Shown here: positions 1 through 64,000 of the stretch, piece by piece
Numbering within the stretch: the stretch's first letter is position 1
How the letters are laid out: every line of letters starts with the position of its first letter
Origin: an uncultured Lachnospiraceae bacterium
Lineage (GTDB): Bacteria; Bacillota; Clostridia; Lachnospirales; Lachnospiraceae
Direction of reading: 5' to 3'
Assembly: GCA_902788555.1 (NCBI GenBank)
Contig: CADAKQ010000008.1
Location: 17,552 to 81,551, forward strand
Length of the DNA stretch: 64,000 nucleotides
Notes under the pieces: generated by a model
Database searches by the model: none
The model's input: only the letters and a program-made list of their open reading frames with translations
Told to the model about the DNA's origin: nothing
Made by a program: the position numbers and the translations under genes

Positions 1-1080
1 TATATTAATGATGTGGAGGATGGTAGGAAAAAAAGAAGACTTATAAAAAGAAAAAATAAATCCGACTTGGAGGATATGATTGTTGAATTGTATCAGGCGG
101 AGGATTTAAACACATTTAAAAACAGATACAATAAATGGATAGAAAGACAGCGTATATGTGGAAGAGCAAGTGAAACCATATATAAGTATAAGGCAGATTA
201 CAAGAGGTTTTTTAAGGGTTATCCCATAGAAACAATGGATATAGCAGATATAAATGATGAAGTTCTTTCTATGCACATAACTGCTGTTCTTGAAGAAAAG
301 CCTATCAGATGGCGTGCGTTAAAAGGTATATTTGGATATATCAACGGAGTGTTTAAAAAATCCATAATGGACAGGGTGCTTCCTAAAGATTCAAACCCTT
401 GTGATTATATTGATTTGCCTATGTTTAGGCATTTATGTGCCGAGGAAGAGGGTAAAACGGCAGAAGAAAGGACACTGTCTGTCAAGGAACGAAAGGTTTT
501 GCTTGATAAACTTCATAATCCTAAAGCAAAAAATGTAAATATGGTTGCTAGCTTTGCGATTGAGCTTGCACTTTATACGGGAATGAGAGTAGGTGAGTTA
601 GCAGCATTAAGGTGGGAAGATATAAATACAAAGCAGGAGTATATAAGGATATGTCACTCTGAAAAACGTGACAGGGAAAATAACACGACATTTATATCAA
701 CCACTAAAAATGATAAGGTGAGAATACTTCCTTTGACGGATGAGATAAAGGATGTATTAAAAAGGACAAAAGAATATGAGTTGTCCAAAGGATATCTGGG
801 TGAGTTTGTATTTCAAAATGAAACCGGAAGAATACATGCAACGATTATCTCAAAATGCGCAAGAGCAAAGACAAGGTCGGATGATTTTACTAATCAAAAG
901 TCTATCCATGCAATAAGACGAACACTTAATTCTAATATGAGATGTGCCGGAGTATCAGCTACGGCTGCATCATCATTGCTTGGACATACCGTAAGAGTTA
1001 ATGAGTATAACTATACTTATGACACGATAGATATGTCCACAAAGAAAATGTATATCGAAAAAGCAGGCAAGATTATTTAG
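1..1080 (+). CDS. Tyrosine recombinase/integrase (5' end off the window)
   Basis: This is a tyrosine recombinase that would integrate and excise a mobile element. The frame is open to the left edge; the first in-frame start inside the window is GTG at 13, so the true N terminus probably lies outside. Counting from that GTG, an N-terminal SAM-like core-binding region covers about residues 15-120 and the catalytic domain about 150-350. The catalytic residues are visible: Arg192 in TGMRVGEL, His299 and Arg302 in HAIRR, His325 in LLGH, and a nucleophile at Tyr334 or Tyr336. The gene points at a tRNA 3' end 90 bp downstream, the usual layout for an integrase at the end of an element inserted in a tRNA gene. 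The element body would then lie to the left of the window. Confidence 0.9.
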   Translation, partial: YINDVEDGRKKRRLIKRKNKSDLEDMIVELYQAEDLNTFKNRYNKWIERQRICGRASETIYKYKADYKRFFKGYPIETMDIADINDEVLSMHITAVLEEKPIRWRALKGIFGYINGVFKKSIMDRVLPKDSNPCDYIDLPMFRHLCAEEEGKTAEERTLSVKERKVLLDKLHNPKAKNVNMVASFAIELALYTGMRVGELAALRWEDINTKQEYIRICHSEKRDRENNTTFISTTKNDKVRILPLTDEIKDVLKRTKEYELSKGYLGEFVFQNETGRIHATIISKCARAKTRSDDFTNQKSIHAIRRTLNSNMRCAGVSATAASSLLGHTVRVNEYNYTYDTIDMSTKKMYIEKAGKII

Positions 1081-1170
1081 ACGTATAGAGAAATTGTGAA
1101 TACTCAAATCCTAAATTTGAATACTCAGTTTTGTAAGACCGCATAAACAAAGGGCTTACAAGGTGTGTAG

Positions 1171-1195
1171 GTGGGTTCAAGTCCCATCAACTGCA
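1171..1195 (+). other. 3' end of a tRNA gene (probable attR core)
   Basis: The sequence reads as the T-arm and 3' acceptor half of a tRNA: T-stem GTGGG (1171-1175), loop TTCAAGT, CCCAT (1183-1187), a seven-base acceptor strand CAACTGC and discriminator A (1195). No 5' half precedes it, because the integrase ends 90 bp upstream. This is what remains when an element integrates into a tRNA 3' end and carries a replacement end. A CAACTGC acceptor is compatible with tRNA-Leu, but the isoacceptor is a guess. The intact tRNA should be at the other end of the element, outside the window. Confidence 0.7.
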
Positions 1196-1240
1196 CTAAA
1201 AAAGGTATATCCGAAAGGATATACCTTTTTTGGTGCAGTT
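1189..1240 (+). terminator. Long inverted-repeat terminator after the tRNA end
   Basis: Arms 1189-1212 and 1217-1240 pair over 24 bp around a GAAA loop with one G-T type difference. The inner GGTATATCC/GGATATACC stem followed by TTTTTT is a normal intrinsic terminator, probably that of the original tRNA gene. The outer arms extend into the tRNA acceptor sequence (AACTGCAC/GTGCAGTT), so the tRNA end appears a second time in inverted orientation. Confidence 0.75.
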
Positions 1241-1329
1241 AGACCTTGAATCCGTGGATTCAAGGTCTCCGCTTCGCTTCGGTCGGTGCTTAACGCTTGC
1301 CACAGGCAAGCAGCACCCCATCAACTGCA
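1233..1329. repeat. Nested palindromes; degenerate member of the dispersed palindrome family
   Basis: Outer arms TGCAGTT (1233-1239) and AACTGCA (1323-1329) enclose a hairpin GACCTTGAATC/GATTCAAGGTC and a second nested hairpin GGTGCT...GCTTGCC/GGCAAGC...AGCACC. The 13-mer CCCATCAACTGCA at 1317-1329 exactly repeats the tRNA terminus at 1183-1195. The GGTGCT, TTAACGC and AGCACC pieces resemble the palindromes at 27577, 30365, 39572, 47687 and 55643, but the core is degenerate. From 1330 to 1473 I see only the TGAATACT repeats. Confidence 0.5.
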
Positions 1330-1473
1330 TGCTTCAAAACCGCATAAATACGTGGTTTTTAACCAAATATTTGTGCGGCTTTGAATACTATTTTGAATAC
1401 TTTTGAATACACTAAAAATAATGAACAAGGAGAAAGCTGGATCGTGGCATTTTTCCTTTTATTTGTTCGTCTG

Positions 1474-1500
1474 AAAAAATCGCTGTAAGGCGATTTTTTT
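1474..1500 (+). terminator. Intrinsic terminator
   Basis: A perfect 10-bp stem AAAAAATCGC/GCGATTTTTT with a six-base loop ends in a T run. There is no recognisable gene directly upstream, so it may mark the end of lost sequence. Confidence 0.6.
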
Positions 1501-1506
1501 CTTTCG

Positions 1507-1672
1507 TTCTAACATTACTATAACATTGTAAAAACCGAAATGTTAGAATGATAATGCAGATATAACAAGTATATTTTGAATTTAATAAGGGAATTATAAT
1601 GTTAGTATTTATGCGGGTTTGCAATGTAATCGAAATGTTGTTGCAATGTAATCGAAATGTTGTTGCAATGTT
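1507..1672. promoter_or_regulatory. Inverted repeat and 22-bp tandem repeats upstream of the AlbA_2 regulator
   Basis: TTCTAACATT (1507-1516) and AATGTTAGAA (1539-1548) form a spaced inverted repeat. Further on, a 22-bp unit containing TCGAAATGTTGTT repeats perfectly at 1621-1642 and 1643-1664, with a third partial copy to 1672. The core CGAAATGTT also occurs at 1536. Iterated sites just upstream of a DNA-binding regulator suggest an autoregulatory operator. No binding evidence can be read from sequence alone. Confidence 0.55.
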
Positions 1673-1720
1673 CAATAATGTTTGATATATTAGATTCAGA
1701 AGACTATAGGGGGTGTTAAA

Positions 1721-3109
1721 ATGCATATAAAAGAACTATATCCGGATGTAATAACAGAAGATTTGGACTATGAATTTAAGGCTGTTCTTAATCCTGATAA
1801 TCCGGTTAAGTGGGCAAAAACAATTGTTGGTTATGCAAATGGAAATGGCGGAGTAATGTTTGTTGGGGTTTCAAATGATGGAGAAGCATTTGGTATAGAG
1901 CTTGATGAATTAGATAAGACGAAAAATCTTATAGCAAAAATAAATGACAGACATATTTTTCCTCATGCTAGATTTCAGTATATGATGAGAAGTGTAGATG
2001 CAAATGCGGAACGCTTTGTTTTAGCTGTAAAGGTTATTCAGGCTGATTCTATATTAAGATATCGTGAGGGGGATTTTAATGAGACTGTATATATAAAAGG
2101 AGATGGTAATACACCTCCTGCTACACCGGAAGAAATAATAGCTTTATATAAAAGAAAATATGGTGTGGATAATGAAACTACTGAAATAGTATATGATGAA
2201 AAAAACTGGACGGAATATATCAGTTTATGCAAAGAATATAGGGACGACTCTTCGATTCCAACATTAAAAGATTTACAAAATGAAGAAATAGTTTCTAAAG
2301 ATGGATTTGCAAAATCTGGCTTTGTTATGTTTAGTGATGATTATAATAGAGAGGATTCATTGATTTGTTGTCGGCTTTGGAAAGGAAAGCAAAAGACTGT
2401 AACAGTGCTTGACAGTGAAAGGTTCAGAGGATCTTTGTCAAAGGTATTTCAAGAAACATTTAATTTTATAGAGAGAAATACAAAAACAGGATGGAAAAAA
2501 ACTGAAAATGGTGGGCGAGAGGAAGTGAGAGCCTATCCAAAAGAAGCTGTACGTGAAGCATTGGTAAATGCAATTGCACATAGAGATTATTCTATAGCGG
2601 GCACTCAAATAGATGTGGATATATATAGTGACAGAATAGAAATTGTATCTCCGGGTTCATGGCTATTGCCTAAAAATTATGAAGAATATCCTATTGGTTC
2701 GATACCTTCTATCCGAAGAAATACTATTATTGCTGCATGTTTGGATATGGCAAATCTTATGGAACGTGGCGGAACAGGATTTCAGACTATGATTGAAAGT
2801 TATAAAGATTGTGAAGAACATCTGCAACCGGTTGTATCTATTTATCCAGGATTTTTAAATTTACGTTTATATGACAGACTATATACAGAAAATGTACTTA
2901 ATGGTGATAAAACGGATACTGATTTAATAATAGAAATACTTAAAATTGAAGGTGCAAAATCGGTAAGAGAACTTCAGGCATTAACAAAATATAATAGTAG
3001 AAGTCAGTTCTTGTCAGAGGTAATTAATCCTTTGATTGCGTCCGGGGTTATATATAGGGATGGAAATATAAAGTCACCGAAAGCACGTATAAAGTTAAAA
3101 AATAAGTAA
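1721..3109 (+). CDS. AlbA_2-domain / HATPase_c_4 regulator-like protein
   Basis: This 462-residue protein belongs to the broad group annotated as ATP-binding or putative DNA-binding transcriptional regulators. An N-terminal Schlafen AlbA_2-type domain covers about residues 10-130 and contains EFKAVLN and YANGNGGVMFVGVSNDG. A HATPase_c_4-like segment begins near residue 281 (ALVNAIAHRDYS, then IEIVSPG). The C terminus (about 400-462) looks like a winged helix. The start ATG has a purine-rich GGGGG ribosome site. The tandem repeats upstream suggest self-regulation. Homologues are common in accessory regions and some belong to defence loci, but no partner effector is visible here, so the function is unknown. 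Confidence 0.8.
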   Translation: MHIKELYPDVITEDLDYEFKAVLNPDNPVKWAKTIVGYANGNGGVMFVGVSNDGEAFGIELDELDKTKNLIAKINDRHIFPHARFQYMMRSVDANAERFVLAVKVIQADSILRYREGDFNETVYIKGDGNTPPATPEEIIALYKRKYGVDNETTEIVYDEKNWTEYISLCKEYRDDSSIPTLKDLQNEEIVSKDGFAKSGFVMFSDDYNREDSLICCRLWKGKQKTVTVLDSERFRGSLSKVFQETFNFIERNTKTGWKKTENGGREEVRAYPKEAVREALVNAIAHRDYSIAGTQIDVDIYSDRIEIVSPGSWLLPKNYEEYPIGSIPSIRRNTIIAACLDMANLMERGGTGFQTMIESYKDCEEHLQPVVSIYPGFLNLRLYDRLYTENVLNGDKTDTDLIIEILKIEGAKSVRELQALTKYNSRSQFLSEVINPLIASGVIYRDGNIKSPKARIKLKNK

Positions 3110-3159
3110 CTGTTTTTTTGTAGGATAGCTATATTTCATAATAAAAAAGAAAGCGTGCT

Positions 3160-3332
3160 TTCTTTAGTGTGGCTAACACTTAAATCTGATGTGTTTATTG
3201 AATGATACATTCGGTCGTTGGCAGGCAACACTAAAACCTGTGCTTTGTCTGTTTAGGACCGTTGGCAGACAACACTAAAATTAGCCGTTAAAGGAGAGTG
3301 AGTTATACATTGGTATAGCCACTCTATTTTTA
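3160..3332 (+). repeat. CGTTGGCAGRCAACACTAAAA repeats and hairpin
   Basis: A 21-bp sequence, CGTTGGCAGGCAACACTAAAA with one variable base, occurs at 3216-3236 and 3260-3280, with a looser copy near 3170. Each copy contains the small dyad GTTGgcaggCAAC. A hairpin AGAGTG/CACTCT (3295-3325) followed by ATTTTTAATT could end transcription from the regulator gene. The spacing of 44 bp is too irregular for a CRISPR array. Confidence 0.5.
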
Positions 3333-3342
3333 ATTGCTTTAT

Positions 3343-3528
3343 TTAAGAAAGAGCACCGTTGTTTTTCTCATGTTCTCTAATAGCTTGTCTTATAAGATAA
3401 ATAACTTCTCCGTTAATAGAACGTCCATCGTATTCTGAAAGAGCTTTGAGCTTTTCGTGGGTTTCCTTCTCGAGAATTACTTTGGAAGATAAACTTGGAC
3501 AGGAGTATGAATATAAAAGTCGAGAAAC
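3343..3528 (-). pseudogene. Ribbon-helix-helix/Arc-like antitoxin fragment
   Basis: On the minus strand an open frame encodes a tail reading SKVILEKETHEKLKALSEYD, then GRSINGEVIYLIRQAIREHE, then KNNGALS and a stop at 3343. The pattern (basic strand, KLKALSEYDGRSINGEVI, amphipathic helix) is that of Arc/MetJ-type small DNA-binding proteins, often antitoxins. No ATG, GTG or TTG occurs in frame before the upstream stop, so the start is missing and the copy looks truncated. No toxin gene is next to it. The assignment rests on pattern only. Confidence 0.4.
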
Positions 3529-3598
3529 CTAGAAGGTGAGCGGAGAAAACACGCGTCTTAAAGTATAATTTTAGTTGGCAATACGAGAAAAAATAAAA

Positions 3599-3619
3599 GA
3601 AGAGGCACGAAGCCTCTTC
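3599..3619 (-). terminator. Minus-strand intrinsic terminator
   Basis: GAAGAGGC/GCCTCTTC with a five-base loop is followed, on the minus strand, by a T-rich tract. It would stop leftward transcription. No minus-strand gene is visible to its right, so it may be a relic. Confidence 0.55.
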
Positions 3620-3685
3620 CATATCTCATAAATAAATCTTATTATTAAGTTTGACAAGAACAAATGATAAGGAGATATCTATGAG

Positions 3686-4118
3686 ATGAATACTATGCTA
3701 TACGAAAAATGATGTAGTTGATTGGTCTGCAATAACTGTTGATGGAGTAAACGAGGAACTTTTTGCTGAAAAAATGAATATAGAGAATCTGGAATATGTT
3801 GCATATGAACTTCAAACATTGGTTGAAGAAGAATATGAAGATGAGATAGAAAATCCGGAAATACTTTTAACGCAAGGATGGACAAGAGTCTTTAATAATC
3901 AGCATTATAAAAATGTTATTGCTATGGGTGATTCTGCAATGATGCCACTTTACTGGATAATTTATAAAAGTTCTAATTCAGGGGAATATGAATACATCTG
4001 TGCTAATGCACTATATGAACTTTACGGATATGATTTTTCAAATGCAGATGGAACGTTAAAGTGGACAACTTCCAAGGAATTGCTTGAACTGTTTAATGCA
4101 GAGCTTTTAAATAAGTAG
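3686..4118 (+). pseudogene. Small acidic protein gene with apparent single-base frameshift
   Basis: An SD site (AAGGAGA, 3669-3675) precedes ATG 3686, which reads MNTMLYEK and then stops. One base out of phase, a frame continues NDVVDWSAITVDGVNEELFA and on through the ATG at 3774 to 4118. Removing one A from the run at 3705-3709 joins the two parts into a continuous 143-residue protein starting MNTMLYENDVVDW. The ATG at 3774 lacks a ribosome site, which supports the upstream start. I do not recognise the family. Either the gene is frameshifted (real or an assembly error) or a 114-residue product is made from 3774. Confidence 0.55.
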
Positions 4119-4248
4119 CAAATGTATGCAAAATAAAGTTGCTGCGCCAACTCTATATCTGTTATCCGATTTCCAGACAGTGTCTTGAAAATTGTCATGG
4201 TCGATGGAGCGTGACATTTTTGCGTTCATTCGTTTTTTTGATTTTTAC

Positions 4249-4276
4249 TTGAAAAATTGAATAAATATGTTATAAT
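4249..4276 (+). promoter_or_regulatory. Sigma-A promoter for 6S RNA
   Basis: TTGAAA (4249-4254) and TATAAT (4271-4276) are separated by 16 bp, directly upstream of the 6S RNA. The stretch before it (4119-4248) holds only a weak TGTCA/TGACA hairpin near 4188-4221 and no gene. Confidence 0.75.
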
Positions 4277-4283
4277 AAAACCA

Positions 4284-4482
4284 TATTAATAACGTATGAA
4301 TTGCATATATCTGGAGTGTGCGAAAACTCCTGTTAATTTTGAACCTACATTTACTTTTAACGGGATTCCTAATTCGTAGATGGATGTCAGGCCTCGTATC
4401 GGTGGAAGGCAGAAGTCTATGTGCGGTTGCCCACCTAGCTTTGCTAGGAGTCAAAAGGCAGGAAACGGCACTCCGGATATAT
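4284..4482 (+). ncRNA. ssrS: 6S RNA
   Basis: 6S RNA binds the housekeeping RNA polymerase holoenzyme and mimics an open promoter. The RNA here is closed by a long terminal stem: 4305-4318 pairs with 4469-4482 at 13 of 14 positions. Inside it are blocks typical of Clostridia 6S RNAs, including AACCTACATTTAC, ACGGGATTCCT, GTGGAAGGCAG and AAAAGGCAGGAAACGGCACT. The promoter lies 8-30 bp upstream of the inferred start near 4284. The exact 5' end and any processing are not visible. Confidence 0.8.
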
Positions 4483-4501
4483 TAATGTATAGGTATAATA
4501 T

Positions 4502-6829
4502 ATGAAGTCTAAGCTAAAGAGAATATTGTTGGTTATGCTGGTGCTCGGAGTGGCATCGGTTGTCGTGGCAGAGATAAAATCCCATATAAATTCAAAAAAA
4601 GAAAATATTGATGTTGTAACAATGGCAGATGATAATGAACCGGATATGAGTCTTTATTATTCTTATGCTGAGGTGAAAAATGATGTTGCGTATTTTGCGG
4701 GAAGCAGTGAAGAAGCAGAGTCGCTTTCAAGACTTGTCGATGCTTTAAATGAGAGTAAGCCTATAGATGTTTCTTACATTAAGTCAGTATGTCAGATTGT
4801 TGGAATAAGCAGTGATGTTTTTTCAGATGTTATAGGCGGTATGCAGGATGAAGATTATATAACAAAAGAGCAATTTGATGAAATATATGCCAATATTCAG
4901 GCAACCGGTGAGATAAATAATCTGGAAAGGTTCAATGTTTTTGTATTGGAAGTCAGTAAGTCATCGGAAGAAGATAATTTAAATATAGTATATGATGGTT
5001 ATGAAACCTATAGCTTTTTGGTTGATATTCCGGATGAATATAGGGATAAAATAATTGATGTTTATGCTAAGGATGGTACAATCTATAAAATCATAGGTTA
5101 TAGTGATGGTATAGTTGCTTTGGAAAGTGCATGGATAGAAGATATAAAGGATGGTATCTGTACTTTTATTTATAATGGAGAAGAAAAAAACTACGATATT
5201 ACAGGAAACCAGGAACAATTAAGTGACTGCGTTGCCGATATCACTATAAGTAATGATGGTATAATAGATATTTATAGGATAGAAAATATAACAGATACAA
5301 GGGTAACAAAAGTAGATGACGATTATCTTTATCTTGATATATCGAAGGGAAGCCGTATTAAGACCTCTGAGAATTTTATGATTTATAATATAAGCGATGG
5401 TGTTTCCTGTGAAAAGCACAAGATTATACTTACGGGATATAGAAATATAGATATTGTAAAAAGAGATAATATAGCGGTAGCTGCCATTATAAGGGATGAA
5501 TTAATATGTGATGATATTAGAGTTATTCTTTCAAACGACAGCTATACCTCTTATGATATGGATAGTGTGATTTTTACAAGTGATGCATCATATATTGTAA
5601 CATATCCCGACGGTACAAAGACCACATATGAGGCTGGGGCAGAGGTTACTGTTAATTATGCAGATTATGAGGATGGAGACATTATAACTGCTGTTCCTTT
5701 GGAAAAAAACGGCATTACTGTTTTAAGTCTTAACAGGGAATATGGCAATCCCGTATATCAGGGAAGTATTGAGATAGATATACATGAAGAAGCATTAAAT
5801 GTCATAAATATTGTTCCGCTTGAAACCTACCTTTACAGTGTAGTTTCATGTGAAATGCCCTCCGGCGGTTATCAGGAGGCGCTTAAGGCTGTAGCTGTTT
5901 GCAGCAGGGCTTATGCATATACGAAGCTTAGTGACGGAAGCTTTGAAAACTACAATGCAAATCTGGACGATTCAAGCTTATGTCAGCCGTATAATACAAA
6001 TGAGCTCAGAGAGGACTGTATAGATGCAGTCAAAGATACATACGGTATTGTTCCGGCATATAAGGAGCAGGTTATAACTCCGCTTACATATTCAACCTCA
6101 TATGGGGTTGCTTCAACCAACGATGAGATATGGGGCGGTAATTCGTATGAGTATTTCTTTTCGAGGGTGGATGACTTAGACAGAACTAAGATAGATTTAT
6201 CAAATGAAGAGGATTTTATAAAATTTATTGACAACAGCATGGGATATGATACTGTAGATAAGGATATGCCTTATTACAGATGGACGATAGATTTTTCTTT
6301 TGAGGATATGAGTAAGGCAGTTGATTCCATGCTGGCTAAAAGAGCAAGTATTTCATCGGATAATATCAGGATTAAAGCGGAAGATGGTTCGTATACTGAC
6401 GGAGAGACAGATAGTATAGGTGATGTTCTCTCCATAAATGTAACAGAAAGAACAAAGAGCGGAGTTGTAAGTGCTATTGAGTTAGAAGGAAGCGAAGCTA
6501 CAATTTTAGTAACCGGTTCATCCAATATTAGAAATCTTATTAATCCGGCTTTTGAACAGATTGTAAGACAGGATGGTTCCGTGGTAACAGGCTGGACATC
6601 ACTGCCAAGTCCGTATTATTATGTTGAAAATACGAAGACAGGTTTCACGGTTCATGGAGGAGGATTCGGATACGGAGTAGGGCTTAGCAGAAACGGAGCT
6701 TTAAATCTTGCCAATCAGGGATATAATTATAAATATATAATTCATCATTATTATGCATATGTAAAGTTTATTTCTATATATGATAACAATGACAAAGAGC
6801 CGGAAGATGAAGCGGATGAGGATTTTTAA
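4502..6829 (+). CDS. SpoIID/LytB domain-containing protein
   Basis: This is a large exported or membrane-anchored protein of 775 residues. An N-terminal hydrophobic segment (about residues 8-24) follows a basic start. The central part is a long acidic, beta-rich region of unknown role. The SpoIID/LytB domain starts near residue 430 with VPLETYLYSVVSCEMPSGGY, where the Glu of CEM is the expected catalytic position, and closes with GYGVGLSRNGALNLANQGY near residue 725-745. SpoIID is a lytic transglycosylase acting on denuded peptidoglycan in sporulation; LytB-type proteins are related amidase enhancers. The ribosome site is weak and the 6S RNA ends only 20 bp upstream. The YihY/BrkB gene follows 2 bp after the stop. 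Confidence 0.85.
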   Translation: MKSKLKRILLVMLVLGVASVVVAEIKSHINSKKENIDVVTMADDNEPDMSLYYSYAEVKNDVAYFAGSSEEAESLSRLVDALNESKPIDVSYIKSVCQIVGISSDVFSDVIGGMQDEDYITKEQFDEIYANIQATGEINNLERFNVFVLEVSKSSEEDNLNIVYDGYETYSFLVDIPDEYRDKIIDVYAKDGTIYKIIGYSDGIVALESAWIEDIKDGICTFIYNGEEKNYDITGNQEQLSDCVADITISNDGIIDIYRIENITDTRVTKVDDDYLYLDISKGSRIKTSENFMIYNISDGVSCEKHKIILTGYRNIDIVKRDNIAVAAIIRDELICDDIRVILSNDSYTSYDMDSVIFTSDASYIVTYPDGTKTTYEAGAEVTVNYADYEDGDIITAVPLEKNGITVLSLNREYGNPVYQGSIEIDIHEEALNVINIVPLETYLYSVVSCEMPSGGYQEALKAVAVCSRAYAYTKLSDGSFENYNANLDDSSLCQPYNTNELREDCIDAVKDTYGIVPAYKEQVITPLTYSTSYGVASTNDEIWGGNSYEYFFSRVDDLDRTKIDLSNEEDFIKFIDNSMGYDTVDKDMPYYRWTIDFSFEDMSKAVDSMLAKRASISSDNIRIKAEDGSYTDGETDSIGDVLSINVTERTKSGVVSAIELEGSEATILVTGSSNIRNLINPAFEQIVRQDGSVVTGWTSLPSPYYYVENTKTGFTVHGGGFGYGVGLSRNGALNLANQGYNYKYIIHHYYAYVKFISIYDNNDKEPEDEADEDF

Positions 6830-6831
6830 AT

Positions 6832-7728
6832 ATGTTAAAAAAGCTTTTTAAATTTTTAGGTGAGTTTTTTAAAAAGGCATCAGATGATGGTCTGGCAGCG
6901 TATGCGGCACAGACTGCTTTCTATGTGATTCTTTCTTTTTTTCCGGTTATTCTTTTAATAGTTATTATAGCCTCAAAGGTTTCTTTTGTAACTACGGATA
7001 TAATTACATATGTGCTTGATATAGCACCTGATGAATTTCGGGATTATATAATGTATATTGTAGATGATATAGTTTATTCAAACAGTAGCTCATTTACAAT
7101 TATTACAGTCGTTGTAACTATGTGGTCAGCAGGAAAAGGTATTCAGGCACTTACAAACGGACTTGATAAAATTTATGCTGTTGAAAAAAGAAAAAATTTT
7201 ATATTTGTAAGGCTTTGGAGCGTATTATACACACTTGCTTTTATGATACTTATGGGTGCACTTATGTTTCTTCATATATTTGGTGCAGACCTTGCTAAAA
7301 GGGTTATAAGCAAGTGGCCGTCGTTGTTCAATGCGACACTTTTAATATTAAGCTTAAAGAGCGTATTTACCTTTGTCGTTGTTTTGGTTTTTATGTGGCT
7401 TATATATTATCAGCTTCCTAACAGAAAAAGCAGATTTGTACGTGAGCTTCCGGGTGCGGCTATTGCGGCTCTTTTGTGGATGCTTATGACAAGCGGTTTT
7501 TCCTTTTACATAAAGCATCTTTCCAGTGCTTCATATATGTATGGAAGCCTTACATCTATAATCCTTATCATGATGTGGCTGTATATATGTATGCAGATTG
7601 TGTTTTACGGAGCTGAGTTTGATTATTTTATCGGAAGGCTTATGGACAAGTCTGAGGAGAGAATAAAAGAAAGAAAGATTAAAAGACAGAGTAAAAAAAA
7701 TAGCTTTGAAAGCATTAAAGAAGAATAG
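6832..7728 (+). CDS. YihY/virulence factor BrkB family membrane protein
   Basis: A 298-residue polytopic inner-membrane protein of the YihY/BrkB family (once called ribonuclease BN by mistake). The start AAYAAQTAFYVILSFFPVIL, the central TMWSAGKGIQALTNGLDKIY and the late RELPGAAIAALLWMLMTSGF segment are diagnostic. I count about six hydrophobic segments and a lysine-rich cytoplasmic tail. It begins 2 bp after the SpoIID-like gene, so the two are almost certainly co-transcribed. The molecular function of the family is not firmly established. Confidence 0.9.
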   Translation: MLKKLFKFLGEFFKKASDDGLAAYAAQTAFYVILSFFPVILLIVIIASKVSFVTTDIITYVLDIAPDEFRDYIMYIVDDIVYSNSSSFTIITVVVTMWSAGKGIQALTNGLDKIYAVEKRKNFIFVRLWSVLYTLAFMILMGALMFLHIFGADLAKRVISKWPSLFNATLLILSLKSVFTFVVVLVFMWLIYYQLPNRKSRFVRELPGAAIAALLWMLMTSGFSFYIKHLSSASYMYGSLTSIILIMMWLYICMQIVFYGAEFDYFIGRLMDKSEERIKERKIKRQSKKNSFESIKEE

Positions 7729-7733
7729 TTTTA

Positions 7734-7762
7734 TTGACACTAAAAAATACTTGTGAGATAAT
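7734..7762 (+). promoter_or_regulatory. Sigma-A promoter for glyA
   Basis: TTGACA (7734-7739) and GATAAT (7757-7762) are separated by exactly 17 bp. The predicted start near 7769 leaves a leader of about 80 nt without an obvious riboswitch. Confidence 0.8.
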
Positions 7763-7847
7763 TAAAAACGATATTTTATGAATTGTTAAGAATTACATAA
7801 ATATATGCAGTGAAAAATCATAAAATAATTAATGGAGGTTTAAAAAA

Positions 7848-9083
7848 ATGTACGATTTTGACGAGATTGTTAAGGTAGACCCGGAAATCGCTGATGCAAT
7901 GAATGCTGAGATTAAGAGGCAAAATGATAATATCGAGCTTATTGCTTCAGAAAATATTGTTTCTAAAGCAGTTATGGCTGCTATGGGAAGTCCACTTACC
8001 AATAAGTATGCTGAGGGATATCCGGGAAAAAGATATTATGGCGGATGTGAGCATGTGGATGTAGTTGAGGAGCTTGCAAGAGAAAGAGCAAAGGAATTAT
8101 TTGGATGTGAATATGCCAATGTTCAGCCGCATTCAGGCGCACAGGCAAATATGGCTGCTTTCTTTGCAATCATGGAGCCGGGGGATACATTTATGGGTAT
8201 GAACCTTGCACATGGAGGACATCTTACTCACGGTTCACCTGTTAATATGTCAGGTAAGTATTTTAATGTAGTACCGTACGGAGTAAATGATGACGGCTTT
8301 ATAGATTATGATGAGGTTTTAAGAATTGCAAAGGAGTGCAAACCAAAGCTTATTGTGGCAGGTGCATCTGCTTATGCAAGAGCAATTGATTTTAAGCGCT
8401 TCAGAGAGATTGCTGATGAGGTTGGAGCAGTTCTTATGGTAGATATGGCACACATAGCAGGTCTTGTTGCAGCAGGACTTCATGAGAGCCCTATTCCGTA
8501 TGCTCATGTTACAACAACCACTACTCATAAGACCTTAAGAGGACCACGTGGAGGACTTATCCTTTCAAGCAATGAGGTAAATGAAAAATATAATTTCAAT
8601 AAGGCGGTATTCCCTGGTATCCAGGGCGGACCTTTAATGCATGTTATCGCAGGAAAGGCTGTCTGCTTTAAAGAAGCTTTATCGGATGAGTATAAGGCAT
8701 ATATGACTCAGGTTAAGAAGAATGCTGAGGTGCTTGCAAAGGCACTTATGGAAAGAGGCTTCAATATAGTATCAGGCGGTACTGACAACCATCTTATGTT
8801 GGTTGATTTACAGAACCTTGATATGACAGGCAAGGAGGTTGAAAAGCTTCTTGACTCAGTACATATAACTGCAAATAAGAACACTGTACCTAATGATCCT
8901 AAGTCACCATTTGTAACAAGCGGTATCAGACTTGGTACACCTGCTATTACAACAAGAGGTGCAAATGAGGAGGATATGATTGTAATTGCTGATGCAATTA
9001 AGGCTGCAGTTATTGATAAGGATAATGACAAAGCCATGAGCCTTGTAAAGAGTATTACAGATAAATACCCTCTTTATAAGTAA
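7848..9083 (+). CDS. glyA: Serine hydroxymethyltransferase
   Basis: GlyA interconverts serine and glycine with tetrahydrofolate using pyridoxal phosphate, supplying one-carbon units in the cytoplasm. At 411 residues it has the full family length. Diagnostic segments are [51 protein letters not shown] and the PLP-lysine motif [15 protein letters not shown], where Lys of THKT forms the Schiff base. A strong SD (GGAGG) lies 9 bp before ATG 7848. The gene has its own consensus promoter and is followed by a hairpin, so it appears monocistronic. Confidence 0.97.
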
Positions 9084-9099
9084 ACTTTATCAGATGATT

Positions 9100-9142
9100 A
9101 TTAAGGGCTTGTGCATTGTTCTTTTTGTACATAGCCCTTAAT
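9100..9142 (+). terminator. Hairpin between glyA and ftsH
   Basis: ATTAAGGGCT (9100-9109) pairs with AGCCCTTAAT (9133-9142), with an inner TGTGCA/TTGTACA extension. The following T run is short, so termination may be partial and some readthrough into ftsH is possible. Confidence 0.55.
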
Positions 9143-9193
9143 GTTTTACGAGATACTGTTTGGGCTAGATACTATAGGTTATGGAGAATAACT

Positions 9194-11131
9194 ATGGATA
9201 ATAATAATCAAAGTAACAACGAAAATAATCGAAATAATGAAAATAATAATTCAGGTAATAACAATAATAACAACAAAAAGAAACCATCTATGACGGTTAT
9301 ACTGCTTGTTGCATCTGTACTTTTAACCTTCTTATTTTGGCAGGTTTACAGTAAATTCAAAGACATGGGAAAGGAAGAGATAACCTATGATGAGTTTCTT
9401 GTTATGCTGGAGGAGGATAAGGTTGAGAGCGTAAAGATATACAATAATGAGATAACTATAACCCCAAAGGAAAATGAGGACTCGGTTAATGAGACAACTT
9501 ATTATGTAATCAGAACAGATGATTTCAACCTTGTTGAAAGACTTGCAAAGGCAAAGGTAAAATTTGAGGAAATTGATGAGGGTAAAAATGCAATCATATC
9601 AAGTATAGTATCCTACGGAATAATGATTGCAGCCTTTTATATTCTTATGATGCTCATTATGCGTTCTGCTTCTAAAAGCGGAGGCTTTATGGGAGTCAAC
9701 AGAAATAATGCCAAGATGTATGTAGAAAAGGAAACCGGAGTTACCTTTGCGGATGTTGCCGGGCAGGAGGAGGCTAAGGAGTCTCTTACTGAAATTGTTG
9801 ACTTTTTGGAGAAACCGGAAAGGTATCTTGAAATTGGTGCTAAGCTTCCGAGAGGTGCCCTTCTTGTTGGCCCTCCGGGAACGGGTAAGACACTTCTTGC
9901 AAAGGCAATAGCAGGAGAAGCAAAGGTTCCGTTCTTTTCGATTTCCGGTTCTGAATTTGTGGAGATGTATGTTGGACTTGGTGCTTCAAGAGTGAGAGAA
10001 TTATTTAAGAAAGCCAATACCATGGCACCTTGTATAATTTTTATAGACGAGATAGATGCTATAGGAAGAAGTCGTGATACAAGATATTCCGGAGGAGATT
10101 CCGAAAGGGAACAGACGTTGAATCAGCTCCTTTCCGAGATGGATGGTTTTGATACCTCTAAGGGTATTATAATTCTTGCTGCTACTAACAGACCTGAGGT
10201 TTTGGATAAGGCACTTCTCCGTCCGGGAAGATTTGACAGAAGAATTATAGTTTCCAAGCCTGATATGAAGGGTAGAATAGACACCTTAAAGGTTCATACC
10301 AAAAATGTTAAGCTGGATGAAACTGTTGATTTCAAGGAGCTTGCTCTTGCAACTTCAGGTGCGGTGGGAGCAGATCTTGCCAATATTATAAATGAAGGTG
10401 CTTTACTTGCTGTTAGAAACGGAAGAGAGTATGTATCCCAAAAGGATCTTATCGCAGCTATAGAGATAGTATTTGCAGGTAAGGAAAAGAAAGAAAAGCT
10501 TCTTAGCAAGAAGGAAAAGGAAATTGTTGCGTATCATGAAACAGGTCATGCTCTGGCAGCAGCACTTCAAAAAAACACTCTTCCAGTTCAGCGTATAACC
10601 ATAGTTCCGAGAACCAACGGAGCACTTGGCTATGTATGGCAGGTTCCTGAAGAGGAAAAGCAGCTTGAAACCAAGAAGGAGCTTGAGGAAGAAATCATAA
10701 TTACTCTCGCCGGACGTGCAGCCGAGGAGCTTAAGTTTGATTCGATAACAACAGGTGCTTCAAATGATATTGAAAAGGCTACCAACATTGCCAGAACTAT
10801 GATAACCATGTATGGTATGTCGGATAAATTCGGTATGGTTCAGCTTGAGGGCATAACCGGTGAGTATCTTGACAGAAGGAGAGTGCTTAACTGTTCTGCC
10901 GAAACAGAGACCAAGGTTGACAATGAGGTCAAGAATATGATTAAGGCTTCTTACGAAAAGGCACTTAAGCTTCTAAAAAAGAATATGAATACTCTTGATG
11001 CTATAGCGAAGGTTCTTATGGAAAAGGAAAATCTTTCCGGTAAAGAGTTTGTGGAACTTTTTGAAAAACATCAGGGAACAAAGCTTAAGACAAAGAATGA
11101 AGACGGTGAAGACTTACTTGTAAATGAATAA
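9194..11131 (+). CDS. ftsH: ATP-dependent zinc metalloprotease FtsH
   Basis: FtsH is a membrane-bound hexameric AAA protease that degrades misassembled membrane proteins and short-lived regulators. The frame is open from 9116, but ATG 9194 is chosen because GGAGA lies 6 bp upstream and the product then begins in the normal way. The 645-residue protein has transmembrane segments at about residues 35-55 and 135-155, Walker A GPPGTGKT near 225, Walker B IIFIDEIDAIG, the second region of homology ending LLRPGRFDRR, and the zinc site HETGH at 448-452. The cytoplasmic N terminus is unusual: about 30 residues that are mostly asparagine. The yfbR-like gene follows after 29 bp. Confidence 0.96.
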   Translation: MDNNNQSNNENNRNNENNNSGNNNNNNKKKPSMTVILLVASVLLTFLFWQVYSKFKDMGKEEITYDEFLVMLEEDKVESVKIYNNEITITPKENEDSVNETTYYVIRTDDFNLVERLAKAKVKFEEIDEGKNAIISSIVSYGIMIAAFYILMMLIMRSASKSGGFMGVNRNNAKMYVEKETGVTFADVAGQEEAKESLTEIVDFLEKPERYLEIGAKLPRGALLVGPPGTGKTLLAKAIAGEAKVPFFSISGSEFVEMYVGLGASRVRELFKKANTMAPCIIFIDEIDAIGRSRDTRYSGGDSEREQTLNQLLSEMDGFDTSKGIIILAATNRPEVLDKALLRPGRFDRRIIVSKPDMKGRIDTLKVHTKNVKLDETVDFKELALATSGAVGADLANIINEGALLAVRNGREYVSQKDLIAAIEIVFAGKEKKEKLLSKKEKEIVAYHETGHALAAALQKNTLPVQRITIVPRTNGALGYVWQVPEEEKQLETKKELEEEIIITLAGRAAEELKFDSITTGASNDIEKATNIARTMITMYGMSDKFGMVQLEGITGEYLDRRRVLNCSAETETKVDNEVKNMIKASYEKALKLLKKNMNTLDAIAKVLMEKENLSGKEFVELFEKHQGTKLKTKNEDGEDLLVNE

Positions 11132-11160
11132 TGTGACATATAATTTTATGGAGAAAAGAT

Positions 11161-11748
11161 ATGGAATACAATTTTTTTGCAACGATAGCCAGAATGAAAT
11201 ATATAAACCGTTGGGCACTTATGCGCAACACAAGAGAGGAAAATCTTTCAGAACATTCACTTGATGTAAGTATGATTGCGCATGCTTTATGTGTTATAGG
11301 AAATGTAAGATATGATAAAAAACTTGATGCAGACTACGCAGCGGTAACCGGGCTTTATCATGATGCTTCCGAGATTATAACGGGAGATATGCCTACACCT
11401 ATTAAATATTATAATCAGGATATAAAAGAGGCATACAAAACAATAGAGGAAAGAGCAAATAAAAAGCTTTTAGGACAGCTTCCGGAGGATATAAGAGATG
11501 CTTATGTGGATATATTCTTTAAGACAAAGGATAAGGAATATGAGTGGAAGTTGGTTAAGGCAGCAGATAAGCTTTCCGCATTGATTAAATGTATGGAAGA
11601 AGAAAAAACCGGTAACAGAGAGTTTTTAAAGGCTAAGGAAACAATTGGAAGTGCAGTTGAAAGGCTTAGCAACGAACTTCCTGAGGTTAAAGATTTTGTG
11701 GTTGAATTTATTCCGGCGTTTGCAAAGACCTTGGATGAACTTAATTAA
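11161..11748 (+). CDS. yfbR: 5'-deoxynucleotidase, YfbR type (HD domain)
   Basis: YfbR-type enzymes remove phosphate from deoxyribonucleoside 5'-monophosphates with a divalent metal. The 195-residue protein carries the HD-domain metal ligands in SEHSLDVSMIAHAL and LYHDASEIITGDMPTPIKYY, and a late Asp in KAADKLSALIKCMEE. The start MEYNFFATIARMKYINRWAL matches the family. An SD (GGAGAA) precedes ATG 11161. It lies directly behind ftsH and ends at a bidirectional terminator. Confidence 0.88.
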   Translation: MEYNFFATIARMKYINRWALMRNTREENLSEHSLDVSMIAHALCVIGNVRYDKKLDADYAAVTGLYHDASEIITGDMPTPIKYYNQDIKEAYKTIEERANKKLLGQLPEDIRDAYVDIFFKTKDKEYEWKLVKAADKLSALIKCMEEEKTGNREFLKAKETIGSAVERLSNELPEVKDFVVEFIPAFAKTLDELN

Positions 11749-11758
11749 AGAAGGATAC

Positions 11759-11802
11759 AATAAGGGGAATAGGCAAATATATCAGGTCCTATCCCCCTTG
11801 TT
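11759..11802. terminator. Bidirectional terminator between convergent genes
   Basis: AAGGGGAATAGG (from 11762) pairs imperfectly with CCTATCCCCCTT (to 11799), with A-rich and T-rich flanks on both sides. It separates the yfbR-like gene from the convergent ATPase gene. Confidence 0.65.
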
Positions 11803-11813
11803 ATATTCTGAAT

Positions 11814-13133
11814 CTATAAGCAATGGATTCCGTAAGCAGGTACGTTAAGTACCTTGTCGGTAAGCCCTACCTGTTCAAGCGAAACCTTAAGCGAAAATTC
11901 GGTATTTTTATTTTTTTCCCTGAATGATTTTATATTCTGTGCTTTATTATTAACCGTAAAACGTATATCAACCGGTACAGGTGCATCCTCACTTTCATAT
12001 ACGAAAGGAACTCTTGCTGTAGCACCGGATATCCAATAGTACAAAAAGTCAACCTTATGGCTTAATTCCTGGAATAGATACTGTTCTGCTACAGCGCCGT
12101 TTGCTTCGGTAAACATATCAAGAAGAGTAATGTCTTCATTTACATCGAGATTAAGAGCGGTTCGAAGCAAACCGTGGTCAATCATAAATAATTCAAAGGA
12201 TTTATCATCTATATGTTCCTCAAGCGGAAGCGTACAGTCCTTTACACGAGGAAGCTTTCTTGCAAAGCCAAGGTCAAGAAGACACTGGGTTGCAACGTAA
12301 TACTCCCTTGCACGTGCATTCTCATCGACGAAGCGGTACATGAATTTTTTATTGTCATGTGTAAGCTGTGTCGGCATACTTGTCCAGATTCTTATAGCTC
12401 TTTGAGACAGAGCAAAGGAAAATGATTTTCTTATACGCTTTTCATATTCATCAAGAAGCCTTTGCTGTTCATTCTTTATAACGGAATAATCGTGATTTTT
12501 TAAGAAAGCCTTTACAACTCCCGGCATTCCTCCTGTGAGCATATAGTCACGCAAAAGTGATTGAACCTTTTCCTCATCATCCTTTTTTAGCTTCTTGTTT
12601 TTATCATTTTCAATGAGTGCAAGTAAATCATTGGCCTTATTGGCTATCATAAATTCCTCAAAGGTCATAGGACGCATACGTATAATGTTAAATATATCCA
12701 TGTGCGTATATTCAAATTCCGTCACATTCATGGATGATGAAATAAGACAAAGCTTATAATCAGGATGAACTTTTGAATATTCAAGGAAAAATTCAGCTCC
12801 ATCAGGAATATTTTGTATTTCGTCAAATATTAAAAGACAGTCTGAAAAATCATTAGTTCCAAAATGCTGCTCAAGGATAAAATCAACATCTGAAATTTTT
12901 GTCTCGATAGATACATCATCCTCATCATTATCCTTATCTATTTTTCGTGTTATGATATCTTTAAATGCAGCATTTTTATAACAATCCACAGATTTTAAAT
13001 CATTATAATAGGCCTTGGCAAAGTCCTTTACAGTCCATGTTTTTCCTACTCCGTAGGCACCCTTTACATATAAAATTCCTTTGTGACCTTCCTCGTACCA
13101 TGCTAAAAGATTGTTTATGACATCTCTGTACAT
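11814..13133 (-). CDS. ATP-binding protein, AAA_14/DUF4143 family
   Basis: A 439-residue ATPase of the large family with an N-terminal AAA domain and a C-terminal DUF4143 nuclease-like or regulatory domain. Walker A is GAYGVGKT at residues 25-32 and Walker B is CLLIFDEIQNI near residue 100. The sequence LTGGMPGVVKAFL (about residue 195) and the later DHGLLRTALNLD section are typical of the group. A good SD (AAGGAGA) precedes the ATG on the minus strand. These ATPases are scattered singly through Clostridia and Bacteroidetes genomes. Their function is not known. Confidence 0.85.
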   Translation of the reverse strand: MYRDVINNLLAWYEEGHKGILYVKGAYGVGKTWTVKDFAKAYYNDLKSVDCYKNAAFKDIITRKIDKDNDEDDVSIETKISDVDFILEQHFGTNDFSDCLLIFDEIQNIPDGAEFFLEYSKVHPDYKLCLISSSMNVTEFEYTHMDIFNIIRMRPMTFEEFMIANKANDLLALIENDKNKKLKKDDEEKVQSLLRDYMLTGGMPGVVKAFLKNHDYSVIKNEQQRLLDEYEKRIRKSFSFALSQRAIRIWTSMPTQLTHDNKKFMYRFVDENARAREYYVATQCLLDLGFARKLPRVKDCTLPLEEHIDDKSFELFMIDHGLLRTALNLDVNEDITLLDMFTEANGAVAEQYLFQELSHKVDFLYYWISGATARVPFVYESEDAPVPVDIRFTVNNKAQNIKSFREKNKNTEFSLKVSLEQVGLTDKVLNVPAYGIHCL

Positions 13134-13269
13134 ATAATTCTCCTTATCCGGCAGCTTAAGTAAATATGAATTGATAAATGTGTAAGTGAAAATATATTAC
13201 TATTTTAGACAATATTTTTTGTTGTGTCAATGATAAAGAAAATTTATTGTGAAAATCTTGTAAAGCTTG

Positions 13270-13297
13270 TTCACATTTTCTTTAATTGTGTTATAAT
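13270..13297 (+). promoter_or_regulatory. Promoter candidate for the AI-2E-family gene
   Basis: TTCACA (13270-13275) and TATAAT (13292-13297) are separated by 16 bp. A small dyad GCATCgaaGATGC lies just downstream (13313-13325). The rest of the 253-bp divergent gap is AT-rich and featureless to me. Confidence 0.6.
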
Positions 13298-13386
13298 AAC
13301 GAATATAGGCGAGCATCGAAGATGCGTGCTTGCGAGATAAAAAATATAAGCAAAAATATAGTTTTAAATATTTAAAGAGGTAACAA

Positions 13387-14844
13387 ATGGGAAATAAATG
13401 GAATAAAAATTATCTTAGATTAGGTGTTATTCTTACATTGTCTTTGTGTACTGCTATATTGTTCAGTCAGATTATCAAAGGGTGGAGAAGTATATTTGGG
13501 GTATTTAGTGCAATTTTCTCTGCGCTTACACCATTTATTATAGGTATTGTAATTGCATTTCTGCTTAGTCCCATTATGAATTATATAAGAAAAGGGCTTG
13601 CAATTATAGTTAGTAAGATTTCACAAAAAATTGAATATGATAAAGCATATAAAAAGGTAAAGTCATTATCCGTAGTACTTACCATAGCGATTTTTATAGG
13701 ACTTATTACTATATTCCTTTGGCTGGTTATTCCACGTATATATGAAAGCCTTAAGGATCTGGTGGATTCTATGCCGGGTTATCTTGACAGTCTTCAAAAC
13801 TGGGTGGACAAGGTCTTTGCCAAGAACGAGTTTTTGGAGAATAAGTTTACAGATGCTGTAAATTATCTGGAGAAAAACATACTTACTATTTTCCGGGAAA
13901 AGGTTATGCCTAATATGGATACTATAGTTGTTAATATTTCATCAGGTATAGTCGTAGGTGTGAAGGCAATATTTAACTTTTTAGTTGGAATCATAGTTGC
14001 GGTTTATCTTCTTAATAGCAAGGAAACACTTGTTGCCCAATTTAAAAAATTTGTTTATTTGTTCTTCTCTAAGAAGACAGGAAATAAAATACTCGAGGGT
14101 CTTTCATATGCAAATCTTGTATTTGGCGGATTTATAAACGGTAAGATTCTTGATTCAATCATTATAGGAATTTTGTGCTTTATCTTTACCGCTGCAATCG
14201 GAATGAAGTATGCAGTGCTTATAAGTGTTATTGTCGGCGTGACCAATATCATACCGTTCTTTGGTCCGTTTATCGGAGCAATTCCGGGTGCGCTTTTGGC
14301 ACTTATGGACGATCCGATGTACTTCATAATTTTTGTGATTTTTGTATTGATACTTCAGCAGTTCGATGGAAACATCCTTGGACCGCTTATCCTTGGAGAT
14401 TCAACAGGTCTTTCTGGTATGTGGGTTCTTGTTGCAATCCTTGTAGGAGGCGATTTGTTCGGTGTTGCCGGAATGGTACTCGGTGTACCTGTATTTGCAT
14501 GTATATACGCTCTTATTGCAGTACTTCTTCGTGATGGATTAAGAAGTAAAAATCTTTCTTCCGAAACAGAGGATTATCATCTTTTGAAGGGTTTTGATTT
14601 AGAAACCGGAGAGGCTGTTTATAAGGATAAAAATGATACAAGAAGAACCATTAAGCATAGAAATAAGGGACCTATAACTAAGAGATGGTTTGTTAAGGAA
14701 GAAAAGATTTCTGATATAGAGGCTGAGAAGAAGGAAAAAGAGGAAAAGAAGATAGAAGAGAAGGAAGAAAAAGAGGCTGAAAAAAGGGAAAAAGAAGAAA
14801 AGAAGAGGGAAGAAAAAAAGGAAGAGGATAACAAAGACGAATAA
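13387..14844 (+). CDS. AI-2E family transporter (DUF20/YtvI-like permease)
   Basis: A 485-residue polytopic membrane protein of the AI-2E/PerM family. Typical segments are FSALTPFIIGIVIAFLLSPI near the start, the FINGKILDSIIIGILCFI region, NIIPFFGPFIGAIPGALLAL and QQFDGNILGPLILGDSTGLS. Family members have been linked to autoinducer-2 export or Na+/H+ exchange, but the substrate here cannot be read. The last 55 residues are an almost uninterrupted Lys/Glu tail of probable cytoplasmic helix. A second family member sits at 19752-21071 on the other strand. Confidence 0.88.
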   Translation: MGNKWNKNYLRLGVILTLSLCTAILFSQIIKGWRSIFGVFSAIFSALTPFIIGIVIAFLLSPIMNYIRKGLAIIVSKISQKIEYDKAYKKVKSLSVVLTIAIFIGLITIFLWLVIPRIYESLKDLVDSMPGYLDSLQNWVDKVFAKNEFLENKFTDAVNYLEKNILTIFREKVMPNMDTIVVNISSGIVVGVKAIFNFLVGIIVAVYLLNSKETLVAQFKKFVYLFFSKKTGNKILEGLSYANLVFGGFINGKILDSIIIGILCFIFTAAIGMKYAVLISVIVGVTNIIPFFGPFIGAIPGALLALMDDPMYFIIFVIFVLILQQFDGNILGPLILGDSTGLSGMWVLVAILVGGDLFGVAGMVLGVPVFACIYALIAVLLRDGLRSKNLSSETEDYHLLKGFDLETGEAVYKDKNDTRRTIKHRNKGPITKRWFVKEEKISDIEAEKKEKEEKKIEEKEEKEAEKREKEEKKREEKKEEDNKDE

Positions 14845-14942
14845 ATAATAGAATAAATAGAATTTATAATTATAATAATTTGAAATTGTAAAAAAGATAT
14901 AAAGTTAAAATGAAAAGGACTCATAGATAGGGAGGTAGAGTT

Positions 14943-15845
14943 ATGGCAAAGGGATGTTACAGCACCAATCAAATTTTAGAGTGGATGGGTTATTTTGCAC
15001 AGAAGATGGAGGTAAGACCGGAAAAGATAAAGCTTCTTGATATCTGTGGTAAGATGAAAAATGTTGTTCCGGTAGTTGAAACCAATAAAAGAGTATTGAT
15101 TTTTGCGGATGAAACTCATGAGGATTTGTTTTATGAATTGTGGGAGATAGGCTTCGGAGAGCTTGATATGTGGTATTCAACCGGCATTGAGGTAAATGCG
15201 CTTGTTAAAAAGTGTAAGGTTAAGGAAGCCATCAATCATAAGATTACAGAGCCGACTGTTATATTTGTACTCAACGAAAAGACGCGTGAGTCCTATCGTA
15301 TCGGAATGAAAAATGAGATGTTTTCCAAGGGCACAATTAAGTATGTGGGAAATGAAATAAGAGCCGTTATCATGAGTATGCTGGACGTTGATGCGCAGGA
15401 TACCATATGCCTTGTAGATGCGGAAAGTATAGCTATAGAGGCTGCATTTGTAGCAGGCGACGGTACTATAATCTGTGTGGAAAATGACCGGGGTGCCAAG
15501 GAAACCATGGAGGATAATGTCAAGAAATTCGGTGTTCACAATGTTCAGATTATCTCTGATTTAGGACCTGAGAATATGGCCAAGATACCGGTTCCGAGAC
15601 TTTCCTTTATAGTGGCAAATAAGCATCTTGAGGAGGATATAGTCAGACTTCTTGAGAAGAATCCAAATATGAAATTTGTAATATATACCTTGGAGTTTAA
15701 CGTGCTTTCGGGCATCAAGGCTTTATTTGAAAAGTATAACATAAGTAATCTTGAGGTTACTCAGATTACCGTTTCAAAGACTGACAGAAAGAGCATGTTG
15801 GTAACACAGCCATCACCTTGGCTTATAACCGGCGAGGTACTCTGA
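14943..15845 (+). CDS. CbiE/CbiT-like (precorrin methyltransferase-like) protein, probably not catalytic
   Basis: The 300-residue product resembles a fused CbiE-CbiT (CobL-type) protein. The second half is the clearer match: FSKGTIKYVGNEIRAVIMSM, then VDAESIAIEAAFVAGDGTII, VENDRGAKETMEDNVKKFG and HNVQIISD follow the CbiT methyltransferase strand order. However, the SAM-binding glycine motif expected after the first strand (Gly-x-Gly-x-Gly type) reads DAESIA and has no glycine. No cobalamin genes are nearby. A good SD (GGGAGG) precedes ATG 14943, and a DUF4250 gene follows 1 bp after the stop. I suspect a repurposed, non-catalytic fold; function unknown. Confidence 0.55.
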   Translation: MAKGCYSTNQILEWMGYFAQKMEVRPEKIKLLDICGKMKNVVPVVETNKRVLIFADETHEDLFYELWEIGFGELDMWYSTGIEVNALVKKCKVKEAINHKITEPTVIFVLNEKTRESYRIGMKNEMFSKGTIKYVGNEIRAVIMSMLDVDAQDTICLVDAESIAIEAAFVAGDGTIICVENDRGAKETMEDNVKKFGVHNVQIISDLGPENMAKIPVPRLSFIVANKHLEEDIVRLLEKNPNMKFVIYTLEFNVLSGIKALFEKYNISNLEVTQITVSKTDRKSMLVTQPSPWLITGEVL

Positions 15846-15846
15846 T

Positions 15847-16032
15847 ATGGCACTTGAAAGCTTACCGAAGGATGCGATTATGCTGCTTAGCTTTGTCAAT
15901 ACCAGACTTAGGGATGACGGGATTGATTTGGACAGCTTATGCAGTCAGTTTGATGTATCAAAAGATGAGATTGTAAAAAAGCTTGACAGCGTGGGTTATA
16001 CTTATAATGTTGAGTTAAATAAGTTTATATAA
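15847..16032 (+). CDS. DUF4250 domain-containing protein
   Basis: A 61-residue protein matching DUF4250: LPKDAIMLLSFVNTRLRDDG, then LDSLCSQFDVSKDEIVKKLD and a final SVGYTYNVELNKF. The middle looks like a small helix-turn-helix-type fold. It starts 1 bp after the CbiE/CbiT-like gene, so translation is probably coupled. Function of the family is unknown. Confidence 0.85.
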   Translation: MALESLPKDAIMLLSFVNTRLRDDGIDLDSLCSQFDVSKDEIVKKLDSVGYTYNVELNKFI

Positions 16033-16046
16033 TATATAAAATTATT

Positions 16047-16078
16047 GATACAAGGCATATTTGCCTTGTATCATGTTT
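16047..16078 (+). terminator. Intrinsic terminator
   Basis: An 11-bp perfect stem GATACAAGGCA/TGCCTTGTATC with a TATT loop is followed by ATGTTTTG. It ends the two-gene unit before leuS. A TATAAT box at 16082-16087 just beyond it may serve leuS. Confidence 0.75.
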
Positions 16079-16123
16079 TGATATAATTACTAAATATTTA
16101 AAAGTTTTGGAGGAAATGAAGTT

Positions 16124-18553
16124 ATGGCTGGAAGCTACAACCACAAGCTGATTGAAGGAAAATGGAATAAGAAATGGGAGGAAAAGCCGGTAAATGTGGA
16201 TGACGGCAAGAAGGAAAAGTATTACTGTCTTGATATGTTCCCTTATCCGTCAGGTAACGGTCTTCATGTAGGACACTGGAGAGGCTATGTTATCTCTGAT
16301 GTCTGGAGCAGATATAAGATGATGCATAATTACTATCTTATTCATCCGATGGGATGGGATGCATTTGGTCTTCCTGCAGAGAACTATGCGATAGAGCATG
16401 GTATCCATCCGTCTATCTCAACAGCCGAAAATATAAAGAATATCAAAAGACAGATAAATCAGATAGCTGCGATATATGATTGGGACAGAGAGGTTAATAC
16501 CACCGATCCTGATTATTATAAATGGACTCAGTGGATTTTCGTTCAAATGTTCAAGAAGGGACTTGCTTATGAAAAGGAGATGCCGATTAACTGGTGTCCT
16601 TCCTGTAAGACAGGTCTTGCAAATGAAGAGGTTGTAAACGGTAAGTGTGAGAGATGTCATTCTGAGGTTACAAAGAAAAACATCCGTCAGTGGATGCTTA
16701 AGATAACTGCTTACGCTGAAAGATTATTAGCAGACCTTGACAAGCTTGACTGGCCTGAGAAGGTTAAGAAGATGCAGACCGACTGGATAGGAAAGTCCTA
16801 TGGTGCAGAGGTTGACTTTAAGGTAGACGGTAAGGATGATGTGATTACTGTCTATACTACACGTCCGGATACTCTCTGGGGTGCTACATTTATGGTACTT
16901 GCACCTGAGCATGAGCTTGCAGCTTCACTTTCAACTCCGGAGACTAAGGAAGCGGTCGACAAGTACATTTACGAGGCATCGATGAAGTCAAATGTAGACA
17001 GACTTCAGGATAAGGACAAGACCGGTGTATTTACCGGAAGCTATGCAATTAATCCTTTAAACGGTAAGAAGACTCCTATATGGTTATCGGATTACGTACT
17101 TGCTGATTATGGTACCGGAGCAATCATGTGTGTTCCTGCTCATGATGACAGAGACTTTGAGTTTGCCAAGAAATTTGATTTACCTATAATTCAGGTAATT
17201 GCAAAGGATGGCAAGGAGATAGAAAATATGACTGAAGCTTATACAGAGGCTTCAGGTACAATGATTAATTCGGGTGACTGGAACGGTATGGAATCCTCAG
17301 TACTTAAGAAGGAAGCCCCGGAGATGATAGAAAAGTTAGGATATGGAAAGAAGACCGTTAATTACAAGCTTCGTGACTGGGTATTCTCACGTCAGAGATA
17401 CTGGGGCGAGCCGATTCCGATTATTCACTGTCCTGACTGCGGTGCAGTGGCAGTACCTGAAGAGCAGCTTCCTGTACTTTTACCTGATGTGGAAAAGTAT
17501 GAGCCGACCGGTACAGGTGAGTCACCGCTTGCAGCAATCGATTCATGGGTAAATACAACTTGCCCTTGCTGTGGTAAGCCTGCAAAGCGTGAGACCAATA
17601 CAATGCCTCAGTGGGCAGGATCATCCTGGTATTTCTTACGTTATGTAGATAATAAGAATGATAAAGAGCTTGTAAACAGAGAAAAGGCTGATAAGTATCT
17701 TCCTGTAGATATGTATATCGGTGGTGTAGAGCATGCGGTTCTTCACTTGCTTTACTCAAGATTTTACACCAAGTTCTTAAATGATATCGGAGTCGTTGAT
17801 TTTGATGAGCCATTTAAGAAGCTCTTCAATCAGGGTATGGTCTGCGGTAGAGATAAGGAAACAGGCGCAGCAACCAAGATGAGTAAGTCTCTCGGAAATA
17901 TCGTATCACCTGATGATATGGTAAATGATTACGGCTGTGATTCACTCAGACTCTATGAACTCTTCATAGGACCTCCTGAGCTTGATTCTATCTGGGATGA
18001 CAGCGGTATGGAAGGTATATATCGTTTCATTAACAGATTCTACAATATGGTTATGGCTAACAAGGATAAGGATGTTGCAGAGACCAAGGAACTTGTAAAG
18101 CTTCGTAACAAGCTGGTATATGACGTTACAACTCGTCTTGAACAATTCAGCTTAAACACAGTAATTTCCGCATTTATGGAAGCAAATAACAAGTGTGTTG
18201 AGCTTACCAAGACAACAGGCGTTGATAAGGAAACTCTTAAGACTATGGCACTTCTTATAGCACCTTTTGCACCACATATCGGTGAGGAACTCTGGGAGGA
18301 GCTTGGCGGAACAGATTCGGTATTCCACCAGAGCTGGCCAACTTATTCCGAGGATGCCATGAAGGATGACGAAAAGGAAATCGCTGTTCAGATTAACGGC
18401 AAGACCAGAGTTACTGTTATGATTGGCGTAGATGATGCGAAGGATGTTGTAATCGATAAGGCAAAGGCTGCCCTTGGCGACAGACTCGCCGGCCTTAATG
18501 TAATCAAGGAAATCTACGTACCTAACAAGATAGTTAATATAGTGGCAAAGTAG
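16124..18553 (+). CDS. leuS: Leucyl-tRNA synthetase
   Basis: LeuS charges tRNA-Leu in the cytoplasm. The 809-residue class I enzyme has the HIGH-type motif [13 protein letters not shown] near residue 43, a zinc-binding knuckle with Cys pairs (WCPSCKTG...CERCHSE) near 160, a CP1 editing domain at about 220-400 with [31 protein letters not shown] near 500, and the KMSKS motif [10 protein letters not shown] near 585. A strong SD (GGAGG) precedes ATG 16124. Only about 90 bp separates it from the previous gene, too short for a T-box leader, so tRNA-responsive attenuation is unlikely. Confidence 0.97.
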
Positions 18554-18576
18554 TTTTGTGGAGAAAATAGTTTTGT

Positions 18577-18749
18577 GGCGAAATAACGAGGAAAGGTGGT
18601 ATTGTGCTTGCACAAATACCACTTTGACGAGAAAACGCATCGAGCTGAAAAGCGAGATGGCGAAATAACGAGGAAAGGTGGTATTGTGCTTGCACAAATA
18701 CCACTTTGACGAGAAAACGCATCGAGCTGAAAAGCGAGATGGCGAAATA
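18577..18749. repeat. 82-bp tandem repeat, two copies plus a stub
   Basis: An 82-bp unit repeats perfectly at 18577-18658 and 18659-18740, with GGCGAAATA of a third copy to 18749. Each unit contains a strong hairpin GTGGTATTGTGC/GCACAAATACCAC with one bulged base, and a weaker GCATCGAGCT/AGCGAGATG dyad. It begins 24 bp after the leuS stop, so the hairpins may also end leuS transcription. Confidence 0.85.
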
Positions 18750-18764
18750 GTATTATGTAAACCT

Positions 18765-19014
18765 AATACGGACTAAATCTGATAAAGAACTGATTTAGTC
18801 CGTATTTTTTATTGGAGTATACAGACTAAAAATGATAAAGAGTAGATTTAGTCCGTATACTTTATGGATTAATACAGACTAATTTTGATGAAGTGTTAAT
18901 TTAGTCCGTATGATTTAAGAAAGGAGTACAGACTAAATTGAAGAAAGGGTTATTTTAGTCTGTATGTTTGGAAAAATGGTACGGACTAAATTAGGTTGAG
19001 TGGAGATTTAGTCT
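18765..19014. repeat. Array of five GGACTAAAT/ATTTAGTCC hairpins
   Basis: Five hairpins follow each other: 18765-18806, 18817-18860, 18872-18911, 18927-18964 and 18980-19014. The first has perfect 15-bp arms (AATACGGACTAAATC) and a 12-base loop, followed by a T run. Arms shorten and diverge down the array. Unit 4 shows a paired change (CAGAC opposite GTCTG) compared with unit 1 (CGGAC opposite GTCCG), and unit 5 keeps pairing through a G-U. Loops are purine-rich (GATAAAGA, GATGAAG, GAAGAAAGGG). No open frame of note crosses the region. Confidence 0.85.
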
Positions 19015-19042
19015 GAAGACTTAAAAAAGGGATAAGTGAGAA

Positions 19043-19230
19043 TTGGCTAACAGAAACATAAAAAGACTCCGATTTATAGCCAAAATAGAAAGATAGATAG
19101 CGGAAACAGTAGGAATCGGCTAACAGAAACATAAAAAAGGCTCCGATTTATAGCCAAAATAGAAAGATAGATAGAGGAACAGTAGAAATTGGCTAACAGA
19201 AACATAAAAAAGACTCCGATTTATAGCCAA
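19043..19230. repeat. 73-bp tandem repeat, three copies, each with a TTGGCTA/TAGCCAA dyad
   Basis: A 73-bp unit starts at 19043, 19116 and 19189; the last copy ends at the dyad (19230). Each unit runs TTGGCTAACAGAAACATAAA, then ACTCCGATTTATAGCCAA, so its ends pair. Copy 2 begins TCGGCTA and could instead pair AATCGG with CCGATT. Together with the two preceding arrays this fills the whole 18554-19240 gap. Confidence 0.8.
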
Positions 19231-19249
19231 ACGGACGTGTCATTGTTTC

Positions 19250-19278
19250 TTTCAAAAACAGTGCTTTTATGGTATGGT
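19250..19278 (+). promoter_or_regulatory. Promoter-like leader, twin of 21262-21290
   Basis: TTTCAA (19250-19255), 17 bp, TATGGT (19273-19278). The surrounding TGTTTCTTT-CAAAAA and TGGTATGGTAG sequence recurs before the gene at 21336, which suggests a shared or duplicated promoter. Confidence 0.45.
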
Positions 19279-19323
19279 AGATGAGAAATTGAATGTAAAT
19301 TGAGCTATTAGATGGAGGAGCAT

Positions 19324-19674
19324 ATGATTTTTGTAGGAATAAGCAGGGTGTTCTCAACTAAAAACAATCAGCAATATGAAGCAATCGGTGCGTTCTGGGA
19401 TGAATTGTCTGAGAAATACGGAAGAGAGAACTTAAGAGGCCTTGGTTATAATTGGAGTTTGGATACGATTGAATATGTAATAGGATTAAAAGATGGTGAA
19501 ATTGAAAGTGCGAATTGTAGTGTTGATTTACCTGATGCCGGGTGGAACTCTGTCGCGGGTAAGACGGCAGATTTGGATTTGATTTATATGAAAATATATG
19601 CCGATGGTAATCTTAAATATGAAATTGAATCTTTTAATGATGATGGAGAATGTGAAATATTATATTACAGGTAA
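19324..19674 (+). CDS. Small protein of unknown function
   Basis: A 116-residue soluble protein that I do not recognise. ATG 19324 is preferred over ATG 19312, because GGAGGAG lies between them at the right distance from 19324. The sequence begins MIFVGISRVFSTKNNQQYE and continues with alternating strands and helices (ATGAFWDELSEKYG-like, EYVIGLKDGEIESANCSV). The compact size and the ligand-free look resemble small effector-binding or GyrI-like proteins, but that is only a resemblance. It stands alone between the hairpin array and a bidirectional terminator. Confidence 0.6.
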   Translation: MIFVGISRVFSTKNNQQYEAIGAFWDELSEKYGRENLRGLGYNWSLDTIEYVIGLKDGEIESANCSVDLPDAGWNSVAGKTADLDLIYMKIYADGNLKYEIESFNDDGECEILYYR

Positions 19675-19728
19675 GTGATAGTTTTAAAAGGTGTCACGTG
19701 GACAGGCATCTTGTTACACTTTTAAGTT

Positions 19729-19780
19729 AAAGAAGCTGTCGCAATGATGAATTAATCATCTGTTGCGACAGCTTCTTTTT
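19729..19780. terminator. Bidirectional terminator overlapping the end of the minus-strand gene
   Basis: AAGAAGCTGTCGCAA pairs with TTGCGACAGCTTCTT (stem of about 15 bp) with T runs on both strands. The right arm lies inside the last codons of the AI-2E-family gene ending at 19752, so the sequence both encodes its C-terminal residues and terminates transcription. Confidence 0.8.
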
Positions 19781-21071
19781 TAATAGCTTCAACAGCTTCG
19801 TTTCCGGCTCTTTTTCTATAATCATCTTTTATAAGCTTATATACGGTTGCTGTTACAGGTACGCTGCACATGATACCAACGATGCCAAATAAACCGCCAA
19901 ATACTGTGACTGCGGCTAGTACCCACATTCCCGGAAGATCAACTCTGTTTCCGACAACACGCGGATAGATGATGTTATTGTCAATCTGTTGCAGAGCGAT
20001 GATGAAAATAAGGAAAATAAGTGCTTTTATCGGTGATACCATGAGTATGAAAAATGCAGAGATCCCCATACCAAGAAAGGCACCTATGACAGGAATCAAA
20101 GCAAAAAATGCAATGATTACACCGGATGTTACGGCATAAGGAAGCTGTAAAAGGAGCATTCCAATAATACACAATCCGCCTAAAATACACGCATCGGTTG
20201 CCTGTGCAACTATAAAGTTACGGAAGTTGGTTCCAAGCAAGCTAATCAGTGAAAGGACTTTTTCACTGGCAGGAACATAGGTCTTAATTAGACCGGTACA
20301 TTGTCTTGAAAGCTTTTCTTTATCAACCAGAATATATATCGAAAAGAAAATTCCTATACCGAGATTGGCGATAACCGAAATGATTGCTCCGGCTGAATTA
20401 ACCAAAAGGCTCATGGCACCGCTTGCACCATTTATCACAAAGCTTCCCAGTCCCTGAACTGTGCTTTCAATGTTTTCCGAGGATGGCATGGAATTAAGAA
20501 GAGTACCGGCATATTTACCGATATATTTGTTACTCTTTAATTCATTAAGCATCTTAGGAAGATTATCGCTCAATGATTTAATCATAAGAGAAATGCTGTT
20601 TATAAGCTCAGGTATAATAAAATTAATTATACCGACTAAAATCAGAATTAGTGTAAGCAGGGAGGTAGTAAGCCCTATTGCTCTTAGTACACCATGCTTT
20701 ATCCTGCCTTTAAAGAGTTTGGAAAGTCCCTTTTCATATGAGGTCATAATAATATTTACCAGAAAAGCTATAATCATACCGATAATAAGTCCTGATGATG
20801 CGCTTAAGAAAAGACCTATAAAGTGAACGGCATTATCCCAGTATTTGAAGATTATAAACATAACAAGGACACAAATACAAATAGGAATGTATCGTTTCAC
20901 CTTGTGGGTGTTACCTTTTAATGTACTTTCTATATTGTTGTCTGTTGAGGTATTTTTTTCATTAATAGTATCTTCTGAATTATTGTTTTCTAAATTGTTA
21001 TTATGAGTATTATCTTTTTGAGCATTACTGTTTTTGGTATTACTATTTTTATTATTTGAATTAGCTGGCAT
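19752..21071 (-). CDS. AI-2E family transporter, second copy
   Basis: A 439-residue polytopic membrane protein of the same family as 13387-14844. Key segments are SSGLIIGMIIAFLVNIIMTS, the VTSGVIIAFFALIPVIGAFL loop and QQIDNNIIYPRVVGNRVDLP. The first 57 residues are an asparagine-rich hydrophilic tail (NNKNSNTKNSN..., HNNNLENNNS) ahead of the first membrane segment. On the minus strand AAGGAGC precedes the ATG. The two copies are divergent enough to have different substrates, which cannot be inferred. Confidence 0.85.
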   Translation of the reverse strand: MPANSNNKNSNTKNSNAQKDNTHNNNLENNNSEDTINEKNTSTDNNIESTLKGNTHKVKRYIPICICVLVMFIIFKYWDNAVHFIGLFLSASSGLIIGMIIAFLVNIIMTSYEKGLSKLFKGRIKHGVLRAIGLTTSLLTLILILVGIINFIIPELINSISLMIKSLSDNLPKMLNELKSNKYIGKYAGTLLNSMPSSENIESTVQGLGSFVINGASGAMSLLVNSAGAIISVIANLGIGIFFSIYILVDKEKLSRQCTGLIKTYVPASEKVLSLISLLGTNFRNFIVAQATDACILGGLCIIGMLLLQLPYAVTSGVIIAFFALIPVIGAFLGMGISAFFILMVSPIKALIFLIFIIALQQIDNNIIYPRVVGNRVDLPGMWVLAAVTVFGGLFGIVGIMCSVPVTATVYKLIKDDYRKRAGNEAVEAIKKEAVATDD

Positions 21072-21261
21072 AACTAAGCTCCTTATATATTCTCTTGTTT
21101 ACTGTTTCTATTGTATCTTATAAGCTCGTACAGGAAAAATATAGATTTTTTAATAATACTTATCCTTTTATATTATTGAACAGTACATTAAATATTATAG
21201 CCGATTATTTTGCTTGTCAAGAAAAATGCATTGATTTATTCTTTCAAACAGCTAATGTTTC

Positions 21262-21290
21262 TTTTCAAAAATGCAGTTTTGTGGTATGGT
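21262..21290 (+). promoter_or_regulatory. Promoter-like leader, twin of 19250-19278
   Basis: TTTTCA (21262-21267), 17 bp, TATGGT (21285-21290), in the same sequence context as the leader at 19250. The rest of the gap back to 21072 is AT-rich with no gene. Confidence 0.45.
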
Positions 21291-21335
21291 AGTTATAAAT
21301 TTTACTGACAGATTATAAATCTTGGGAGGCAGATT

Positions 21336-21824
21336 ATGATATTGGCTATTATCGAAAGCTTTGTACTTAATTTTGTTTTATTGCTTGTGTGTGTTATCAA
21401 TATACAAAATGGTGCTGTAGGAGGTGTTCACTACTACGAACAACCGGTCAAAGACCGTGTCGTTGAGTTGGGATTAATCACAGAAAAGGAAATTAAGCGG
21501 AATTATTCTGTTTCAGGACTTGTATTTGTGTTGGTACTTCTTATAATAGCTCCGTTAATGGTATTTTGTGTAAATGGAGCAGATACATTTTTTGAAGGTT
21601 TTATTCAGCTTACCGTAATGTATCTTTTATGTGGACTGTTTGATCGCGTGTTTATTGACTGGTACTGGGTAGGACACACGAAAGCGTGGTTGATTCCGGG
21701 AACAGAAGATTTAATGCCATATATCCATAAGAAGACATGGCTTATAAAAATAATAAGTACAATCATAGGATATCCTTTATTTGCAGCATTGATTTCGTGG
21801 ATAGTTATATTAATAATCAAATAG
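21336..21824 (+). CDS. Integral membrane protein of unknown function
   Basis: A 162-residue protein with four hydrophobic segments at about residues 2-22, 58-80, 88-103 and 140-160. An amphipathic stretch with HYYEQPVKDRVVELGLITEK separates the first two, and a loop with DWYWVGHTKAWLIPGTEDL precedes the last. I do not recognise a named family. SD GGGAGG precedes the ATG. It may be transcribed from the promoter at 21262-21290. Confidence 0.65.
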   Translation: MILAIIESFVLNFVLLLVCVINIQNGAVGGVHYYEQPVKDRVVELGLITEKEIKRNYSVSGLVFVLVLLIIAPLMVFCVNGADTFFEGFIQLTVMYLLCGLFDRVFIDWYWVGHTKAWLIPGTEDLMPYIHKKTWLIKIISTIIGYPLFAALISWIVILIIK

Positions 21825-21923
21825 TGTTAATTTGATTTCATAGAGCGGTCATTTGATGAACTCTGATGAATGATAATGATTAAATAAATTGTTTTTTCGA
21901 TATTTAAGTAGGAGGCAGATAAT

Positions 21924-22187
21924 TTGGTTTCTAATAAGCAGTATGCAAAGAAAAGACATATTGATGCACTTATGGTTTGTGTAGACAAAGATTGTCAGGG
22001 CAAAGGAGTTGCGACAGAGCTTATAGAATTTGCAAAAAGTATGGCTGATGCGGACGGGCTGCCACTTTTATTTGATACGGATATGAAAGAGTATGCCGAA
22101 ATGTATCAGCATTTTGGATGTGAACTTTATAATAGTGTAACTGCTGATAATGGAGTGACAAGATATAGTTTGTGTTATAAGAAATAG
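21924..22187 (+). CDS. GNAT acetyltransferase C-terminal fragment, TTG start
   Basis: The 87-residue product is the C-terminal half of a GNAT-fold acetyltransferase. HIDALMVCVDKDCQGKGVAT carries the acetyl-CoA motif (Q-x-x-G-x-A type), followed by EMYQHFGCELYNS, the usual strand near the end. Full GNAT proteins are 140-220 residues; the N-terminal substrate half is missing. The only start is TTG 21924, 8 bp after a strong SD (AGGAGG), within sequence resembling the leader of the upstream gene (GGAGGCAGATAAT vs GGAGGCAGATTAT). This suggests a remnant placed behind a copied ribosome site; activity is doubtful. Confidence 0.6.
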   Translation: MVSNKQYAKKRHIDALMVCVDKDCQGKGVATELIEFAKSMADADGLPLLFDTDMKEYAEMYQHFGCELYNSVTADNGVTRYSLCYKK

Positions 22188-22215
22188 TGATGAATTAAAG
22201 GAGAGACATTTTTAT

Positions 22216-22590
22216 ATGTATGAAGATTTTCAATTCAATGAAGCGTATAATGGAGATGCTATCACGGAAATAGATGGCATTAAATTACCACAAAGTTATA
22301 TTGAGTTTATGAATGAACATAACGGTGGTGAAGGGGATATCGGAGAAACGTGGCTGGTGCTTTATAGACTTGAGGAACTACAGGAAATAAACGATGATTA
22401 TGATGTAAATGAGTTTTTGCCGAATCATATTATCATTGGCAGTAATGGCGGAGAAGAGTTTTACGGCATTGATTCAAACGGGCAATTTTTTAATGTTCCG
22501 TCAATGATGGATGAACAGGATGTAACTGTTTTATGTGATGATATGAAGGATTTTTTTGAAAAGGTTAATGAGTTTTGGAGGAGTTTGTAG
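22216..22590 (+). CDS. SMI1/KNR4 (SUKH) family protein
   Basis: A 124-residue SUKH-superfamily protein. The signature LPQSYIEFMNEHNGGEGDIG near residue 25-45 and the later PNHIIIGSNGGEEFYGIDSN segment are diagnostic. SUKH proteins commonly neutralise polymorphic or contact-dependent nuclease toxins. No toxin gene is adjacent, so it is either an orphan immunity gene or has another role. SD GGAGAG precedes the ATG; it sits 28 bp behind the GNAT fragment in a run of small same-strand genes. Confidence 0.85.
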   Translation: MYEDFQFNEAYNGDAITEIDGIKLPQSYIEFMNEHNGGEGDIGETWLVLYRLEELQEINDDYDVNEFLPNHIIIGSNGGEEFYGIDSNGQFFNVPSMMDEQDVTVLCDDMKDFFEKVNEFWRSL

Positions 22591-22621
22591 TTTTTTACAA
22601 AAGTGTTTTAGGAGGTAACGT

Positions 22622-23101
22622 ATGTTTTTAGCAATTAGCGGTTCAAATCTTTTTATTATTTACATGATTGTAATTTTTGTAATTGCATTTATAACTGCAA
22701 AGAATTTAATTAAAAAAAATAAAATATCAAAAAAGAACAGCGAAGAAAAAATGGGTGAATTAAATGCTTTTATTTTACAGTATGAGGCATCCAAAAAGGT
22801 TGCGGCAGAGAAAGAAAAAGCAGATGAAGAAAAAGATGATAAGCAGCCTACAAAGTATAATCAAAATGAGGATAACAAGGAAGCAGATAAGCAACCTGAA
22901 AAGCAAACCGAAAATCAACCTGAGAAAGAGCAAGCTGATAAACGGAAAGAAGCTGAGTCAAACAATACTGCTGAAAAAAATTTAGATATTGAAACCATTG
23001 TACGTATCAATGCACTTTATCACGATGCGGAAATGTCTGTTGAACAGATTTCAAGTAAGACAGGAGTTTCAATAGAGCAGATAAAAAAGGTTATAGGATA
23101 A
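22622..23101 (+). CDS. Membrane-anchored charged protein with C-terminal HTH-like segment
   Basis: A 159-residue protein with one N-terminal transmembrane helix (residues 8-27), a long Lys/Glu/Gln-rich linker (about 60-120, with NQPEKEQADKRKEAE) and a C-terminal 40-residue segment, DIETIVRINALYHDAEMSVE then QISSKTGVSIEQIKKVIG, that looks like a small helix-turn-helix. SD GGAGG precedes the ATG. I do not recognise a family. The architecture suggests a membrane-tethered cytoplasmic domain. Confidence 0.6.
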   Translation: MFLAISGSNLFIIYMIVIFVIAFITAKNLIKKNKISKKNSEEKMGELNAFILQYEASKKVAAEKEKADEEKDDKQPTKYNQNEDNKEADKQPEKQTENQPEKEQADKRKEAESNNTAEKNLDIETIVRINALYHDAEMSVEQISSKTGVSIEQIKKVIG

Positions 23102-23121
23102 AATTTATAAAGGAATTAATT

Positions 23122-23616
23122 ATGGCAGAAGATTCAAAAAAGGTTAAACATCCGTTTCCGCCGCTTTATGATGAGAACTCACAAATTCTGATATTGGGAA
23201 GCTTTCCGTCCGTTAAGTCAAGAGAGGTAAAATTCTTTTACGGACATCCGCAGAACAGATTTTGGAAGGTGGTTGCAAATGTATTTGATGAGAAAATTCC
23301 TGAAACTATCGAGGATAAGAAAAGTCTTATTCTCAAGAATCATCTTGCACTTTGGGATGTGATTTCGGAATGTGAGATTACGGGTTCATCGGATGCAAGC
23401 ATTAAGAATGCGAAGGCTAATGATATAAGCAAAATTTTAAAGAATTCGTCAATTAAAAAAATAATTGTAAATGGAAAAACTGCCGAGAGGTTATATATCA
23501 AATATATTGAACCGGTTACAGGGATTAAAGCAGTGGTTATGCCGTCTACAAGTCCTGCAAATGCAGCGTGGAGTCTGGACAGATTAATTGAGGCCTGGGC
23601 AGAAGAACTAACATAA
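23122..23616 (+). CDS. DNA-deoxyinosine (hypoxanthine-DNA) glycosylase
   Basis: A 164-residue member of the uracil-DNA glycosylase superfamily, of the hypoxanthine-DNA glycosylase type that removes deaminated adenine from DNA. The N terminus HPFPPLYDENSQILILGSFP followed by SVKSREVKFFYGHPQNRFWK is characteristic, as are LWDVISECEITGSSD and VMPSTSPANAAW near the end. It begins 20 bp after the upstream gene with a weak SD and ends at a strong terminator. Confidence 0.88.
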   Translation: MAEDSKKVKHPFPPLYDENSQILILGSFPSVKSREVKFFYGHPQNRFWKVVANVFDEKIPETIEDKKSLILKNHLALWDVISECEITGSSDASIKNAKANDISKILKNSSIKKIIVNGKTAERLYIKYIEPVTGIKAVVMPSTSPANAAWSLDRLIEAWAEELT

Positions 23617-23625
23617 ATTATTGTT

Positions 23626-23667
23626 TTACTACCTGAAAAATGATAAAATTCAGGTAGTAATTTTTTT
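23626..23667 (+). terminator. Terminator abutting the next ribosome site
   Basis: TTACTACCTGAA (23626-23637) pairs perfectly with TTCAGGTAGTAA (23649-23660) and is followed by seven Ts. The T run is immediately followed by AGGAGA, the SD of the lipoprotein gene. A weak promoter (TTGTTT near 23621, GATAAA near 23642) overlaps the hairpin, so the next gene could start inside or be controlled through it. Confidence 0.8.
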
Positions 23668-23679
23668 AGGAGATAAACG

Positions 23680-24777
23680 ATGAAAAGATTATTAAAAAAT
23701 AAAAGCTTAATATTTCTTCTTTTATGCATCTTTGCTTTAGTGGGATGCGGTAAGAACAGGGATAAGAAGGATAATACAACAGATGAAACTATAAATGAAA
23801 CGACAGAAGATATAATAGACAATACGACAGATGATACAACAACCGGATATACAGAATACGATGATAATGATCCGATTATTCTTCGCATTGGAAGGCAACC
23901 CGGAGGAGATATGACTCTTGAGGAATTTGAGGCGGCGTCTGTTATGTATGAGATATATTCATCCGGAAAGGCAACTTATAATAAATCCGATAAAGCAGTA
24001 CAAATGAGTGATGAGGATTTTGAAAAGATAGTAACATTTTGTAATGATGTAATCAGTGGTGACGTTGAGATAGAAGAATATAACGGTGAGGATTTACCGT
24101 TCTATGATGTTACGGTTTATGATATAGATGGTAAGATGCATGGATTGAATTCTTACAGTGACGGATGGATTGTGGGTTCGGATGAGATAATTAAAATCAT
24201 AACAGGCTATTTTGAAGAGGATGTTCATGTTGATGATGCAAATAAAGAGAATGCTCCCGTAGATGATTCAGATAAAGATGCTGATACAGAAGAGGAATAT
24301 AAATCTTGGTATGAGGTTTATGGTGCTAACAGAGGAATAAGCAATATTGATGAGTTAAGTGAGGATTACAGCGTAGATGATGCGATAAATGATGGCTGCT
24401 TTGTTATAGGAGCAGCGAAGGTCTATAATGATAATCTCTATGAAGAATTCATGAAGAAATATGAAGACAAAGAGGAAGCCTATATCAGGGTTGTTCAAAG
24501 CACTACAGAGGGTGATGCCATAATATATGATATTTTTTATATCCCTGAATCAAAGGAATGGATGGATGCGGTCTATCCTGACAGAGTAGATGTTGTGATA
24601 GATTCTACAAGAGATAAGTTTGCTACTGAAGATGAGAGGATGATTTTCATGGAAAAATTTGATGGCATTGCAGAATATGAAAGTAATTCGAGCATTTATT
24701 GGGTTGCATACAGAGGTGATCCGGAGGATATAGATTTAGCAGGTAAAGATACATTTGTTATTGCAATTATTAACTGA
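23680..24777 (+). CDS. Lipoprotein of unknown function
   Basis: A 365-residue secreted lipoprotein. The signal peptide ends in the lipobox LVGC with lipidated Cys23. A Thr/Asp-rich linker (about 30-62) precedes two globular parts separated by an acidic linker near 190-205. The first part (about 65-185) contains IILRIGRQPGGDMTLEEFEA and a YDVTVYDIDGKMHGLNSYSD strand pair. I do not recognise either domain. Strong acidity fits an extracellular position. The ribosome site directly follows a terminator hairpin. Confidence 0.75.
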   Translation: MKRLLKNKSLIFLLLCIFALVGCGKNRDKKDNTTDETINETTEDIIDNTTDDTTTGYTEYDDNDPIILRIGRQPGGDMTLEEFEAASVMYEIYSSGKATYNKSDKAVQMSDEDFEKIVTFCNDVISGDVEIEEYNGEDLPFYDVTVYDIDGKMHGLNSYSDGWIVGSDEIIKIITGYFEEDVHVDDANKENAPVDDSDKDADTEEEYKSWYEVYGANRGISNIDELSEDYSVDDAINDGCFVIGAAKVYNDNLYEEFMKKYEDKEEAYIRVVQSTTEGDAIIYDIFYIPESKEWMDAVYPDRVDVVIDSTRDKFATEDERMIFMEKFDGIAEYESNSSIYWVAYRGDPEDIDLAGKDTFVIAIIN

Positions 24778-24846
24778 TATAAGATGTAAATAATTATTAG
24801 AGTAAAACCTGAATTATGATTTGTATTTTTAGTGTAGGGAGATAAT

Positions 24847-25065
24847 ATGAGAAATTGCGAAAAATGTGGAGAATTATTAGGTGAGACTGTACAGGTTTGT
24901 CCGTATTGCGGGTTTAGTGCTACGGATAAAGAGATACGTGAGCTTAGACATGAACGTATAAAACGTGATATGGTTTATGAAGAATATGAACAGAAAATGA
25001 GAGATAGAAAAATGTATTCCAAAGGATTTTTTTGGGGTTTAGTATTTGGAAGAAGCAGAAGATAA
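24847..25065 (+). CDS. Zinc-ribbon domain protein
   Basis: A 72-residue protein with an N-terminal zinc ribbon: CEKCGE at residues 4-9 and CPYCG near 18-22 supply four Cys ligands. The rest is a basic helical tail (ELRHERIKRDMVYEEYEQKM). SD GGGAGA precedes the ATG. Proteins of this form are often small regulators or scaffold pieces. The role is unknown. Confidence 0.75.
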   Translation: MRNCEKCGELLGETVQVCPYCGFSATDKEIRELRHERIKRDMVYEEYEQKMRDRKMYSKGFFWGLVFGRSRR

Positions 25066-25095
25066 TTGGAAAAGTAAATATAAGGAGGCAAGAAA

Positions 25096-25992
25096 ATGGG
25101 ATCAGTTTCAAAAGTTTATTTCACAAAAGAGATTTCACCGGAAAATGTAGTTCGATTATTTGATGTGCTTGGAAGAAAGCTTTCAGGAAGAGTAGCGGTT
25201 AAGGTTCACTCGGGAGAAGCCGGCAATCAGAATTTTCTTCATCCGGAATTTTGGAAGCCTATGGTTGAGCATGTGGGTGGAACGGTTGTAGAATGTAACA
25301 CCGCATATGAGGGTGAGAGGAATTCTACGGAAAAGCACAAGAAGCTTATTTATAATCACGGCTGGAACAAGTATTTTGATGTGGATCTGATGGATGCTGA
25401 AGGTCCTGACATTGAAATTCCGATTAAGCGAAATGCGAAGCATTTAAAATCAGATATTATGGGTAAGAACTTTCTTAATTATGATTCAATGCTTGTACTG
25501 TCACATTTCAAGGGACATCCTATGGGCGGTTACGGCGGAGCGCTTAAGCAGCTTTCTATCGGATGTGTATCCACCGCAGGCAAGGTAAATATTCACTCTG
25601 CCGGAAAATATGTCAAGACTAAGGAACAGGACATTGTCTGGGGAGATTTGCCGGAGCAGGATGCATTTTTGGAGTCTATGGCTGAGGCGGCATCTGCGGT
25701 TGTGGATCATTTTAAAGATAACATCGTTTATATAAATGTTATGGCCAATATGTCTGTTGACTGCGATTGCTGTGCGGTTGCTGAAGATCCTTGCCTTAAG
25801 GATATCGGAATTCTTGCTGCGACAGATCCTGTTGCGATAGACAGAGCGTGCATAGATTTGGTTATGCAAAGTAAGGACAGAGGAAGAGAGCATTTCCTTG
25901 AAAGAGTCACTTCAAGAAATGGAGAGCATACCATAGACGCAGCGTGTGAATTGGGAATCGGTGTAAAAGAATATGAATTGATAGAAGTCTGA
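25096..25992 (+). CDS. DUF362 domain-containing protein
   Basis: A 298-residue DUF362 protein. Diagnostic parts are VAVKVHSGEAGNQNFLHPEF, HFKGHPMGGYGGALKQLSIG, then DCDCCAVAEDPCLKDIGILA and ATDPVAIDRACIDLV, with clustered Cys residues at CDCC. Many family members carry two C-terminal ferredoxin-type iron-sulfur motifs; this one ends without them, so it is the short form. Function is not established, though redox or metal binding through the CDCC cluster is plausible. SD GGAGG precedes ATG 25096. Confidence 0.88.
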   Translation: MGSVSKVYFTKEISPENVVRLFDVLGRKLSGRVAVKVHSGEAGNQNFLHPEFWKPMVEHVGGTVVECNTAYEGERNSTEKHKKLIYNHGWNKYFDVDLMDAEGPDIEIPIKRNAKHLKSDIMGKNFLNYDSMLVLSHFKGHPMGGYGGALKQLSIGCVSTAGKVNIHSAGKYVKTKEQDIVWGDLPEQDAFLESMAEAASAVVDHFKDNIVYINVMANMSVDCDCCAVAEDPCLKDIGILAATDPVAIDRACIDLVMQSKDRGREHFLERVTSRNGEHTIDAACELGIGVKEYELIEV

Positions 25993-26065
25993 TGATATAA
26001 ACATGTAGATTATAAATAGAACAAATCGTGATGCATTACTTGAAATAAATGTTTAGTATTGGCTT

Positions 26066-26105
26066 AAAAGGTGTTGTAAGTAGAGACGCTTATAACGCCT
26101 TTTTG
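26066..26105 (+). terminator. Intrinsic terminator after the DUF362 gene
   Basis: AAAAGGTGTTGTAAG pairs with CTTATAACGCCTTTT through 13 Watson-Crick and two G-U pairs, followed by TGTTTTG. Confidence 0.7.
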
Positions 26106-26110
26106 TTTTG

Positions 26111-26167
26111 TTGACATATAATTAATATAATTATATAATTAATGTTATATAACAAGCGTTATATAAC
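26111..26167 (+). promoter_or_regulatory. Consensus promoter with GTTATATAAC operator pair (TetR gene)
   Basis: TTGACA (26111-26116), 17 bp, TATAAT (26134-26139) is a full consensus promoter. Two copies of the palindrome GTTATATAAC follow at 26144-26153 and 26158-26167, centred 14 bp apart at the expected transcription start. The position fits autorepression by the TetR-family protein encoded just downstream. Confidence 0.8.
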
Positions 26168-26181
26168 AAAAGGAGGTTGTT

Positions 26182-26748
26182 ATGCCACCAAAGGTTAAGA
26201 TTAGTAAGGAAATGATTTTGGATGCCGGTTTTAAGATTATCCGTGAGGAAGGATACGAGCATTTTAATGTAAGAAGAATCGCTGAAGTCCTGCATTGTTC
26301 CACACAGCCGATTATGTATAATTTTAAGACTGTGGAGGAGATAAGAGCTGCTGTATATAAAATCGCAGATGATTTTCATACGGGATATATTATGCCGGAT
26401 ATGTCTGAAAAAGATAATCCGCTTCATAAGCTTGGGATGAATTACATAAGGTTTGGATATGAAGAAAAAAATCTGTTCAGATTTCTATTCCAGAGTAATG
26501 AGTTTTCAGAAAGTGATATCGGACAGTTGATTGATAATCCCGAAGCTTCACCACTTGTTGGAATGGTTGCTGCGGTTGTCGGATGCGACATGGATGAGGC
26601 GAAGGATATATTTTTGGAGTTTTTCTGTGTGGTTCATGGATTTGCGAGCCTGCTTGCCAATAACTCCATGAATTATGATGAAAATATGGCAGATACGCTT
26701 TTGGCAAAAGTGTTTAAAGGAGTAATTGCGGCGAGAGATAAAAAATGA
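26182..26748 (+). CDS. TetR/AcrR family transcriptional regulator
   Basis: A 188-residue repressor with the N-terminal TetR helix-turn-helix at about residues 5-55: ISKEMILDAGFKIIREEGYE, then HFNVRRIAEVLHCSTQPIMY. The remaining part is the ligand and dimer domain, including FRFLFQSNEFSES. SD AGGAGG precedes ATG 26182. The twin palindrome in its own promoter is the probable operator. The CPBP-family protease gene 91 bp downstream on the same strand is the likeliest co-regulated partner. Confidence 0.9.
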   Translation: MPPKVKISKEMILDAGFKIIREEGYEHFNVRRIAEVLHCSTQPIMYNFKTVEEIRAAVYKIADDFHTGYIMPDMSEKDNPLHKLGMNYIRFGYEEKNLFRFLFQSNEFSESDIGQLIDNPEASPLVGMVAAVVGCDMDEAKDIFLEFFCVVHGFASLLANNSMNYDENMADTLLAKVFKGVIAARDKK

Positions 26749-26839
26749 AAGCTATATGATATGGGGAAAGGTATTATGTTACACAGCAAGAGATAAAAAA
26801 TGACAGGTATGTGACATGCTATGAGAGAGGGAGAATAAT

Positions 26840-27541
26840 ATGAAAAAGTTATATGAAAAAAGTGAAATCTGGTTTGCGGTAATGTGGATAATTATATATG
26901 TGGTTGTTTGCGGTAATCTTAGGAATCTGGGAGATGACAGCCCTTATATGATGCTTGGACTGATTGTAATATCGGTGCTTATGTTTGCTTTTGTAAAAGC
27001 AAATCATCTTGAAGAAAAGTACGGACTTAATCATTGGTCAAAGAATTTCAAAGCAATGCTATATCTGATACCTCTTTGGATTATAACAACCGGTAATCTA
27101 TGGGGAGGAATTGAGCCTCATTACAAAGGTGCCGACCTTATATTTGCAGTTGTTTCAATGGCTATTGTGGGATTTGCGGAGGAGCTTATATTCAGAGGCT
27201 TTTTATTTAAGGCGATGCTTAAGGACGGTAAGCCTATAGTTGCTATAATTGTTTCATCTGTAACTTTTGGAATGGGACATATAGTTAATCTGCTTACAGG
27301 GCATTTCGGTCTTGAAACATTTGTACAAATGTTTTATGCAGTAGCTATAGGTTTTATAATGACATATGTTTTTTACATAGGAAAAAGTCTTATCCCTTGT
27401 ATCATATCTCACAGCCTGATAGATGTATTTTCAAAATTTAATAGTGGTAATGAATTGGCAGAATGGATATATATTGGTGTGGTAATTGTGACATCCTTAG
27501 TCTACTGCTTATATCTTAGCAGGCTTAAAAAGGATGAATAA
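26840..27541 (+). CDS. CPBP family intramembrane metalloprotease
   Basis: A 233-residue polytopic membrane protein of the CPBP (Abi/Rce1-like) group. Motif 1, EELIFRGFLFKAML near residue 114, gives the paired glutamates and Arg. Motif 2, FGMGHIVN near 150, gives a metal-binding His, and SHSLIDVF near 193 a further one. Members cleave within membranes and some confer bacteriocin self-immunity. About seven hydrophobic segments are visible. A short duplication (AGAGATAAAAAATGA at about 26733 and 26791) lies between it and the TetR gene. Confidence 0.88.
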   Translation: MKKLYEKSEIWFAVMWIIIYVVVCGNLRNLGDDSPYMMLGLIVISVLMFAFVKANHLEEKYGLNHWSKNFKAMLYLIPLWIITTGNLWGGIEPHYKGADLIFAVVSMAIVGFAEELIFRGFLFKAMLKDGKPIVAIIVSSVTFGMGHIVNLLTGHFGLETFVQMFYAVAIGFIMTYVFYIGKSLIPCIISHSLIDVFSKFNSGNELAEWIYIGVVIVTSLVYCLYLSRLKKDE

Positions 27542-27576
27542 GATATACAGCATTAGAAATTATTCTGACTTATATA

Positions 27577-27633
27577 AAACAGGGTGCTAAGCATAGCGTT
27601 AGGTGGTAATGTGCTATGCGAGCACCCTGTTTT
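27577..27633. repeat. Dispersed palindrome, copy A
   Basis: Outer arms AAAACAGGGTGCT/AGCACCCTGTTTT are perfect over 13 bp. The inner core GCATAGCGTTA...GTGCTATGC is the shared family core in reverse orientation. It lies 36 bp after the CPBP-family protease stop and 20 bp before the end of the convergent flavoprotein gene, so it probably acts as a bidirectional terminator. Confidence 0.85.
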
Positions 27634-27652
27634 TACTAAGTTTGAAAGCCTC

Positions 27653-28129
27653 TTACGACTCATTCACCAGTTTGCCGGTCATATGCTCTATGGTCAGTTC
27701 AAAACATTGAACCCGTGGCAGCGCATTGGCAAGCTCTTTTTTCATGTATTCTTCATCATCGGTGAACTTTTGGCAAAGCTTTGTACAGATTTCTCTTGCT
27801 TTGTCATAATCGCTTATAAGCTTAATTCTTCCAAATACTATAACACTGTTTATATTAAGTGCCCATTCGCCTTCTTTTCTGTAGCCCTTATCATACACAC
27901 AAAAGCTTACCTTATCGCAAGCTTTTATGGCATCAATTTTGTGCCCTTCCTTTGCGCCGTGAAAATAAATCTTATTATCCTCTTCCGAATAATAATGGCT
28001 TATCGGAATACCGTAAGGATAGCCGTCGTCACCTATCATCGACAGTACGCCTCTTGGCTCATCCTTAAGAATTCTTATACATTCTTCTTTAGTTATCTGT
28101 TGTTTAAAACGTCTCATTTTTCTAAACAT
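27653..28129 (-). CDS. Pyridoxamine 5'-phosphate oxidase family protein
   Basis: A 158-residue FMN-binding split-barrel protein. The minus-strand product includes RGVLSMIGDDGYPYGIPISH, YYSEEDNKIYFHGAKEGHKI and DKVSFCVYDKG, the pattern of the NimA/PNPOx-like flavoproteins seen widely in Clostridia. Such proteins bind FMN and may reduce small substrates; the substrate is unknown. No clear SD is visible (GGTGATATG precedes the ATG). It converges on the CPBP gene with palindrome A between them. Confidence 0.85.
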   Translation of the reverse strand: MFRKMRRFKQQITKEECIRILKDEPRGVLSMIGDDGYPYGIPISHYYSEEDNKIYFHGAKEGHKIDAIKACDKVSFCVYDKGYRKEGEWALNINSVIVFGRIKLISDYDKAREICTKLCQKFTDDEEYMKKELANALPRVQCFELTIEHMTGKLVNES

Positions 28130-28281
28130 ATCATCACCCTGTGTAGTTTATTTTATAGCCTTATTTTATTTCTTTGATATGGTTTATGTCAAATACTAAT
28201 TAAGCGAGTTGTTTTTATTCTCTATTGCAGTATATGAGTTTTCTTTTAATCTTGCATATGGTTGCATATTTGGTGTTTTCC

Positions 28282-28310
28282 TTGACATAAGCTGCCTTAT
28301 GGAAATAAAA
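28282..28310 (+). promoter_or_regulatory. Promoter for the GH3 chimera gene
   Basis: TTGACA (28282-28287), 17 bp, ATAAAA (28305-28310). It probably belonged to the flavodoxin-like gene whose first codons now start the fusion. Confidence 0.55.
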
Positions 28311-28345
28311 TAATGCTATATATCTAACAAGGGGAGTTTATAAAA

Positions 28346-30349
28346 ATGGGAAATATAAAGACAGTTATTATTCATGGACAGAATCATAAAGGTTCGACCT
28401 ATCATATAGCGCATGAATTGGCAAAGAAAATATCGGATATTAAAAAGAAAGTATTACCGTTTTTTTTATCTCTGTCACTGGGATTATCTCTTGCAGCATG
28501 CGGAAAAAACAATAATACGGATGATGAAAAAAACACCGCAGAGATTGGCAGCGAGGAAACCGATGTGTCACAGGATGATACATCTTTAGATGCGACGGAA
28601 GAAGTAACGGAAGATACGGGTTCGTTAAATGACTATAAATATTTGCAGTATGCAGATATGACGGCGGAGGAGATAGTCGCATCACTTACACTTGAGCAAA
28701 AGGCATATCAGATGGTTCAGCCGGCATGTTATATGACAAGTCCTGAAGCTATGAAAGAAAATTGTTATGGAAGTGTCCTTTCAAGAAACTTTTATTATAA
28801 CTATGAGGAGTGGCAGGAGTATGTAGATGAATTTCAACAGATGGCAGTTTCATCTTTCGCAGGCGTGCCGTTTATTTATGGACAGGACGATGTACATGGA
28901 GTAAATTATGCAATAGATACTGTTATATTTCCTCACAATATAGGAATGGGAGCAGCAGATGATGAAGATCTTATGTATCAGATAGGGCTTATAACTGCCG
29001 ATGAGGCGAAGTTATGTCATATGCTATGGAATTTCTCGCCTTGTGTAGCACAGTCGGTTGACCCAAGATGGGGAAGAACCTACGAAAGCTATGGTTCTGA
29101 TATAGAAACAATAACAAGACTCAGTACAGCTTATACGAAGGGATTACAGGATGGCGGAGTTATAGCCTGTGCTAAACATTTCTTTGCAGATGGAAATGTA
29201 GTCTATGGAACCGGCGAGGATTCGGATGTTGACAGGCTTATAGACAGAGGAGATGCGGTCCTTACTGAAGAGCAGATTGATGAATTGCTTTCTGTCTATA
29301 AGGCTCAGATAGATGCAGGTGTAAAGACTATAATGATAAGCCACTCATCCTTAAATGGTGTGAAGATGCACGAAAATAAGGAATATATAGATATACTTAA
29401 GAATGATTACGGCTTTGAGGGCTTTATAGTAAGTGATTGGAATTCGGTACAGAATACCTCTCCTGAAACCTATTATGAGCAGGTAGTTACAGCTGTAAAT
29501 TCAGGCATTGATATGCTTATGGAGGTAGACCGTTATGATGAGGCAGCAGGAATAATTGTTGAAGCGGTTGGAAACGGCGACATATCCGAGGAAAGAGTTA
29601 ATGATGCAGTAAGACGAATAATTCAGGTTAAAAAGGATATAGGAATAATTGAAGATCCGTTTTGCGATAATATGGAGACTGTTCAGGATGAAACCGGATC
29701 CGAGGAGTATAGAGATGTTGCTGAAAGAGCAGTAGAGGAAAGCCTGGTACTCGTTAAAAATGAGAAAGATGTGCTGCCTCTTAAGAGCGGTACGAGTGTC
29801 TATATAATGGGGCCGGCAGCAGATAATGATGTATCGCAATGTGGCGGCTGGACTATGGATTGGAACGAAAGCTACCTTGAGGATATACCGGGCTTAACAA
29901 CCATAAGAGAAGGCTTCGAGCAAAAAGCGGATGAATATGGAATAAATGTAATAACCAAAGAAGCAGATGCTGAAAATGCCGATGTTATTCTTTTGGTAGT
30001 AGGCGAACAGGCTTATGCAGAGTGGAACGGTGATACAGCGGATATCGACTTGTGTGGTCCGCTTGGTCTTTCAGGTAATGCTTCGTCGATAGAAAAAGCC
30101 AAGGAATATGGCAAGCCGATAATTACCTGTATCGTGGCAGGAAGAAATGTATTTATAGATGATTATATAGAGGATTGGGACAGCGTGGTAATGTGCTATC
30201 TTCCGGGTTCTGAGGGACAGGGAGTGGCAAATGTGCTCTGTGGCAAAAGCGATTTCACAGGCCGACTTCCAAGTCCATGGTATAGTTCCGTAGAACAAAT
30301 TGAATCCGGAAATGCATGGCTTGAAAAAGGCTATGGACTTACATATTAA
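28346..30349 (+). CDS. Glycoside hydrolase family 3 lipoprotein with a foreign N terminus
   Basis: The main part is a GH3 beta-glucosidase-type enzyme. It has VPFIYGQDDVHGVNYAIDTV, SVDPRWGRTYESYG, CAKHFF and the nucleophile Asp364 in GFIVSDWNS, then the second alpha/beta domain with ESLVLVKNEKDVLPL. A lipoprotein signal peptide, KKKVLPFFLSLSLGLSLAAC, occupies residues 33-52. Residues 1-32 (KTVIIHGQNHKGSTYHIAHE) instead match the start of NADPH-dependent FMN reductase/flavodoxin-like proteins. No ATG lies between 28346 and the signal peptide, so the GH3 gene seems to have lost its own start by deletion and been fused in frame to another gene's promoter, SD (GGGGAG) and first codons. Export with a 32-residue extension is uncertain. 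Palindrome B follows the stop. Confidence 0.85.
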   Translation: MGNIKTVIIHGQNHKGSTYHIAHELAKKISDIKKKVLPFFLSLSLGLSLAACGKNNNTDDEKNTAEIGSEETDVSQDDTSLDATEEVTEDTGSLNDYKYLQYADMTAEEIVASLTLEQKAYQMVQPACYMTSPEAMKENCYGSVLSRNFYYNYEEWQEYVDEFQQMAVSSFAGVPFIYGQDDVHGVNYAIDTVIFPHNIGMGAADDEDLMYQIGLITADEAKLCHMLWNFSPCVAQSVDPRWGRTYESYGSDIETITRLSTAYTKGLQDGGVIACAKHFFADGNVVYGTGEDSDVDRLIDRGDAVLTEEQIDELLSVYKAQIDAGVKTIMISHSSLNGVKMHENKEYIDILKNDYGFEGFIVSDWNSVQNTSPETYYEQVVTAVNSGIDMLMEVDRYDEAAGIIVEAVGNGDISEERVNDAVRRIIQVKKDIGIIEDPFCDNMETVQDETGSEEYRDVAERAVEESLVLVKNEKDVLPLKSGTSVYIMGPAADNDVSQCGGWTMDWNESYLEDIPGLTTIREGFEQKADEYGINVITKEADAENADVILLVVGEQAYAEWNGDTADIDLCGPLGLSGNASSIEKAKEYGKPIITCIVAGRNVFIDDYIEDWDSVVMCYLPGSEGQGVANVLCGKSDFTGRLPSPWYSSVEQIESGNAWLEKGYGLTY

Positions 30350-30364
30350 AATACTTTAGCTAAT

Positions 30365-30458
30365 AGACGGTTCCCGGATTTACATTTTTGGTGCTAAGCA
30401 TAGCGTGAGCGTTAGCGAGCTATGCGTGTACCATAAAATGTAAATCCGGAAACCGTCT
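30365..30458. repeat. Dispersed palindrome, copy B
   Basis: Outer arms of about 27 bp (AGACGGTT, CCGGATTTACATTTT and GGT, with two small mismatches) enclose the family core GCATAGCGTGAGCGTTAGCG then GCTATGC. It starts 15 bp after the GH3 stop. From 30459 to 30630 I see only AT-rich sequence with TATAAT boxes near 30531-30541 and a weak ATTCATAT/ATATGAAT dyad. Confidence 0.85.
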
Positions 30459-30630
30459 TTGTTGAATTTAGGTTATAGCTTAATTCTATAACCTGCCATA
30501 TTATTTAAGAATTATGCAAAATCAGTTGATTATAATATAATAACCACAACAGGAGAGAACTGAATTCATATATAAATTTAATATGAATTTGGTAATGAAT
30601 TAGGACATATATGAAAAGAGGGTGGTTATT

Positions 30631-31260
30631 ATGAAACAGATTCTTTGCTTTGGTGATTCAAATACATACGGATATATACCACAGACCGGAAAGCGATATC
30701 CATGGGGAGTAAGATGGACAAGTATTTTAAATGAAGAGCTTGGACTTGATAGCTATAGGGTAATTGAAGAAGGTTTATGTGGCAGAACAACAATATTTGA
30801 AGACCCTTTAAGAGACGGAAGACGTGGTACAAAGCTTCTTCCGTTACTTTTGGAAACCCATAATAATCCGGATATAATAATTATTATGTTAGGTACTAAT
30901 GATTGTAAAACAGTTTATAGAACTACACCTGAAATAATCGGAAAGGGTGTACAAAAGCTTTTACAACAGATAAAGAATTATTCAGGTGAAAGTAAGATAT
31001 TACTTATATCACCGATACATCTCGGAGAAAAGGTTTGGGAAGAGGGGTACGATACGGAATTTGCGCCTGAATCGGTGAAAATATCAAAGGGGCTTGCCGG
31101 TGTATATAAAAGGATAAGTAAACAGGAAAACATCTATTTCCTGGATGCATCGAAATATTCCTCGCCAAGTGAGGCAGACCAGGAGCATATGGATGAGACA
31201 GGACATAAAAAGCTTGCCAAAGCAATAATAAGTAAAATCAAGGAAATCGAAGCCGCTTAG
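30631..31260 (+). CDS. SGNH/GDSL hydrolase family protein
   Basis: A cytoplasmic SGNH-fold esterase of 209 residues. ATG 30631 is chosen over the in-frame GTG 30622 because GAGGG lies 8 bp upstream. Block I is CFGDSNTYGY with the nucleophile Ser, block II has GLCGRTT, block III is IIIMLGTNDCK and the catalytic Asp/His pair is near the end (DQEHMDETGHKKLA). There is no signal peptide. The C-terminal codons form the left arm of the terminator. Confidence 0.9.
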   Translation: MKQILCFGDSNTYGYIPQTGKRYPWGVRWTSILNEELGLDSYRVIEEGLCGRTTIFEDPLRDGRRGTKLLPLLLETHNNPDIIIIMLGTNDCKTVYRTTPEIIGKGVQKLLQQIKNYSGESKILLISPIHLGEKVWEEGYDTEFAPESVKISKGLAGVYKRISKQENIYFLDASKYSSPSEADQEHMDETGHKKLAKAIISKIKEIEAA

Positions 31261-31277
31261 GCTTGATTTCCTTTTTT
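31242..31277 (+). terminator. Intrinsic terminator overlapping the SGNH stop codon
   Basis: GGAAATC-g-AAGCC pairs with GGCTT/GATTTCC and ends in TTTTTT. The left arm encodes the last residues of the hydrolase. Confidence 0.8.
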
Positions 31278-31362
31278 CTTGAAGTAATATAAAAAATGTT
31301 ATAGAATAATTCCATAAAAAATTAAACATGAAACGTACATTATTATGAAAGGCGGTTTTTAG

Positions 31363-31881
31363 ATGACTGACAGAGAATTTTCGTCAGCCATAGATTTGCT
31401 TTTAAATGGGGATAAAACAGGACTGAGGATGATATATGAAGCATATATGAAGCTTATTTATGCTGTTATATATAACACGGTTCAAAATAAAGAAGAGGCA
31501 GAGGATATAACATCGGATTTTTTTATCAAGCTGGTTCGTGTAGCGAGTACCTTCAGAAAGGGAAGTCCTCACAAAACATGGCTCGTAACCATAGCAAAAA
31601 ATATGGCGATTGATGAGATAAGAAAAAGAAAAAATACTGTTGCGGAATATGAAGAACCGCATACAGAAGGAATAGAAAATGAAGCTGTTTTGTCACAGGA
31701 TATGAAGCAGGCAATGAGGTCTCTTAAGCCGGAAGAAAAAGAAATTGTAGATATGAAGCTTATAGGACAGCTTAAGTTTAAGGAGATAGCGAAGCTTACG
31801 GGCAAGCCGATGGGAACGGTCACTTGGCTGTATAACGAGGGAATAAAAAAACTAAGGAGGTGTCTTTCTAATTATGAGTAA
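31363..31881 (+). CDS. ECF-type RNA polymerase sigma factor
   Basis: A 172-residue sigma-70-family protein with only regions 2 and 4. Region 2 spans about residues 20-90 (IYNTVQNKEEAEDITSDFFI, then VRVASTFRKGSPHKTWLVTI), and region 4 about 115-165 (LKPEEKEIVDMKLIGQLKFK, then EIAKLTGKPMGTVTWLYNEG). It overlaps the anti-sigma candidate by 8 bp, the typical translational coupling of such pairs. TGAAAC at 31328-31333 upstream resembles an ECF -35 element but lacks a clear partner. Confidence 0.92.
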   Translation: MTDREFSSAIDLLLNGDKTGLRMIYEAYMKLIYAVIYNTVQNKEEAEDITSDFFIKLVRVASTFRKGSPHKTWLVTIAKNMAIDEIRKRKNTVAEYEEPHTEGIENEAVLSQDMKQAMRSLKPEEKEIVDMKLIGQLKFKEIAKLTGKPMGTVTWLYNEGIKKLRRCLSNYE

Positions 31882-32713
31882 GAATATAATTGACTTAACT
31901 GAATATAAGGATAATCAGGAAGATATCGAAGGTATGGTTGAAGATATTCCTGAGGAAATCCTTGATGCATATATAAAGGAAACGGAAAATAATACTCCTG
32001 ATTTATGGGACAGAATTGAAGCGGGCTATGATAAGGAGATTAATCTGATAAATAGTGAAACAAAGGTAAGAAGAAAAAAGACTGTTGGATTTATAGCGGC
32101 AGCAGCGCTTATAATTGTGGTTGCAATTCCTATTGCGATATTTAATGTTACAAAAGATAAAGATAACAGGAAAGAAAAATCAGATACACATTTGATTTTA
32201 AAGGATTCGGATTCGTCAGATAAATACGGGGATTATTCTGATGCGGAGGAGATAGCATCTGAAAGCATAGAATCGGATGATGCATATGAAGATAATTATA
32301 TACAAAATGAAGATGCGGATGAAGAAACATATTCTGATGCAGAGGATGCAGAAGGTGATAATGAATACTCATATAATGCGAACATAACAGAGGCTGCTTC
32401 TGATGATGCTTCTTTGGATAATGAAACAAATGAGGCAGGAGCAACAAACAATTCAGTAACACAGGATATCATCGTACCTGATAGTCAAATAGCAGATAAG
32501 ATTACATTTAACGACATTACTTATGTAGATGCCGGAGAGGACCTACAGACAGAAAAAATGGAAGGGTATCTGTATGTAGAAGAAATCCCAAATGAATTCT
32601 GTTCATTTCCTGAAGATGTGCTTACGGTTGTTTGGACAGGAAATGAAGCTGATGCCGAATATATTTACATTCGTTATAATAAATTATATAAATTATATAG
32701 GAAAAAAAAATAG
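31874..32713 (+). CDS. Putative membrane anti-sigma factor
   Basis: A 279-residue single-pass membrane protein. The cytoplasmic N-terminal part (residues 1-72) carries an acidic helical segment, DIPEEILDAYIKETENNTPD, and would hold the sigma-binding site. The transmembrane helix is about 76-94 (VGFIAAAALIIVVAIPIAIF). The outer part is a long Asp/Glu/Ser linker (about 100-200) and a small C-terminal domain ending YIYIRYNKLYKLYRKKK. It has no zinc-binding HxxxCxxC motif. The assignment comes from its 8-bp overlap with the sigma gene and topology, since the sequence itself is weakly conserved. Confidence 0.7.
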   Translation: MSKNIIDLTEYKDNQEDIEGMVEDIPEEILDAYIKETENNTPDLWDRIEAGYDKEINLINSETKVRRKKTVGFIAAAALIIVVAIPIAIFNVTKDKDNRKEKSDTHLILKDSDSSDKYGDYSDAEEIASESIESDDAYEDNYIQNEDADEETYSDAEDAEGDNEYSYNANITEAASDDASLDNETNEAGATNNSVTQDIIVPDSQIADKITFNDITYVDAGEDLQTEKMEGYLYVEEIPNEFCSFPEDVLTVVWTGNEADAEYIYIRYNKLYKLYRKKK

Positions 32714-32726
32714 TTGGAAATTTTCC

Positions 32727-32755
32727 TTGCAAATAATTCTAAGCTTTGGTATTAT
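32727..32755 (+). promoter_or_regulatory. Promoter for the adhesin gene
   Basis: TTGCAA (32727-32732), 17 bp, TATTAT (32750-32755). The right-hand element is sigma-A-like rather than ECF-like. It overlaps the region just behind the anti-sigma stop. Confidence 0.6.
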
Positions 32756-32761
32756 ACTAAA

Positions 32762-32949
32762 TACACATTAAGTTTCCGATAAGGAAAACGTTTATTCATT
32801 TTTTTAATATCCAATTTTAAATTAGTCCATATTGGCGAAACGACATATTGAAATTATCAATTTCGATATGTCTGTTTGTCGTTCATAAATTTTCACATGT
32901 TAAAGGTAAATTAATTGTATGTACAGAAATTTTATAAGGAGAATGTATT
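32762..32949 (+). promoter_or_regulatory. Long structured 5' leader of the adhesin gene
   Basis: About 190 nt separate the predicted transcription start from the ATG. The leader holds a strong hairpin, GACATATTGAAATT/AATTTCGATATGTC (32842-32872) with one mismatch, whose outer bases ACGACA and TGTCGT-like flanks extend the pairing. SD AAGGAGA precedes the start. I could not match it to a known riboswitch; it lacks the c-di-GMP-I core. Confidence 0.5.
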
Positions 32950-35900
32950 ATGAAAAAATTATATAGATATATAAGCAGGATTATAACAATGATACTGATA
33001 GTTTCACTGATGTTATCAATATGTGTTCCTGTCAATTCGGTTCATGCCAATGAAAATGATTCTGAAAAGGAAACGGAACAGATAACTGAGCAGGAAACAG
33101 AGCAGGAAACAGAGCAGATAACAGGGCAGGAATCTGAATGTGAGTTTACAGCGGATGAAGAGTCAGTACAATCTTTTTCTCTAAATTTGTTGGAGGATAC
33201 TCTTGATGATTTTGAATTTGAAACAAAGGATAGTGCTTTAAATGAAAACGAAGCTTTGGATTTACAGGAATTTGACACTTGGCAGATGACAGACATAATA
33301 AAAAATGCTGCAAATCCCGGTGAACGTGACGGAGTGACAAACTATACTTCTCCTTCGGGACAGGTGGCATCTACTTTTACGGTAAACGGAGTTACATTTA
33401 TGGGCTTTGGCTATTGTTCGCAGCATGAAAGAGGGACTACATCAGGACAAGGCCAGGTTTATACGTATCCGGATTCGATGAACATACTTGGAGAGAATGT
33501 TTACAATAAAGTGAAGAAAATACTTTACTACTCACTTCCTGAAAATATAGGAAGAACCAATATGAGTTCGCTTGTATCAAATCAAAACCAGCAAAATGCA
33601 GTTATTGCACTTGCGCTTTCCTATGCAAGAGGCAATTCCTCAGATACATATGGTATTTCTTATTATAATAATGTTATGAGTCTTCCTGACATTAATTTTA
33701 CTCCCGGTGACTTAAAGGCAAGGATAAATAATTCTTTAGACACACAGTATTTTACATACAATGGACAAAGCGTTACATATAACGGAAAAGGATACTACAG
33801 AAGTACGGATATAGTTATAGGAGGAGTAGCGGGGGTTTCTTATATCCTGACATGGGAACACAATGACAATATTGTTGTTTATAATGCATCAAAAAACGAA
33901 TATAACGAAGGCAATGCCATGTATACTTCAAGTGGTGATAATATTGTTGTCTTATTTAATCAAAATGCGGATTTATCAACTCTCGGAAGCGTTGAATTTA
34001 AATTAACCCCTGAGGTGACAGGCTGTTCGGATGTGGTTTTGTTTGTTCCGGACAACAATACGCAGCAGGTTTGCGGACTTGTAGTCTCCGAAAAGCCGGA
34101 AACAAAATTCTTCGTATCCATGAGTACATTAAATACGGTTGAAATTCATAAGTACTCAGATAAAGGTGTAAATGAAGATTTAAGAACGGTTTTCTTACTT
34201 ATACCATATGATTATGAATCCGGTGGGACAACTATAAGTCCGGCACAAAATGCAGGCTGGACAAAAGCAGGAATAAGGCAGTTTGCTGAAAATCTGACAA
34301 AGCAGGCCGGCTACGGTACGGGTTCTTTTGTGGATTATCTGGGTTCAAATGTATCAGCAATAGATACATTTTACGGAGATTCGTCAGGGGCACTTGGTCA
34401 TGCAGGATGGAAGTATTGTGAAACAGATTCGAATGGATACGGAATTATAACTGAAGTGCCTAACGGCACATATTATCTTGCGGAGGTTCTTTACAGAAAC
34501 TCAAATTTACAACCACAGTATGTGGTTACGGAAACGGGTAAGGAGACAGTGACAGGTCCTATACTTACAGAATCGGGAAGCTGGGGATATACATCTGAGA
34601 TAAGCTTTTCATCCTCTGATGCGGTACATTTAAAATTCTACGCTGCACATAATTCTATTATAACCGGAACGGCTTCGGTAAAAAAGGTCGGAGTAAAAAA
34701 GAATAAGGATTTATCAGATATTAAGCTTGGAGGTGCTGTTTATCAGGTATATGATTTTTCGAATACTCTTGTCGGAACATTCATTACTGATGAGGATGGA
34801 ACAGGCCATGTTATTTACAATAGGTTTAATACAAGCGATGTAGTTGCTTATTCAGGAGATTATCCTTCAAAAACATCGGGACATACTACACTTACAGGAA
34901 TTCCCAAGGGTACATATTATATGCTTGAAACACAGGCACCATCCGGATATGAAAAAAGAGACGGCAGGATAGAGGTTTTGGAGGCTTCCAATAAGGGAGC
35001 AAATAATACCTTTATAATTGCTGCCCAGGGTGACTATGGAAAGTATCAGGGAACAAAAATAAGCGGAGAATGGACATCAAGCTATGATGAGGTTAATCCG
35101 GGATATATAAGAGTAAATAAAACCTCGGCAAACAAGATATTAACAGAGGGAAATAGCTGTTACAGCTTAGGAGGAGCAACTTATGGCATCTATAATACAA
35201 GAGAGGATGCCCAAAATGATAGAAACAGGGTAGAAACAATAGTTACGGACTCTGAAGGAAAAGGTATATCAGAAGAGCTTTCTCTCGGAAAAATATATTA
35301 TGTAAAAGAGGTTTTAGCTTCAAAGGGATATGAGCTTGATGAAACAATTTATGAAAAAGAAGCAAAGAGGGCAGATGAGTTATCGGATGGAGAGGATATC
35401 AACTCAAAGGAAACTCCGGAGGATGCTCCTCTAAAAATAATACTTATCAAAAAAGATTCGGAAAATAATGAGCCGATAAGCGGTGCGGTATTTGAAGTAA
35501 GGTATTATGCTGAGGAAGGTCTTGTAAATAATGCTGTTTCAGAGGACTTTTATAAAAGGCACTGGTTCTTTTCTACAGATGAAAATGGAGAGATAAAGCT
35601 TTCGGAAAATTATATGACGGATTTTAACAATGAAAGCAGTGATGAGCTTTATTATAAAGAAGATAATATTACACCGACATTTCCTCTTGGATATATAACC
35701 ATAAGGGAAGTGTCTGCACCCGATGAATATGTTATTGATGATAGCATAAAAACTTATAAGATAAAAAAGAATACGGTGGCGGATTCAAGGACAAATGAAT
35801 CAGTCATACCAAAAGTTGATGAAGAACCTGTAAAGCAGGCATTTCAGATTGTTAAGCTTGCAGAGGATAAAAGCAATGACCTAAAGCCTCTTGCCAATGC

Positions 35901-37650
35901 AGGATTTATGGCATGCAGGATAAGTGACCTTGAAACAGATGAAAACGGAAGCTATATATTTGATGAAGAAAAAGCGGTAGCACTTGCAACAGATGGCTCT
36001 AAGGAAATGTTCACGGATGAGGATGGTAATGCTTTGTCTGCTGAACTTAGATACGGCATATATCTTGTTAAGGAGACAACTGTTCCCGAGGGATTTCTCC
36101 CGGTAGCGGATTTCACTGTTAAAATAGATAAGGACAGCCGTGAGCCGCAGAAAAAAATATATAAGACGGACAAGCAGAAAAAATATTATTTAAGACTTAC
36201 AAAGCTTGATTTAGAAACAAATAATAATATTTTAAATAATTCATCATTTTACAAGATATGGTCTTATGATGATGAAGCCTATGTTTCGTTCAGAACATAT
36301 ACAGGCTCACACTTTGAAATGGTTGATGAATTTAAAACTGCTGAAGACGGTATACTTATCACACCGGGAACTCTTACATATGGAAAATATCGTATAGATG
36401 AGGTTGCGGCACCGGATGGATATAATGTGGCAGTAGGTGTTGACTTTATAATTGATGACGAAACTATATATTTGACATATGAAGAGGAGGATGATACTGC
36501 AGTAGGAGTAGTTGATATCGTTTATAAAGATTATCCGATTTATGGAAGGTATGAGCTTGAAAAGACAGGTGAGATAAGAGCTTATGATGAAGAGCTTTCG
36601 GATTTTGTATTTAAAACCATACCGCTTTCCGGGATAGAGTTCGGAATATATGCCGAGGAGGATATAGTAAGCTATTATGATAAGAATGTCGTTCTTTATA
36701 AGGCAGGAGAGCTTGTTGATAAAATCATAACGGATGAAGACGGAAAAGCATTTTCGGAGCATATGCCGCTTGGAAGATATAAGGTTACTGAACTAAATAC
36801 ACCGGAGGAGTTTGTTAAGGCACCTGACGAGATAATAGAATTTAAGGAAGAGGATAAGAAGCTTGACGAAAACGGTGTTTACATAGTCACACAAAAATCG
36901 GAAATCTTTAATGCCTCATACTATCCGGAGGTTGAAACCACTGCTGTTGACTATGATACTCAGACACACACGGGTATAGCATCAGAAAATGCAACTGTTG
37001 TTGATAAGATTGACATGACTAATCTTGTGGTGGGAAGAAACTATGTTGTAAGAGGCGTTATATATGATAAGGAAGCTAATGACAAGCTTATGGAAGATGG
37101 CAATGAGATAACCGCAAGTATAAAGTTTACAGCGAATGAAAGTAAATGTACGAAAGAGGTTAAATTTGATTTTGCTACCCAAGGTCTTGTTGAAAAAGAG
37201 ATTGTATGTTTTGAATATTTATATCTTGTGGAAGGTGATGGAAGCGAAACGCTTGTGGCTAAGCATACGGATATAAATTATGCCGGACAAACCGTAAAAT
37301 ACATTTTGGATAAAAAGAAGGAGCCTGATGTACCGAAGACACCTGAAGTACCGAAGACACCTGAAGCACCAAAGACACCTGAAGCACCAAAGACACCTGA
37401 AGTACCAAAAACACCTGAAGTACCAAAAACACCTGAAGTACCAAAAACACCTGAAGTGCCCAAAACACCTGAAGTACCAAAAACACCTGAAGTGCCCGAA
37501 ACACCTGAAGTGCCCGAAACACCTGAAGTGCCCGAAACACCGGATACTCCGTCCACCGGTGACAGAGGATTTATAGGTGCTTTGATGGTTTTGCTTGTAT
37601 CCTTTGTATCTATAATTGCGCTTGCGTTAAAAAAAAGAAAGAGTAAGTAA
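32950..37650 (+). CDS. Wall-anchored adhesin with thioester, SpaA/Cna_B and T-Q ester (VaFE) domains
   Basis: A 1566-residue surface protein. Signal peptide to about Ala33, then an acidic Glu/Gln/Thr repeat linker. Residues 100-330 form a thioester-type domain, with Cys156 (GYCSQHE) and Gln215-Asn-Ala217 as the likely thioester pair. Several SpaA/Cna_B-like domains follow (about 400-1310), each ending in a YYLxE or YxVxEV strand (GTYYLAEVLYRN, GTYYMLETQAPSGYE, IYYVKEVLASKGYEL). A VaFE/T-Q ester domain covers about 1320-1450 (HTGIASENATVVDKIDMTNL, IVCFEYLYLV). A Pro-Lys-Thr-Pro-Glu wall linker and the sorting signal TPSTGD with hydrophobic tail and KKRKSK end complete it. Covalent host or matrix binding is inferred from family knowledge. 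No sortase gene is nearby. Confidence 0.9.
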   Translation: MKKLYRYISRIITMILIVSLMLSICVPVNSVHANENDSEKETEQITEQETEQETEQITGQESECEFTADEESVQSFSLNLLEDTLDDFEFETKDSALNENEALDLQEFDTWQMTDIIKNAANPGERDGVTNYTSPSGQVASTFTVNGVTFMGFGYCSQHERGTTSGQGQVYTYPDSMNILGENVYNKVKKILYYSLPENIGRTNMSSLVSNQNQQNAVIALALSYARGNSSDTYGISYYNNVMSLPDINFTPGDLKARINNSLDTQYFTYNGQSVTYNGKGYYRSTDIVIGGVAGVSYILTWEHNDNIVVYNASKNEYNEGNAMYTSSGDNIVVLFNQNADLSTLGSVEFKLTPEVTGCSDVVLFVPDNNTQQVCGLVVSEKPETKFFVSMSTLNTVEIHKYSDKGVNEDLRTVFLLIPYDYESGGTTISPAQNAGWTKAGIRQFAENLTKQAGYGTGSFVDYLGSNVSAIDTFYGDSSGALGHAGWKYCETDSNGYGIITEVPNGTYYLAEVLYRNSNLQPQYVVTETGKETVTGPILTESGSWGYTSEISFSSSDAVHLKFYAAHNSIITGTASVKKVGVKKNKDLSDIKLGGAVYQVYDFSNTLVGTFITDEDGTGHVIYNRFNTSDVVAYSGDYPSKTSGHTTLTGIPKGTYYMLETQAPSGYEKRDGRIEVLEASNKGANNTFIIAAQGDYGKYQGTKISGEWTSSYDEVNPGYIRVNKTSANKILTEGNSCYSLGGATYGIYNTREDAQNDRNRVETIVTDSEGKGISEELSLGKIYYVKEVLASKGYELDETIYEKEAKRADELSDGEDINSKETPEDAPLKIILIKKDSENNEPISGAVFEVRYYAEEGLVNNAVSEDFYKRHWFFSTDENGEIKLSENYMTDFNNESSDELYYKEDNITPTFPLGYITIREVSAPDEYVIDDSIKTYKIKKNTVADSRTNESVIPKVDEEPVKQAFQIVKLAEDKSNDLKPLANAGFMACRISDLETDENGSYIFDEEKAVALATDGSKEMFTDEDGNALSAELRYGIYLVKETTVPEGFLPVADFTVKIDKDSREPQKKIYKTDKQKKYYLRLTKLDLETNNNILNNSSFYKIWSYDDEAYVSFRTYTGSHFEMVDEFKTAEDGILITPGTLTYGKYRIDEVAAPDGYNVAVGVDFIIDDETIYLTYEEEDDTAVGVVDIVYKDYPIYGRYELEKTGEIRAYDEELSDFVFKTIPLSGIEFGIYAEEDIVSYYDKNVVLYKAGELVDKIITDEDGKAFSEHMPLGRYKVTELNTPEEFVKAPDEIIEFKEEDKKLDENGVYIVTQKSEIFNASYYPEVETTAVDYDTQTHTGIASENATVVDKIDMTNLVVGRNYVVRGVIYDKEANDKLMEDGNEITASIKFTANESKCTKEVKFDFATQGLVEKEIVCFEYLYLVEGDGSETLVAKHTDINYAGQTVKYILDKKKEPDVPKTPEVPKTPEAPKTPEAPKTPEVPKTPEVPKTPEVPKTPEVPKTPEVPKTPEVPETPEVPETPEVPETPDTPSTGDRGFIGALMVLLVSFVSIIALALKKRKSK
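37325..37555 (+). repeat. 18-bp coding repeats (PxTPEV) in the wall-spanning linker
   Basis: About 12 tandem 18-bp units encode PKTPEV or variants (PKTPEA, PETPEV). Third-base changes cluster in runs, which suggests recent unit duplication. Copy number is likely to vary between strains. Antisense open frames here are by-products of the repeat. Confidence 0.9.
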
Positions 37651-37806
37651 AAATGAACTTTTAATGCACAATTATACTTTCAAAAAAATTTTTTAAAAAA
37701 TCTCCATAAAAAAATATTTTTAATGCGTATATATATCAGATACATAAAAAGTATCAGAAAAAAATGATAATAAAAGCATTAAGAAAATAAGATGGAGGAA
37801 AATATT

Positions 37807-39537
37807 ATGAAAAAAAGATATTTTGGAAAAAGGATTATGGCTGTTACTTTAGCCGGAGCAATGATGCTGGGTATGTGTGCGTGTGGAAAAGAAAAAGAAA
37901 ATAATATTAGTGAAACAATAACGGAGTTTTTAAAGCAGGATGAAACAGAAGCCGAAGCTAATGATGACAATTCCAAGAGTGATAACACTGTATATGAGAT
38001 GTACGTTCAAGATGAAGAGGCCGTTGCAGCAGATTATGATATGGCAGAAAATTCGGTTACAGGGGAAATTTACTATGGAGAATCAGATGAGTATTATTTT
38101 GGCGATGAGAATTTTAATACCAATGAATATAATTATCTTGAAGAAAATTCATGGATGTCGGTTGCGCTTTCCCCTCTTTCAACCTTTGCAGCAGATGTTG
38201 ATACGGCATCTTATAGTCAGATAAGAACAAATATAACAAATGGATATAGCATTGACCCGGGGATGGTAAGAATTGAGGAGATGATTAATTACTTCCATTA
38301 TGATTATGAAACTCCGACAGGAGATGATAAGTTTGCGGTTCATATGGAATATGCCGATTGTCCATGGAACAAGGATACACAGCTTGCACTTGTATCACTC
38401 AATACTGAAAAGATTGATTTTAGTGATGCTCCCGAGTCTAACATAGTATTTCTTATAGATACCTCGGGTTCAATGTTTGATGAAAATAAGCTTCCTCTTG
38501 TTCAGCAGTCGATGTGTATGCTTGCTGAAAATCTTACAGACAAGGACAGAGTATCGATTGTAACCTATGCAGGTGGTGATGAGGTTGTATTGGAGGGTGC
38601 CAAGGGCTCAGATTATTATGCGATAAGCTCAGCCATCGAAGGACTTGAGGCATGGGGTTCAACCAATGGTGCGGCAGGTATTGAAACAGCATATGAAATT
38701 GCTGAAAAATACTTTATCAAGGGCGGAAATAACAGAGTTATACTTGCGACGGATGGAGATCTTAATGTAGGTGTAACAAGTGAGAGTGCTCTCGAGCAGC
38801 TTATAATTGAAAAGAAAAAATCAGGAGTATTTTTGAGTGTAATAGGAGTTGGATATGGAAATTACAAGGATAATAAGCTTGAAACTCTTGCAGATAAGGG
38901 TAATGGAAACTATGCGTATATTGATTCGATTTTTGAGGCAAAAAAAGCGTTAGTTGATGATTTAGGTGCAAATATGGTAACTGTAGCAAAGGATGTTAAG
39001 CTTCAGGTAGAGTTTAATCCGGCACTTGTAAAGGGTTACAGACTTATCGGATATGAAAACAGAACTATGGCAGCGGAGGATTTTAATGATGACACCAAGG
39101 ATGGCGGCGAGATGGGTGCAGGACATAGTGTAACAGCCATTTATGAAATTATACCTGCTGATTCTGATATGGAAGCTCCTGATTCAGACTTAAAGTACAC
39201 CGGAAACAATGCTGATAGTGAAATATATGGAGAAGGAGAATATAATGACGAATTATTTACCTTAAGAGTAAGATATAAGGAACCGGATGAAGATGAGAGT
39301 AAGCTTATAGATTTTGTATGTAAAAAGGATGCATATTTAAAGGAAGGCAGTGATAATTTGAGATGGGCAGCATCGGTTGCAGCTTTTGGAATGTATATGA
39401 AAGACAGTGAATATATGGGAAGTACCGATAAAAAGCTTATAATTTCACTCGCAGAGTCAGTTAAGGATTCGGATAAGGATGAGTATAAGCAGGAGTATAT
39501 TAATCTTGTAAACGAGTACTTTGAAGAACTTGATTAA
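37807..39537 (+). CDS. VWA domain lipoprotein (YfbK-like)
   Basis: A 576-residue lipoprotein starting at ATG 37807, chosen over ATG 37792 because GGAGG lies between them. The signal peptide ends near GMCAC. The order is a YfbK N-terminal domain (SPLSTFAADVDTASYSQIRT, then the NYFHYDY section), a von Willebrand type A domain with metal site IDTSGSMFDENK near residue 215-225, and a C-terminal DUF3520-type domain (LRVRYKEPDEDESKL, LRWAASVAAFGMYMK). YfbK-like proteins are surface or periplasmic; the ligand is unknown. It lies behind the adhesin but after a 156-bp AT-rich gap, so co-transcription is uncertain. Palindrome E follows. Confidence 0.88.
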   Translation: MKKRYFGKRIMAVTLAGAMMLGMCACGKEKENNISETITEFLKQDETEAEANDDNSKSDNTVYEMYVQDEEAVAADYDMAENSVTGEIYYGESDEYYFGDENFNTNEYNYLEENSWMSVALSPLSTFAADVDTASYSQIRTNITNGYSIDPGMVRIEEMINYFHYDYETPTGDDKFAVHMEYADCPWNKDTQLALVSLNTEKIDFSDAPESNIVFLIDTSGSMFDENKLPLVQQSMCMLAENLTDKDRVSIVTYAGGDEVVLEGAKGSDYYAISSAIEGLEAWGSTNGAAGIETAYEIAEKYFIKGGNNRVILATDGDLNVGVTSESALEQLIIEKKKSGVFLSVIGVGYGNYKDNKLETLADKGNGNYAYIDSIFEAKKALVDDLGANMVTVAKDVKLQVEFNPALVKGYRLIGYENRTMAAEDFNDDTKDGGEMGAGHSVTAIYEIIPADSDMEAPDSDLKYTGNNADSEIYGEGEYNDELFTLRVRYKEPDEDESKLIDFVCKKDAYLKEGSDNLRWAASVAAFGMYMKDSEYMGSTDKKLIISLAESVKDSDKDEYKQEYINLVNEYFEELD

Positions 39538-39571
39538 TAAAAATATGTATAAAATTTAAATAAACAAAGCT

Positions 39572-39680
39572 AATGGGGTAGATTTATGTCAGCTTATTTT
39601 ACAGATGTTCGCATAGCACGTTGTCATTTAACGCTATAATAAGAACCTGTAAAACAGGCTAAATAAAAATCTACCCCATT
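39572..39680. repeat. Dispersed palindrome, copy E
   Basis: Outer arms AATGGGGTAGATTT/AAATCTACCCCATT enclose further pairing (TTTTACAG/CTGTAAAA) and the family core CGCATAGCACGTTGTCATTT then AACGCTAT in forward orientation. It lies between the VWA gene and the convergent HTH gene. Confidence 0.8.
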
Positions 39681-39694
39681 TTATAGTTTATAGT

Positions 39695-39898
39695 CTATAC
39701 AGATTTGTTATGTATGATTATATCATTTACATCACAATCTAAAATAAAACATAAAGTATCTAAAGTTTTGGTTGTTATAGGAAGGCCTTTTTTCATTCTG
39801 TGAAGAGTATTTGCGGATATGCCCTCTTTATAAATCAAGTGATATTCGGTTATATTTTTGGATAGAAGTGTTTTATAAAAAGGTTCATATGAAATCAT
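39695..39898 (-). CDS. Small XRE/Cro-type HTH regulator
   Basis: A 67-residue protein that is little more than a Cro-type helix-turn-helix: FYKTLLSKNITEYHLIYKEG, then ISANTLHRMKKGLPITTKTL and DTLCFILDCDVNDIIIH. It matches the YozG/HTH_26 pattern of single-domain Firmicutes regulators. It is divergent from the M13 peptidase gene, and the 229-bp gap between them could hold shared operators. Confidence 0.88.
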   Translation of the reverse strand: MISYEPFYKTLLSKNITEYHLIYKEGISANTLHRMKKGLPITTKTLDTLCFILDCDVNDIIIHNKSV

Positions 39899-40127
39899 AA
39901 ATTAATACCTCTTTTTTTATAGTAATATAATATATAATATCATACTTAACAGGTTGCCTATACTTAATATGTTGATTATAATTTACTGAATATAAAATTT
40001 TTTTTACAAAAAATAAGAAAACAATTCACCACGTTTATTTTGCATTTCACCACAACTTTTTATATTAAAAAATAAAAAATGATATATTTGCCTTGATAAA
40101 ACTTGTGATTATAAGGAGCGAAGGATT
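39899..40127. promoter_or_regulatory. Divergent regulatory gap with short repeats
   Basis: ATACTTAA occurs at about 39942 and 39960, and TTCACCAC at about 40025 and 40047. The rest is very AT-rich. SD AAGGAG lies before ATG 40128. The repeats are candidate sites for the small HTH regulator, but this is inference. Confidence 0.35.
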
Positions 40128-42173
40128 ATGAGAAAAAACAGGTTTATAAAAAGGCTTTTTTCATTTGCAATTATTTCGTCTATGGCAGTTAGCTTCTGTG
40201 GCTGTGGTAACGTAAATAATAATTACGGAAAGTCTGAAATGAGTGCAAGCAGTACACAAAGCGATGCATCTAAAGATGAGGACATGTCTTATGATGAGGA
40301 GGTTAGACCGCAGGATGATTTTTATGGCTATGTGAATAAGGACACTTTGATTAATCTTGACCTTCATTATGGAGAGGCGTACGGTGGACCGGCAGCGGAC
40401 ATTATGAATGATGTTGATGCAGAGATAATAAGTCTTGTCAGTGACATAGCAACTTCAAATAAAAGCTATGAGCCGGGTACCAATGAACAGCTCGTTAAGG
40501 ATGCATATATCCAGTATCTTAATCAGGAGGATATAGGTAGTCTTGGTGCAGAGCATTTTAATAAGAGACTTAAGGAGATAAATGAGGCAAAAGATACAGA
40601 CGAGCTTCTTGATATAATCGGTGAGATTGCAAAAGAGGAAGGACAGATCCTTTATTTTGATATCATGATTGAGAGAAACTTCTTCGAATCAGAAAAAAAT
40701 GCCCTTTATATAGATCAAAAGGATTCGATTTTCAACATAGCTCTAAAGGATATATATGAGAGTGATGAGGAAAGACAGATGCTTCGTTCATATGTGCTTG
40801 ATGCGCTTTTGGCTTGCGGAGAGGAGCTTGATGAGGCAGGAAGGAAGGCTGATGATTTTGTGTATTTTGCGATTGATGTGGCAGGTAAGACAGATTATCA
40901 GATTATGGATGCAGAAAATCCTTATGCTTCATTTACATTTTATGAAGAGGATGCTTTTAATGAGATACTTAAAAATTTGGATGCGGATTATTTTGAAAAA
41001 ACCATGGGCATTAAAGATAATCCGTACGGAGGCTGGTATGTAAGAGATAAGGAACAGCTTGCCATGCTTGCCGATTCATTTAACAATGATAATCTTGAAT
41101 GTCTCAAGACCTATCTTATCTGTGATCTGATGAACAGATACAATTATTTTTTGACGGACGAGTATGAGTTTTTAAAGCTTTATGCACCTGTAAGCTATCT
41201 GGCAAAAGAAGAGGAGGCTGCCCTTTATACAAACAGTTTATTGGAGAGCAGAATAAGCGAGCTTTATGCTGATAAGTACTATACGGAGGAAATGGACGAA
41301 GAGCTTACACGTATGTACGAGGACATTAAGGAGGGCTATAGACAGCTTATAAATGAGGCGGACTGGCTTAGTGAGACAACCAGAAAAGGACTGATAAAGA
41401 AGCTTGACAATATGTATTTTGTTAAGGGCGGCGGAACCCCGCACGAGGTGGATAAAAATGATGCAAAGCTTATCGGAGACGATGCCTTTATAACATATGT
41501 AAATGTTAATAAGGATAATTATAATAAAGAGCTTGATATGATAGGTAAGGCACATGATAGATCCGAGCCTATTATGTCTGCACAGACGGTTAATTCCATG
41601 TACGGTATAGACAATTCATTTAATATAACAGTGGCTATTATGCATGCGCCATACTTTGACGAGGATGCGGATTATTATACCAACCTCGGAGGACTTGGGA
41701 TGGTAGTTGCTCATGAGATGGGGCACGCCTTTGATTCAAACTGTATCAACTATGATGCGGACGGTAATTACAATCCCGACTGGATAAGTAGGGAAGACAG
41801 GGATGAGCTTGAAAACAGAATGGATAGAATGATTGAATATTATTCGACATTTACGATTATGGATATATATCATGTAAACGGTGAGCTTACCTGCAGTGAA
41901 AATTATGCGGATAAGGGCGGTATGGAGTGCCTTATGAAGATAGCAAAAACCGATGAGCAAAGAAGAAAAATCTTTGAAAATTATGCTTATATCTGGTGCA
42001 TGATGATTGAGGATACCGTGGCGATGGATAAGCTTCAAACCGATGAACACAGTCCAGAGTGTATAAGAGTAAATGCAGTGCTTTCGTCAACAGATGAATT
42101 CTATGAGCTTTATGATGTAAAGCCGGGGGACGGAATGTATGTGGATCCTGAAGACAGAGTAAGCAGATGGTAA
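40128..42173 (+). CDS. M13 family metallopeptidase lipoprotein
   Basis: A 681-residue M13 (neprilysin/PepO) endopeptidase that cleaves oligopeptides on the cell surface. The signal peptide ends at a Cys-Gly-Cys lipobox (Cys24 or Cys26). The zinc site is HEMGHAFD (His529-His533) with ENYADKGG near residue 591 giving the third ligand, and NITVAIMHAPYFDED is the substrate-groove strand before it. The C-terminal family motif with CRxW is replaced by a short tail (DRVSRW). It is followed 18 bp later by an ABC permease gene with a strong SD, so the two probably share a transcript. Confidence 0.92.
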   Translation: MRKNRFIKRLFSFAIISSMAVSFCGCGNVNNNYGKSEMSASSTQSDASKDEDMSYDEEVRPQDDFYGYVNKDTLINLDLHYGEAYGGPAADIMNDVDAEIISLVSDIATSNKSYEPGTNEQLVKDAYIQYLNQEDIGSLGAEHFNKRLKEINEAKDTDELLDIIGEIAKEEGQILYFDIMIERNFFESEKNALYIDQKDSIFNIALKDIYESDEERQMLRSYVLDALLACGEELDEAGRKADDFVYFAIDVAGKTDYQIMDAENPYASFTFYEEDAFNEILKNLDADYFEKTMGIKDNPYGGWYVRDKEQLAMLADSFNNDNLECLKTYLICDLMNRYNYFLTDEYEFLKLYAPVSYLAKEEEAALYTNSLLESRISELYADKYYTEEMDEELTRMYEDIKEGYRQLINEADWLSETTRKGLIKKLDNMYFVKGGGTPHEVDKNDAKLIGDDAFITYVNVNKDNYNKELDMIGKAHDRSEPIMSAQTVNSMYGIDNSFNITVAIMHAPYFDEDADYYTNLGGLGMVVAHEMGHAFDSNCINYDADGNYNPDWISREDRDELENRMDRMIEYYSTFTIMDIYHVNGELTCSENYADKGGMECLMKIAKTDEQRRKIFENYAYIWCMMIEDTVAMDKLQTDEHSPECIRVNAVLSSTDEFYELYDVKPGDGMYVDPEDRVSRW

Positions 42174-42191
42174 AAGGAGGAAGATAAGAAA

Positions 42192-44654
42192 ATGCGTATA
42201 ATGATAAAGCACACTTTAAAAAATATATTTTCAAAACCGCTTCGAACCTTGCTTTTATTCGTATGTATAGCAAGCTGTTCATTTTCGGCGCTCCTTTGCA
42301 TAGATATGTCCGGTTCGATGGGTTACCTCGTTAAGAATCTGCTTACCCAGGTAACAGGTACAAGTGATATCATCATAACGGATGAGCTTGGAGTGGATGA
42401 AGATAATTTGGACATGGATATACCGGTAAATGCATTGCTTATAACCACAAGACAGGGCGGAAGCATCGAGATACCGGAAGGCTTTTACAACTATTTTCAT
42501 TCGAAAAGCTATACTGTAGAATCTATGGATTTTGATATGGCTTATAAGATGCGTCTTATCGGAGAGGAAATTAACTTAAATGACGATGAGACTGCTATAT
42601 CGAAAAAGCTTGCCGAAAGCTATGGCTTAAGTGTAGGTGATGAGCTTGTCTTATACAGTGATGCGGGTGAGGCTGTTTCATATAAGATTAGTGTGATTCT
42701 TTCTGAAACCGGTATGGCAAACGGAGCAAGCCTTGCACTTCTTAGTAAAGAGGGAATGCTTAAGCTTGATTTTGACGGAGAGCTTATATATGCAGAGGCT
42801 TATATAGATGTTTTGGAGGATGATGAAGCGGACGAGGTTGTAGATATTCTTAAGGAGAGAGACTACAGAGCTGATGTCGGTAAGATTATAGATGACGGTG
42901 AGATTAATGCTATGATTAAGATTATAACGCTTATCTTCCTTTTAATGTTTGCCGTGTGTCTGCTGTTGGTAATATTTGTAACCATGTCTGTTTCGCAGCG
43001 TATAGTCAGTGAACGAATGTCAGTCGTAGGCACATTTAGAAGTCTTGGTTTATCCAACAGATTTACTACAGGATTTTTACTTGCGGAGACAGGACTTTAC
43101 GGTTTGTTCGGAGGTATAATCGGATGCGTTCTTTATAAGATTGTGAGAAGCATTTTGCTTGGAGGTATAATATCGGTTGATTCAAAGGATGCAAGTGTTT
43201 CGGTAGATTTCGGAAAAACCGGAATAGGTGCTTATATAGCAGTTATACTGGTTGCAATTTTCATAGAATGTATCTGTTCGATTAAGGAGATTGTTAAGGC
43301 ATCAAGAACCTCTATCAGAGACATTATATTTGATAACAAGGATACAAAGTATAAGCTTAACAAGGTGTCCTATACCTTAGGTGCAATTATGATTATTGTA
43401 TCAATAGTTTTACTTGTTGTAACCGATAATATTGCAGCTATGTTTATAAGCTTTGCATTTATCATATTTGGAATTTCACTTTTATTTCCGGTTTTACTTT
43501 GCCTTTGTTCAGGTCTTTTGGTAAAGCATTTCGATAAAAGGGAAAAGCCGGTTGCAAAGCTTGCAGCTCTTGAGTGTTTTGCAAGAAAAAGTACGGTGGG
43601 AAGCGGAGTACTTTGTATAACGGCAGCAGCACTTGCGATAGTACTTTTTATATTTGTTACATCGCTCGATGCGATATATGACATAAAGACCTTTGATGCT
43701 GATATCCAGATACAGCTTAATAACGATCAGAAGGCTTCGATGTTTTCTTACATAGATGATTTGGAAGGAGTAAGCGAAACTGAGACAGTTTATAAGGTTG
43801 AGAAAAAAATAACAATAAATGATTATACCAAGGATGTTAATATATTCGGACTTCCTAAAGAAGGTTTTTCTCTTTTGATCGGTATTAAAAATCTGCCTTC
43901 AGATATAGATAACGATACATTTTATATAGACAAAGCAATTGCGGATAAATTTGGTGTAAAAACGGGAGATGAGGTAGAGCTCACCTTTAATTCGGACAGT
44001 TATCTGCCTATAAAAAAGACACTTAAGGTCGGAGGATATATAGACAGTAATAATTATGATTCGACCTCTAATTCAATCGTAATATCAATGGATAATTATA
44101 TAGATATATTTCACGATTATCCGAGTGAAATATATGTAAGATGTGACAACCCTGAAGAGATAAAGTCAAAGATTAAAAAATACTCAGGCACTGTTATATA
44201 TGATGTTCTGACACTGGATGAATATAATGCCACGTGGGAAGGTAAAAAAACAGGTATGAAGTCTATGCTTATGCTTGTAATTATACTGGGAGTTGCGCTT
44301 ACGGTAATCGGTATGATAAGCAATCAGCTTATCGGCTTTGAAGGAAGAAAGCGTGAGTGTGCCGTGCTTATGTCGACGGCTATGACGAGAGATAAGCTTT
44401 CATTTATGTTTATCCTTGAGAGTATGATATCGTCGGCGATTGCACTTATAGTTTCTCTTCCTGCGGCGATTCTGGCATTTATTCCGTTTAGAAGACTTTT
44501 GAATTCGTTGGCAGGCGGGTTCAACGTATCCTATGATATAAAAATGTATGTGGTATTTCTGGTGATTTTGTGGGTAGTATTTACTTTGGTTTCACTGTTC
44601 CCGGTCAGGTCACTCAGGAAGATGAAGATAGCGTTGCAGCTTAAGTATGAGTAG
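42192..44654 (+). CDS. ABC transporter permease, FtsX/MacB type
   Basis: An 820-residue permease with two FtsX modules. Helix 1 (about 16-36) is followed by a large extracellular MacB_PCD-like domain, three helices (about 240-360), then a second helix set near 400-500, another extracellular domain, and the last three helices (about 690-815). YxxxRSIxD-like SRTSIRDIIF near 375 is the cytoplasmic coupling region. Such proteins work with MacB-type ATPases in peptide or antibiotic export, or as sensors. The ATPase gene follows 72 bp later. Confidence 0.88.
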   Translation: MRIMIKHTLKNIFSKPLRTLLLFVCIASCSFSALLCIDMSGSMGYLVKNLLTQVTGTSDIIITDELGVDEDNLDMDIPVNALLITTRQGGSIEIPEGFYNYFHSKSYTVESMDFDMAYKMRLIGEEINLNDDETAISKKLAESYGLSVGDELVLYSDAGEAVSYKISVILSETGMANGASLALLSKEGMLKLDFDGELIYAEAYIDVLEDDEADEVVDILKERDYRADVGKIIDDGEINAMIKIITLIFLLMFAVCLLLVIFVTMSVSQRIVSERMSVVGTFRSLGLSNRFTTGFLLAETGLYGLFGGIIGCVLYKIVRSILLGGIISVDSKDASVSVDFGKTGIGAYIAVILVAIFIECICSIKEIVKASRTSIRDIIFDNKDTKYKLNKVSYTLGAIMIIVSIVLLVVTDNIAAMFISFAFIIFGISLLFPVLLCLCSGLLVKHFDKREKPVAKLAALECFARKSTVGSGVLCITAAALAIVLFIFVTSLDAIYDIKTFDADIQIQLNNDQKASMFSYIDDLEGVSETETVYKVEKKITINDYTKDVNIFGLPKEGFSLLIGIKNLPSDIDNDTFYIDKAIADKFGVKTGDEVELTFNSDSYLPIKKTLKVGGYIDSNNYDSTSNSIVISMDNYIDIFHDYPSEIYVRCDNPEEIKSKIKKYSGTVIYDVLTLDEYNATWEGKKTGMKSMLMLVIILGVALTVIGMISNQLIGFEGRKRECAVLMSTAMTRDKLSFMFILESMISSAIALIVSLPAAILAFIPFRRLLNSLAGGFNVSYDIKMYVVFLVILWVVFTLVSLFPVRSLRKMKIALQLKYE

Positions 44655-44726
44655 GTTGATTAACAGGTTGATTTACAGATTGAGTTTTATATAGGTATAG
44701 TGGTTTAGGATGAAAGGAGCTTTGAT

Positions 44727-45398
44727 ATGAGCAGTATGATAGAAGTAAAAAATGTAAGTAAGACCTTTGGTAAGGGCGGCAGTGAAAATAAGGTTTTGAC
44801 AGATGCAGGCTTTGAGGTAAAAAAAGGAGAATTTGTATCTCTTATGGGTGCATCCGGAAGCGGTAAGTCAACACTTTTATACCTTATAGGCGGACTTGAC
44901 AGAGAGTTTGAGGGAAATATATTAATTGACGGTGAGGATATAACCGAGATGTCTGAGAGAAGGCTGTCACAGCTTCGGCTCGAAAAGATAGGATTTGTAT
45001 TTCAGTTTTATAATCTGGTTCAGAATCTTAATGTGGAGGACAATATACTTCTCCCTCTTACCGTCAAGGGTAAAAAAAGGTCTGAGCTTGAGCCTGAATT
45101 AAAAGAGATACTTGAGATAACAGGTCTTACAGAAAAAAGAAAAGCCATGCCGGCAGAGCTTTCGGGCGGACAGCAGCAAAGAGTAGCTGTTGCCAGAGCG
45201 GTACTTGGTAATCCGGAGATACTCCTTGCCGATGAGGCAACCGGTAATCTTGATTCGGTATCAGGAACAGAGATTATGAATCTTTTTAAAAAGCTTAATG
45301 AAAAGAAGGGTATAACCATACTTCAGGTTACTCATTCCGCTGATTGTGCAGCGTACGGCAATCGTACCATTAATATTGAAAACGGAAGAATCGTCTGA
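44727..45398 (+). CDS. ABC transporter ATP-binding protein (MacB/LolD type)
   Basis: A 223-residue ATPase with Walker A GASGSGKST, Q-loop VFQFYNLVQNLNVEDNILLP, signature LSGGQQQR and Walker B ILLADEATGNLDS, the last typical of the MacB/LolD/FtsE group. SD AAGGAGC precedes ATG 44727. It pairs with the FtsX-type permease upstream. Confidence 0.95.
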   Translation: MSSMIEVKNVSKTFGKGGSENKVLTDAGFEVKKGEFVSLMGASGSGKSTLLYLIGGLDREFEGNILIDGEDITEMSERRLSQLRLEKIGFVFQFYNLVQNLNVEDNILLPLTVKGKKRSELEPELKEILEITGLTEKRKAMPAELSGGQQQRVAVARAVLGNPEILLADEATGNLDSVSGTEIMNLFKKLNEKKGITILQVTHSADCAAYGNRTINIENGRIV

Positions 45399-45492
45399 TA
45401 CAATTAATTATGTTACAGTAACAAAACTTTTGATTTAAAGTTTTTACGGAATGAGAATTGAAACATAATAAATTATAGATGAGGAACAGTTC

Positions 45493-46203
45493 ATGATTAT
45501 AGCAGTATGTGATGATGAAAAAAAAATAAGAGAAAAGCTTACGGATGCCCTTTACGGATTTTTTGGAAGGCTTGATCTTACCTGCAAGGAATATGCGGAT
45601 GGAGAAGAATTACTGTCTGATATAAAAAAGGGCGTAAGACCGGAGGCACTCTTTCTTGATATTGAGATGCCTGTGCTTGACGGAATGGGTACTGCAGTAA
45701 AATTGCGTGAGCTGGATATTGATATACCTGTTATATTTCTTACCAGTCATACGGAGATGGCCATGGACGGTTATGAGGTATCTGCTTTTAGATTCCTTGG
45801 CAAGCCGGTGGATGAGGATAAGTTAAATAAAACTCTTTCGGATTTGAAGGAAAAGCTCATCGGAGGAAAACACATCGTAATCAGATATGAGGGTGAGGAT
45901 GTCGTTGTTCCGGTGGATGATATAGTATACATAGAGGCACAAAATAATTCCATAAGAATTGTACTTTCAAAAAGAGAATATACCATCCGCGGCAAGCTTG
46001 CCGATATGGAAAAACAGCTTTCACTGATAACAGATTCCTTTTACAGAATACACAGAGGCTATGTAGTAAATTTAAGACATGTGAAAAAGCATCGCGGTAA
46101 TGAGGTCATCGTTTCAAAGGATATCTCTTTACCACTTAGCAGAAGCAGCATGGCTGATTTTAAGATAAAGCTTTTGGAATATGTAAGAAACAGTGCGAGA
46201 TAG
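45493..46203 (+). CDS. LytTR response regulator
   Basis: A 236-residue response regulator of the AgrA/ComE type. The receiver domain has the acidic pair DDEKK near the start, the phosphorylated Asp in LFLDIEMPVLDG near residue 56 and Lys in LGKPVDE near 105. The LytTR DNA-binding domain (about 130-230) has VYIEAQNNSIRIVLSKREY, FYRIHRGYVVNLRHVKKH and SKDISLPLSRSSMADFK. The histidine kinase gene follows. LytTR regulators usually control adjacent export or peptide genes, here the ABC pair. Confidence 0.93.
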   Translation: MIIAVCDDEKKIREKLTDALYGFFGRLDLTCKEYADGEELLSDIKKGVRPEALFLDIEMPVLDGMGTAVKLRELDIDIPVIFLTSHTEMAMDGYEVSAFRFLGKPVDEDKLNKTLSDLKEKLIGGKHIVIRYEGEDVVVPVDDIVYIEAQNNSIRIVLSKREYTIRGKLADMEKQLSLITDSFYRIHRGYVVNLRHVKKHRGNEVIVSKDISLPLSRSSMADFKIKLLEYVRNSAR

Positions 46204-46315
46204 TAAGAGATTACTTGAGATAGAAAAAAACAGTGCAAGATAGGATTTAGGTATTTTAAGATGTTGGACAATCTTTGATAATGTTTCAAAGATTGTGTGA
46301 GATAGGATTAGAAAA
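46204..46315. other. Gap between regulator and kinase with short repeats
   Basis: AACAGTGC(G/A)AGATAG occurs twice (from about 46189 and 46231) and GAGATAGGATT recurs near 46301. A hairpin AATCTTTGA/TTCAAAGATT lies near 46271-46294. No peptide gene is visible. The repeats might be remnants of local duplication or LytTR-type sites. Confidence 0.35.
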
Positions 46316-47686
46316 ATGTTGCAGATAATTTATGATTTGGTTTATTGCCTTATCGAAGGAACAGCATATACTCTTTCAGCCTGGCTGCTTATAACAGGCT
46401 TTTTTGGTTATCCGTTAAAAAAAGTATCACACAGAAAAAATATGCTGATTACGGTTATTAGTATATATGCGATACTAAGTACAGTGCTTTGGGTTGTGAC
46501 GGATAAGCAGCCTTTTGAAACAACGATAAGCGGAGCGCTGGTTTTATTTTTACTTATTTATTTTATCACGCAGCTTTTATGTAAAAAGTTAAAGGCTTTT
46601 TTTATTACGATTACTGCCTTTGAAGTTATAACTGTTCTTTTAAGTATTTTAGATACATTGGATACTATGATTGAAGATAGCATAAATACTCCGGAATATA
46701 TGATAAAGATTACGATGATATTATTGACCTTGTTTTTAATTCTTATAGTATGGAGTTTATCATTTCTTTCGAGCAGGAGAAGAAAAGGGCCAATGGCTTT
46801 TTCTCTGGTTGTGGCAGTTTTTCTGGTGTTTCTTTTGATAGATAATGTTATCTTTTCTGTTCTAAAGATAGACAGATATTCCGATACGGAACCTTTGATT
46901 TCCCTTAGGTTTGTATATAGTGGGGATATGGGCGGCAGGACATACAGTATTATTATGCTTGCCATAACTGTAATCATTTTGCTTATCTGTATACTACTTA
47001 TCATAAAGGAATCTGAATCGATGTATTTTCGTGACAAAAATACCGTAAATGAGTACTATATCGAAGCCCAGAAGGAACACTATGAGGGACTTATAGCTTC
47101 CAATCGTGAGATAAGAAAAATAAGACATGATTTGAAAAATCATACCTACTGTCTGCAGGAGTTATATAAGAGCAAGAGATACGATGAGCTTGGTAGCTAT
47201 ATCGAGGATATGGCAAAGCTGGTTGAGCAGGCAGACACAAGCGTACATGCGGGTGATGAGATAGCGGATGCTATATGTTCGGAAAAGAAGAATAAGGCAT
47301 CTGAAAAGGGTATAACGCTTACGGTTGACGGCAAGCTTTCAGGCGTTAAGCTTTCGGCACTTGATACCTGTACCATTCTTGCCAACATACTTGATAATGC
47401 AATAGAGGCAGTGGAAAAGCTTGATGAAGATAAAAAACACATTGAACTGACATTTAAAAGAAATGAAAACTATATGATAATAACCGAGACAAATCCGACA
47501 CTTAATGAAGTGGATATACGGGATAATATAATAATAACAACAAAAAAAGATAAAGCAAACCATGGTTTTGGAATTATAAACATTAAAGAAACTGCTGAAA
47601 AATACGGTGGCGAGTGTTATCTTACATCATACAAGGAGAAAGAAGACTACTACTTTAAGCTTGAGATAATTTTACCTGTTGAATAG
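46316..47686 (+). CDS. GHKL-domain sensor histidine kinase
   Basis: A 456-residue kinase of the AgrC/peptide-sensing (HPK10-like) group. Six or seven membrane segments fill residues 5-240. The phosphoacceptor His is in REIRKIRHDLKNHTYCLQEL near 265-270. The ATP-binding GHKL domain (about 340-455) has ILANILDNAIEAVEKL as N box and HGFGIINIKETAEKYGGECY as the glycine-rich lid. No good SD precedes the ATG. It forms a two-component pair with the LytTR regulator. Palindrome C begins immediately after the stop codon. Confidence 0.92.
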   Translation: MLQIIYDLVYCLIEGTAYTLSAWLLITGFFGYPLKKVSHRKNMLITVISIYAILSTVLWVVTDKQPFETTISGALVLFLLIYFITQLLCKKLKAFFITITAFEVITVLLSILDTLDTMIEDSINTPEYMIKITMILLTLFLILIVWSLSFLSSRRRKGPMAFSLVVAVFLVFLLIDNVIFSVLKIDRYSDTEPLISLRFVYSGDMGGRTYSIIMLAITVIILLICILLIIKESESMYFRDKNTVNEYYIEAQKEHYEGLIASNREIRKIRHDLKNHTYCLQELYKSKRYDELGSYIEDMAKLVEQADTSVHAGDEIADAICSEKKNKASEKGITLTVDGKLSGVKLSALDTCTILANILDNAIEAVEKLDEDKKHIELTFKRNENYMIITETNPTLNEVDIRDNIIITTKKDKANHGFGIINIKETAEKYGGECYLTSYKEKEDYYFKLEIILPVE

Positions 47687-47777
47687 TGCCGGTTCTTGCC
47701 GGATGACTCAGGTACACGCATAGCGTTAAGCGACAGCGTGCTATGCGTGTACCTGAGTCATCCGGCAAGAATCGGCA
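47687..47777. repeat. Dispersed palindrome, copy C
   Basis: The longest member: arms of about 38 bp (TGCCGgTTCTTGCCGGATGA, then CTCAGGTACACGCATAG) pair with a single mismatch near the base. The core, read on the minus strand, is GCATAGCACGCTGTCGCTTA then ACGCTATGC. It starts one base after the histidine kinase stop. Confidence 0.9.
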
Positions 47778-47889
47778 TGTTATCTTTGTCTTTACTCTTT
47801 TATTATTTTTTGATATAATTGACTTCAAAGTATTAAAGTGATAAAGATGTGAATTTTTTTTATTTTATACATTTTGGAGGAGAATGATA

Positions 47890-49344
47890 ATGGATTTTAA
47901 TGGAACTATGATGCAGTATTTTGAATGGGAGCTTCCGGCTGACAAGACTCTATGGAAGGAGCTTAAGGAGGAGGCTGCAAAGCTTAAAACTGCGGGTGTT
48001 ACGGCTGTTTGGCTTCCACCTGCTTATAAGGGTGCCTGTGGTGCAACCGATGTAGGCTACAGTGTGTATGATTTGTATGATTTGGGGGAATTTAAACAGA
48101 AGGGTACAGTTGCAACTAAATACGGAACAAAGGATGAATACCTTGCAGCCATTAAAGCTCTTCATGATAAGGATATAAATGTTTATGCCGATGTAGTTCT
48201 CAATCACAGGATAGGTGCCGATGAGGTTGAAGAGGTTTCAGCACAGGAGTTCAATGAAAACAGTCGAAATCAGATGGTTGGTGATACCAAGACCATAGGT
48301 GCATGGTCAAAGTTCACATTTCCGGGACGTAAGGGAAAGTATTCTGATTTTACTTGGAACTGGACTCATTTTGATGGAATTGATTGGGATCAGGACAGAG
48401 CTAAAAAATCACTTTTCCTTTTTAAAGGTAAGGAATGGGATAAGGATGTTGATAAGGAGCTTGGTAATTACGACTATCTTATGGGAGCGGATGTTGACTT
48501 TGACAATCAGGAGGTAAGAGAAGAACTTGTAAGATGGGGTAAATGGTATACTGAATTTGCTGATTTGGACGGCTTCAGACTTGATGCGGTTAAACACATA
48601 AATAAGTATTTTTACAAGGATTGGCTTAAGCAGGTAGAAGAGGGTGTCGGAAAAGAGCTTTTCGCAGTTGGTGAATACTGGCATTGGAATGTGGATTTGC
48701 TTCAGGATTATATAGCGGCTACCGAGGGTATGGTAAAGCTTTTTGATGTTCCTCTTCATTTTAACTTCCATAACTGTTCAAAGGCACATGGTAATTATGA
48801 TTTAAGAAATATATTTGACGGAACATTAACAAAGATAAATCCTCTTATGTCTGTTACCTTTGTTGATAATCATGACAGTCAGCCCGGTCAAAGCTTAGAG
48901 TCATGGGTTGAGGATTGGTTTAAGCCGATGGCTTATGCACTTATCCTCCTTAGACAGGATGGTTATCCTTGTGTATTCTATGGAGATTATAAGGGGATAC
49001 CTGCATCAAAGATTAAATCTAAAAAGAGAGAGCTGGATAAGCTTCTTAAGCTGAGAAAGCTTAAGGCATACGGACCGCAGCATGATTATTTTGATGATCC
49101 TAACTGTATCGGATGGACAAGAGAAGGGGATGAGGAGCATAAGGAGTCAGGTCTTGCAGTCGTAATTTCAGATGGTACAGGCGGAACTAAGCGTATGTAT
49201 ATCGGAAAACAGTTTGCAGGTTGTCATTTTGCCGATGCTATGGGTAATGCGAGATACAATATCAAAATTGACGAGGATGGTTGCGGAAATTTCTATGTAA
49301 ACAGGGGAGCCGTTGCAGTATGGGTGCAGAAGGAAAATAAATAG
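47890..49344 (+). CDS. Cytoplasmic alpha-amylase, GH13_5 type
   Basis: A 484-residue alpha-amylase without a signal peptide. ATG 47890 is preferred over ATG 47884, because the SD GGAGGAG ends only 1 bp before 47884. The enzyme starts MDFNGTMMQYFEWELPAD as GH13_5 amylases do. Catalytic residues are the Asp in GFRLDAVKH, the Glu in AVGEYWHW and the Asp in FVDNHDSQPGQSLE; VYADVVLNHRIGADEVE is region I. It would hydrolyse internal alpha-1,4 bonds in glycogen or maltodextrin. The YerC-like regulator starts 11 bp later. Confidence 0.92.
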   Translation: MDFNGTMMQYFEWELPADKTLWKELKEEAAKLKTAGVTAVWLPPAYKGACGATDVGYSVYDLYDLGEFKQKGTVATKYGTKDEYLAAIKALHDKDINVYADVVLNHRIGADEVEEVSAQEFNENSRNQMVGDTKTIGAWSKFTFPGRKGKYSDFTWNWTHFDGIDWDQDRAKKSLFLFKGKEWDKDVDKELGNYDYLMGADVDFDNQEVREELVRWGKWYTEFADLDGFRLDAVKHINKYFYKDWLKQVEEGVGKELFAVGEYWHWNVDLLQDYIAATEGMVKLFDVPLHFNFHNCSKAHGNYDLRNIFDGTLTKINPLMSVTFVDNHDSQPGQSLESWVEDWFKPMAYALILLRQDGYPCVFYGDYKGIPASKIKSKKRELDKLLKLRKLKAYGPQHDYFDDPNCIGWTREGDEEHKESGLAVVISDGTGGTKRMYIGKQFAGCHFADAMGNARYNIKIDEDGCGNFYVNRGAVAVWVQKENK

Positions 49345-49355
49345 AAGGTGATTAT

Positions 49356-49646
49356 ATGGGGAAGTCGATAAGAAATGAAACCGTAAAGGAATTGTTTGAA
49401 GCTGTTCTTACTTTAGAAAATGTTGATGAATGTTATGATTTTTTTGAAGATGTATGTACAGTAAATGAGGTTACTTCCATAGCACAAAGATTTGCGGTAG
49501 CAAAGATGCTGAAGGAAAAACATACTTATTTAGAGGTGGCTGAAAAAACAGGTGCATCAACTGCGACCATAAGCAGAGTAAATCGCTCGCTTAATTATGG
49601 CAATGACAGTTATGATATGGTGCTTGAAAGAATGAATAAAAAATAA
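49356..49646 (+). CDS. YerC/YecD family TrpR-related protein
   Basis: A 96-residue all-helical DNA-binding protein of the TrpR superfamily. The helix-turn-helix is TYLEVAEKTGASTATISRVN near residues 60-80, and DFFEDVCTVNEVTSIAQRFA precedes it, as in the YerC group. It may be a metabolite-sensing repressor; ligand unknown. It is 11 bp behind the amylase gene and probably co-transcribed. Confidence 0.92.
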   Translation: MGKSIRNETVKELFEAVLTLENVDECYDFFEDVCTVNEVTSIAQRFAVAKMLKEKHTYLEVAEKTGASTATISRVNRSLNYGNDSYDMVLERMNKK

Positions 49647-49708
49647 TTTAAACATAAAAACAGTCGTTTCACAACAAGTATATTTTTAAAACTTTATAGT
49701 CCTTAAGA

Positions 49709-49807
49709 ATTGTCCCTCCTCAGTCGATATATTTCATAGAAAAGTACCTCCTATGAGTAGACTGATTTGTTTCGCATAATTTTGCGAGATGAAGGAGGGA
49801 CAATATG
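49709..49807 (+). promoter_or_regulatory. Structured leader that sequesters the SD of the next gene
   Basis: P1: ATTGTCCCTCCT (49709-49720) pairs perfectly with AGGAGGGACAAT (49793-49804), which contains the SD and abuts the ATG at 49805. P2: TCAGTC/GACTGA (49720-49725, 49760-49765) and TCATAG/CTATGA (49734-49739, 49751-49756). P3: TCGCA/TGCGA (49772-49776, 49783-49787). The result is a three-way junction of about 97 nt. A second anti-SD, ACCTCCT (49746-49752), lies in the P2 loop and could compete. TATAGT at 49695-49700 would place the transcript start at the base of P1. I recognise no known riboswitch family. Confidence 0.7.
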
Positions 49808-50881
49808 ATTATTAACCAAAGTTCTGTAGGCATGTCTTCTAAAAGCTCTGAGAAAAGAACTTACAGACAGACAAGCGGAACACTTATGCAAAACCTTTCT
49901 ACAGGTGCGATGAATTTTTCGGAAAATTCATTTTCAGCAACTTATGAAAGAAGCCGGGAGGAAAAAAATGATGAGTCTTCGGATAAGATGACAGCTATGA
50001 AAAGTGAGCCGTATTCAAGCTCACTTCCGTCAGCTCTTAAGGTAAGGGAGGATGGGAGAGAGGAATTTTTAATACAGCTCAGAATTTTTTTGATTGAATT
50101 CAGAAATAATCTGTCGCTTTTAATCGGAGCTAAGGATAAGGCCATGAGAAACCGACTTTTGGGAGGAAATACATGGGATTTAACCTCCGGTACATCAGGA
50201 AGCTATAATTATTGGAGAAGAACGGATTATTATAGCATTGAATATGAGGAAAGTGAGAGCATGTCCTTTGAGACACAGGGAAAGGTGATTACGGCAGACG
50301 GAAGAGAGCTTGATTTTAATCTCGAACTTTCCATGTCAAGAGAATACTGTGAAAAAAATGAGTTGCTTAATCAAAGTGTTGAGGCGATTATGACAGATCC
50401 TCTTGTCATAAGCCTTGATTCAAATCCGATATCCGTAAGTGACCAGAAGTGGTCATTTGATATAGACGGCGACGGAAAGAAGGACAGCATATCAATGCTA
50501 TCGAAAGGAGCAGGCTTTCTTTGCTATGATAAAAACGGTGATGGTATCATAAACGACGGAAGAGAGATGTTCGGCTCAAAGACGGGAAATGGATTTGCTG
50601 AGCTTTCGGAATATGATACTGACGGAAACGGTTGGATAGATGAGGCAGATGAAATCTATGACAAGCTTTCCGTGTGGCAGAAGGATGATGCAGGCAATGA
50701 TAAGATAATAAGCCTTAGAGAAGCAAAGCTCGGTGCGATATATCTTGGAAGTGCGAGCTCGGAATTTGCATTAAAATCATTGGATGATAATTCACATAAT
50801 GCCCAAATACGACGTTCAGGTGTATTTTTGCATGAAAATGGAAAAGCAGGACTCATCCAGCAGCTTGATATGGCACGATAA
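49805..50881 (+). CDS. EF-hand/calcium-loop-containing protein of unknown function
   Basis: A 358-residue protein without a clear signal peptide. The first 80 residues are Ser/Arg-rich and low complexity; residues 83-125 are helical (FLIQLRIFLIEFRNNLSLLI). The second half holds calcium-loop sequences: FDIDGDGKKDSI near 219, YDKNGDGIINDGREMFGSKT near 239 and YDTDGNGWIDEADEIYDKLS near 268, then VWQKDDAGNDKIISLREAKL. This is the pattern found after calcium-binding repeats in large RTX-like or surface proteins. The ribosome site is buried in a stem, so translation is probably conditional. Function is unknown. Confidence 0.65.
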   Translation: MIINQSSVGMSSKSSEKRTYRQTSGTLMQNLSTGAMNFSENSFSATYERSREEKNDESSDKMTAMKSEPYSSSLPSALKVREDGREEFLIQLRIFLIEFRNNLSLLIGAKDKAMRNRLLGGNTWDLTSGTSGSYNYWRRTDYYSIEYEESESMSFETQGKVITADGRELDFNLELSMSREYCEKNELLNQSVEAIMTDPLVISLDSNPISVSDQKWSFDIDGDGKKDSISMLSKGAGFLCYDKNGDGIINDGREMFGSKTGNGFAELSEYDTDGNGWIDEADEIYDKLSVWQKDDAGNDKIISLREAKLGAIYLGSASSEFALKSLDDNSHNAQIRRSGVFLHENGKAGLIQQLDMAR

Positions 50882-50891
50882 AAAAAATAAG

Positions 50892-50944
50892 AAGGGGCTA
50901 TCGCATTAAGTGAATTTTTCACTACGGCGATAGCCCCTTTTTTT
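50892..50944. terminator. Bidirectional terminator with nested hairpin
   Basis: AAGGGGCTATCGC (50892-50904) pairs with GCGATAGCCCCTT (50927-50939), with a nested AGTGAA/TTCACT hairpin inside and T runs on both sides. It separates two convergent genes. Confidence 0.9.
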
Positions 50945-50964
50945 GAAATTATATAATATATTAA

Positions 50965-52275
50965 TTATCTCTCCATTTTCCAGAAATAAGCACTGTAAGG
51001 TGGAAGCTCTGAGCCACCTCCAAAGTCATGAGGTGCACCTGTAATCAGGTCAACTGCCGTTCCGCAACCGGCATCAAAGTGAGCTGTATAAGGAGCATCG
51101 CTTGCATTTATGGCAACAAGAACACGTTCCTCATCAGTCTTTCTTTCAAAGATGCACTGGTGATTGGTTAAAACTACTGACCTGAAACCGCCGTAGTTCA
51201 GTGCATTGCTATTTTTCTTTGCCTCAGCAAGCTTTGAAATCCAGTCTGTAAGTTCATTCCATTCCGGAGCATCGTAGCTCCTTCTGAGTGATGGGTCGCC
51301 ATCTTCCTTTCTTCCCTCAGCACCCCACTCGCTTCCGTAATAAACACATGGAAAGCCCGGCATACCAAATGCAAGAGCGTATATGAGAGGAAGGTGATTT
51401 TTATTGGTAAGGATACTTGCAACTCTCGTAACATCGTGATTGTCTACAAAGGAAAGAAAATGTTTTCCCTTGTACCTTGTCCATTCTTCGGGACCAAATT
51501 GTTGAAGAAGACTATGTATGATTTCAAACATATTCATAGAATTAAAGCTTGAGTAAAGTCCCTTATAACACATATAATTGGTAGCACTATGCAGCATACC
51601 GTCATTGACAAATACATTATAATCACCATGAAGCAGTTCTCCGAGAAGAAGAAAATCCTCCTTTATGCCGTCGCAGTGACGACGAAGCCTTCTGATAAAA
51701 TCGTGATCAAGGCAGTAAGCAACGTCAAGTCTTAATCCGTCGATATCAAATTCTTCAATCCATTTTTTTACATTTTCAAAAATGTGATTTATGACCGCCT
51801 CATTTCTTAAATTCAGCTTGACAAGGTCGTAATTACCTTCCCAACCTTCATACCAAAGACCGTCATTGTAATTGGAATTACCGTCAAAGCTTATATGAAA
51901 CCAATCCTTGTAAGGACTGTCCCAACGGTTTTTTAATACATCCTGAAAAGCCCAGAAGCCTCTTCCTACATGATTAAAAACACCATCCAAAACGACTTTG
52001 ATATCATTTTTGTGAAGAATGTCACAAAGCTCTTTGAAATCCTCATTTGTTCCAAGTCTGGTATCAATCTTGGAATAATCTCTTGTGTTGTATCCATGTG
52101 TATCCGATTCAAATACAGGAGAAAAGTAAATTGCATTGATACCAAGCTTTTTCATATGAGGAATCCAGTCATTAACCTTTTTAATTCTATGAGTCAATAC
52201 TCCGTCATTTTCATAAGGAGCACCACAAAATCCTAAAGGATATATTTGATAAAAAACACTTTCGTAAGCCCACAT
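50965..52275 (-). CDS. GH13 alpha-glycosidase (maltodextrin/cyclomaltodextrin-degrading type)
   Basis: A 436-residue GH13 enzyme with no signal peptide. It begins directly in the catalytic barrel: MWAYESVFYQIYPLGFCGAP. Region I is VVLDGVFNHVGRGFW, the nucleophile Asp is in GLRLDVAYCLDH, the acid-base Glu in LLGELLHGDYN and the transition-state Asp in FVDNHDVTRVAS. It lacks the N-terminal carbohydrate module of neopullulanases and is shorter than most. Intracellular trimming of maltodextrins is likely. On the minus strand GGAGGGAG precedes the ATG, with a promoter at 52329-52357. Confidence 0.9.
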   Translation of the reverse strand: MWAYESVFYQIYPLGFCGAPYENDGVLTHRIKKVNDWIPHMKKLGINAIYFSPVFESDTHGYNTRDYSKIDTRLGTNEDFKELCDILHKNDIKVVLDGVFNHVGRGFWAFQDVLKNRWDSPYKDWFHISFDGNSNYNDGLWYEGWEGNYDLVKLNLRNEAVINHIFENVKKWIEEFDIDGLRLDVAYCLDHDFIRRLRRHCDGIKEDFLLLGELLHGDYNVFVNDGMLHSATNYMCYKGLYSSFNSMNMFEIIHSLLQQFGPEEWTRYKGKHFLSFVDNHDVTRVASILTNKNHLPLIYALAFGMPGFPCVYYGSEWGAEGRKEDGDPSLRRSYDAPEWNELTDWISKLAEAKKNSNALNYGGFRSVVLTNHQCIFERKTDEERVLVAINASDAPYTAHFDAGCGTAVDLITGAPHDFGGGSELPPYSAYFWKMER

Positions 52276-52328
52276 AAAAGCTCCCTCCTTATATAAAGTA
52301 TAATGCCTTTAAAAAATAAGACCTGTGA

Positions 52329-52357
52329 AGTATACCATATTTATAAATCCTGTACAA
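52329..52357 (-). promoter_or_regulatory. Promoter for the minus-strand GH13 gene
   Basis: Read on the minus strand, TTGTAC (52357-52352), 17 bp, TATACT (52334-52329), giving a leader of about 45 nt. Confidence 0.65.
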
Positions 52358-52373
52358 GACTTTTGACTTCATC

Positions 52374-52403
52374 TTGCATTTCATTTAAACAAAGAGTTAT
52401 AAT
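52374..52403 (+). promoter_or_regulatory. Promoter for the nuclease gene
   Basis: TTGCAT (52374-52379), 18 bp, TATAAT (52398-52403), back to back with the minus-strand promoter. Confidence 0.65.
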
Positions 52404-52457
52404 AAGAATAAATAAAGATTAAATTCTAAATGATAAAAAATCTTATGGAGATTTGAT

Positions 52458-53309
52458 ATGAAGAAGTTTAAGATAATTTTACCAATTATAATACTTGTGG
52501 TTGTTGCTTATATAGTGTTTATTATTATTTCCGGAAAGCAAAATGACGATGACAGACTTGTGATAAAGCGAAGTACGACAGAGCTTTCCGAAGGAAATGG
52601 AGACGGTACTGAAAATGCCTCTCCTATGGATGCGGAAACGAACGATGGGAATCAAAAGACTACGGAAAGCGAAGGAGACTTTTCGCCGGATAATATTTCA
52701 ACTGCAGGAATAACGATAAATGGCGAGGTGGTTCCCGAATACGTGGATGAACCATATGTGCAGATTAATTTTAATGAGCCGTTTTTTACGGAGGATGAAT
52801 TAAAGACAACATCCTTTGAAAGCTTCAGTGAACAGGATGAGCTGGGAAGATGTAAAACAGCAATGGCATGTGTAGGACTTGATATAATTCCTACTGAAGA
52901 AAGAGGAGAGATTGTCGGGGATATAAAACCTGCGGGATGGCATATGGTAAAATATGATGACGTAGTAAGCGGCGGATATCTTTATAACAGATGTCATCTG
53001 TTGGATTATCAGCTTACAGGTAACAATTCCGATGTCAGAAACTTTATAACCGGAACTGAATATATGAATGTTACGGGCATGCTTCCTTTTGAAAACATGG
53101 TGGCAAGATATGTTGAAATGACAGGAAATCATGTTATGTACAGAGTAACTCCATATTATAAAAATGATAATCTCATAGCAACGGGAGTGCTGATGGAGGC
53201 ATATTCTGTTGAAGATGGCGGAATGGGCGTATTTTATAATGTATTTGTATATAATGTTCAGCCCGGTATAGAGATAGATTACAGTACTGGAGAAAGTCGT
53301 TTGAAATAA
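52458..53309 (+). CDS. DNA/RNA non-specific endonuclease, membrane-anchored
   Basis: A 283-residue surface nuclease of the EndA/NucA-like Endonuclease_NS_2 group. Residues 7-27 form a signal anchor (IILPIIILVVVAYIVFIIIS). An Asp/Glu/Thr-rich linker runs to about 85. In the nuclease domain the catalytic histidine is in GYLYNRCHLLDYQLTGNN, where relatives have DRGHL, followed by NFITGTEYMNVTGMLPFENM with the metal-binding Asn. Strep-type relatives degrade DNA during uptake; here nutrient scavenging or competition is equally possible. It has its own promoter. Confidence 0.85.
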   Translation: MKKFKIILPIIILVVVAYIVFIIISGKQNDDDRLVIKRSTTELSEGNGDGTENASPMDAETNDGNQKTTESEGDFSPDNISTAGITINGEVVPEYVDEPYVQINFNEPFFTEDELKTTSFESFSEQDELGRCKTAMACVGLDIIPTEERGEIVGDIKPAGWHMVKYDDVVSGGYLYNRCHLLDYQLTGNNSDVRNFITGTEYMNVTGMLPFENMVARYVEMTGNHVMYRVTPYYKNDNLIATGVLMEAYSVEDGGMGVFYNVFVYNVQPGIEIDYSTGESRLK

Positions 53310-53399
53310 TGGCTTATATAATAAATCAACAAATATTTTATACATCATTTCATTTTCTACATAATATAATGTAAAAAAGACTATTATATAGGTAGATTT

Positions 53400-54410
53400 A
53401 TGGCGTATAAGATAATAGTGGATGCCGGACATGGCGGATATGATGGTGGTGCTTCCTATAATGGAAGGCTTGAAAAGGATGATACATTAAGACTTGCTCT
53501 TGCAGTGGGTAATATACTTTCCGATATGGGTTATGATGTAGAATACACAAGAACATCGGATGTTTATGATTCGCCTGTTCAAAAGGCAAGAATAGGAAAT
53601 GAATCGGGAGCTGACCTTTTTGTGTCAATACATCGTAATTCCTCACCTACTCCTAATACATATAAAGGAGTACAGACCTTAGTCTATGAGGATGTTGGAT
53701 TGAAAGCTAATCTTGCAAGAAGTGTCAATAATGAGCTTGAAAAGGTTGGCTATAGAAATATAAATGTGGTTGAACGTCCCAACCTTGCAGTATTAAGAAG
53801 AACAAAAATGCCGGCCATACTTGTTGAAACGGGATTCATAAATAACGATGAGGATAATGCCCTGTTTGACAACAGCTTTGATGAGACGGCAAGAGCCATA
53901 GCGACAGGCATAGATGATACCATAAGGGCAGCAGGTCTAAAGGCTGTAACGCAGGATGAGACTGCGGAAGCGATAAGCCGGATAGATGATGACAGCATTA
54001 ATAATCTTCCTGAAGAGGAAGATAACAGTATTGAAATAACTGATGAAGAGGAAAGTGGCGTTGACAGCGGTGCTGCTGATGGGGAAATTAATGAACCCGG
54101 TATCGAAAATGTCGGTGAAATACCGGATGATAATTCAAATTACGAAGGCTATATAAAAGATGTGCCGACAGGCGAAAATGATAATAACGATATTTATCAG
54201 CTTCTTGTCGGAATATACAGAACTGCCGGCTCTGCAAATTATCAGATGAACAATCTTATAAACACAGGATATCCGGCTATAATATTTGAAGATGAAGGAC
54301 TATTTCAGGTAAGGGTAGGAACTTATGATAATATAGAGGAGGCACTTATAGCCGCCCGTGAACTGAGAGACAGAGGATACGATACTCTTATTGTTCTGGG
54401 AAATAATTAG
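53400..54410 (+). CDS. N-acetylmuramoyl-L-alanine amidase with SPOR domain
   Basis: A 336-residue Amidase_3 enzyme that cleaves the bond between muramic acid and the peptide stem. The zinc ligands and catalytic Glu sit in IIVDAGHGGYDGGA (His14 region), LEKDDTLRL, LFVSIHRNSSP and LVETGFINNDED. An acidic linker (about 195-260) leads to a C-terminal SPOR domain (QLLVGIYRTAGSANYQMNNL...FQVRVGTYDNIEEALIAARE), which binds denuded glycan at septa. There is no signal peptide, so export must use another route or the enzyme acts on release, as in some spore or prophage amidases. The SD is weak (AGGTAG). Confidence 0.9.
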   Translation: MAYKIIVDAGHGGYDGGASYNGRLEKDDTLRLALAVGNILSDMGYDVEYTRTSDVYDSPVQKARIGNESGADLFVSIHRNSSPTPNTYKGVQTLVYEDVGLKANLARSVNNELEKVGYRNINVVERPNLAVLRRTKMPAILVETGFINNDEDNALFDNSFDETARAIATGIDDTIRAAGLKAVTQDETAEAISRIDDDSINNLPEEEDNSIEITDEEESGVDSGAADGEINEPGIENVGEIPDDNSNYEGYIKDVPTGENDNNDIYQLLVGIYRTAGSANYQMNNLINTGYPAIIFEDEGLFQVRVGTYDNIEEALIAARELRDRGYDTLIVLGNN

Positions 54411-54433
54411 GGGATGTTCCGTTAAAAAAATAC

Positions 54434-54462
54434 TTGACAACGATTTTCTCATGTGGTAACAT
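54434..54462 (+). promoter_or_regulatory. Promoter for rplJL
   Basis: TTGACA (54434-54439), 17 bp, TAACAT (54457-54462). It starts just after the amidase stop and serves the L10 leader. Confidence 0.8.
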
Positions 54463-54467
54463 ACCAC

Positions 54468-54593
54468 ACGATGAGCTGCCGTAGACAGTAGGTGCCGTAA
54501 GGCATAAGGAGTAAACGCCTACCGAGGAAGAATCGTAAAGTCAAATGATTTAACGCATTTTAACTCTCGTGCTACGTAGCATGAGAGTTTTTC
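54468..54593 (+). promoter_or_regulatory. Ribosomal protein L10 leader
   Basis: This mRNA leader is bound by the L10-L12 complex to repress its own operon. ACGAT (54468-54472) pairs with ATCGT (54532-54536) to close the element, which contains the conserved GCCGTAGACAGTAGGTGCCG and the CGCCTACCGAGG strand. A terminator follows within the leader, so excess L10 would end transcription early. Confidence 0.85.
54562..54593 (+). terminator. Attenuator in the rplJ leader
   Basis: AACTCTCGTGCT/AGCATGAGAGTT with an ACGT loop, then TTTCTTTC. It lies between the L10-binding element and the rplJ start. Confidence 0.85.
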
Positions 54594-54644
54594 TTTCGTA
54601 TAAATTTGCAGCTTCATTATAAAAAATACAGGAGGTGCAAGACT

Positions 54645-55133
54645 TTGGCAAAGGTAGAATTAAAACAGCCTATAGTTGAGGAAATCAAAGAAAGCCTCAA
54701 GGATGCAAAGACAGTTGTATTAGTTGATTACCGTGGTCTTACTGTTGAGCAGGATACAAAGCTTCGTAAGGCGTTGAGAGAAGAAGGTATAATCTACAAG
54801 GTATACAAGAATACAATGGTTAAGCTTGCAATTGACGGTACAGAATTTGATTCCATCAAGGATGACCTTGAAGGACCGACAGCAGTAGCGGTTTCAAAGA
54901 CTGATGCAACGGCTGCAGCAAGAGTACTCGCTAAGTTTGCTAAGGAAAATCCTGCTCTTGAAATCAAGTCAGGTATTGTTGAGGGTACTTACTATGATAA
55001 TGCAGGCATCGCAAAGATAGCTACCATACCTTCAAGAGAAGAGCTTTTATCCAAGTTCCTTGGAAGTATCCAATCACCTATCGCAAACTTTGCTCGTGTT
55101 ATTAAGCAGATTGCAGAATCAAAGGAGGCTTAA
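54645..55133 (+). CDS. rplJ: 50S ribosomal protein L10
   Basis: L10 anchors the L7/L12 stalk on the large subunit. The 162-residue product starts at TTG 54645 (read as M-AKVELKQPIVEEIKESL), 9 bp after GGAGG; the longer frame from ATG 54606 has no ribosome site and no family match. VVLVDYRGLTVEQDTKLRKA and VYKNTMVKLAI are typical. L11 and L1 genes, usually upstream, are absent here: the neighbour is the amidase. Confidence 0.95.
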   Translation: MAKVELKQPIVEEIKESLKDAKTVVLVDYRGLTVEQDTKLRKALREEGIIYKVYKNTMVKLAIDGTEFDSIKDDLEGPTAVAVSKTDATAAARVLAKFAKENPALEIKSGIVEGTYYDNAGIAKIATIPSREELLSKFLGSIQSPIANFARVIKQIAESKEA

Positions 55134-55250
55134 AATAAGCCGGGTATATTAAAAGTAGTAAATTACTTTGAAAAGTAAAATGCCGAAGAATAATAAAATA
55201 AAATTATTCGGAAAACAGAAATTAATTTGAAATTTAGGAGGAAATTTAAA

Positions 55251-55625
55251 ATGACAACTCAGGAAATTATTGAAGTTATCAAAGGTTTATCAGTTTTAGA
55301 GTTAAACGATTTAGTAAAGGCATGTGAGGAAGAGTTTGGTGTATCAGCAGCAGCCGGTGTTGTAGTTGCAGCAGCAGGCGCAGCAGACGGTGCAGCAGGC
55401 GGAGCAGAAGAGAAGGATTCATTTGATGTAGAGCTTACTGAGGTTGGTCCTAACAAGGTTAAGGTTATCAAGGTTGTTAGAGATTGTACAGGTCTTGGAC
55501 TTAAGGAAGCTAAGGACGTTGTTGATGGCGCTCCTAAGGTTCTTAAGGAAGGTGCTTCTAAGGAAGAGGCTGAGGACATCAAGACTAAGCTTGAGGCTGA
55601 AGGCGCAAAGGTTACTCTTAAGTAA
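55251..55625 (+). CDS. rplL: 50S ribosomal protein L7/L12
   Basis: The 124-residue L7/L12 stalk protein recruits translation factors. ATG 55251 follows AGGAGG by 9 bp; upstream in-frame codons are not expected. The N-terminal dimer helix ([20 protein letters not shown]), the Ala/Gly-rich hinge and the C-terminal factor-binding domain ([20 protein letters not shown]) are all present. The 117-bp gap after rplJ has a weak CCGAA...TTCGG hairpin near 55182-55211. Palindrome D follows 17 bp after the stop. Confidence 0.97.
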
Positions 55626-55642
55626 TTTTTTGTATAAGCTAC

Positions 55643-55722
55643 GGATAGAATAATAAAACAGGTGCTCGCATGGCACGTTGTCACTTAACGCCATGCTAAG
55701 CACCTGTTTTATTATTCTATCC
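55643..55722. repeat. Dispersed palindrome, copy D
   Basis: Outer arms are perfect over at least 24 bp (GGATAGAATAATAAAACAGG then TGCT, and the complement). The core is CGCATGGCACGTTGTCACTT then AACGCCATGC. It should end rplJL transcription. From 55723 to 55846 I see nothing but AT-rich sequence. Confidence 0.9.
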
Positions 55723-55846
55723 TGTGTATTGATAAGGCAAGCATATAATAAAGGTTACGTTAATTGTTGGCAAGCAATCATATACACCCTGCTATAACCG
55801 CCAAGTCTCATACCTAAAAGCAACTTAAAAACCTCTCAAAAAACAA

Positions 55847-55875
55847 TTGACACGGATTTTTATTTGTGGTAAAGT
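55847..55875 (+). promoter_or_regulatory. Promoter for rpoBC
   Basis: TTGACA (55847-55852), 17 bp, TAAAGT (55870-55875). A short hairpin TATGGCAA/TTGCCATA (55892-55910) lies in the leader. Because copy D separates rplL from it, rpoBC has an independent promoter here. Confidence 0.8.
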
Positions 55876-55932
55876 AATAAAATGTCATTATTATGGCAAG
55901 GTTTGCCATAAAATAAATTCAAGGGGTGAAAT

Positions 55933-58900
55933 GTGTCGATGAAAAAGTACAGAATGCGTCCTGTAAAATCAGGAAGAGGAATGCGAATGAGCTTTTCTAC
56001 CGAAAAAGAAGTATTGGATATGCCAAACCTCATAGAAGTGCAGAAGGATTCGTACCAATGGTTCTTAGATGAAGGATTAAGAGAAGTTTTCAGGGATATT
56101 TCTCCGATATCGGATTATACCGGACAATTAAGCTTGGATTTTGTTGATTTCCAGCTCTGCGAGGATGATATCAAGTATACCATTGAAGAGTGTAAGGAAA
56201 GAGATGCTACATATGCAGCTCCGCTCAAGGTAAATGTACATCTTCGTAATAATGAGACGGGAGAAATTGCACAGCATGATATTTTCATGGGTGATCTTCC
56301 TCTTATGACTGAAACAGGTACATTTGTAATAAATGGTGCGGAAAGAGTAATAGTCAGCCAGTTGGTTCGTTCGCCGGGCATTTATTACGCTATAGGACAC
56401 GATAAAATAGGTAAGACCTTATATTCATCTACCGTTATTCCTAATCGTGGTGCATGGCTTGAGTATGAAACGGATTCAAATGATGTATTCTTTGTTCGTG
56501 TTGACAGAACAAGAAAGGTGCCTGTAACTGTACTTATAAGAGCACTTGGAATAGGAACAAATCAGGAAATACTTGATTTGTTTGGTGAGGAGCCAAAGAT
56601 TCTTGCCAGTATGGAAAAAGACCCGTCAACAGATTATGAAGGCGGAGTTATAGAGCTTTACAAGAAAATCAGACCTGGTGAACCTGAGGTTGTTGAAAAT
56701 GCGGAAAGCCTTATCAACAGCATGTTTTTTGATGCCAGAAGATATGATCTTGCTAAAGTAGGTAGATACAAGTTCAATAAAAAACTCGCCCTTAGAAATA
56801 GAATAGCTAATCATGTTCTTGCAGAGGATGTTGTTGATCCGAGTACAGGAGAGGTAATGTTTAAGGCAGGAACAGTTGTTTCACGTGAGGACGCCAAGGC
56901 AATTCAGGATGCTGCAGTCCCTTATGTATGGATTCAGACAGAGGATAAGAATGTAAAGATTCTTTCCAATATGGTGGTAGACATGTCCGGATATGTAGGC
57001 TTTAATCCTAGAGAAGCAGGCATAACCGAAGATGTTTATTATCCTGTGCTTGAAAAATTACTTGAAGAATATGATAACGAAGAGGACTTAAAGAAGGCTG
57101 TAGCTGCTTCGGTAAGTGAGCTTGTGCCTAAGCATATTACTAAGGAAGATATATTGGCTTCCATTAATTATAATATGCATCTTGAGTATGGAATAGGAAA
57201 TTCTGATGATATAGACCATTTGGGAAACAGACGTATCAGAGCCGTGGGTGAGCTTCTTCAGAATCAGTACAGAATCGGATTATCAAGACTTGAAAGAGTA
57301 GTAAGAGAAAGAATGACTACTCAGGATATTGACAGTATTACCCCACAGTCACTTATCAATATCAAGCCTGTAACTGCGGCTGTTAAAGAGTTTTTCGGAA
57401 GCTCACAGCTTTCACAGTTTATGGATCAGAACAATCCGCTTTCTGAGCTTACACATAAAAGACGTCTTTCAGCACTTGGTCCGGGCGGTCTTTCAAGAGA
57501 CAGAGCCGGATTTGAGGTTCGAGATGTTCACTATACACATTACGGAAGAATGTGTCCTATCGAGACACCTGAAGGTCCGAACATCGGACTTATCAACTCT
57601 CTTGCTACTTATGCAAGAATAAATGAATACGGATTTGTTGAGGCTCCTTACAGAAAGGTAGATAAAACAGATTCCGCAAATCCTGTGGTTACTGATGAGG
57701 TTATATATTTAACAGCAGATGAGGAAGATAATTACAGAGTAGCTCAAGCTAATGAACCGCTTGATAAGGATGGACACTTTGTAAATAATAATGTATCGGG
57801 ACGTTTCAGAGAGGATACAACTGAGTTCCCTAAGGCAAAGGTTGACCTTATGGATGTATCGCCTAAGATGGTATTCTCAGTTGCTACTTCAATGATTCCT
57901 TTCCTGGAAAATGATGATGCAAACCGTGCACTTATGGGTTCAAACATGCAGCGTCAGGCAGTTCCGCTCTTAAATACCGAAGCTCCGATTGTAGGAACAG
58001 GTATGGAGGCAAAGGCAGCAGTTGACTCGGGTGTATGTATAGTAGCTAAAAATGATGGTGTTGTAGAACTTTCATCAAGTGAAAAGATAGTTATAAAATG
58101 TGATGATGGTACAAAGGATGAGTACAATGTAATAAAATTTGCCAGAAGTAATCAGGGTAACTGTATGAATCAAAGACCTATTGTAAACCGTGGTGACAGA
58201 GTTACAAAGGGAATGGTTATAGCTGATGGTGCTTCAACGGCAGGTGGAGAAATAGCACTTGGTAAGAATCCTTTGATTGGATTTATGACCTGGGAAGGTT
58301 ATAACTACGAGGATGCGGTACTTCTTAGTGAAAGACTTGTTCAGGAGGATATTTATACTTCTGTTCATATCGAGGAATATGAGGTTGAAGCAAGAGATAC
58401 CAAACTTGGTAGAGAAGAGATAACAAGAGACCTTGCGGGATTATCGGGAGATGCCTTAAAGGATCTTGATGAAAATGGTATAATTCGTATCGGTGCAGAG
58501 GTTCGTGCCGGTGATATACTTGTAGGTAAGGTTACTCCTAAGGGAGAAACAGAGCTTACGGCAGAGGAAAGACTTCTTAGGGCCATCTTCGGTGAGAAGG
58601 CAAGAGAGGTAAGAGATACATCACTTCGTGTACCTCATGGTGCATACGGTGTTGTTATGGATACTAAGGTATTTACAAGAGAAAACGGCGATGAGCTTCC
58701 TCCGGGAGTAAACAAAACCGTTAGAGTTTATATAGCACAAAAGAGAAAGATATCCGTTGGTGATAAGATGGCAGGTCGTCACGGTAATAAGGGTGTTATC
58801 TCCCGTATACTTCCTGTAGAGGATATGCCGTTCTTACCAAATGGACGTCCGCTTGATATAGTTCTTAATCCTTTGGGCGTTCCTTCTCGTATGAACATAG

Positions 58901-59763
58901 GACAGGTACTTGAACTTCACCTCGGACTTGCAGCAAATGCACTTGGTTTCAAGGTGTCGACACCTGTATTTGACGGCGCAAATGAGCATGATATCATGAG
59001 TGCTCTTGATATGGCTAATGATTATGTAAATGAAGATTGGGAGACCTTCTATGAAAAGTATAAGGATGATACTGAGAAGGAAGTAATGGATTATCTTTAT
59101 GAAAACAGAGATCATAGAGAAGAGTGGAAGGGAGTTCCAATCAATAGAACAGGTAAGGTAAGGCTTCGTGATGGTAGAACAGGAGAAGAATTTGATTCAC
59201 CTGTAACAATCGGATTTATGCACTATCTTAAGCTGCATCACCTTGTAGACGATAAGATTCATGCTCGTTCAACAGGTCCTTACGGAATGGTTACCCAGCA
59301 GCCTCTCGGTGGTAAGGCACAGTTTGGTGGACAGAGATTTGGTGAGATGGAGGTTTGGGCTCTTGAAGCATATGGAGCATCATATACACTTCAGGAAATC
59401 CTTACGGTTAAGTCTGATGATATCTCCGGACGTGTTAAGACTTACGAGGCAATTATCAAGGGTGACAATATACCATCTCCGGGTATACCTGAGTCATTTA
59501 AGGTACTTCTCAAGGAGTTCCAGTCACTTGCGCTTGACGTCAAGGTACTTACTGATGATGGTACAGAGGTCGATTTAGGTGAAGATTATGACTATGGTGA
59601 TGACAATATAAGATCCGTAATTGAAGGCGAAGGATCCGGATATGAAGAGGATTTGGAGGCTCAGGGCTACAGTGGCATTGATGAAAATGATGAGCTTACC
59701 TCTTTAGAGGATGAGGATGATTATGCATTTGATGATGGATATAATGATGAGGAAGATTTTTAA
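55933..59763 (+). CDS. rpoB: DNA-directed RNA polymerase subunit beta
   Basis: The 1276-residue beta subunit forms one side of the polymerase cleft. Start is GTG 55933 or ATG 55939, following AAGGGGTG. The rifampicin region reads [20 protein letters not shown] then [14 protein letters not shown] without known resistance substitutions that I can spot. [16 protein letters not shown] and [17 protein letters not shown] are further signatures. The last 55 residues are an acidic tail rich in Asp, Glu and Tyr, beyond the usual end. rpoC starts 18 bp later. Confidence 0.98.
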
Positions 59764-59781
59764 TGAAAGGAGATTTGTAAG

Positions 59782-62700
59782 ATGTCAGCTTTTAATAATG
59801 ATGTAATGCAGGATCAGGCTATAAGCTTTGATGCCATAAAGATAGGACTTGCATCTCCTGAGAAAATCAGAGAGTGGTCAAGAGGCGAAGTATTGAAGCC
59901 GGAGACAATAAACTACAGAACTCTTAAGCCGGAAAAGGACGGACTTTTTTGTGAAAGAATTTTTGGACCAAGTAAGGATTGGGAGTGTCATTGCGGAAAA
60001 TATAAAAAGATACGTTTTAAAGGCGTAATCTGCGACAGATGTGGTGTTGAGGTTACAAAAGCTGCCGTAAGACGTGAGCGTATGGGACATATTGAGCTCG
60101 CTGCACCGGTATCACACATTTGGTATTTTAAAGGTATTCCAAGTCGTATGGGACTTATGCTTGACATATCTCCAAGACTTCTTGAAAAAGTACTTTATTT
60201 TGCTTCATATATAGTTCTTGACCCGGGTGAGACACCTCTTGAATATAAGGCTATATTAAATGAACAGGAATTCCGTAAGGCAGAAGAGGATTATGGCAAT
60301 AAATTCCGTGTAGGTATGGGAGCAGAGGCCATAAAGGAACTTCTTGCAGCAGTAGATCTTGACAAGGAATCACAGGAATTAAGAGATGAGCTTGATGGTG
60401 CTTCAGGACAGAAGAGAGCCAGAATTATCAAAAGACTTGAGGTAATTGAGGCATTCAGAAGTTCTAACAACAAGCCGGAATGGATGATTCTTGACGTAAT
60501 TCCTGTTATCCCTCCGGATATAAGACCTATGGTTCAGCTTGACGGTGGAAGATTTGCAACTTCTGATTTAAATGATTTATACAGAAGAATTATAAATCGT
60601 AATAACAGACTTAAGAGACTTCTTGAGCTTGGTGCTCCTGACATTATCGTTCGTAACGAAAAGAGAATGCTTCAGGAGGCAGTGGATGCACTTATAGATA
60701 ATGGAAGACGAGGACGTGCTGTAACAGGTCCCGGTAACAGAGCACTTAAGTCACTTTCAGATATGCTTAAGGGTAAGCAGGGACGTTTCCGTCAGAATCT
60801 TCTTGGAAAGCGTGTTGACTATTCAGGACGTTCGGTTATCGTAGTCGGACCTGAGCTCAAAATATATCAGTGTGGTCTTCCTAAGGAAATGGCTATTGAA
60901 TTATTTAAGCCGTTTGTTATGAAGGAGTTAGTAAGTGCCGACAAGGCTAATAATATTAAAGCAGCAAAGAAAAAGGTTGAAAGACTTGAGCCTGAGGTTT
61001 GGGATGTGCTTGAAAAGGTAATTAAGGAACATCCGGTTATGCTTAACCGTGCTCCTACACTTCACAGACTCGGTATTCAGGCATTTGAGCCAATTCTTGT
61101 TGAAGGTAAGGCTATAAAGCTTCATCCGCTTGTATGTACAGCGTACAATGCCGACTTTGATGGTGACCAGATGGCAGTTCACCTTCCTCTTTCAGTTGAA
61201 GCACAGGCTGAGTGCAGATTCCTTTTGCTCTCACCTAATAACCTGCTTAAGCCTTCAGATGGTGGCCCTGTTGCCGTTCCTTCACAGGATATGGTACTTG
61301 GTATCTATTATCTTACAATGGAAAAGTATGCAGAACTTTCAGAGGAAGAATTAAAAGACGCCAATATAGTTAAAGAATATAAGTCAAAAGATGAAAGCAA
61401 GAATATAAAGAGTCTTATCAAGGATTGTGAAGAGGGAACTGTTGAACTTAATGATTTCGTTAAGGTTAAGGTTGTTTCAAAGATGTCCAAGGATAAGCAA
61501 ACAGTATTTTATAAGGATATTGTAAGCACAGCAAGAAACTTTATCGGACCTATGTTTAAGAGTACAAACCGTGCACTTTTGGCATATGAAAATGGTAAGA
61601 TAACATTACACCAGAAGATAAAGGTTGAAAGATCCATAGTTACACCGGAAGGCGAAAAGATAACAAAACTTATAGATTGTACACTCGGAAGACTCATATT
61701 CAATGAGATCATTCCTCAGGATCTTGGCTTTGTTGACAGAACCAATCCGGAGGATATTCTTGAGCCGGAAATCAACTTCCATGTTGGTAAGAAGGACTTA
61801 AAGAAGATTCTTGATAAGTGTATCAATATTCACGGTGCGACCAAGACTGCCGAAGTACTTGATGATATCAAGGCTATGGGATATAAGTTCTCAACAAGAG
61901 GAGCTATTACAGTTTCCATATCGGATATGACAGTACCTGCAGCCAAGAAGGAAATTCTTGAGGAAGCACAGAAAGTTGTTGACAGACTCAATAAGACATA
62001 TTCAAGAGGTCTTTTGACTGATGAAGAAAGATATAAGGCAGTTGTTAAGGTTTGGGAAGAAGCTGATAAGAAGCTTACAAAGGCACTTCTTGACGGACTT
62101 GACAAGTATAATAATATCTACATGATGGCTGACTCAGGTGCCCGTGGTTCTGACCAGCAGATTAAACAGCTTGCAGGTATGCGTGGACTTATGGCAGATA
62201 CTACAGGACGTACTATTGAGCTCCCTATCAAGTCAAACTTCCGTGAAGGTCTTGACGTTTTGGAATACTTTATATCTGCACATGGTGCACGTAAAGGCCT
62301 TTCTGATACTGCACTTCGTACAGCAGACTCAGGTTACCTTACACGTCGTCTTGTCGACGTTTCACAGGATCTTATCATCAGGGAAGTTGATTGCTGTGAG
62401 GAATCAGATGAGAAGCCGGGTATGTATGTAAAGGCTATCTATAACGGCAATGAAGTTATAGAAAAGTTTGAGGATAGAATAACAGGTCGTTATGCCGCAG
62501 AAAGCGTATTTGATAAAGATGGCAATATGATTGTTAAGAAGAATCATATGATCACTCCTAAGAGAGCGGCCCAAATTATCAAAAATGGTGTAGATGAAGA
62601 TGGAGTTCCTTTCTTTGATGCAGAAGAAGGAAAGGTAAGAAGAGATGCTAAACTTAAAATTAGAACGATTCTTACATGTAAGTCACATCTTGGAATATGT

Positions 62701-63741
62701 TCTAAGTGTTATGGAGCTAACATGGCAACAGGACAGCCGGTACAGGTTGGTGAGGCTGTCGGTATCATAGCAGCTCAGTCAATCGGTGAGCCGGGTACAC
62801 AGCTTACAATGCGTACCTTCCATACAGGTGGTGTTGCCGGTGATGATATAACTCAGGGTCTTCCTAGAGTAGAGGAGCTTTTTGAGGCAAGAAAACCAAA
62901 GGGACTTGCTATTATAGCTGAGTTCGGTGGCGAGGTTGAGATTAGAGAAACCAAGAAGAAGCGTGAGGTTGTTATAACTAATAAGGAAACCGGTGAGTCA
63001 AAGGCATATCTAATTCCTTATGGCTCAAGAACCAAGGTTGTAGACGGTCAGATACTTGAAGCCGGTGATGAGCTTACTGAGGGTTCTGTTAATCCGCATG
63101 ATATTCTTAAGATTAAGGGTATACGTTCCGTACAGGACTACATGATTCGTGAAGTTCAGAAGGTTTACAGACTTCAGGGTGTTGATATCAACGATAAGCA
63201 TATCGAGGTTATCGTAAGACAGATGCTTAAGAAGGTTAGAATCGAAGAAAGTGGAGACACCGAATATCTTCCGGGTACTCTTGTTGATGTACTTGATTAT
63301 GCGGAAATCAATGAGATGCTTGAGGAAGAGGGTAAAAAACCTGCTGTAGGTACACAGGTTATGCTTGGTATAACCAAGGCTTCACTTGCAACCAACTCAT
63401 TCCTCTCAGCAGCTTCCTTCCAGGAGACTACAAAGGTTCTTACTGATGCTGCCATAAAGGGTAAGGTTGATCCTCTTATCGGACTTAAGGAAAATGTTCT
63501 TATCGGTAAGCTTATTCCTGCCGGTACCGGTATGAAGAGATATAGAAGTGTTCAGCTTGATACAGGTAAGAGAGAACAGGCTTTTGCTGATGTTGAAGAC
63601 GAGGCTTACGGATATGAGGACGAAGGCGAAGAGGAAGAAGCATACGCAGAAACTGATGGCGAAGAGGTTGATGTCGAAAATGCTGATACTGAAGAAGCAG
63701 TTGAAGCAGTTGAAGATGAAACCGCAGCTACTGAAGAATAA
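59782..63741 (+). CDS. rpoC: DNA-directed RNA polymerase subunit beta'
   Basis: The 1319-residue beta' subunit carries the catalytic site: [16 protein letters not shown] with the Mg-binding aspartates is near residue 455. The zinc motif near the N terminus has [20 protein letters not shown], the trigger-loop region is near [13 protein letters not shown], and the second Cys cluster is [21 protein letters not shown] precedes ATG 59782. As in rpoB, the last 50 residues form a Glu/Asp-rich tail. Confidence 0.98.
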
Positions 63742-63869
63742 GATGATTTAGTTATATATGTAATAAAAAAGATGCATGTGTTTCATGTTCTAAAGGATAA
63801 TTCTAGGACACACAATAATTTATCAATACAACCGGCTTATCTGTAATAAAAACTAAAGGACGAAAAGCT

Positions 63870-64000
63870 ATGAAACTTATATATGCTACATATAACCAGT
63901 GCTGCAATAGTATAGATATAACCACTTTTGATAATATGCTTCTTCGCATAGATTGTAGTAAGGCGGAGGACGGATTGAAGATCACACCAAATTCACAGTG
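63870..64000 (+). CDS. Start of a small gene, DUF6061-like (3' end off the window)
   Basis: ATG 63870, after AAAGGA, opens a frame that runs to the right edge: MKLIYATYNQCCNSIDITTF then DNMLLRIDCSKAEDG. The pattern (MKL, a short strand with D or N, then a second strand ending in ID followed by an A-E-rich loop) resembles DUF6061 proteins of Clostridia. Only 43 residues are visible. Confidence 0.5.
   Translation, partial: MKLIYATYNQCCNSIDITTFDNMLLRIDCSKAEDGLKITPNSQ

Follow-up and report, generated by a model that had tools for sequence, protein, structure and literature searches.

How can a dispersed repeat keep one and the same centre when the arms enclosing it are nearly perfect complements of each other within a copy and nevertheless change from locus to locus? 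This question is raised by five palindromes in a contig of an uncultured Lachnospiraceae bacterium (CADAKQ010000008.1, positions 17,552 to 81,551), the whole analysed stretch of 64,000 nucleotides being called the window below. A preliminary description had suggested that they were inserted by fold-back copying or into the loops of existing terminators. It is considered here, with a probability of about one half, that the repeat, named F1, is a clade-specific, non-autonomous, MITE- or REP-like palindrome which arrives whole and whose arms then partly co-evolve by hairpin-templated copying.

The palindromes of the window and their family

All five palindromes were confirmed at or near the positions first described, and all are matched by a covariance model (R2; 46 sequences, 68 columns). 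Genomes of the genus are denoted by G numbers, G000 (2.70 Mb, 88.7% complete) being that of the window. Site 1 covers 27563-27646 on the plus strand (noted before as 27577-27633) and lies between convergent reading frames, with the core GCATAGC-GTTAGGTGGTAATGT-GCTATGC at 27591-27619; it scores 71.7 bits and has ungapped arms of 26 nt (81%). Its orthologue is present in G024, and G008 has neither the palindrome nor the end of the upstream frame. Site 2 (30365-30458, plus strand, 71.1 bits) has a core of the GTGAGCGTTAGCGA subtype at 30398-30425 and ungapped arms of 40 nt (80%). Both of its flanks align in G023, where about 1.1 kb of other sequence without an F1 palindrome is found, and only the right flank aligns in G004, G008, G014 and G024. 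Site 3 (39572-39680, minus strand, 48.8 bits over the model span 39592-39659) has a degenerate core stem and ungapped arms of 14 nt (100%, outer part only); a different F1 palindrome occupies the place in G008 and G024, and an ordinary hairpin, judged by eye, in G004, G014, G016 and G022. Site 4 (47687-47777, plus strand, core at 47718-47746, 74.8 bits) starts immediately 3' of the stop codon of the upstream frame and has ungapped arms of 38 nt (97%); the F1 palindromes found there in G008 and G024 have different arms. Site 5 (55643-55722, minus strand), which scores 83.9 bits and has ungapped arms of 24 nt (100%), lies between rplL and rpoB. Among 24 rplL-rpoB spacers compared, F1 is present in G000, G023 and G024 and another core, F2, in G008, the remaining 20 holding an ordinary hairpin terminator as judged by eye. 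Both core orientations occur, as had been described, with plus at 27577, 30365 and 47687 and minus at 39572 and 55643. A sixth, degraded copy proposed at 1233-1329 had to be discarded as a member of F1: the best model match in 900-1700 reaches only 20 bits, at 1192-1237, and is a different hairpin.

Several other features of the window were observed. The block 40295-47698 is much closer to relatives than its neighbours are (94% identity in G023 and G024, 97% then 91% in G008, 97% over the first 4 kb in G022, 91% then 88% in G004, with adjacent genes at about 75-85%) and is, judging from these identities, a recently exchanged stretch; the palindromes at 39572-39680 and 47687-47777 bracket it. 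Tandem repeats of about 82 bp at 18586-18993 adjoin several inverted TTTAGTCCGTA repeats, and parts of them match G024 DNA at 84%. At gathering score Rfam gave 6S RNA at 4305-4483 and a ribosomal protein L10 leader at 54461-54602, and nothing else in the window.

The family is neither local nor the product of chance. The pattern GCATAGCN{8,25}GCTATGC occurs at 17 places in G000 and its reversed control at none. Across 37 genus genomes (cut-off E <= 0.01) the model gave 86 matches in G024, 72 in G008, 59 in G023, 52 in G000 and 24 in G016, followed by 18 in G015, 13 in G022, 8 in G001, 6 in G034 and one each in G004, G014 and G028; at this cut-off 25 of the 37 had none. The strict tip pattern, sought over genome_contigs, was met in 27 stretches, which belong without exception to four Lachnospiraceae MAGs (RUG10816, RGIG4472, RUG14549, UBA3820), and one exact tip pattern had no match in viral_contigs. 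F1 is judged to be a family of MITE/REP-like palindromes that is new, restricted to one clade and unusual in the evolution of its arms; its hosts are a group of rumen bacteria carrying dozens of copies per genome. A literature search over titles and the openings of abstracts found no publication on it.

The constant tip, the variable arms and a possible role as RNA

The constant part of F1 is a small structured tip, a mini-hairpin bearing an internal loop of the GUUAA/GU or GUGA/GA type; the surrounding 7-bp stem varies through compensated changes, and so do the long arms. Among 154 distinct copies the stem takes 17 forms, GCATAGC in 52, GCATGGC in 41, GCAAAGC in 17, GCAAATC in 16 and 13 further forms in the remainder. 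The loop starts with GTTAA in 102 copies or GTGAG in 37 and ends with GT in 100 or GA in 42. An inner stem of 2 bp is present in 137, and the 7-bp stem is flanked by TAA on the 5' side in 100 and by GT on the 3' side in 106. Because the loop ends are conserved and the stem forms vary, the constant part is understood as a structured tip whose surrounding stems covary. The covariation score of R2 is 0.415 against a shuffle mean of 0.144, and covarying stems are thus combined with conserved loops in the manner of a structured RNA; one inner pair is G-U in 29 of the 46 sequences.

Outside the core stem, the two arms of a copy form a median of 34 Watson-Crick pairs, as against 8 when arms of different copies are combined (154 copies). 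The view that arms differ completely between loci was right as to their being locus-specific and too strong otherwise: they have positioned motifs in common (AAAATGT about 12 nt out, CTGTATA about 20, CTTGTCA about 45-49 and GTGAGCC about 52-54), and some loci share at least 20 bp of arm sequence. The motifs suggest a diverging element rather than unrelated arms.

All five palindromes of the window start 0-35 bp past the stop codon of an open frame (site 1 counted from 27577), but this position, at first described as general, is not kept throughout the family. The 37 copies evaluated in 1.18 Mb of G008 (from 45 rows, one opposite-strand, two tandem and five weak rows being left out) lie between tandem genes in 21 cases, between convergent genes in 7 and between divergent genes in 3, a further 3 falling within short predicted frames and the last 3 at the edges of stretches, which is close to the distribution of intergenic bases and has no clear bias. 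A T-rich distal end is found on the plus strand in 77 of the 154 copies, on the minus strand in 76 and on either strand in 93, the background value being 67 of 300 single stretches, mostly coding. Such ends fit bidirectional terminators for part of the family, and a terminator function is plausible for about half of the copies; judged by position and T-rich ends together, many may double as terminators in both directions. Since the gene context is so near to that of intergenic bases in general, terminator function would not be the whole story.

These properties lead to the thought that F1 might be a structured RNA element, a terminator or stabiliser of mRNA ends with a protein-binding tip, whose arms are complementary purely by selection and compensatory mutation. 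The conserved internal loops with covarying stems, the inner G-U pair and the excess of T-rich ends over the background are what such an element would have. The 3 of 37 copies between divergent genes do not suit it, and Rfam gave no family for the F1 copies of the window at gathering score, ten F1 loci giving only miRNA matches far below that score. How the arms change between orthologues also bears on this account, which is returned to below.

Filled and empty sites and the manner of spread

For 34 copies from other genomes both flanks were present in the 1.178 Mb of G008 DNA compared. By pattern the core was found in 22 of these 34, and the 12 without it derive from 7 sites; at two of the seven, L157 and L216, the coreless state is an extraction artefact, because the alignments show the core in G008. 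Four kinds of change are seen at orthologous sites: presence or absence of the whole unit, loss of one arm, inversion of the core and symmetric change of the arms. Filled and empty alleles, with the entire palindrome absent and the flanks intact, as a mobile element would leave them, were met at L171 and L222. At L171 a long palindrome lies between convergent frames in G024; as judged by eye, the stop codons are 2 bp apart in G008, a hairpin is missing from G014 and G004 and a different one stands in G016, the outer arms in G023 match but do not enclose the tip, and G000 has a short terminator whose outermost 7 bp are those of the long palindromes of G024 and G023. At L222 the whole unit is present in G023 and absent in G000 and G008. 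Insertion is the favoured reading wherever several relatives lack the element, a loss in G008 being also needed or possible at L171.

The short terminator of G000 makes L171 the one suggestive site for the earlier proposal of insertion into terminator loops, in which a tip or short unit would enter the loop of a pre-existing long terminator and the outer arms would be that old terminator. G008 also holds core-less hairpins with perfect stems of 22-30 bp, and at one site of a further core, F3, a second palindrome is nested in the tip in G000 relative to G008 (G024 has no arms there); both would agree with such an origin. Nevertheless, several element-free relatives do not carry the arms, which are missing at L171 (G008, G014, G004) and at L222 (G000, G008). 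F3 sites iii and iv are likewise armless in G024, although their polarity is not established, and the rplL terminators of relatives have other sequences. Loop insertion is therefore held to be improbable as the general origin of the arms.

Fold-back insertion, in which one arm would be the old flank and the other its new inverted copy, has its best likeness in sites with a single arm: G023 (flank 94%) has at site 4 the full right arm, only 9 nt of the left arm and no core, and G008 keeps the right arm and has no left arm at L083 and L014. One-sided deletion, however, explains the same states, and these G008 alleles keep the core, in part at L083 or in full. Moreover, neither arm exists in the element-free relatives of the two clean sites, and the units of the sister clade, described below, carry direct repeats. 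As the step of insertion, fold-back copying is for these reasons most unlikely. As a later process it is supported, with compensated arm changes, core inversion and tandem units of core plus right arm as its footprints; the patterns of filled and empty sites would be marks of hairpin-templated copying after insertion.

Fixed ends and direct repeats come only from sister species. In G001, G015, G028 and G034 the F1 tip CGTTAAGCGNAAGCGTG occupies the centre of a 151-bp palindrome with the ends TAGGYAATTGCGAAACT, and unrelated loci there have fixed terminal inverted repeats in common. Over 151 bp the G015 loci L099 and L108 share 99% identity, and the remaining pairs listed share 85-93%. At 20 fetched loci of G015 and G034 there are 21 MITE units of 52 to 255 bp, and exact direct repeats of 9-15 nt stand at the ends of 10 of them; among the tip-bearing units 4 of 7 have such repeats (9-12 bp), as against 0 of 400 random position pairs. 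The same family of units (L236-L255) contains the F1 core in some members and the F3 core in some.

In the window's clade fixed ends and direct repeats were not recognised and outer motifs are only loosely shared: the TAGGYAATTGCGAAACT ends were not found in G000 with two mismatches allowed, and inspection by eye revealed no direct repeats at the L171 element of G024 or the L222 element of G023. Dispersal by ordinary transposition is nevertheless the best inference, because the sister species hold the same tip in a fixed-ended MITE with direct repeats; by extension from them, the whole hairpin unit, arms together with tip, would spread, or would once have spread, into intergenic sites in the window's clade also. 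As to the mover, a pair of units about 2 kb apart at L236, the only pair so spaced noticed among the G015 matches listed, was considered as a full-length insertion sequence and turned out to consist of two short, separate units flanking ordinary reading frames; no transposase for the TAGGYAATTGCGAAACT-ended MITEs was found among the matches listed.

Like MITEs, F1 is short, non-coding, built of inverted repeats and present in high copy number, and the 151-bp unit adds fixed ends and direct repeats to this likeness; in contrast, the F1 arms of the window's clade are locus-specific, its ends are not fixed and direct repeats are not recognised. The enterobacterial ERIC or IRU palindromes are intergenic and about 100-130 bp long, and to our knowledge have no known transposase. 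Their arms are conserved in sequence, whereas those of F1 vary by locus.

With the small, dispersed palindromes of the REP/BIME/RAYT type (GTAG and CGTC families, PMC3733652) F1 shares a resemblance in some of its outer units and differs in its constant tip and variable arms; in the main text of that article 'clostridi', 'firmicutes' and 'lachnospir' have 0 occurrences. Were F1 a set of REP/BIME elements moved by a RAYT (Y1) transposase, the REP-resembling, GGGGACAGGCACCTTGTCACA-like outer units of some long copies would be accounted for; outer GGGGAC units were noticed in some long copies. A Y1 transposase gene in G027 (L122) has GGGGACGTTTCTTTTGTCAC-type repeats on its sides and is likely a RAYT-REP unit, and Y1_Tnp (PF01797) is present in 8 of the 37 genus genomes, among them G022 (13 copies) and G004 (1 copy) with one match each. 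But it has no match in G000, G008, G016, G023 and G024, the five genomes with the highest copy numbers (completeness 87-97%). This speaks against Y1 as the mover of F1 and makes a RAYT origin very unlikely; the correlation of a transposase with copy number that had been proposed as a check, tried here for Y1/RAYT, does not hold.

The arms after insertion and other cores

The change of the arms was counted in 34 orthologous groups, 31 of them usable, with one pair per site and 1,233 base pairs. Both positions of a pair have changed in 58 cases, pairing being restored in 40 and not in 18, and in 162 base pairs just one of the two positions has changed. Under a register-shift null 30.8 double changes are expected, about half of the number observed. 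With 162 single changes beside 40 restoring doubles, and doubles at only twice the null, copying between the arms would be slow or patchy. The compensated changes could also come from selection on an RNA hairpin; however, among the changes that restore pairing, transversions (22) are no rarer than transitions (18), which speaks against the structured RNA account.

Inversion of the core inside homologous arms was found in 4 of the 34 groups (L194/L150, L202/L178, L008/L020 and L074/L084), and in two further groups the cores are inverted and the arms unrelated. Such an inversion between orthologues would put the complementary strand into the transcript, which again argues against a structured RNA, as does the finding of different elements at one conserved site: L154 and L206 (flanks 97-99%) have different arms and tip subtypes, as do L146 and L212 (one flank 92%). 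On the other side, at L004, L029 and L063 the palindrome is constant except for one loop base in flanks that are 92-96% identical. Selection on RNA structure as the sole source of the complementarity is, on this balance, possible but rather unlikely. Strong purifying selection on all copies is unsupported, element and flank divergence being alike (8.5% and 9.5% over 27 sites, the element being lower in 18 and higher in 9). Mismatches in the outer arms are G-U in 166 cases and A-C in 130, a weak strand bias (per-copy p = 0.07).

Template switching between inverted repeats has two effects, homogenisation of the arms and inversion of the spacer, according to the abstract of PMC8604942, and a similar argument for RNA stems is made in that of PMC8794818. 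F1 has the inverted spacers and may have the homogenised arms; those abstracts concern RNA genes and yeast genes, in contrast to a dispersed bacterial repeat family. Other traces may point the same way. Within the L185/L166 pair no difference is seen over the left 95 nt, whereas about 11 differences and a gap separate the right sides; the arms of the G008 allele pair better. The change could have gone in either direction, and the inner 30 pairs contain only 2 single changes. Tandem units of core plus right arm occur in L079, L157 and L216; the first right arm of L157 repeats the left arm exactly in inverted form and lacks the extra base that the second right arm has, which a 1-nt deletion could explain as well. 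In G023 two whole F1 palindromes stand in tandem (L086:4495-4663); where their arms differ, the two sides have changed in a matching way.

Taking up hairpin-templated copying again, it may be supposed that after insertion, during replication or repair, each arm serves as a template for the other. This mutual templating would keep the arms largely complementary while both drift, and would also flip the tip and yield the tandem copies of tip and arm, and one-sided losses would break some units. The footprints of copying are seen directly in the orthologues, and the polymerase events would be what left them. The tip would be kept because it is needed for hairpin formation or for recognition by a transposase or an RNA-binding factor, and some selection would act alongside the copying.

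How long perfect stems originate and are kept up is an open question in the evolution of RNA and DNA hairpins. F1 offers dozens of orthologous palindromes in related species, with flanks mostly 75-99% identical, and intermediates with an inverted tip, a lost arm, mirrored changes or a tandemly copied arm, in which template switching and selection can be directly measured against each other, so that it can be called a natural test bed for the evolution of DNA palindromes. If the tip is the recognised feature, the repeat would be defined by structure, with an arm sequence that is nearly free.

Two unrelated cores found in these genomes behave like F1. The G008 DNA contains 82 long palindromes with a score of at least 17, a value reached nowhere in 400 kb of block-shuffled sequence; 35 of them overlap an F1 model match, and the F2 core (about 140 nt) and the F3 core (about 90 nt) recur among those without F1. 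For both cores G000, G023 and G024 contain numerous matches, of which many, among those listed, extend barely beyond the core. Among 47 rows, an arm score of at least 16 was reached at 21 of 26 distinct F2 places and in 13 of 20 F3 rows (up to 44/44 perfect), the maximum at 150 random places being 10. The F2 copies at L313:13721-13934 (the rplL-rpoB spacer of G008), L286:513-741 and L290:11439-11649 have perfect arms of 34-44 bp, different between loci, around a conserved core; the F3 copies at L282:2325-2476, L282:3476-3611 and L338 (G000) similarly have locus-specific arms, and the nested palindrome of G000 sits in the tip of the second copy. Beside L009/L031, with the adjacent F1 element as reference, the F2 core points one way in G000 and the other way in G023, and F3 forms the centre of 206-211-bp MITEs bearing ends of the G015 type.

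It can tentatively be imagined, though it is doubtful, that all this belongs to a more general palindrome ecology, in which at least three unrelated cores (F1 of about 45 nt, F2 and F3) would be recognised and spread by structure and not by end sequence, self-complementary but hypervariable arms would be rewritten by hairpin-templated copying, and new palindromes would nest in old tips, the intergenic hairpins growing from inside. L282, with two of the F3 copies, also has a repeat of about 110 bp (L282:1-109), which matches some contigs of G000 and many of G024, frequently close to the end of a contig, and is probably an assembly-breaking repeat.
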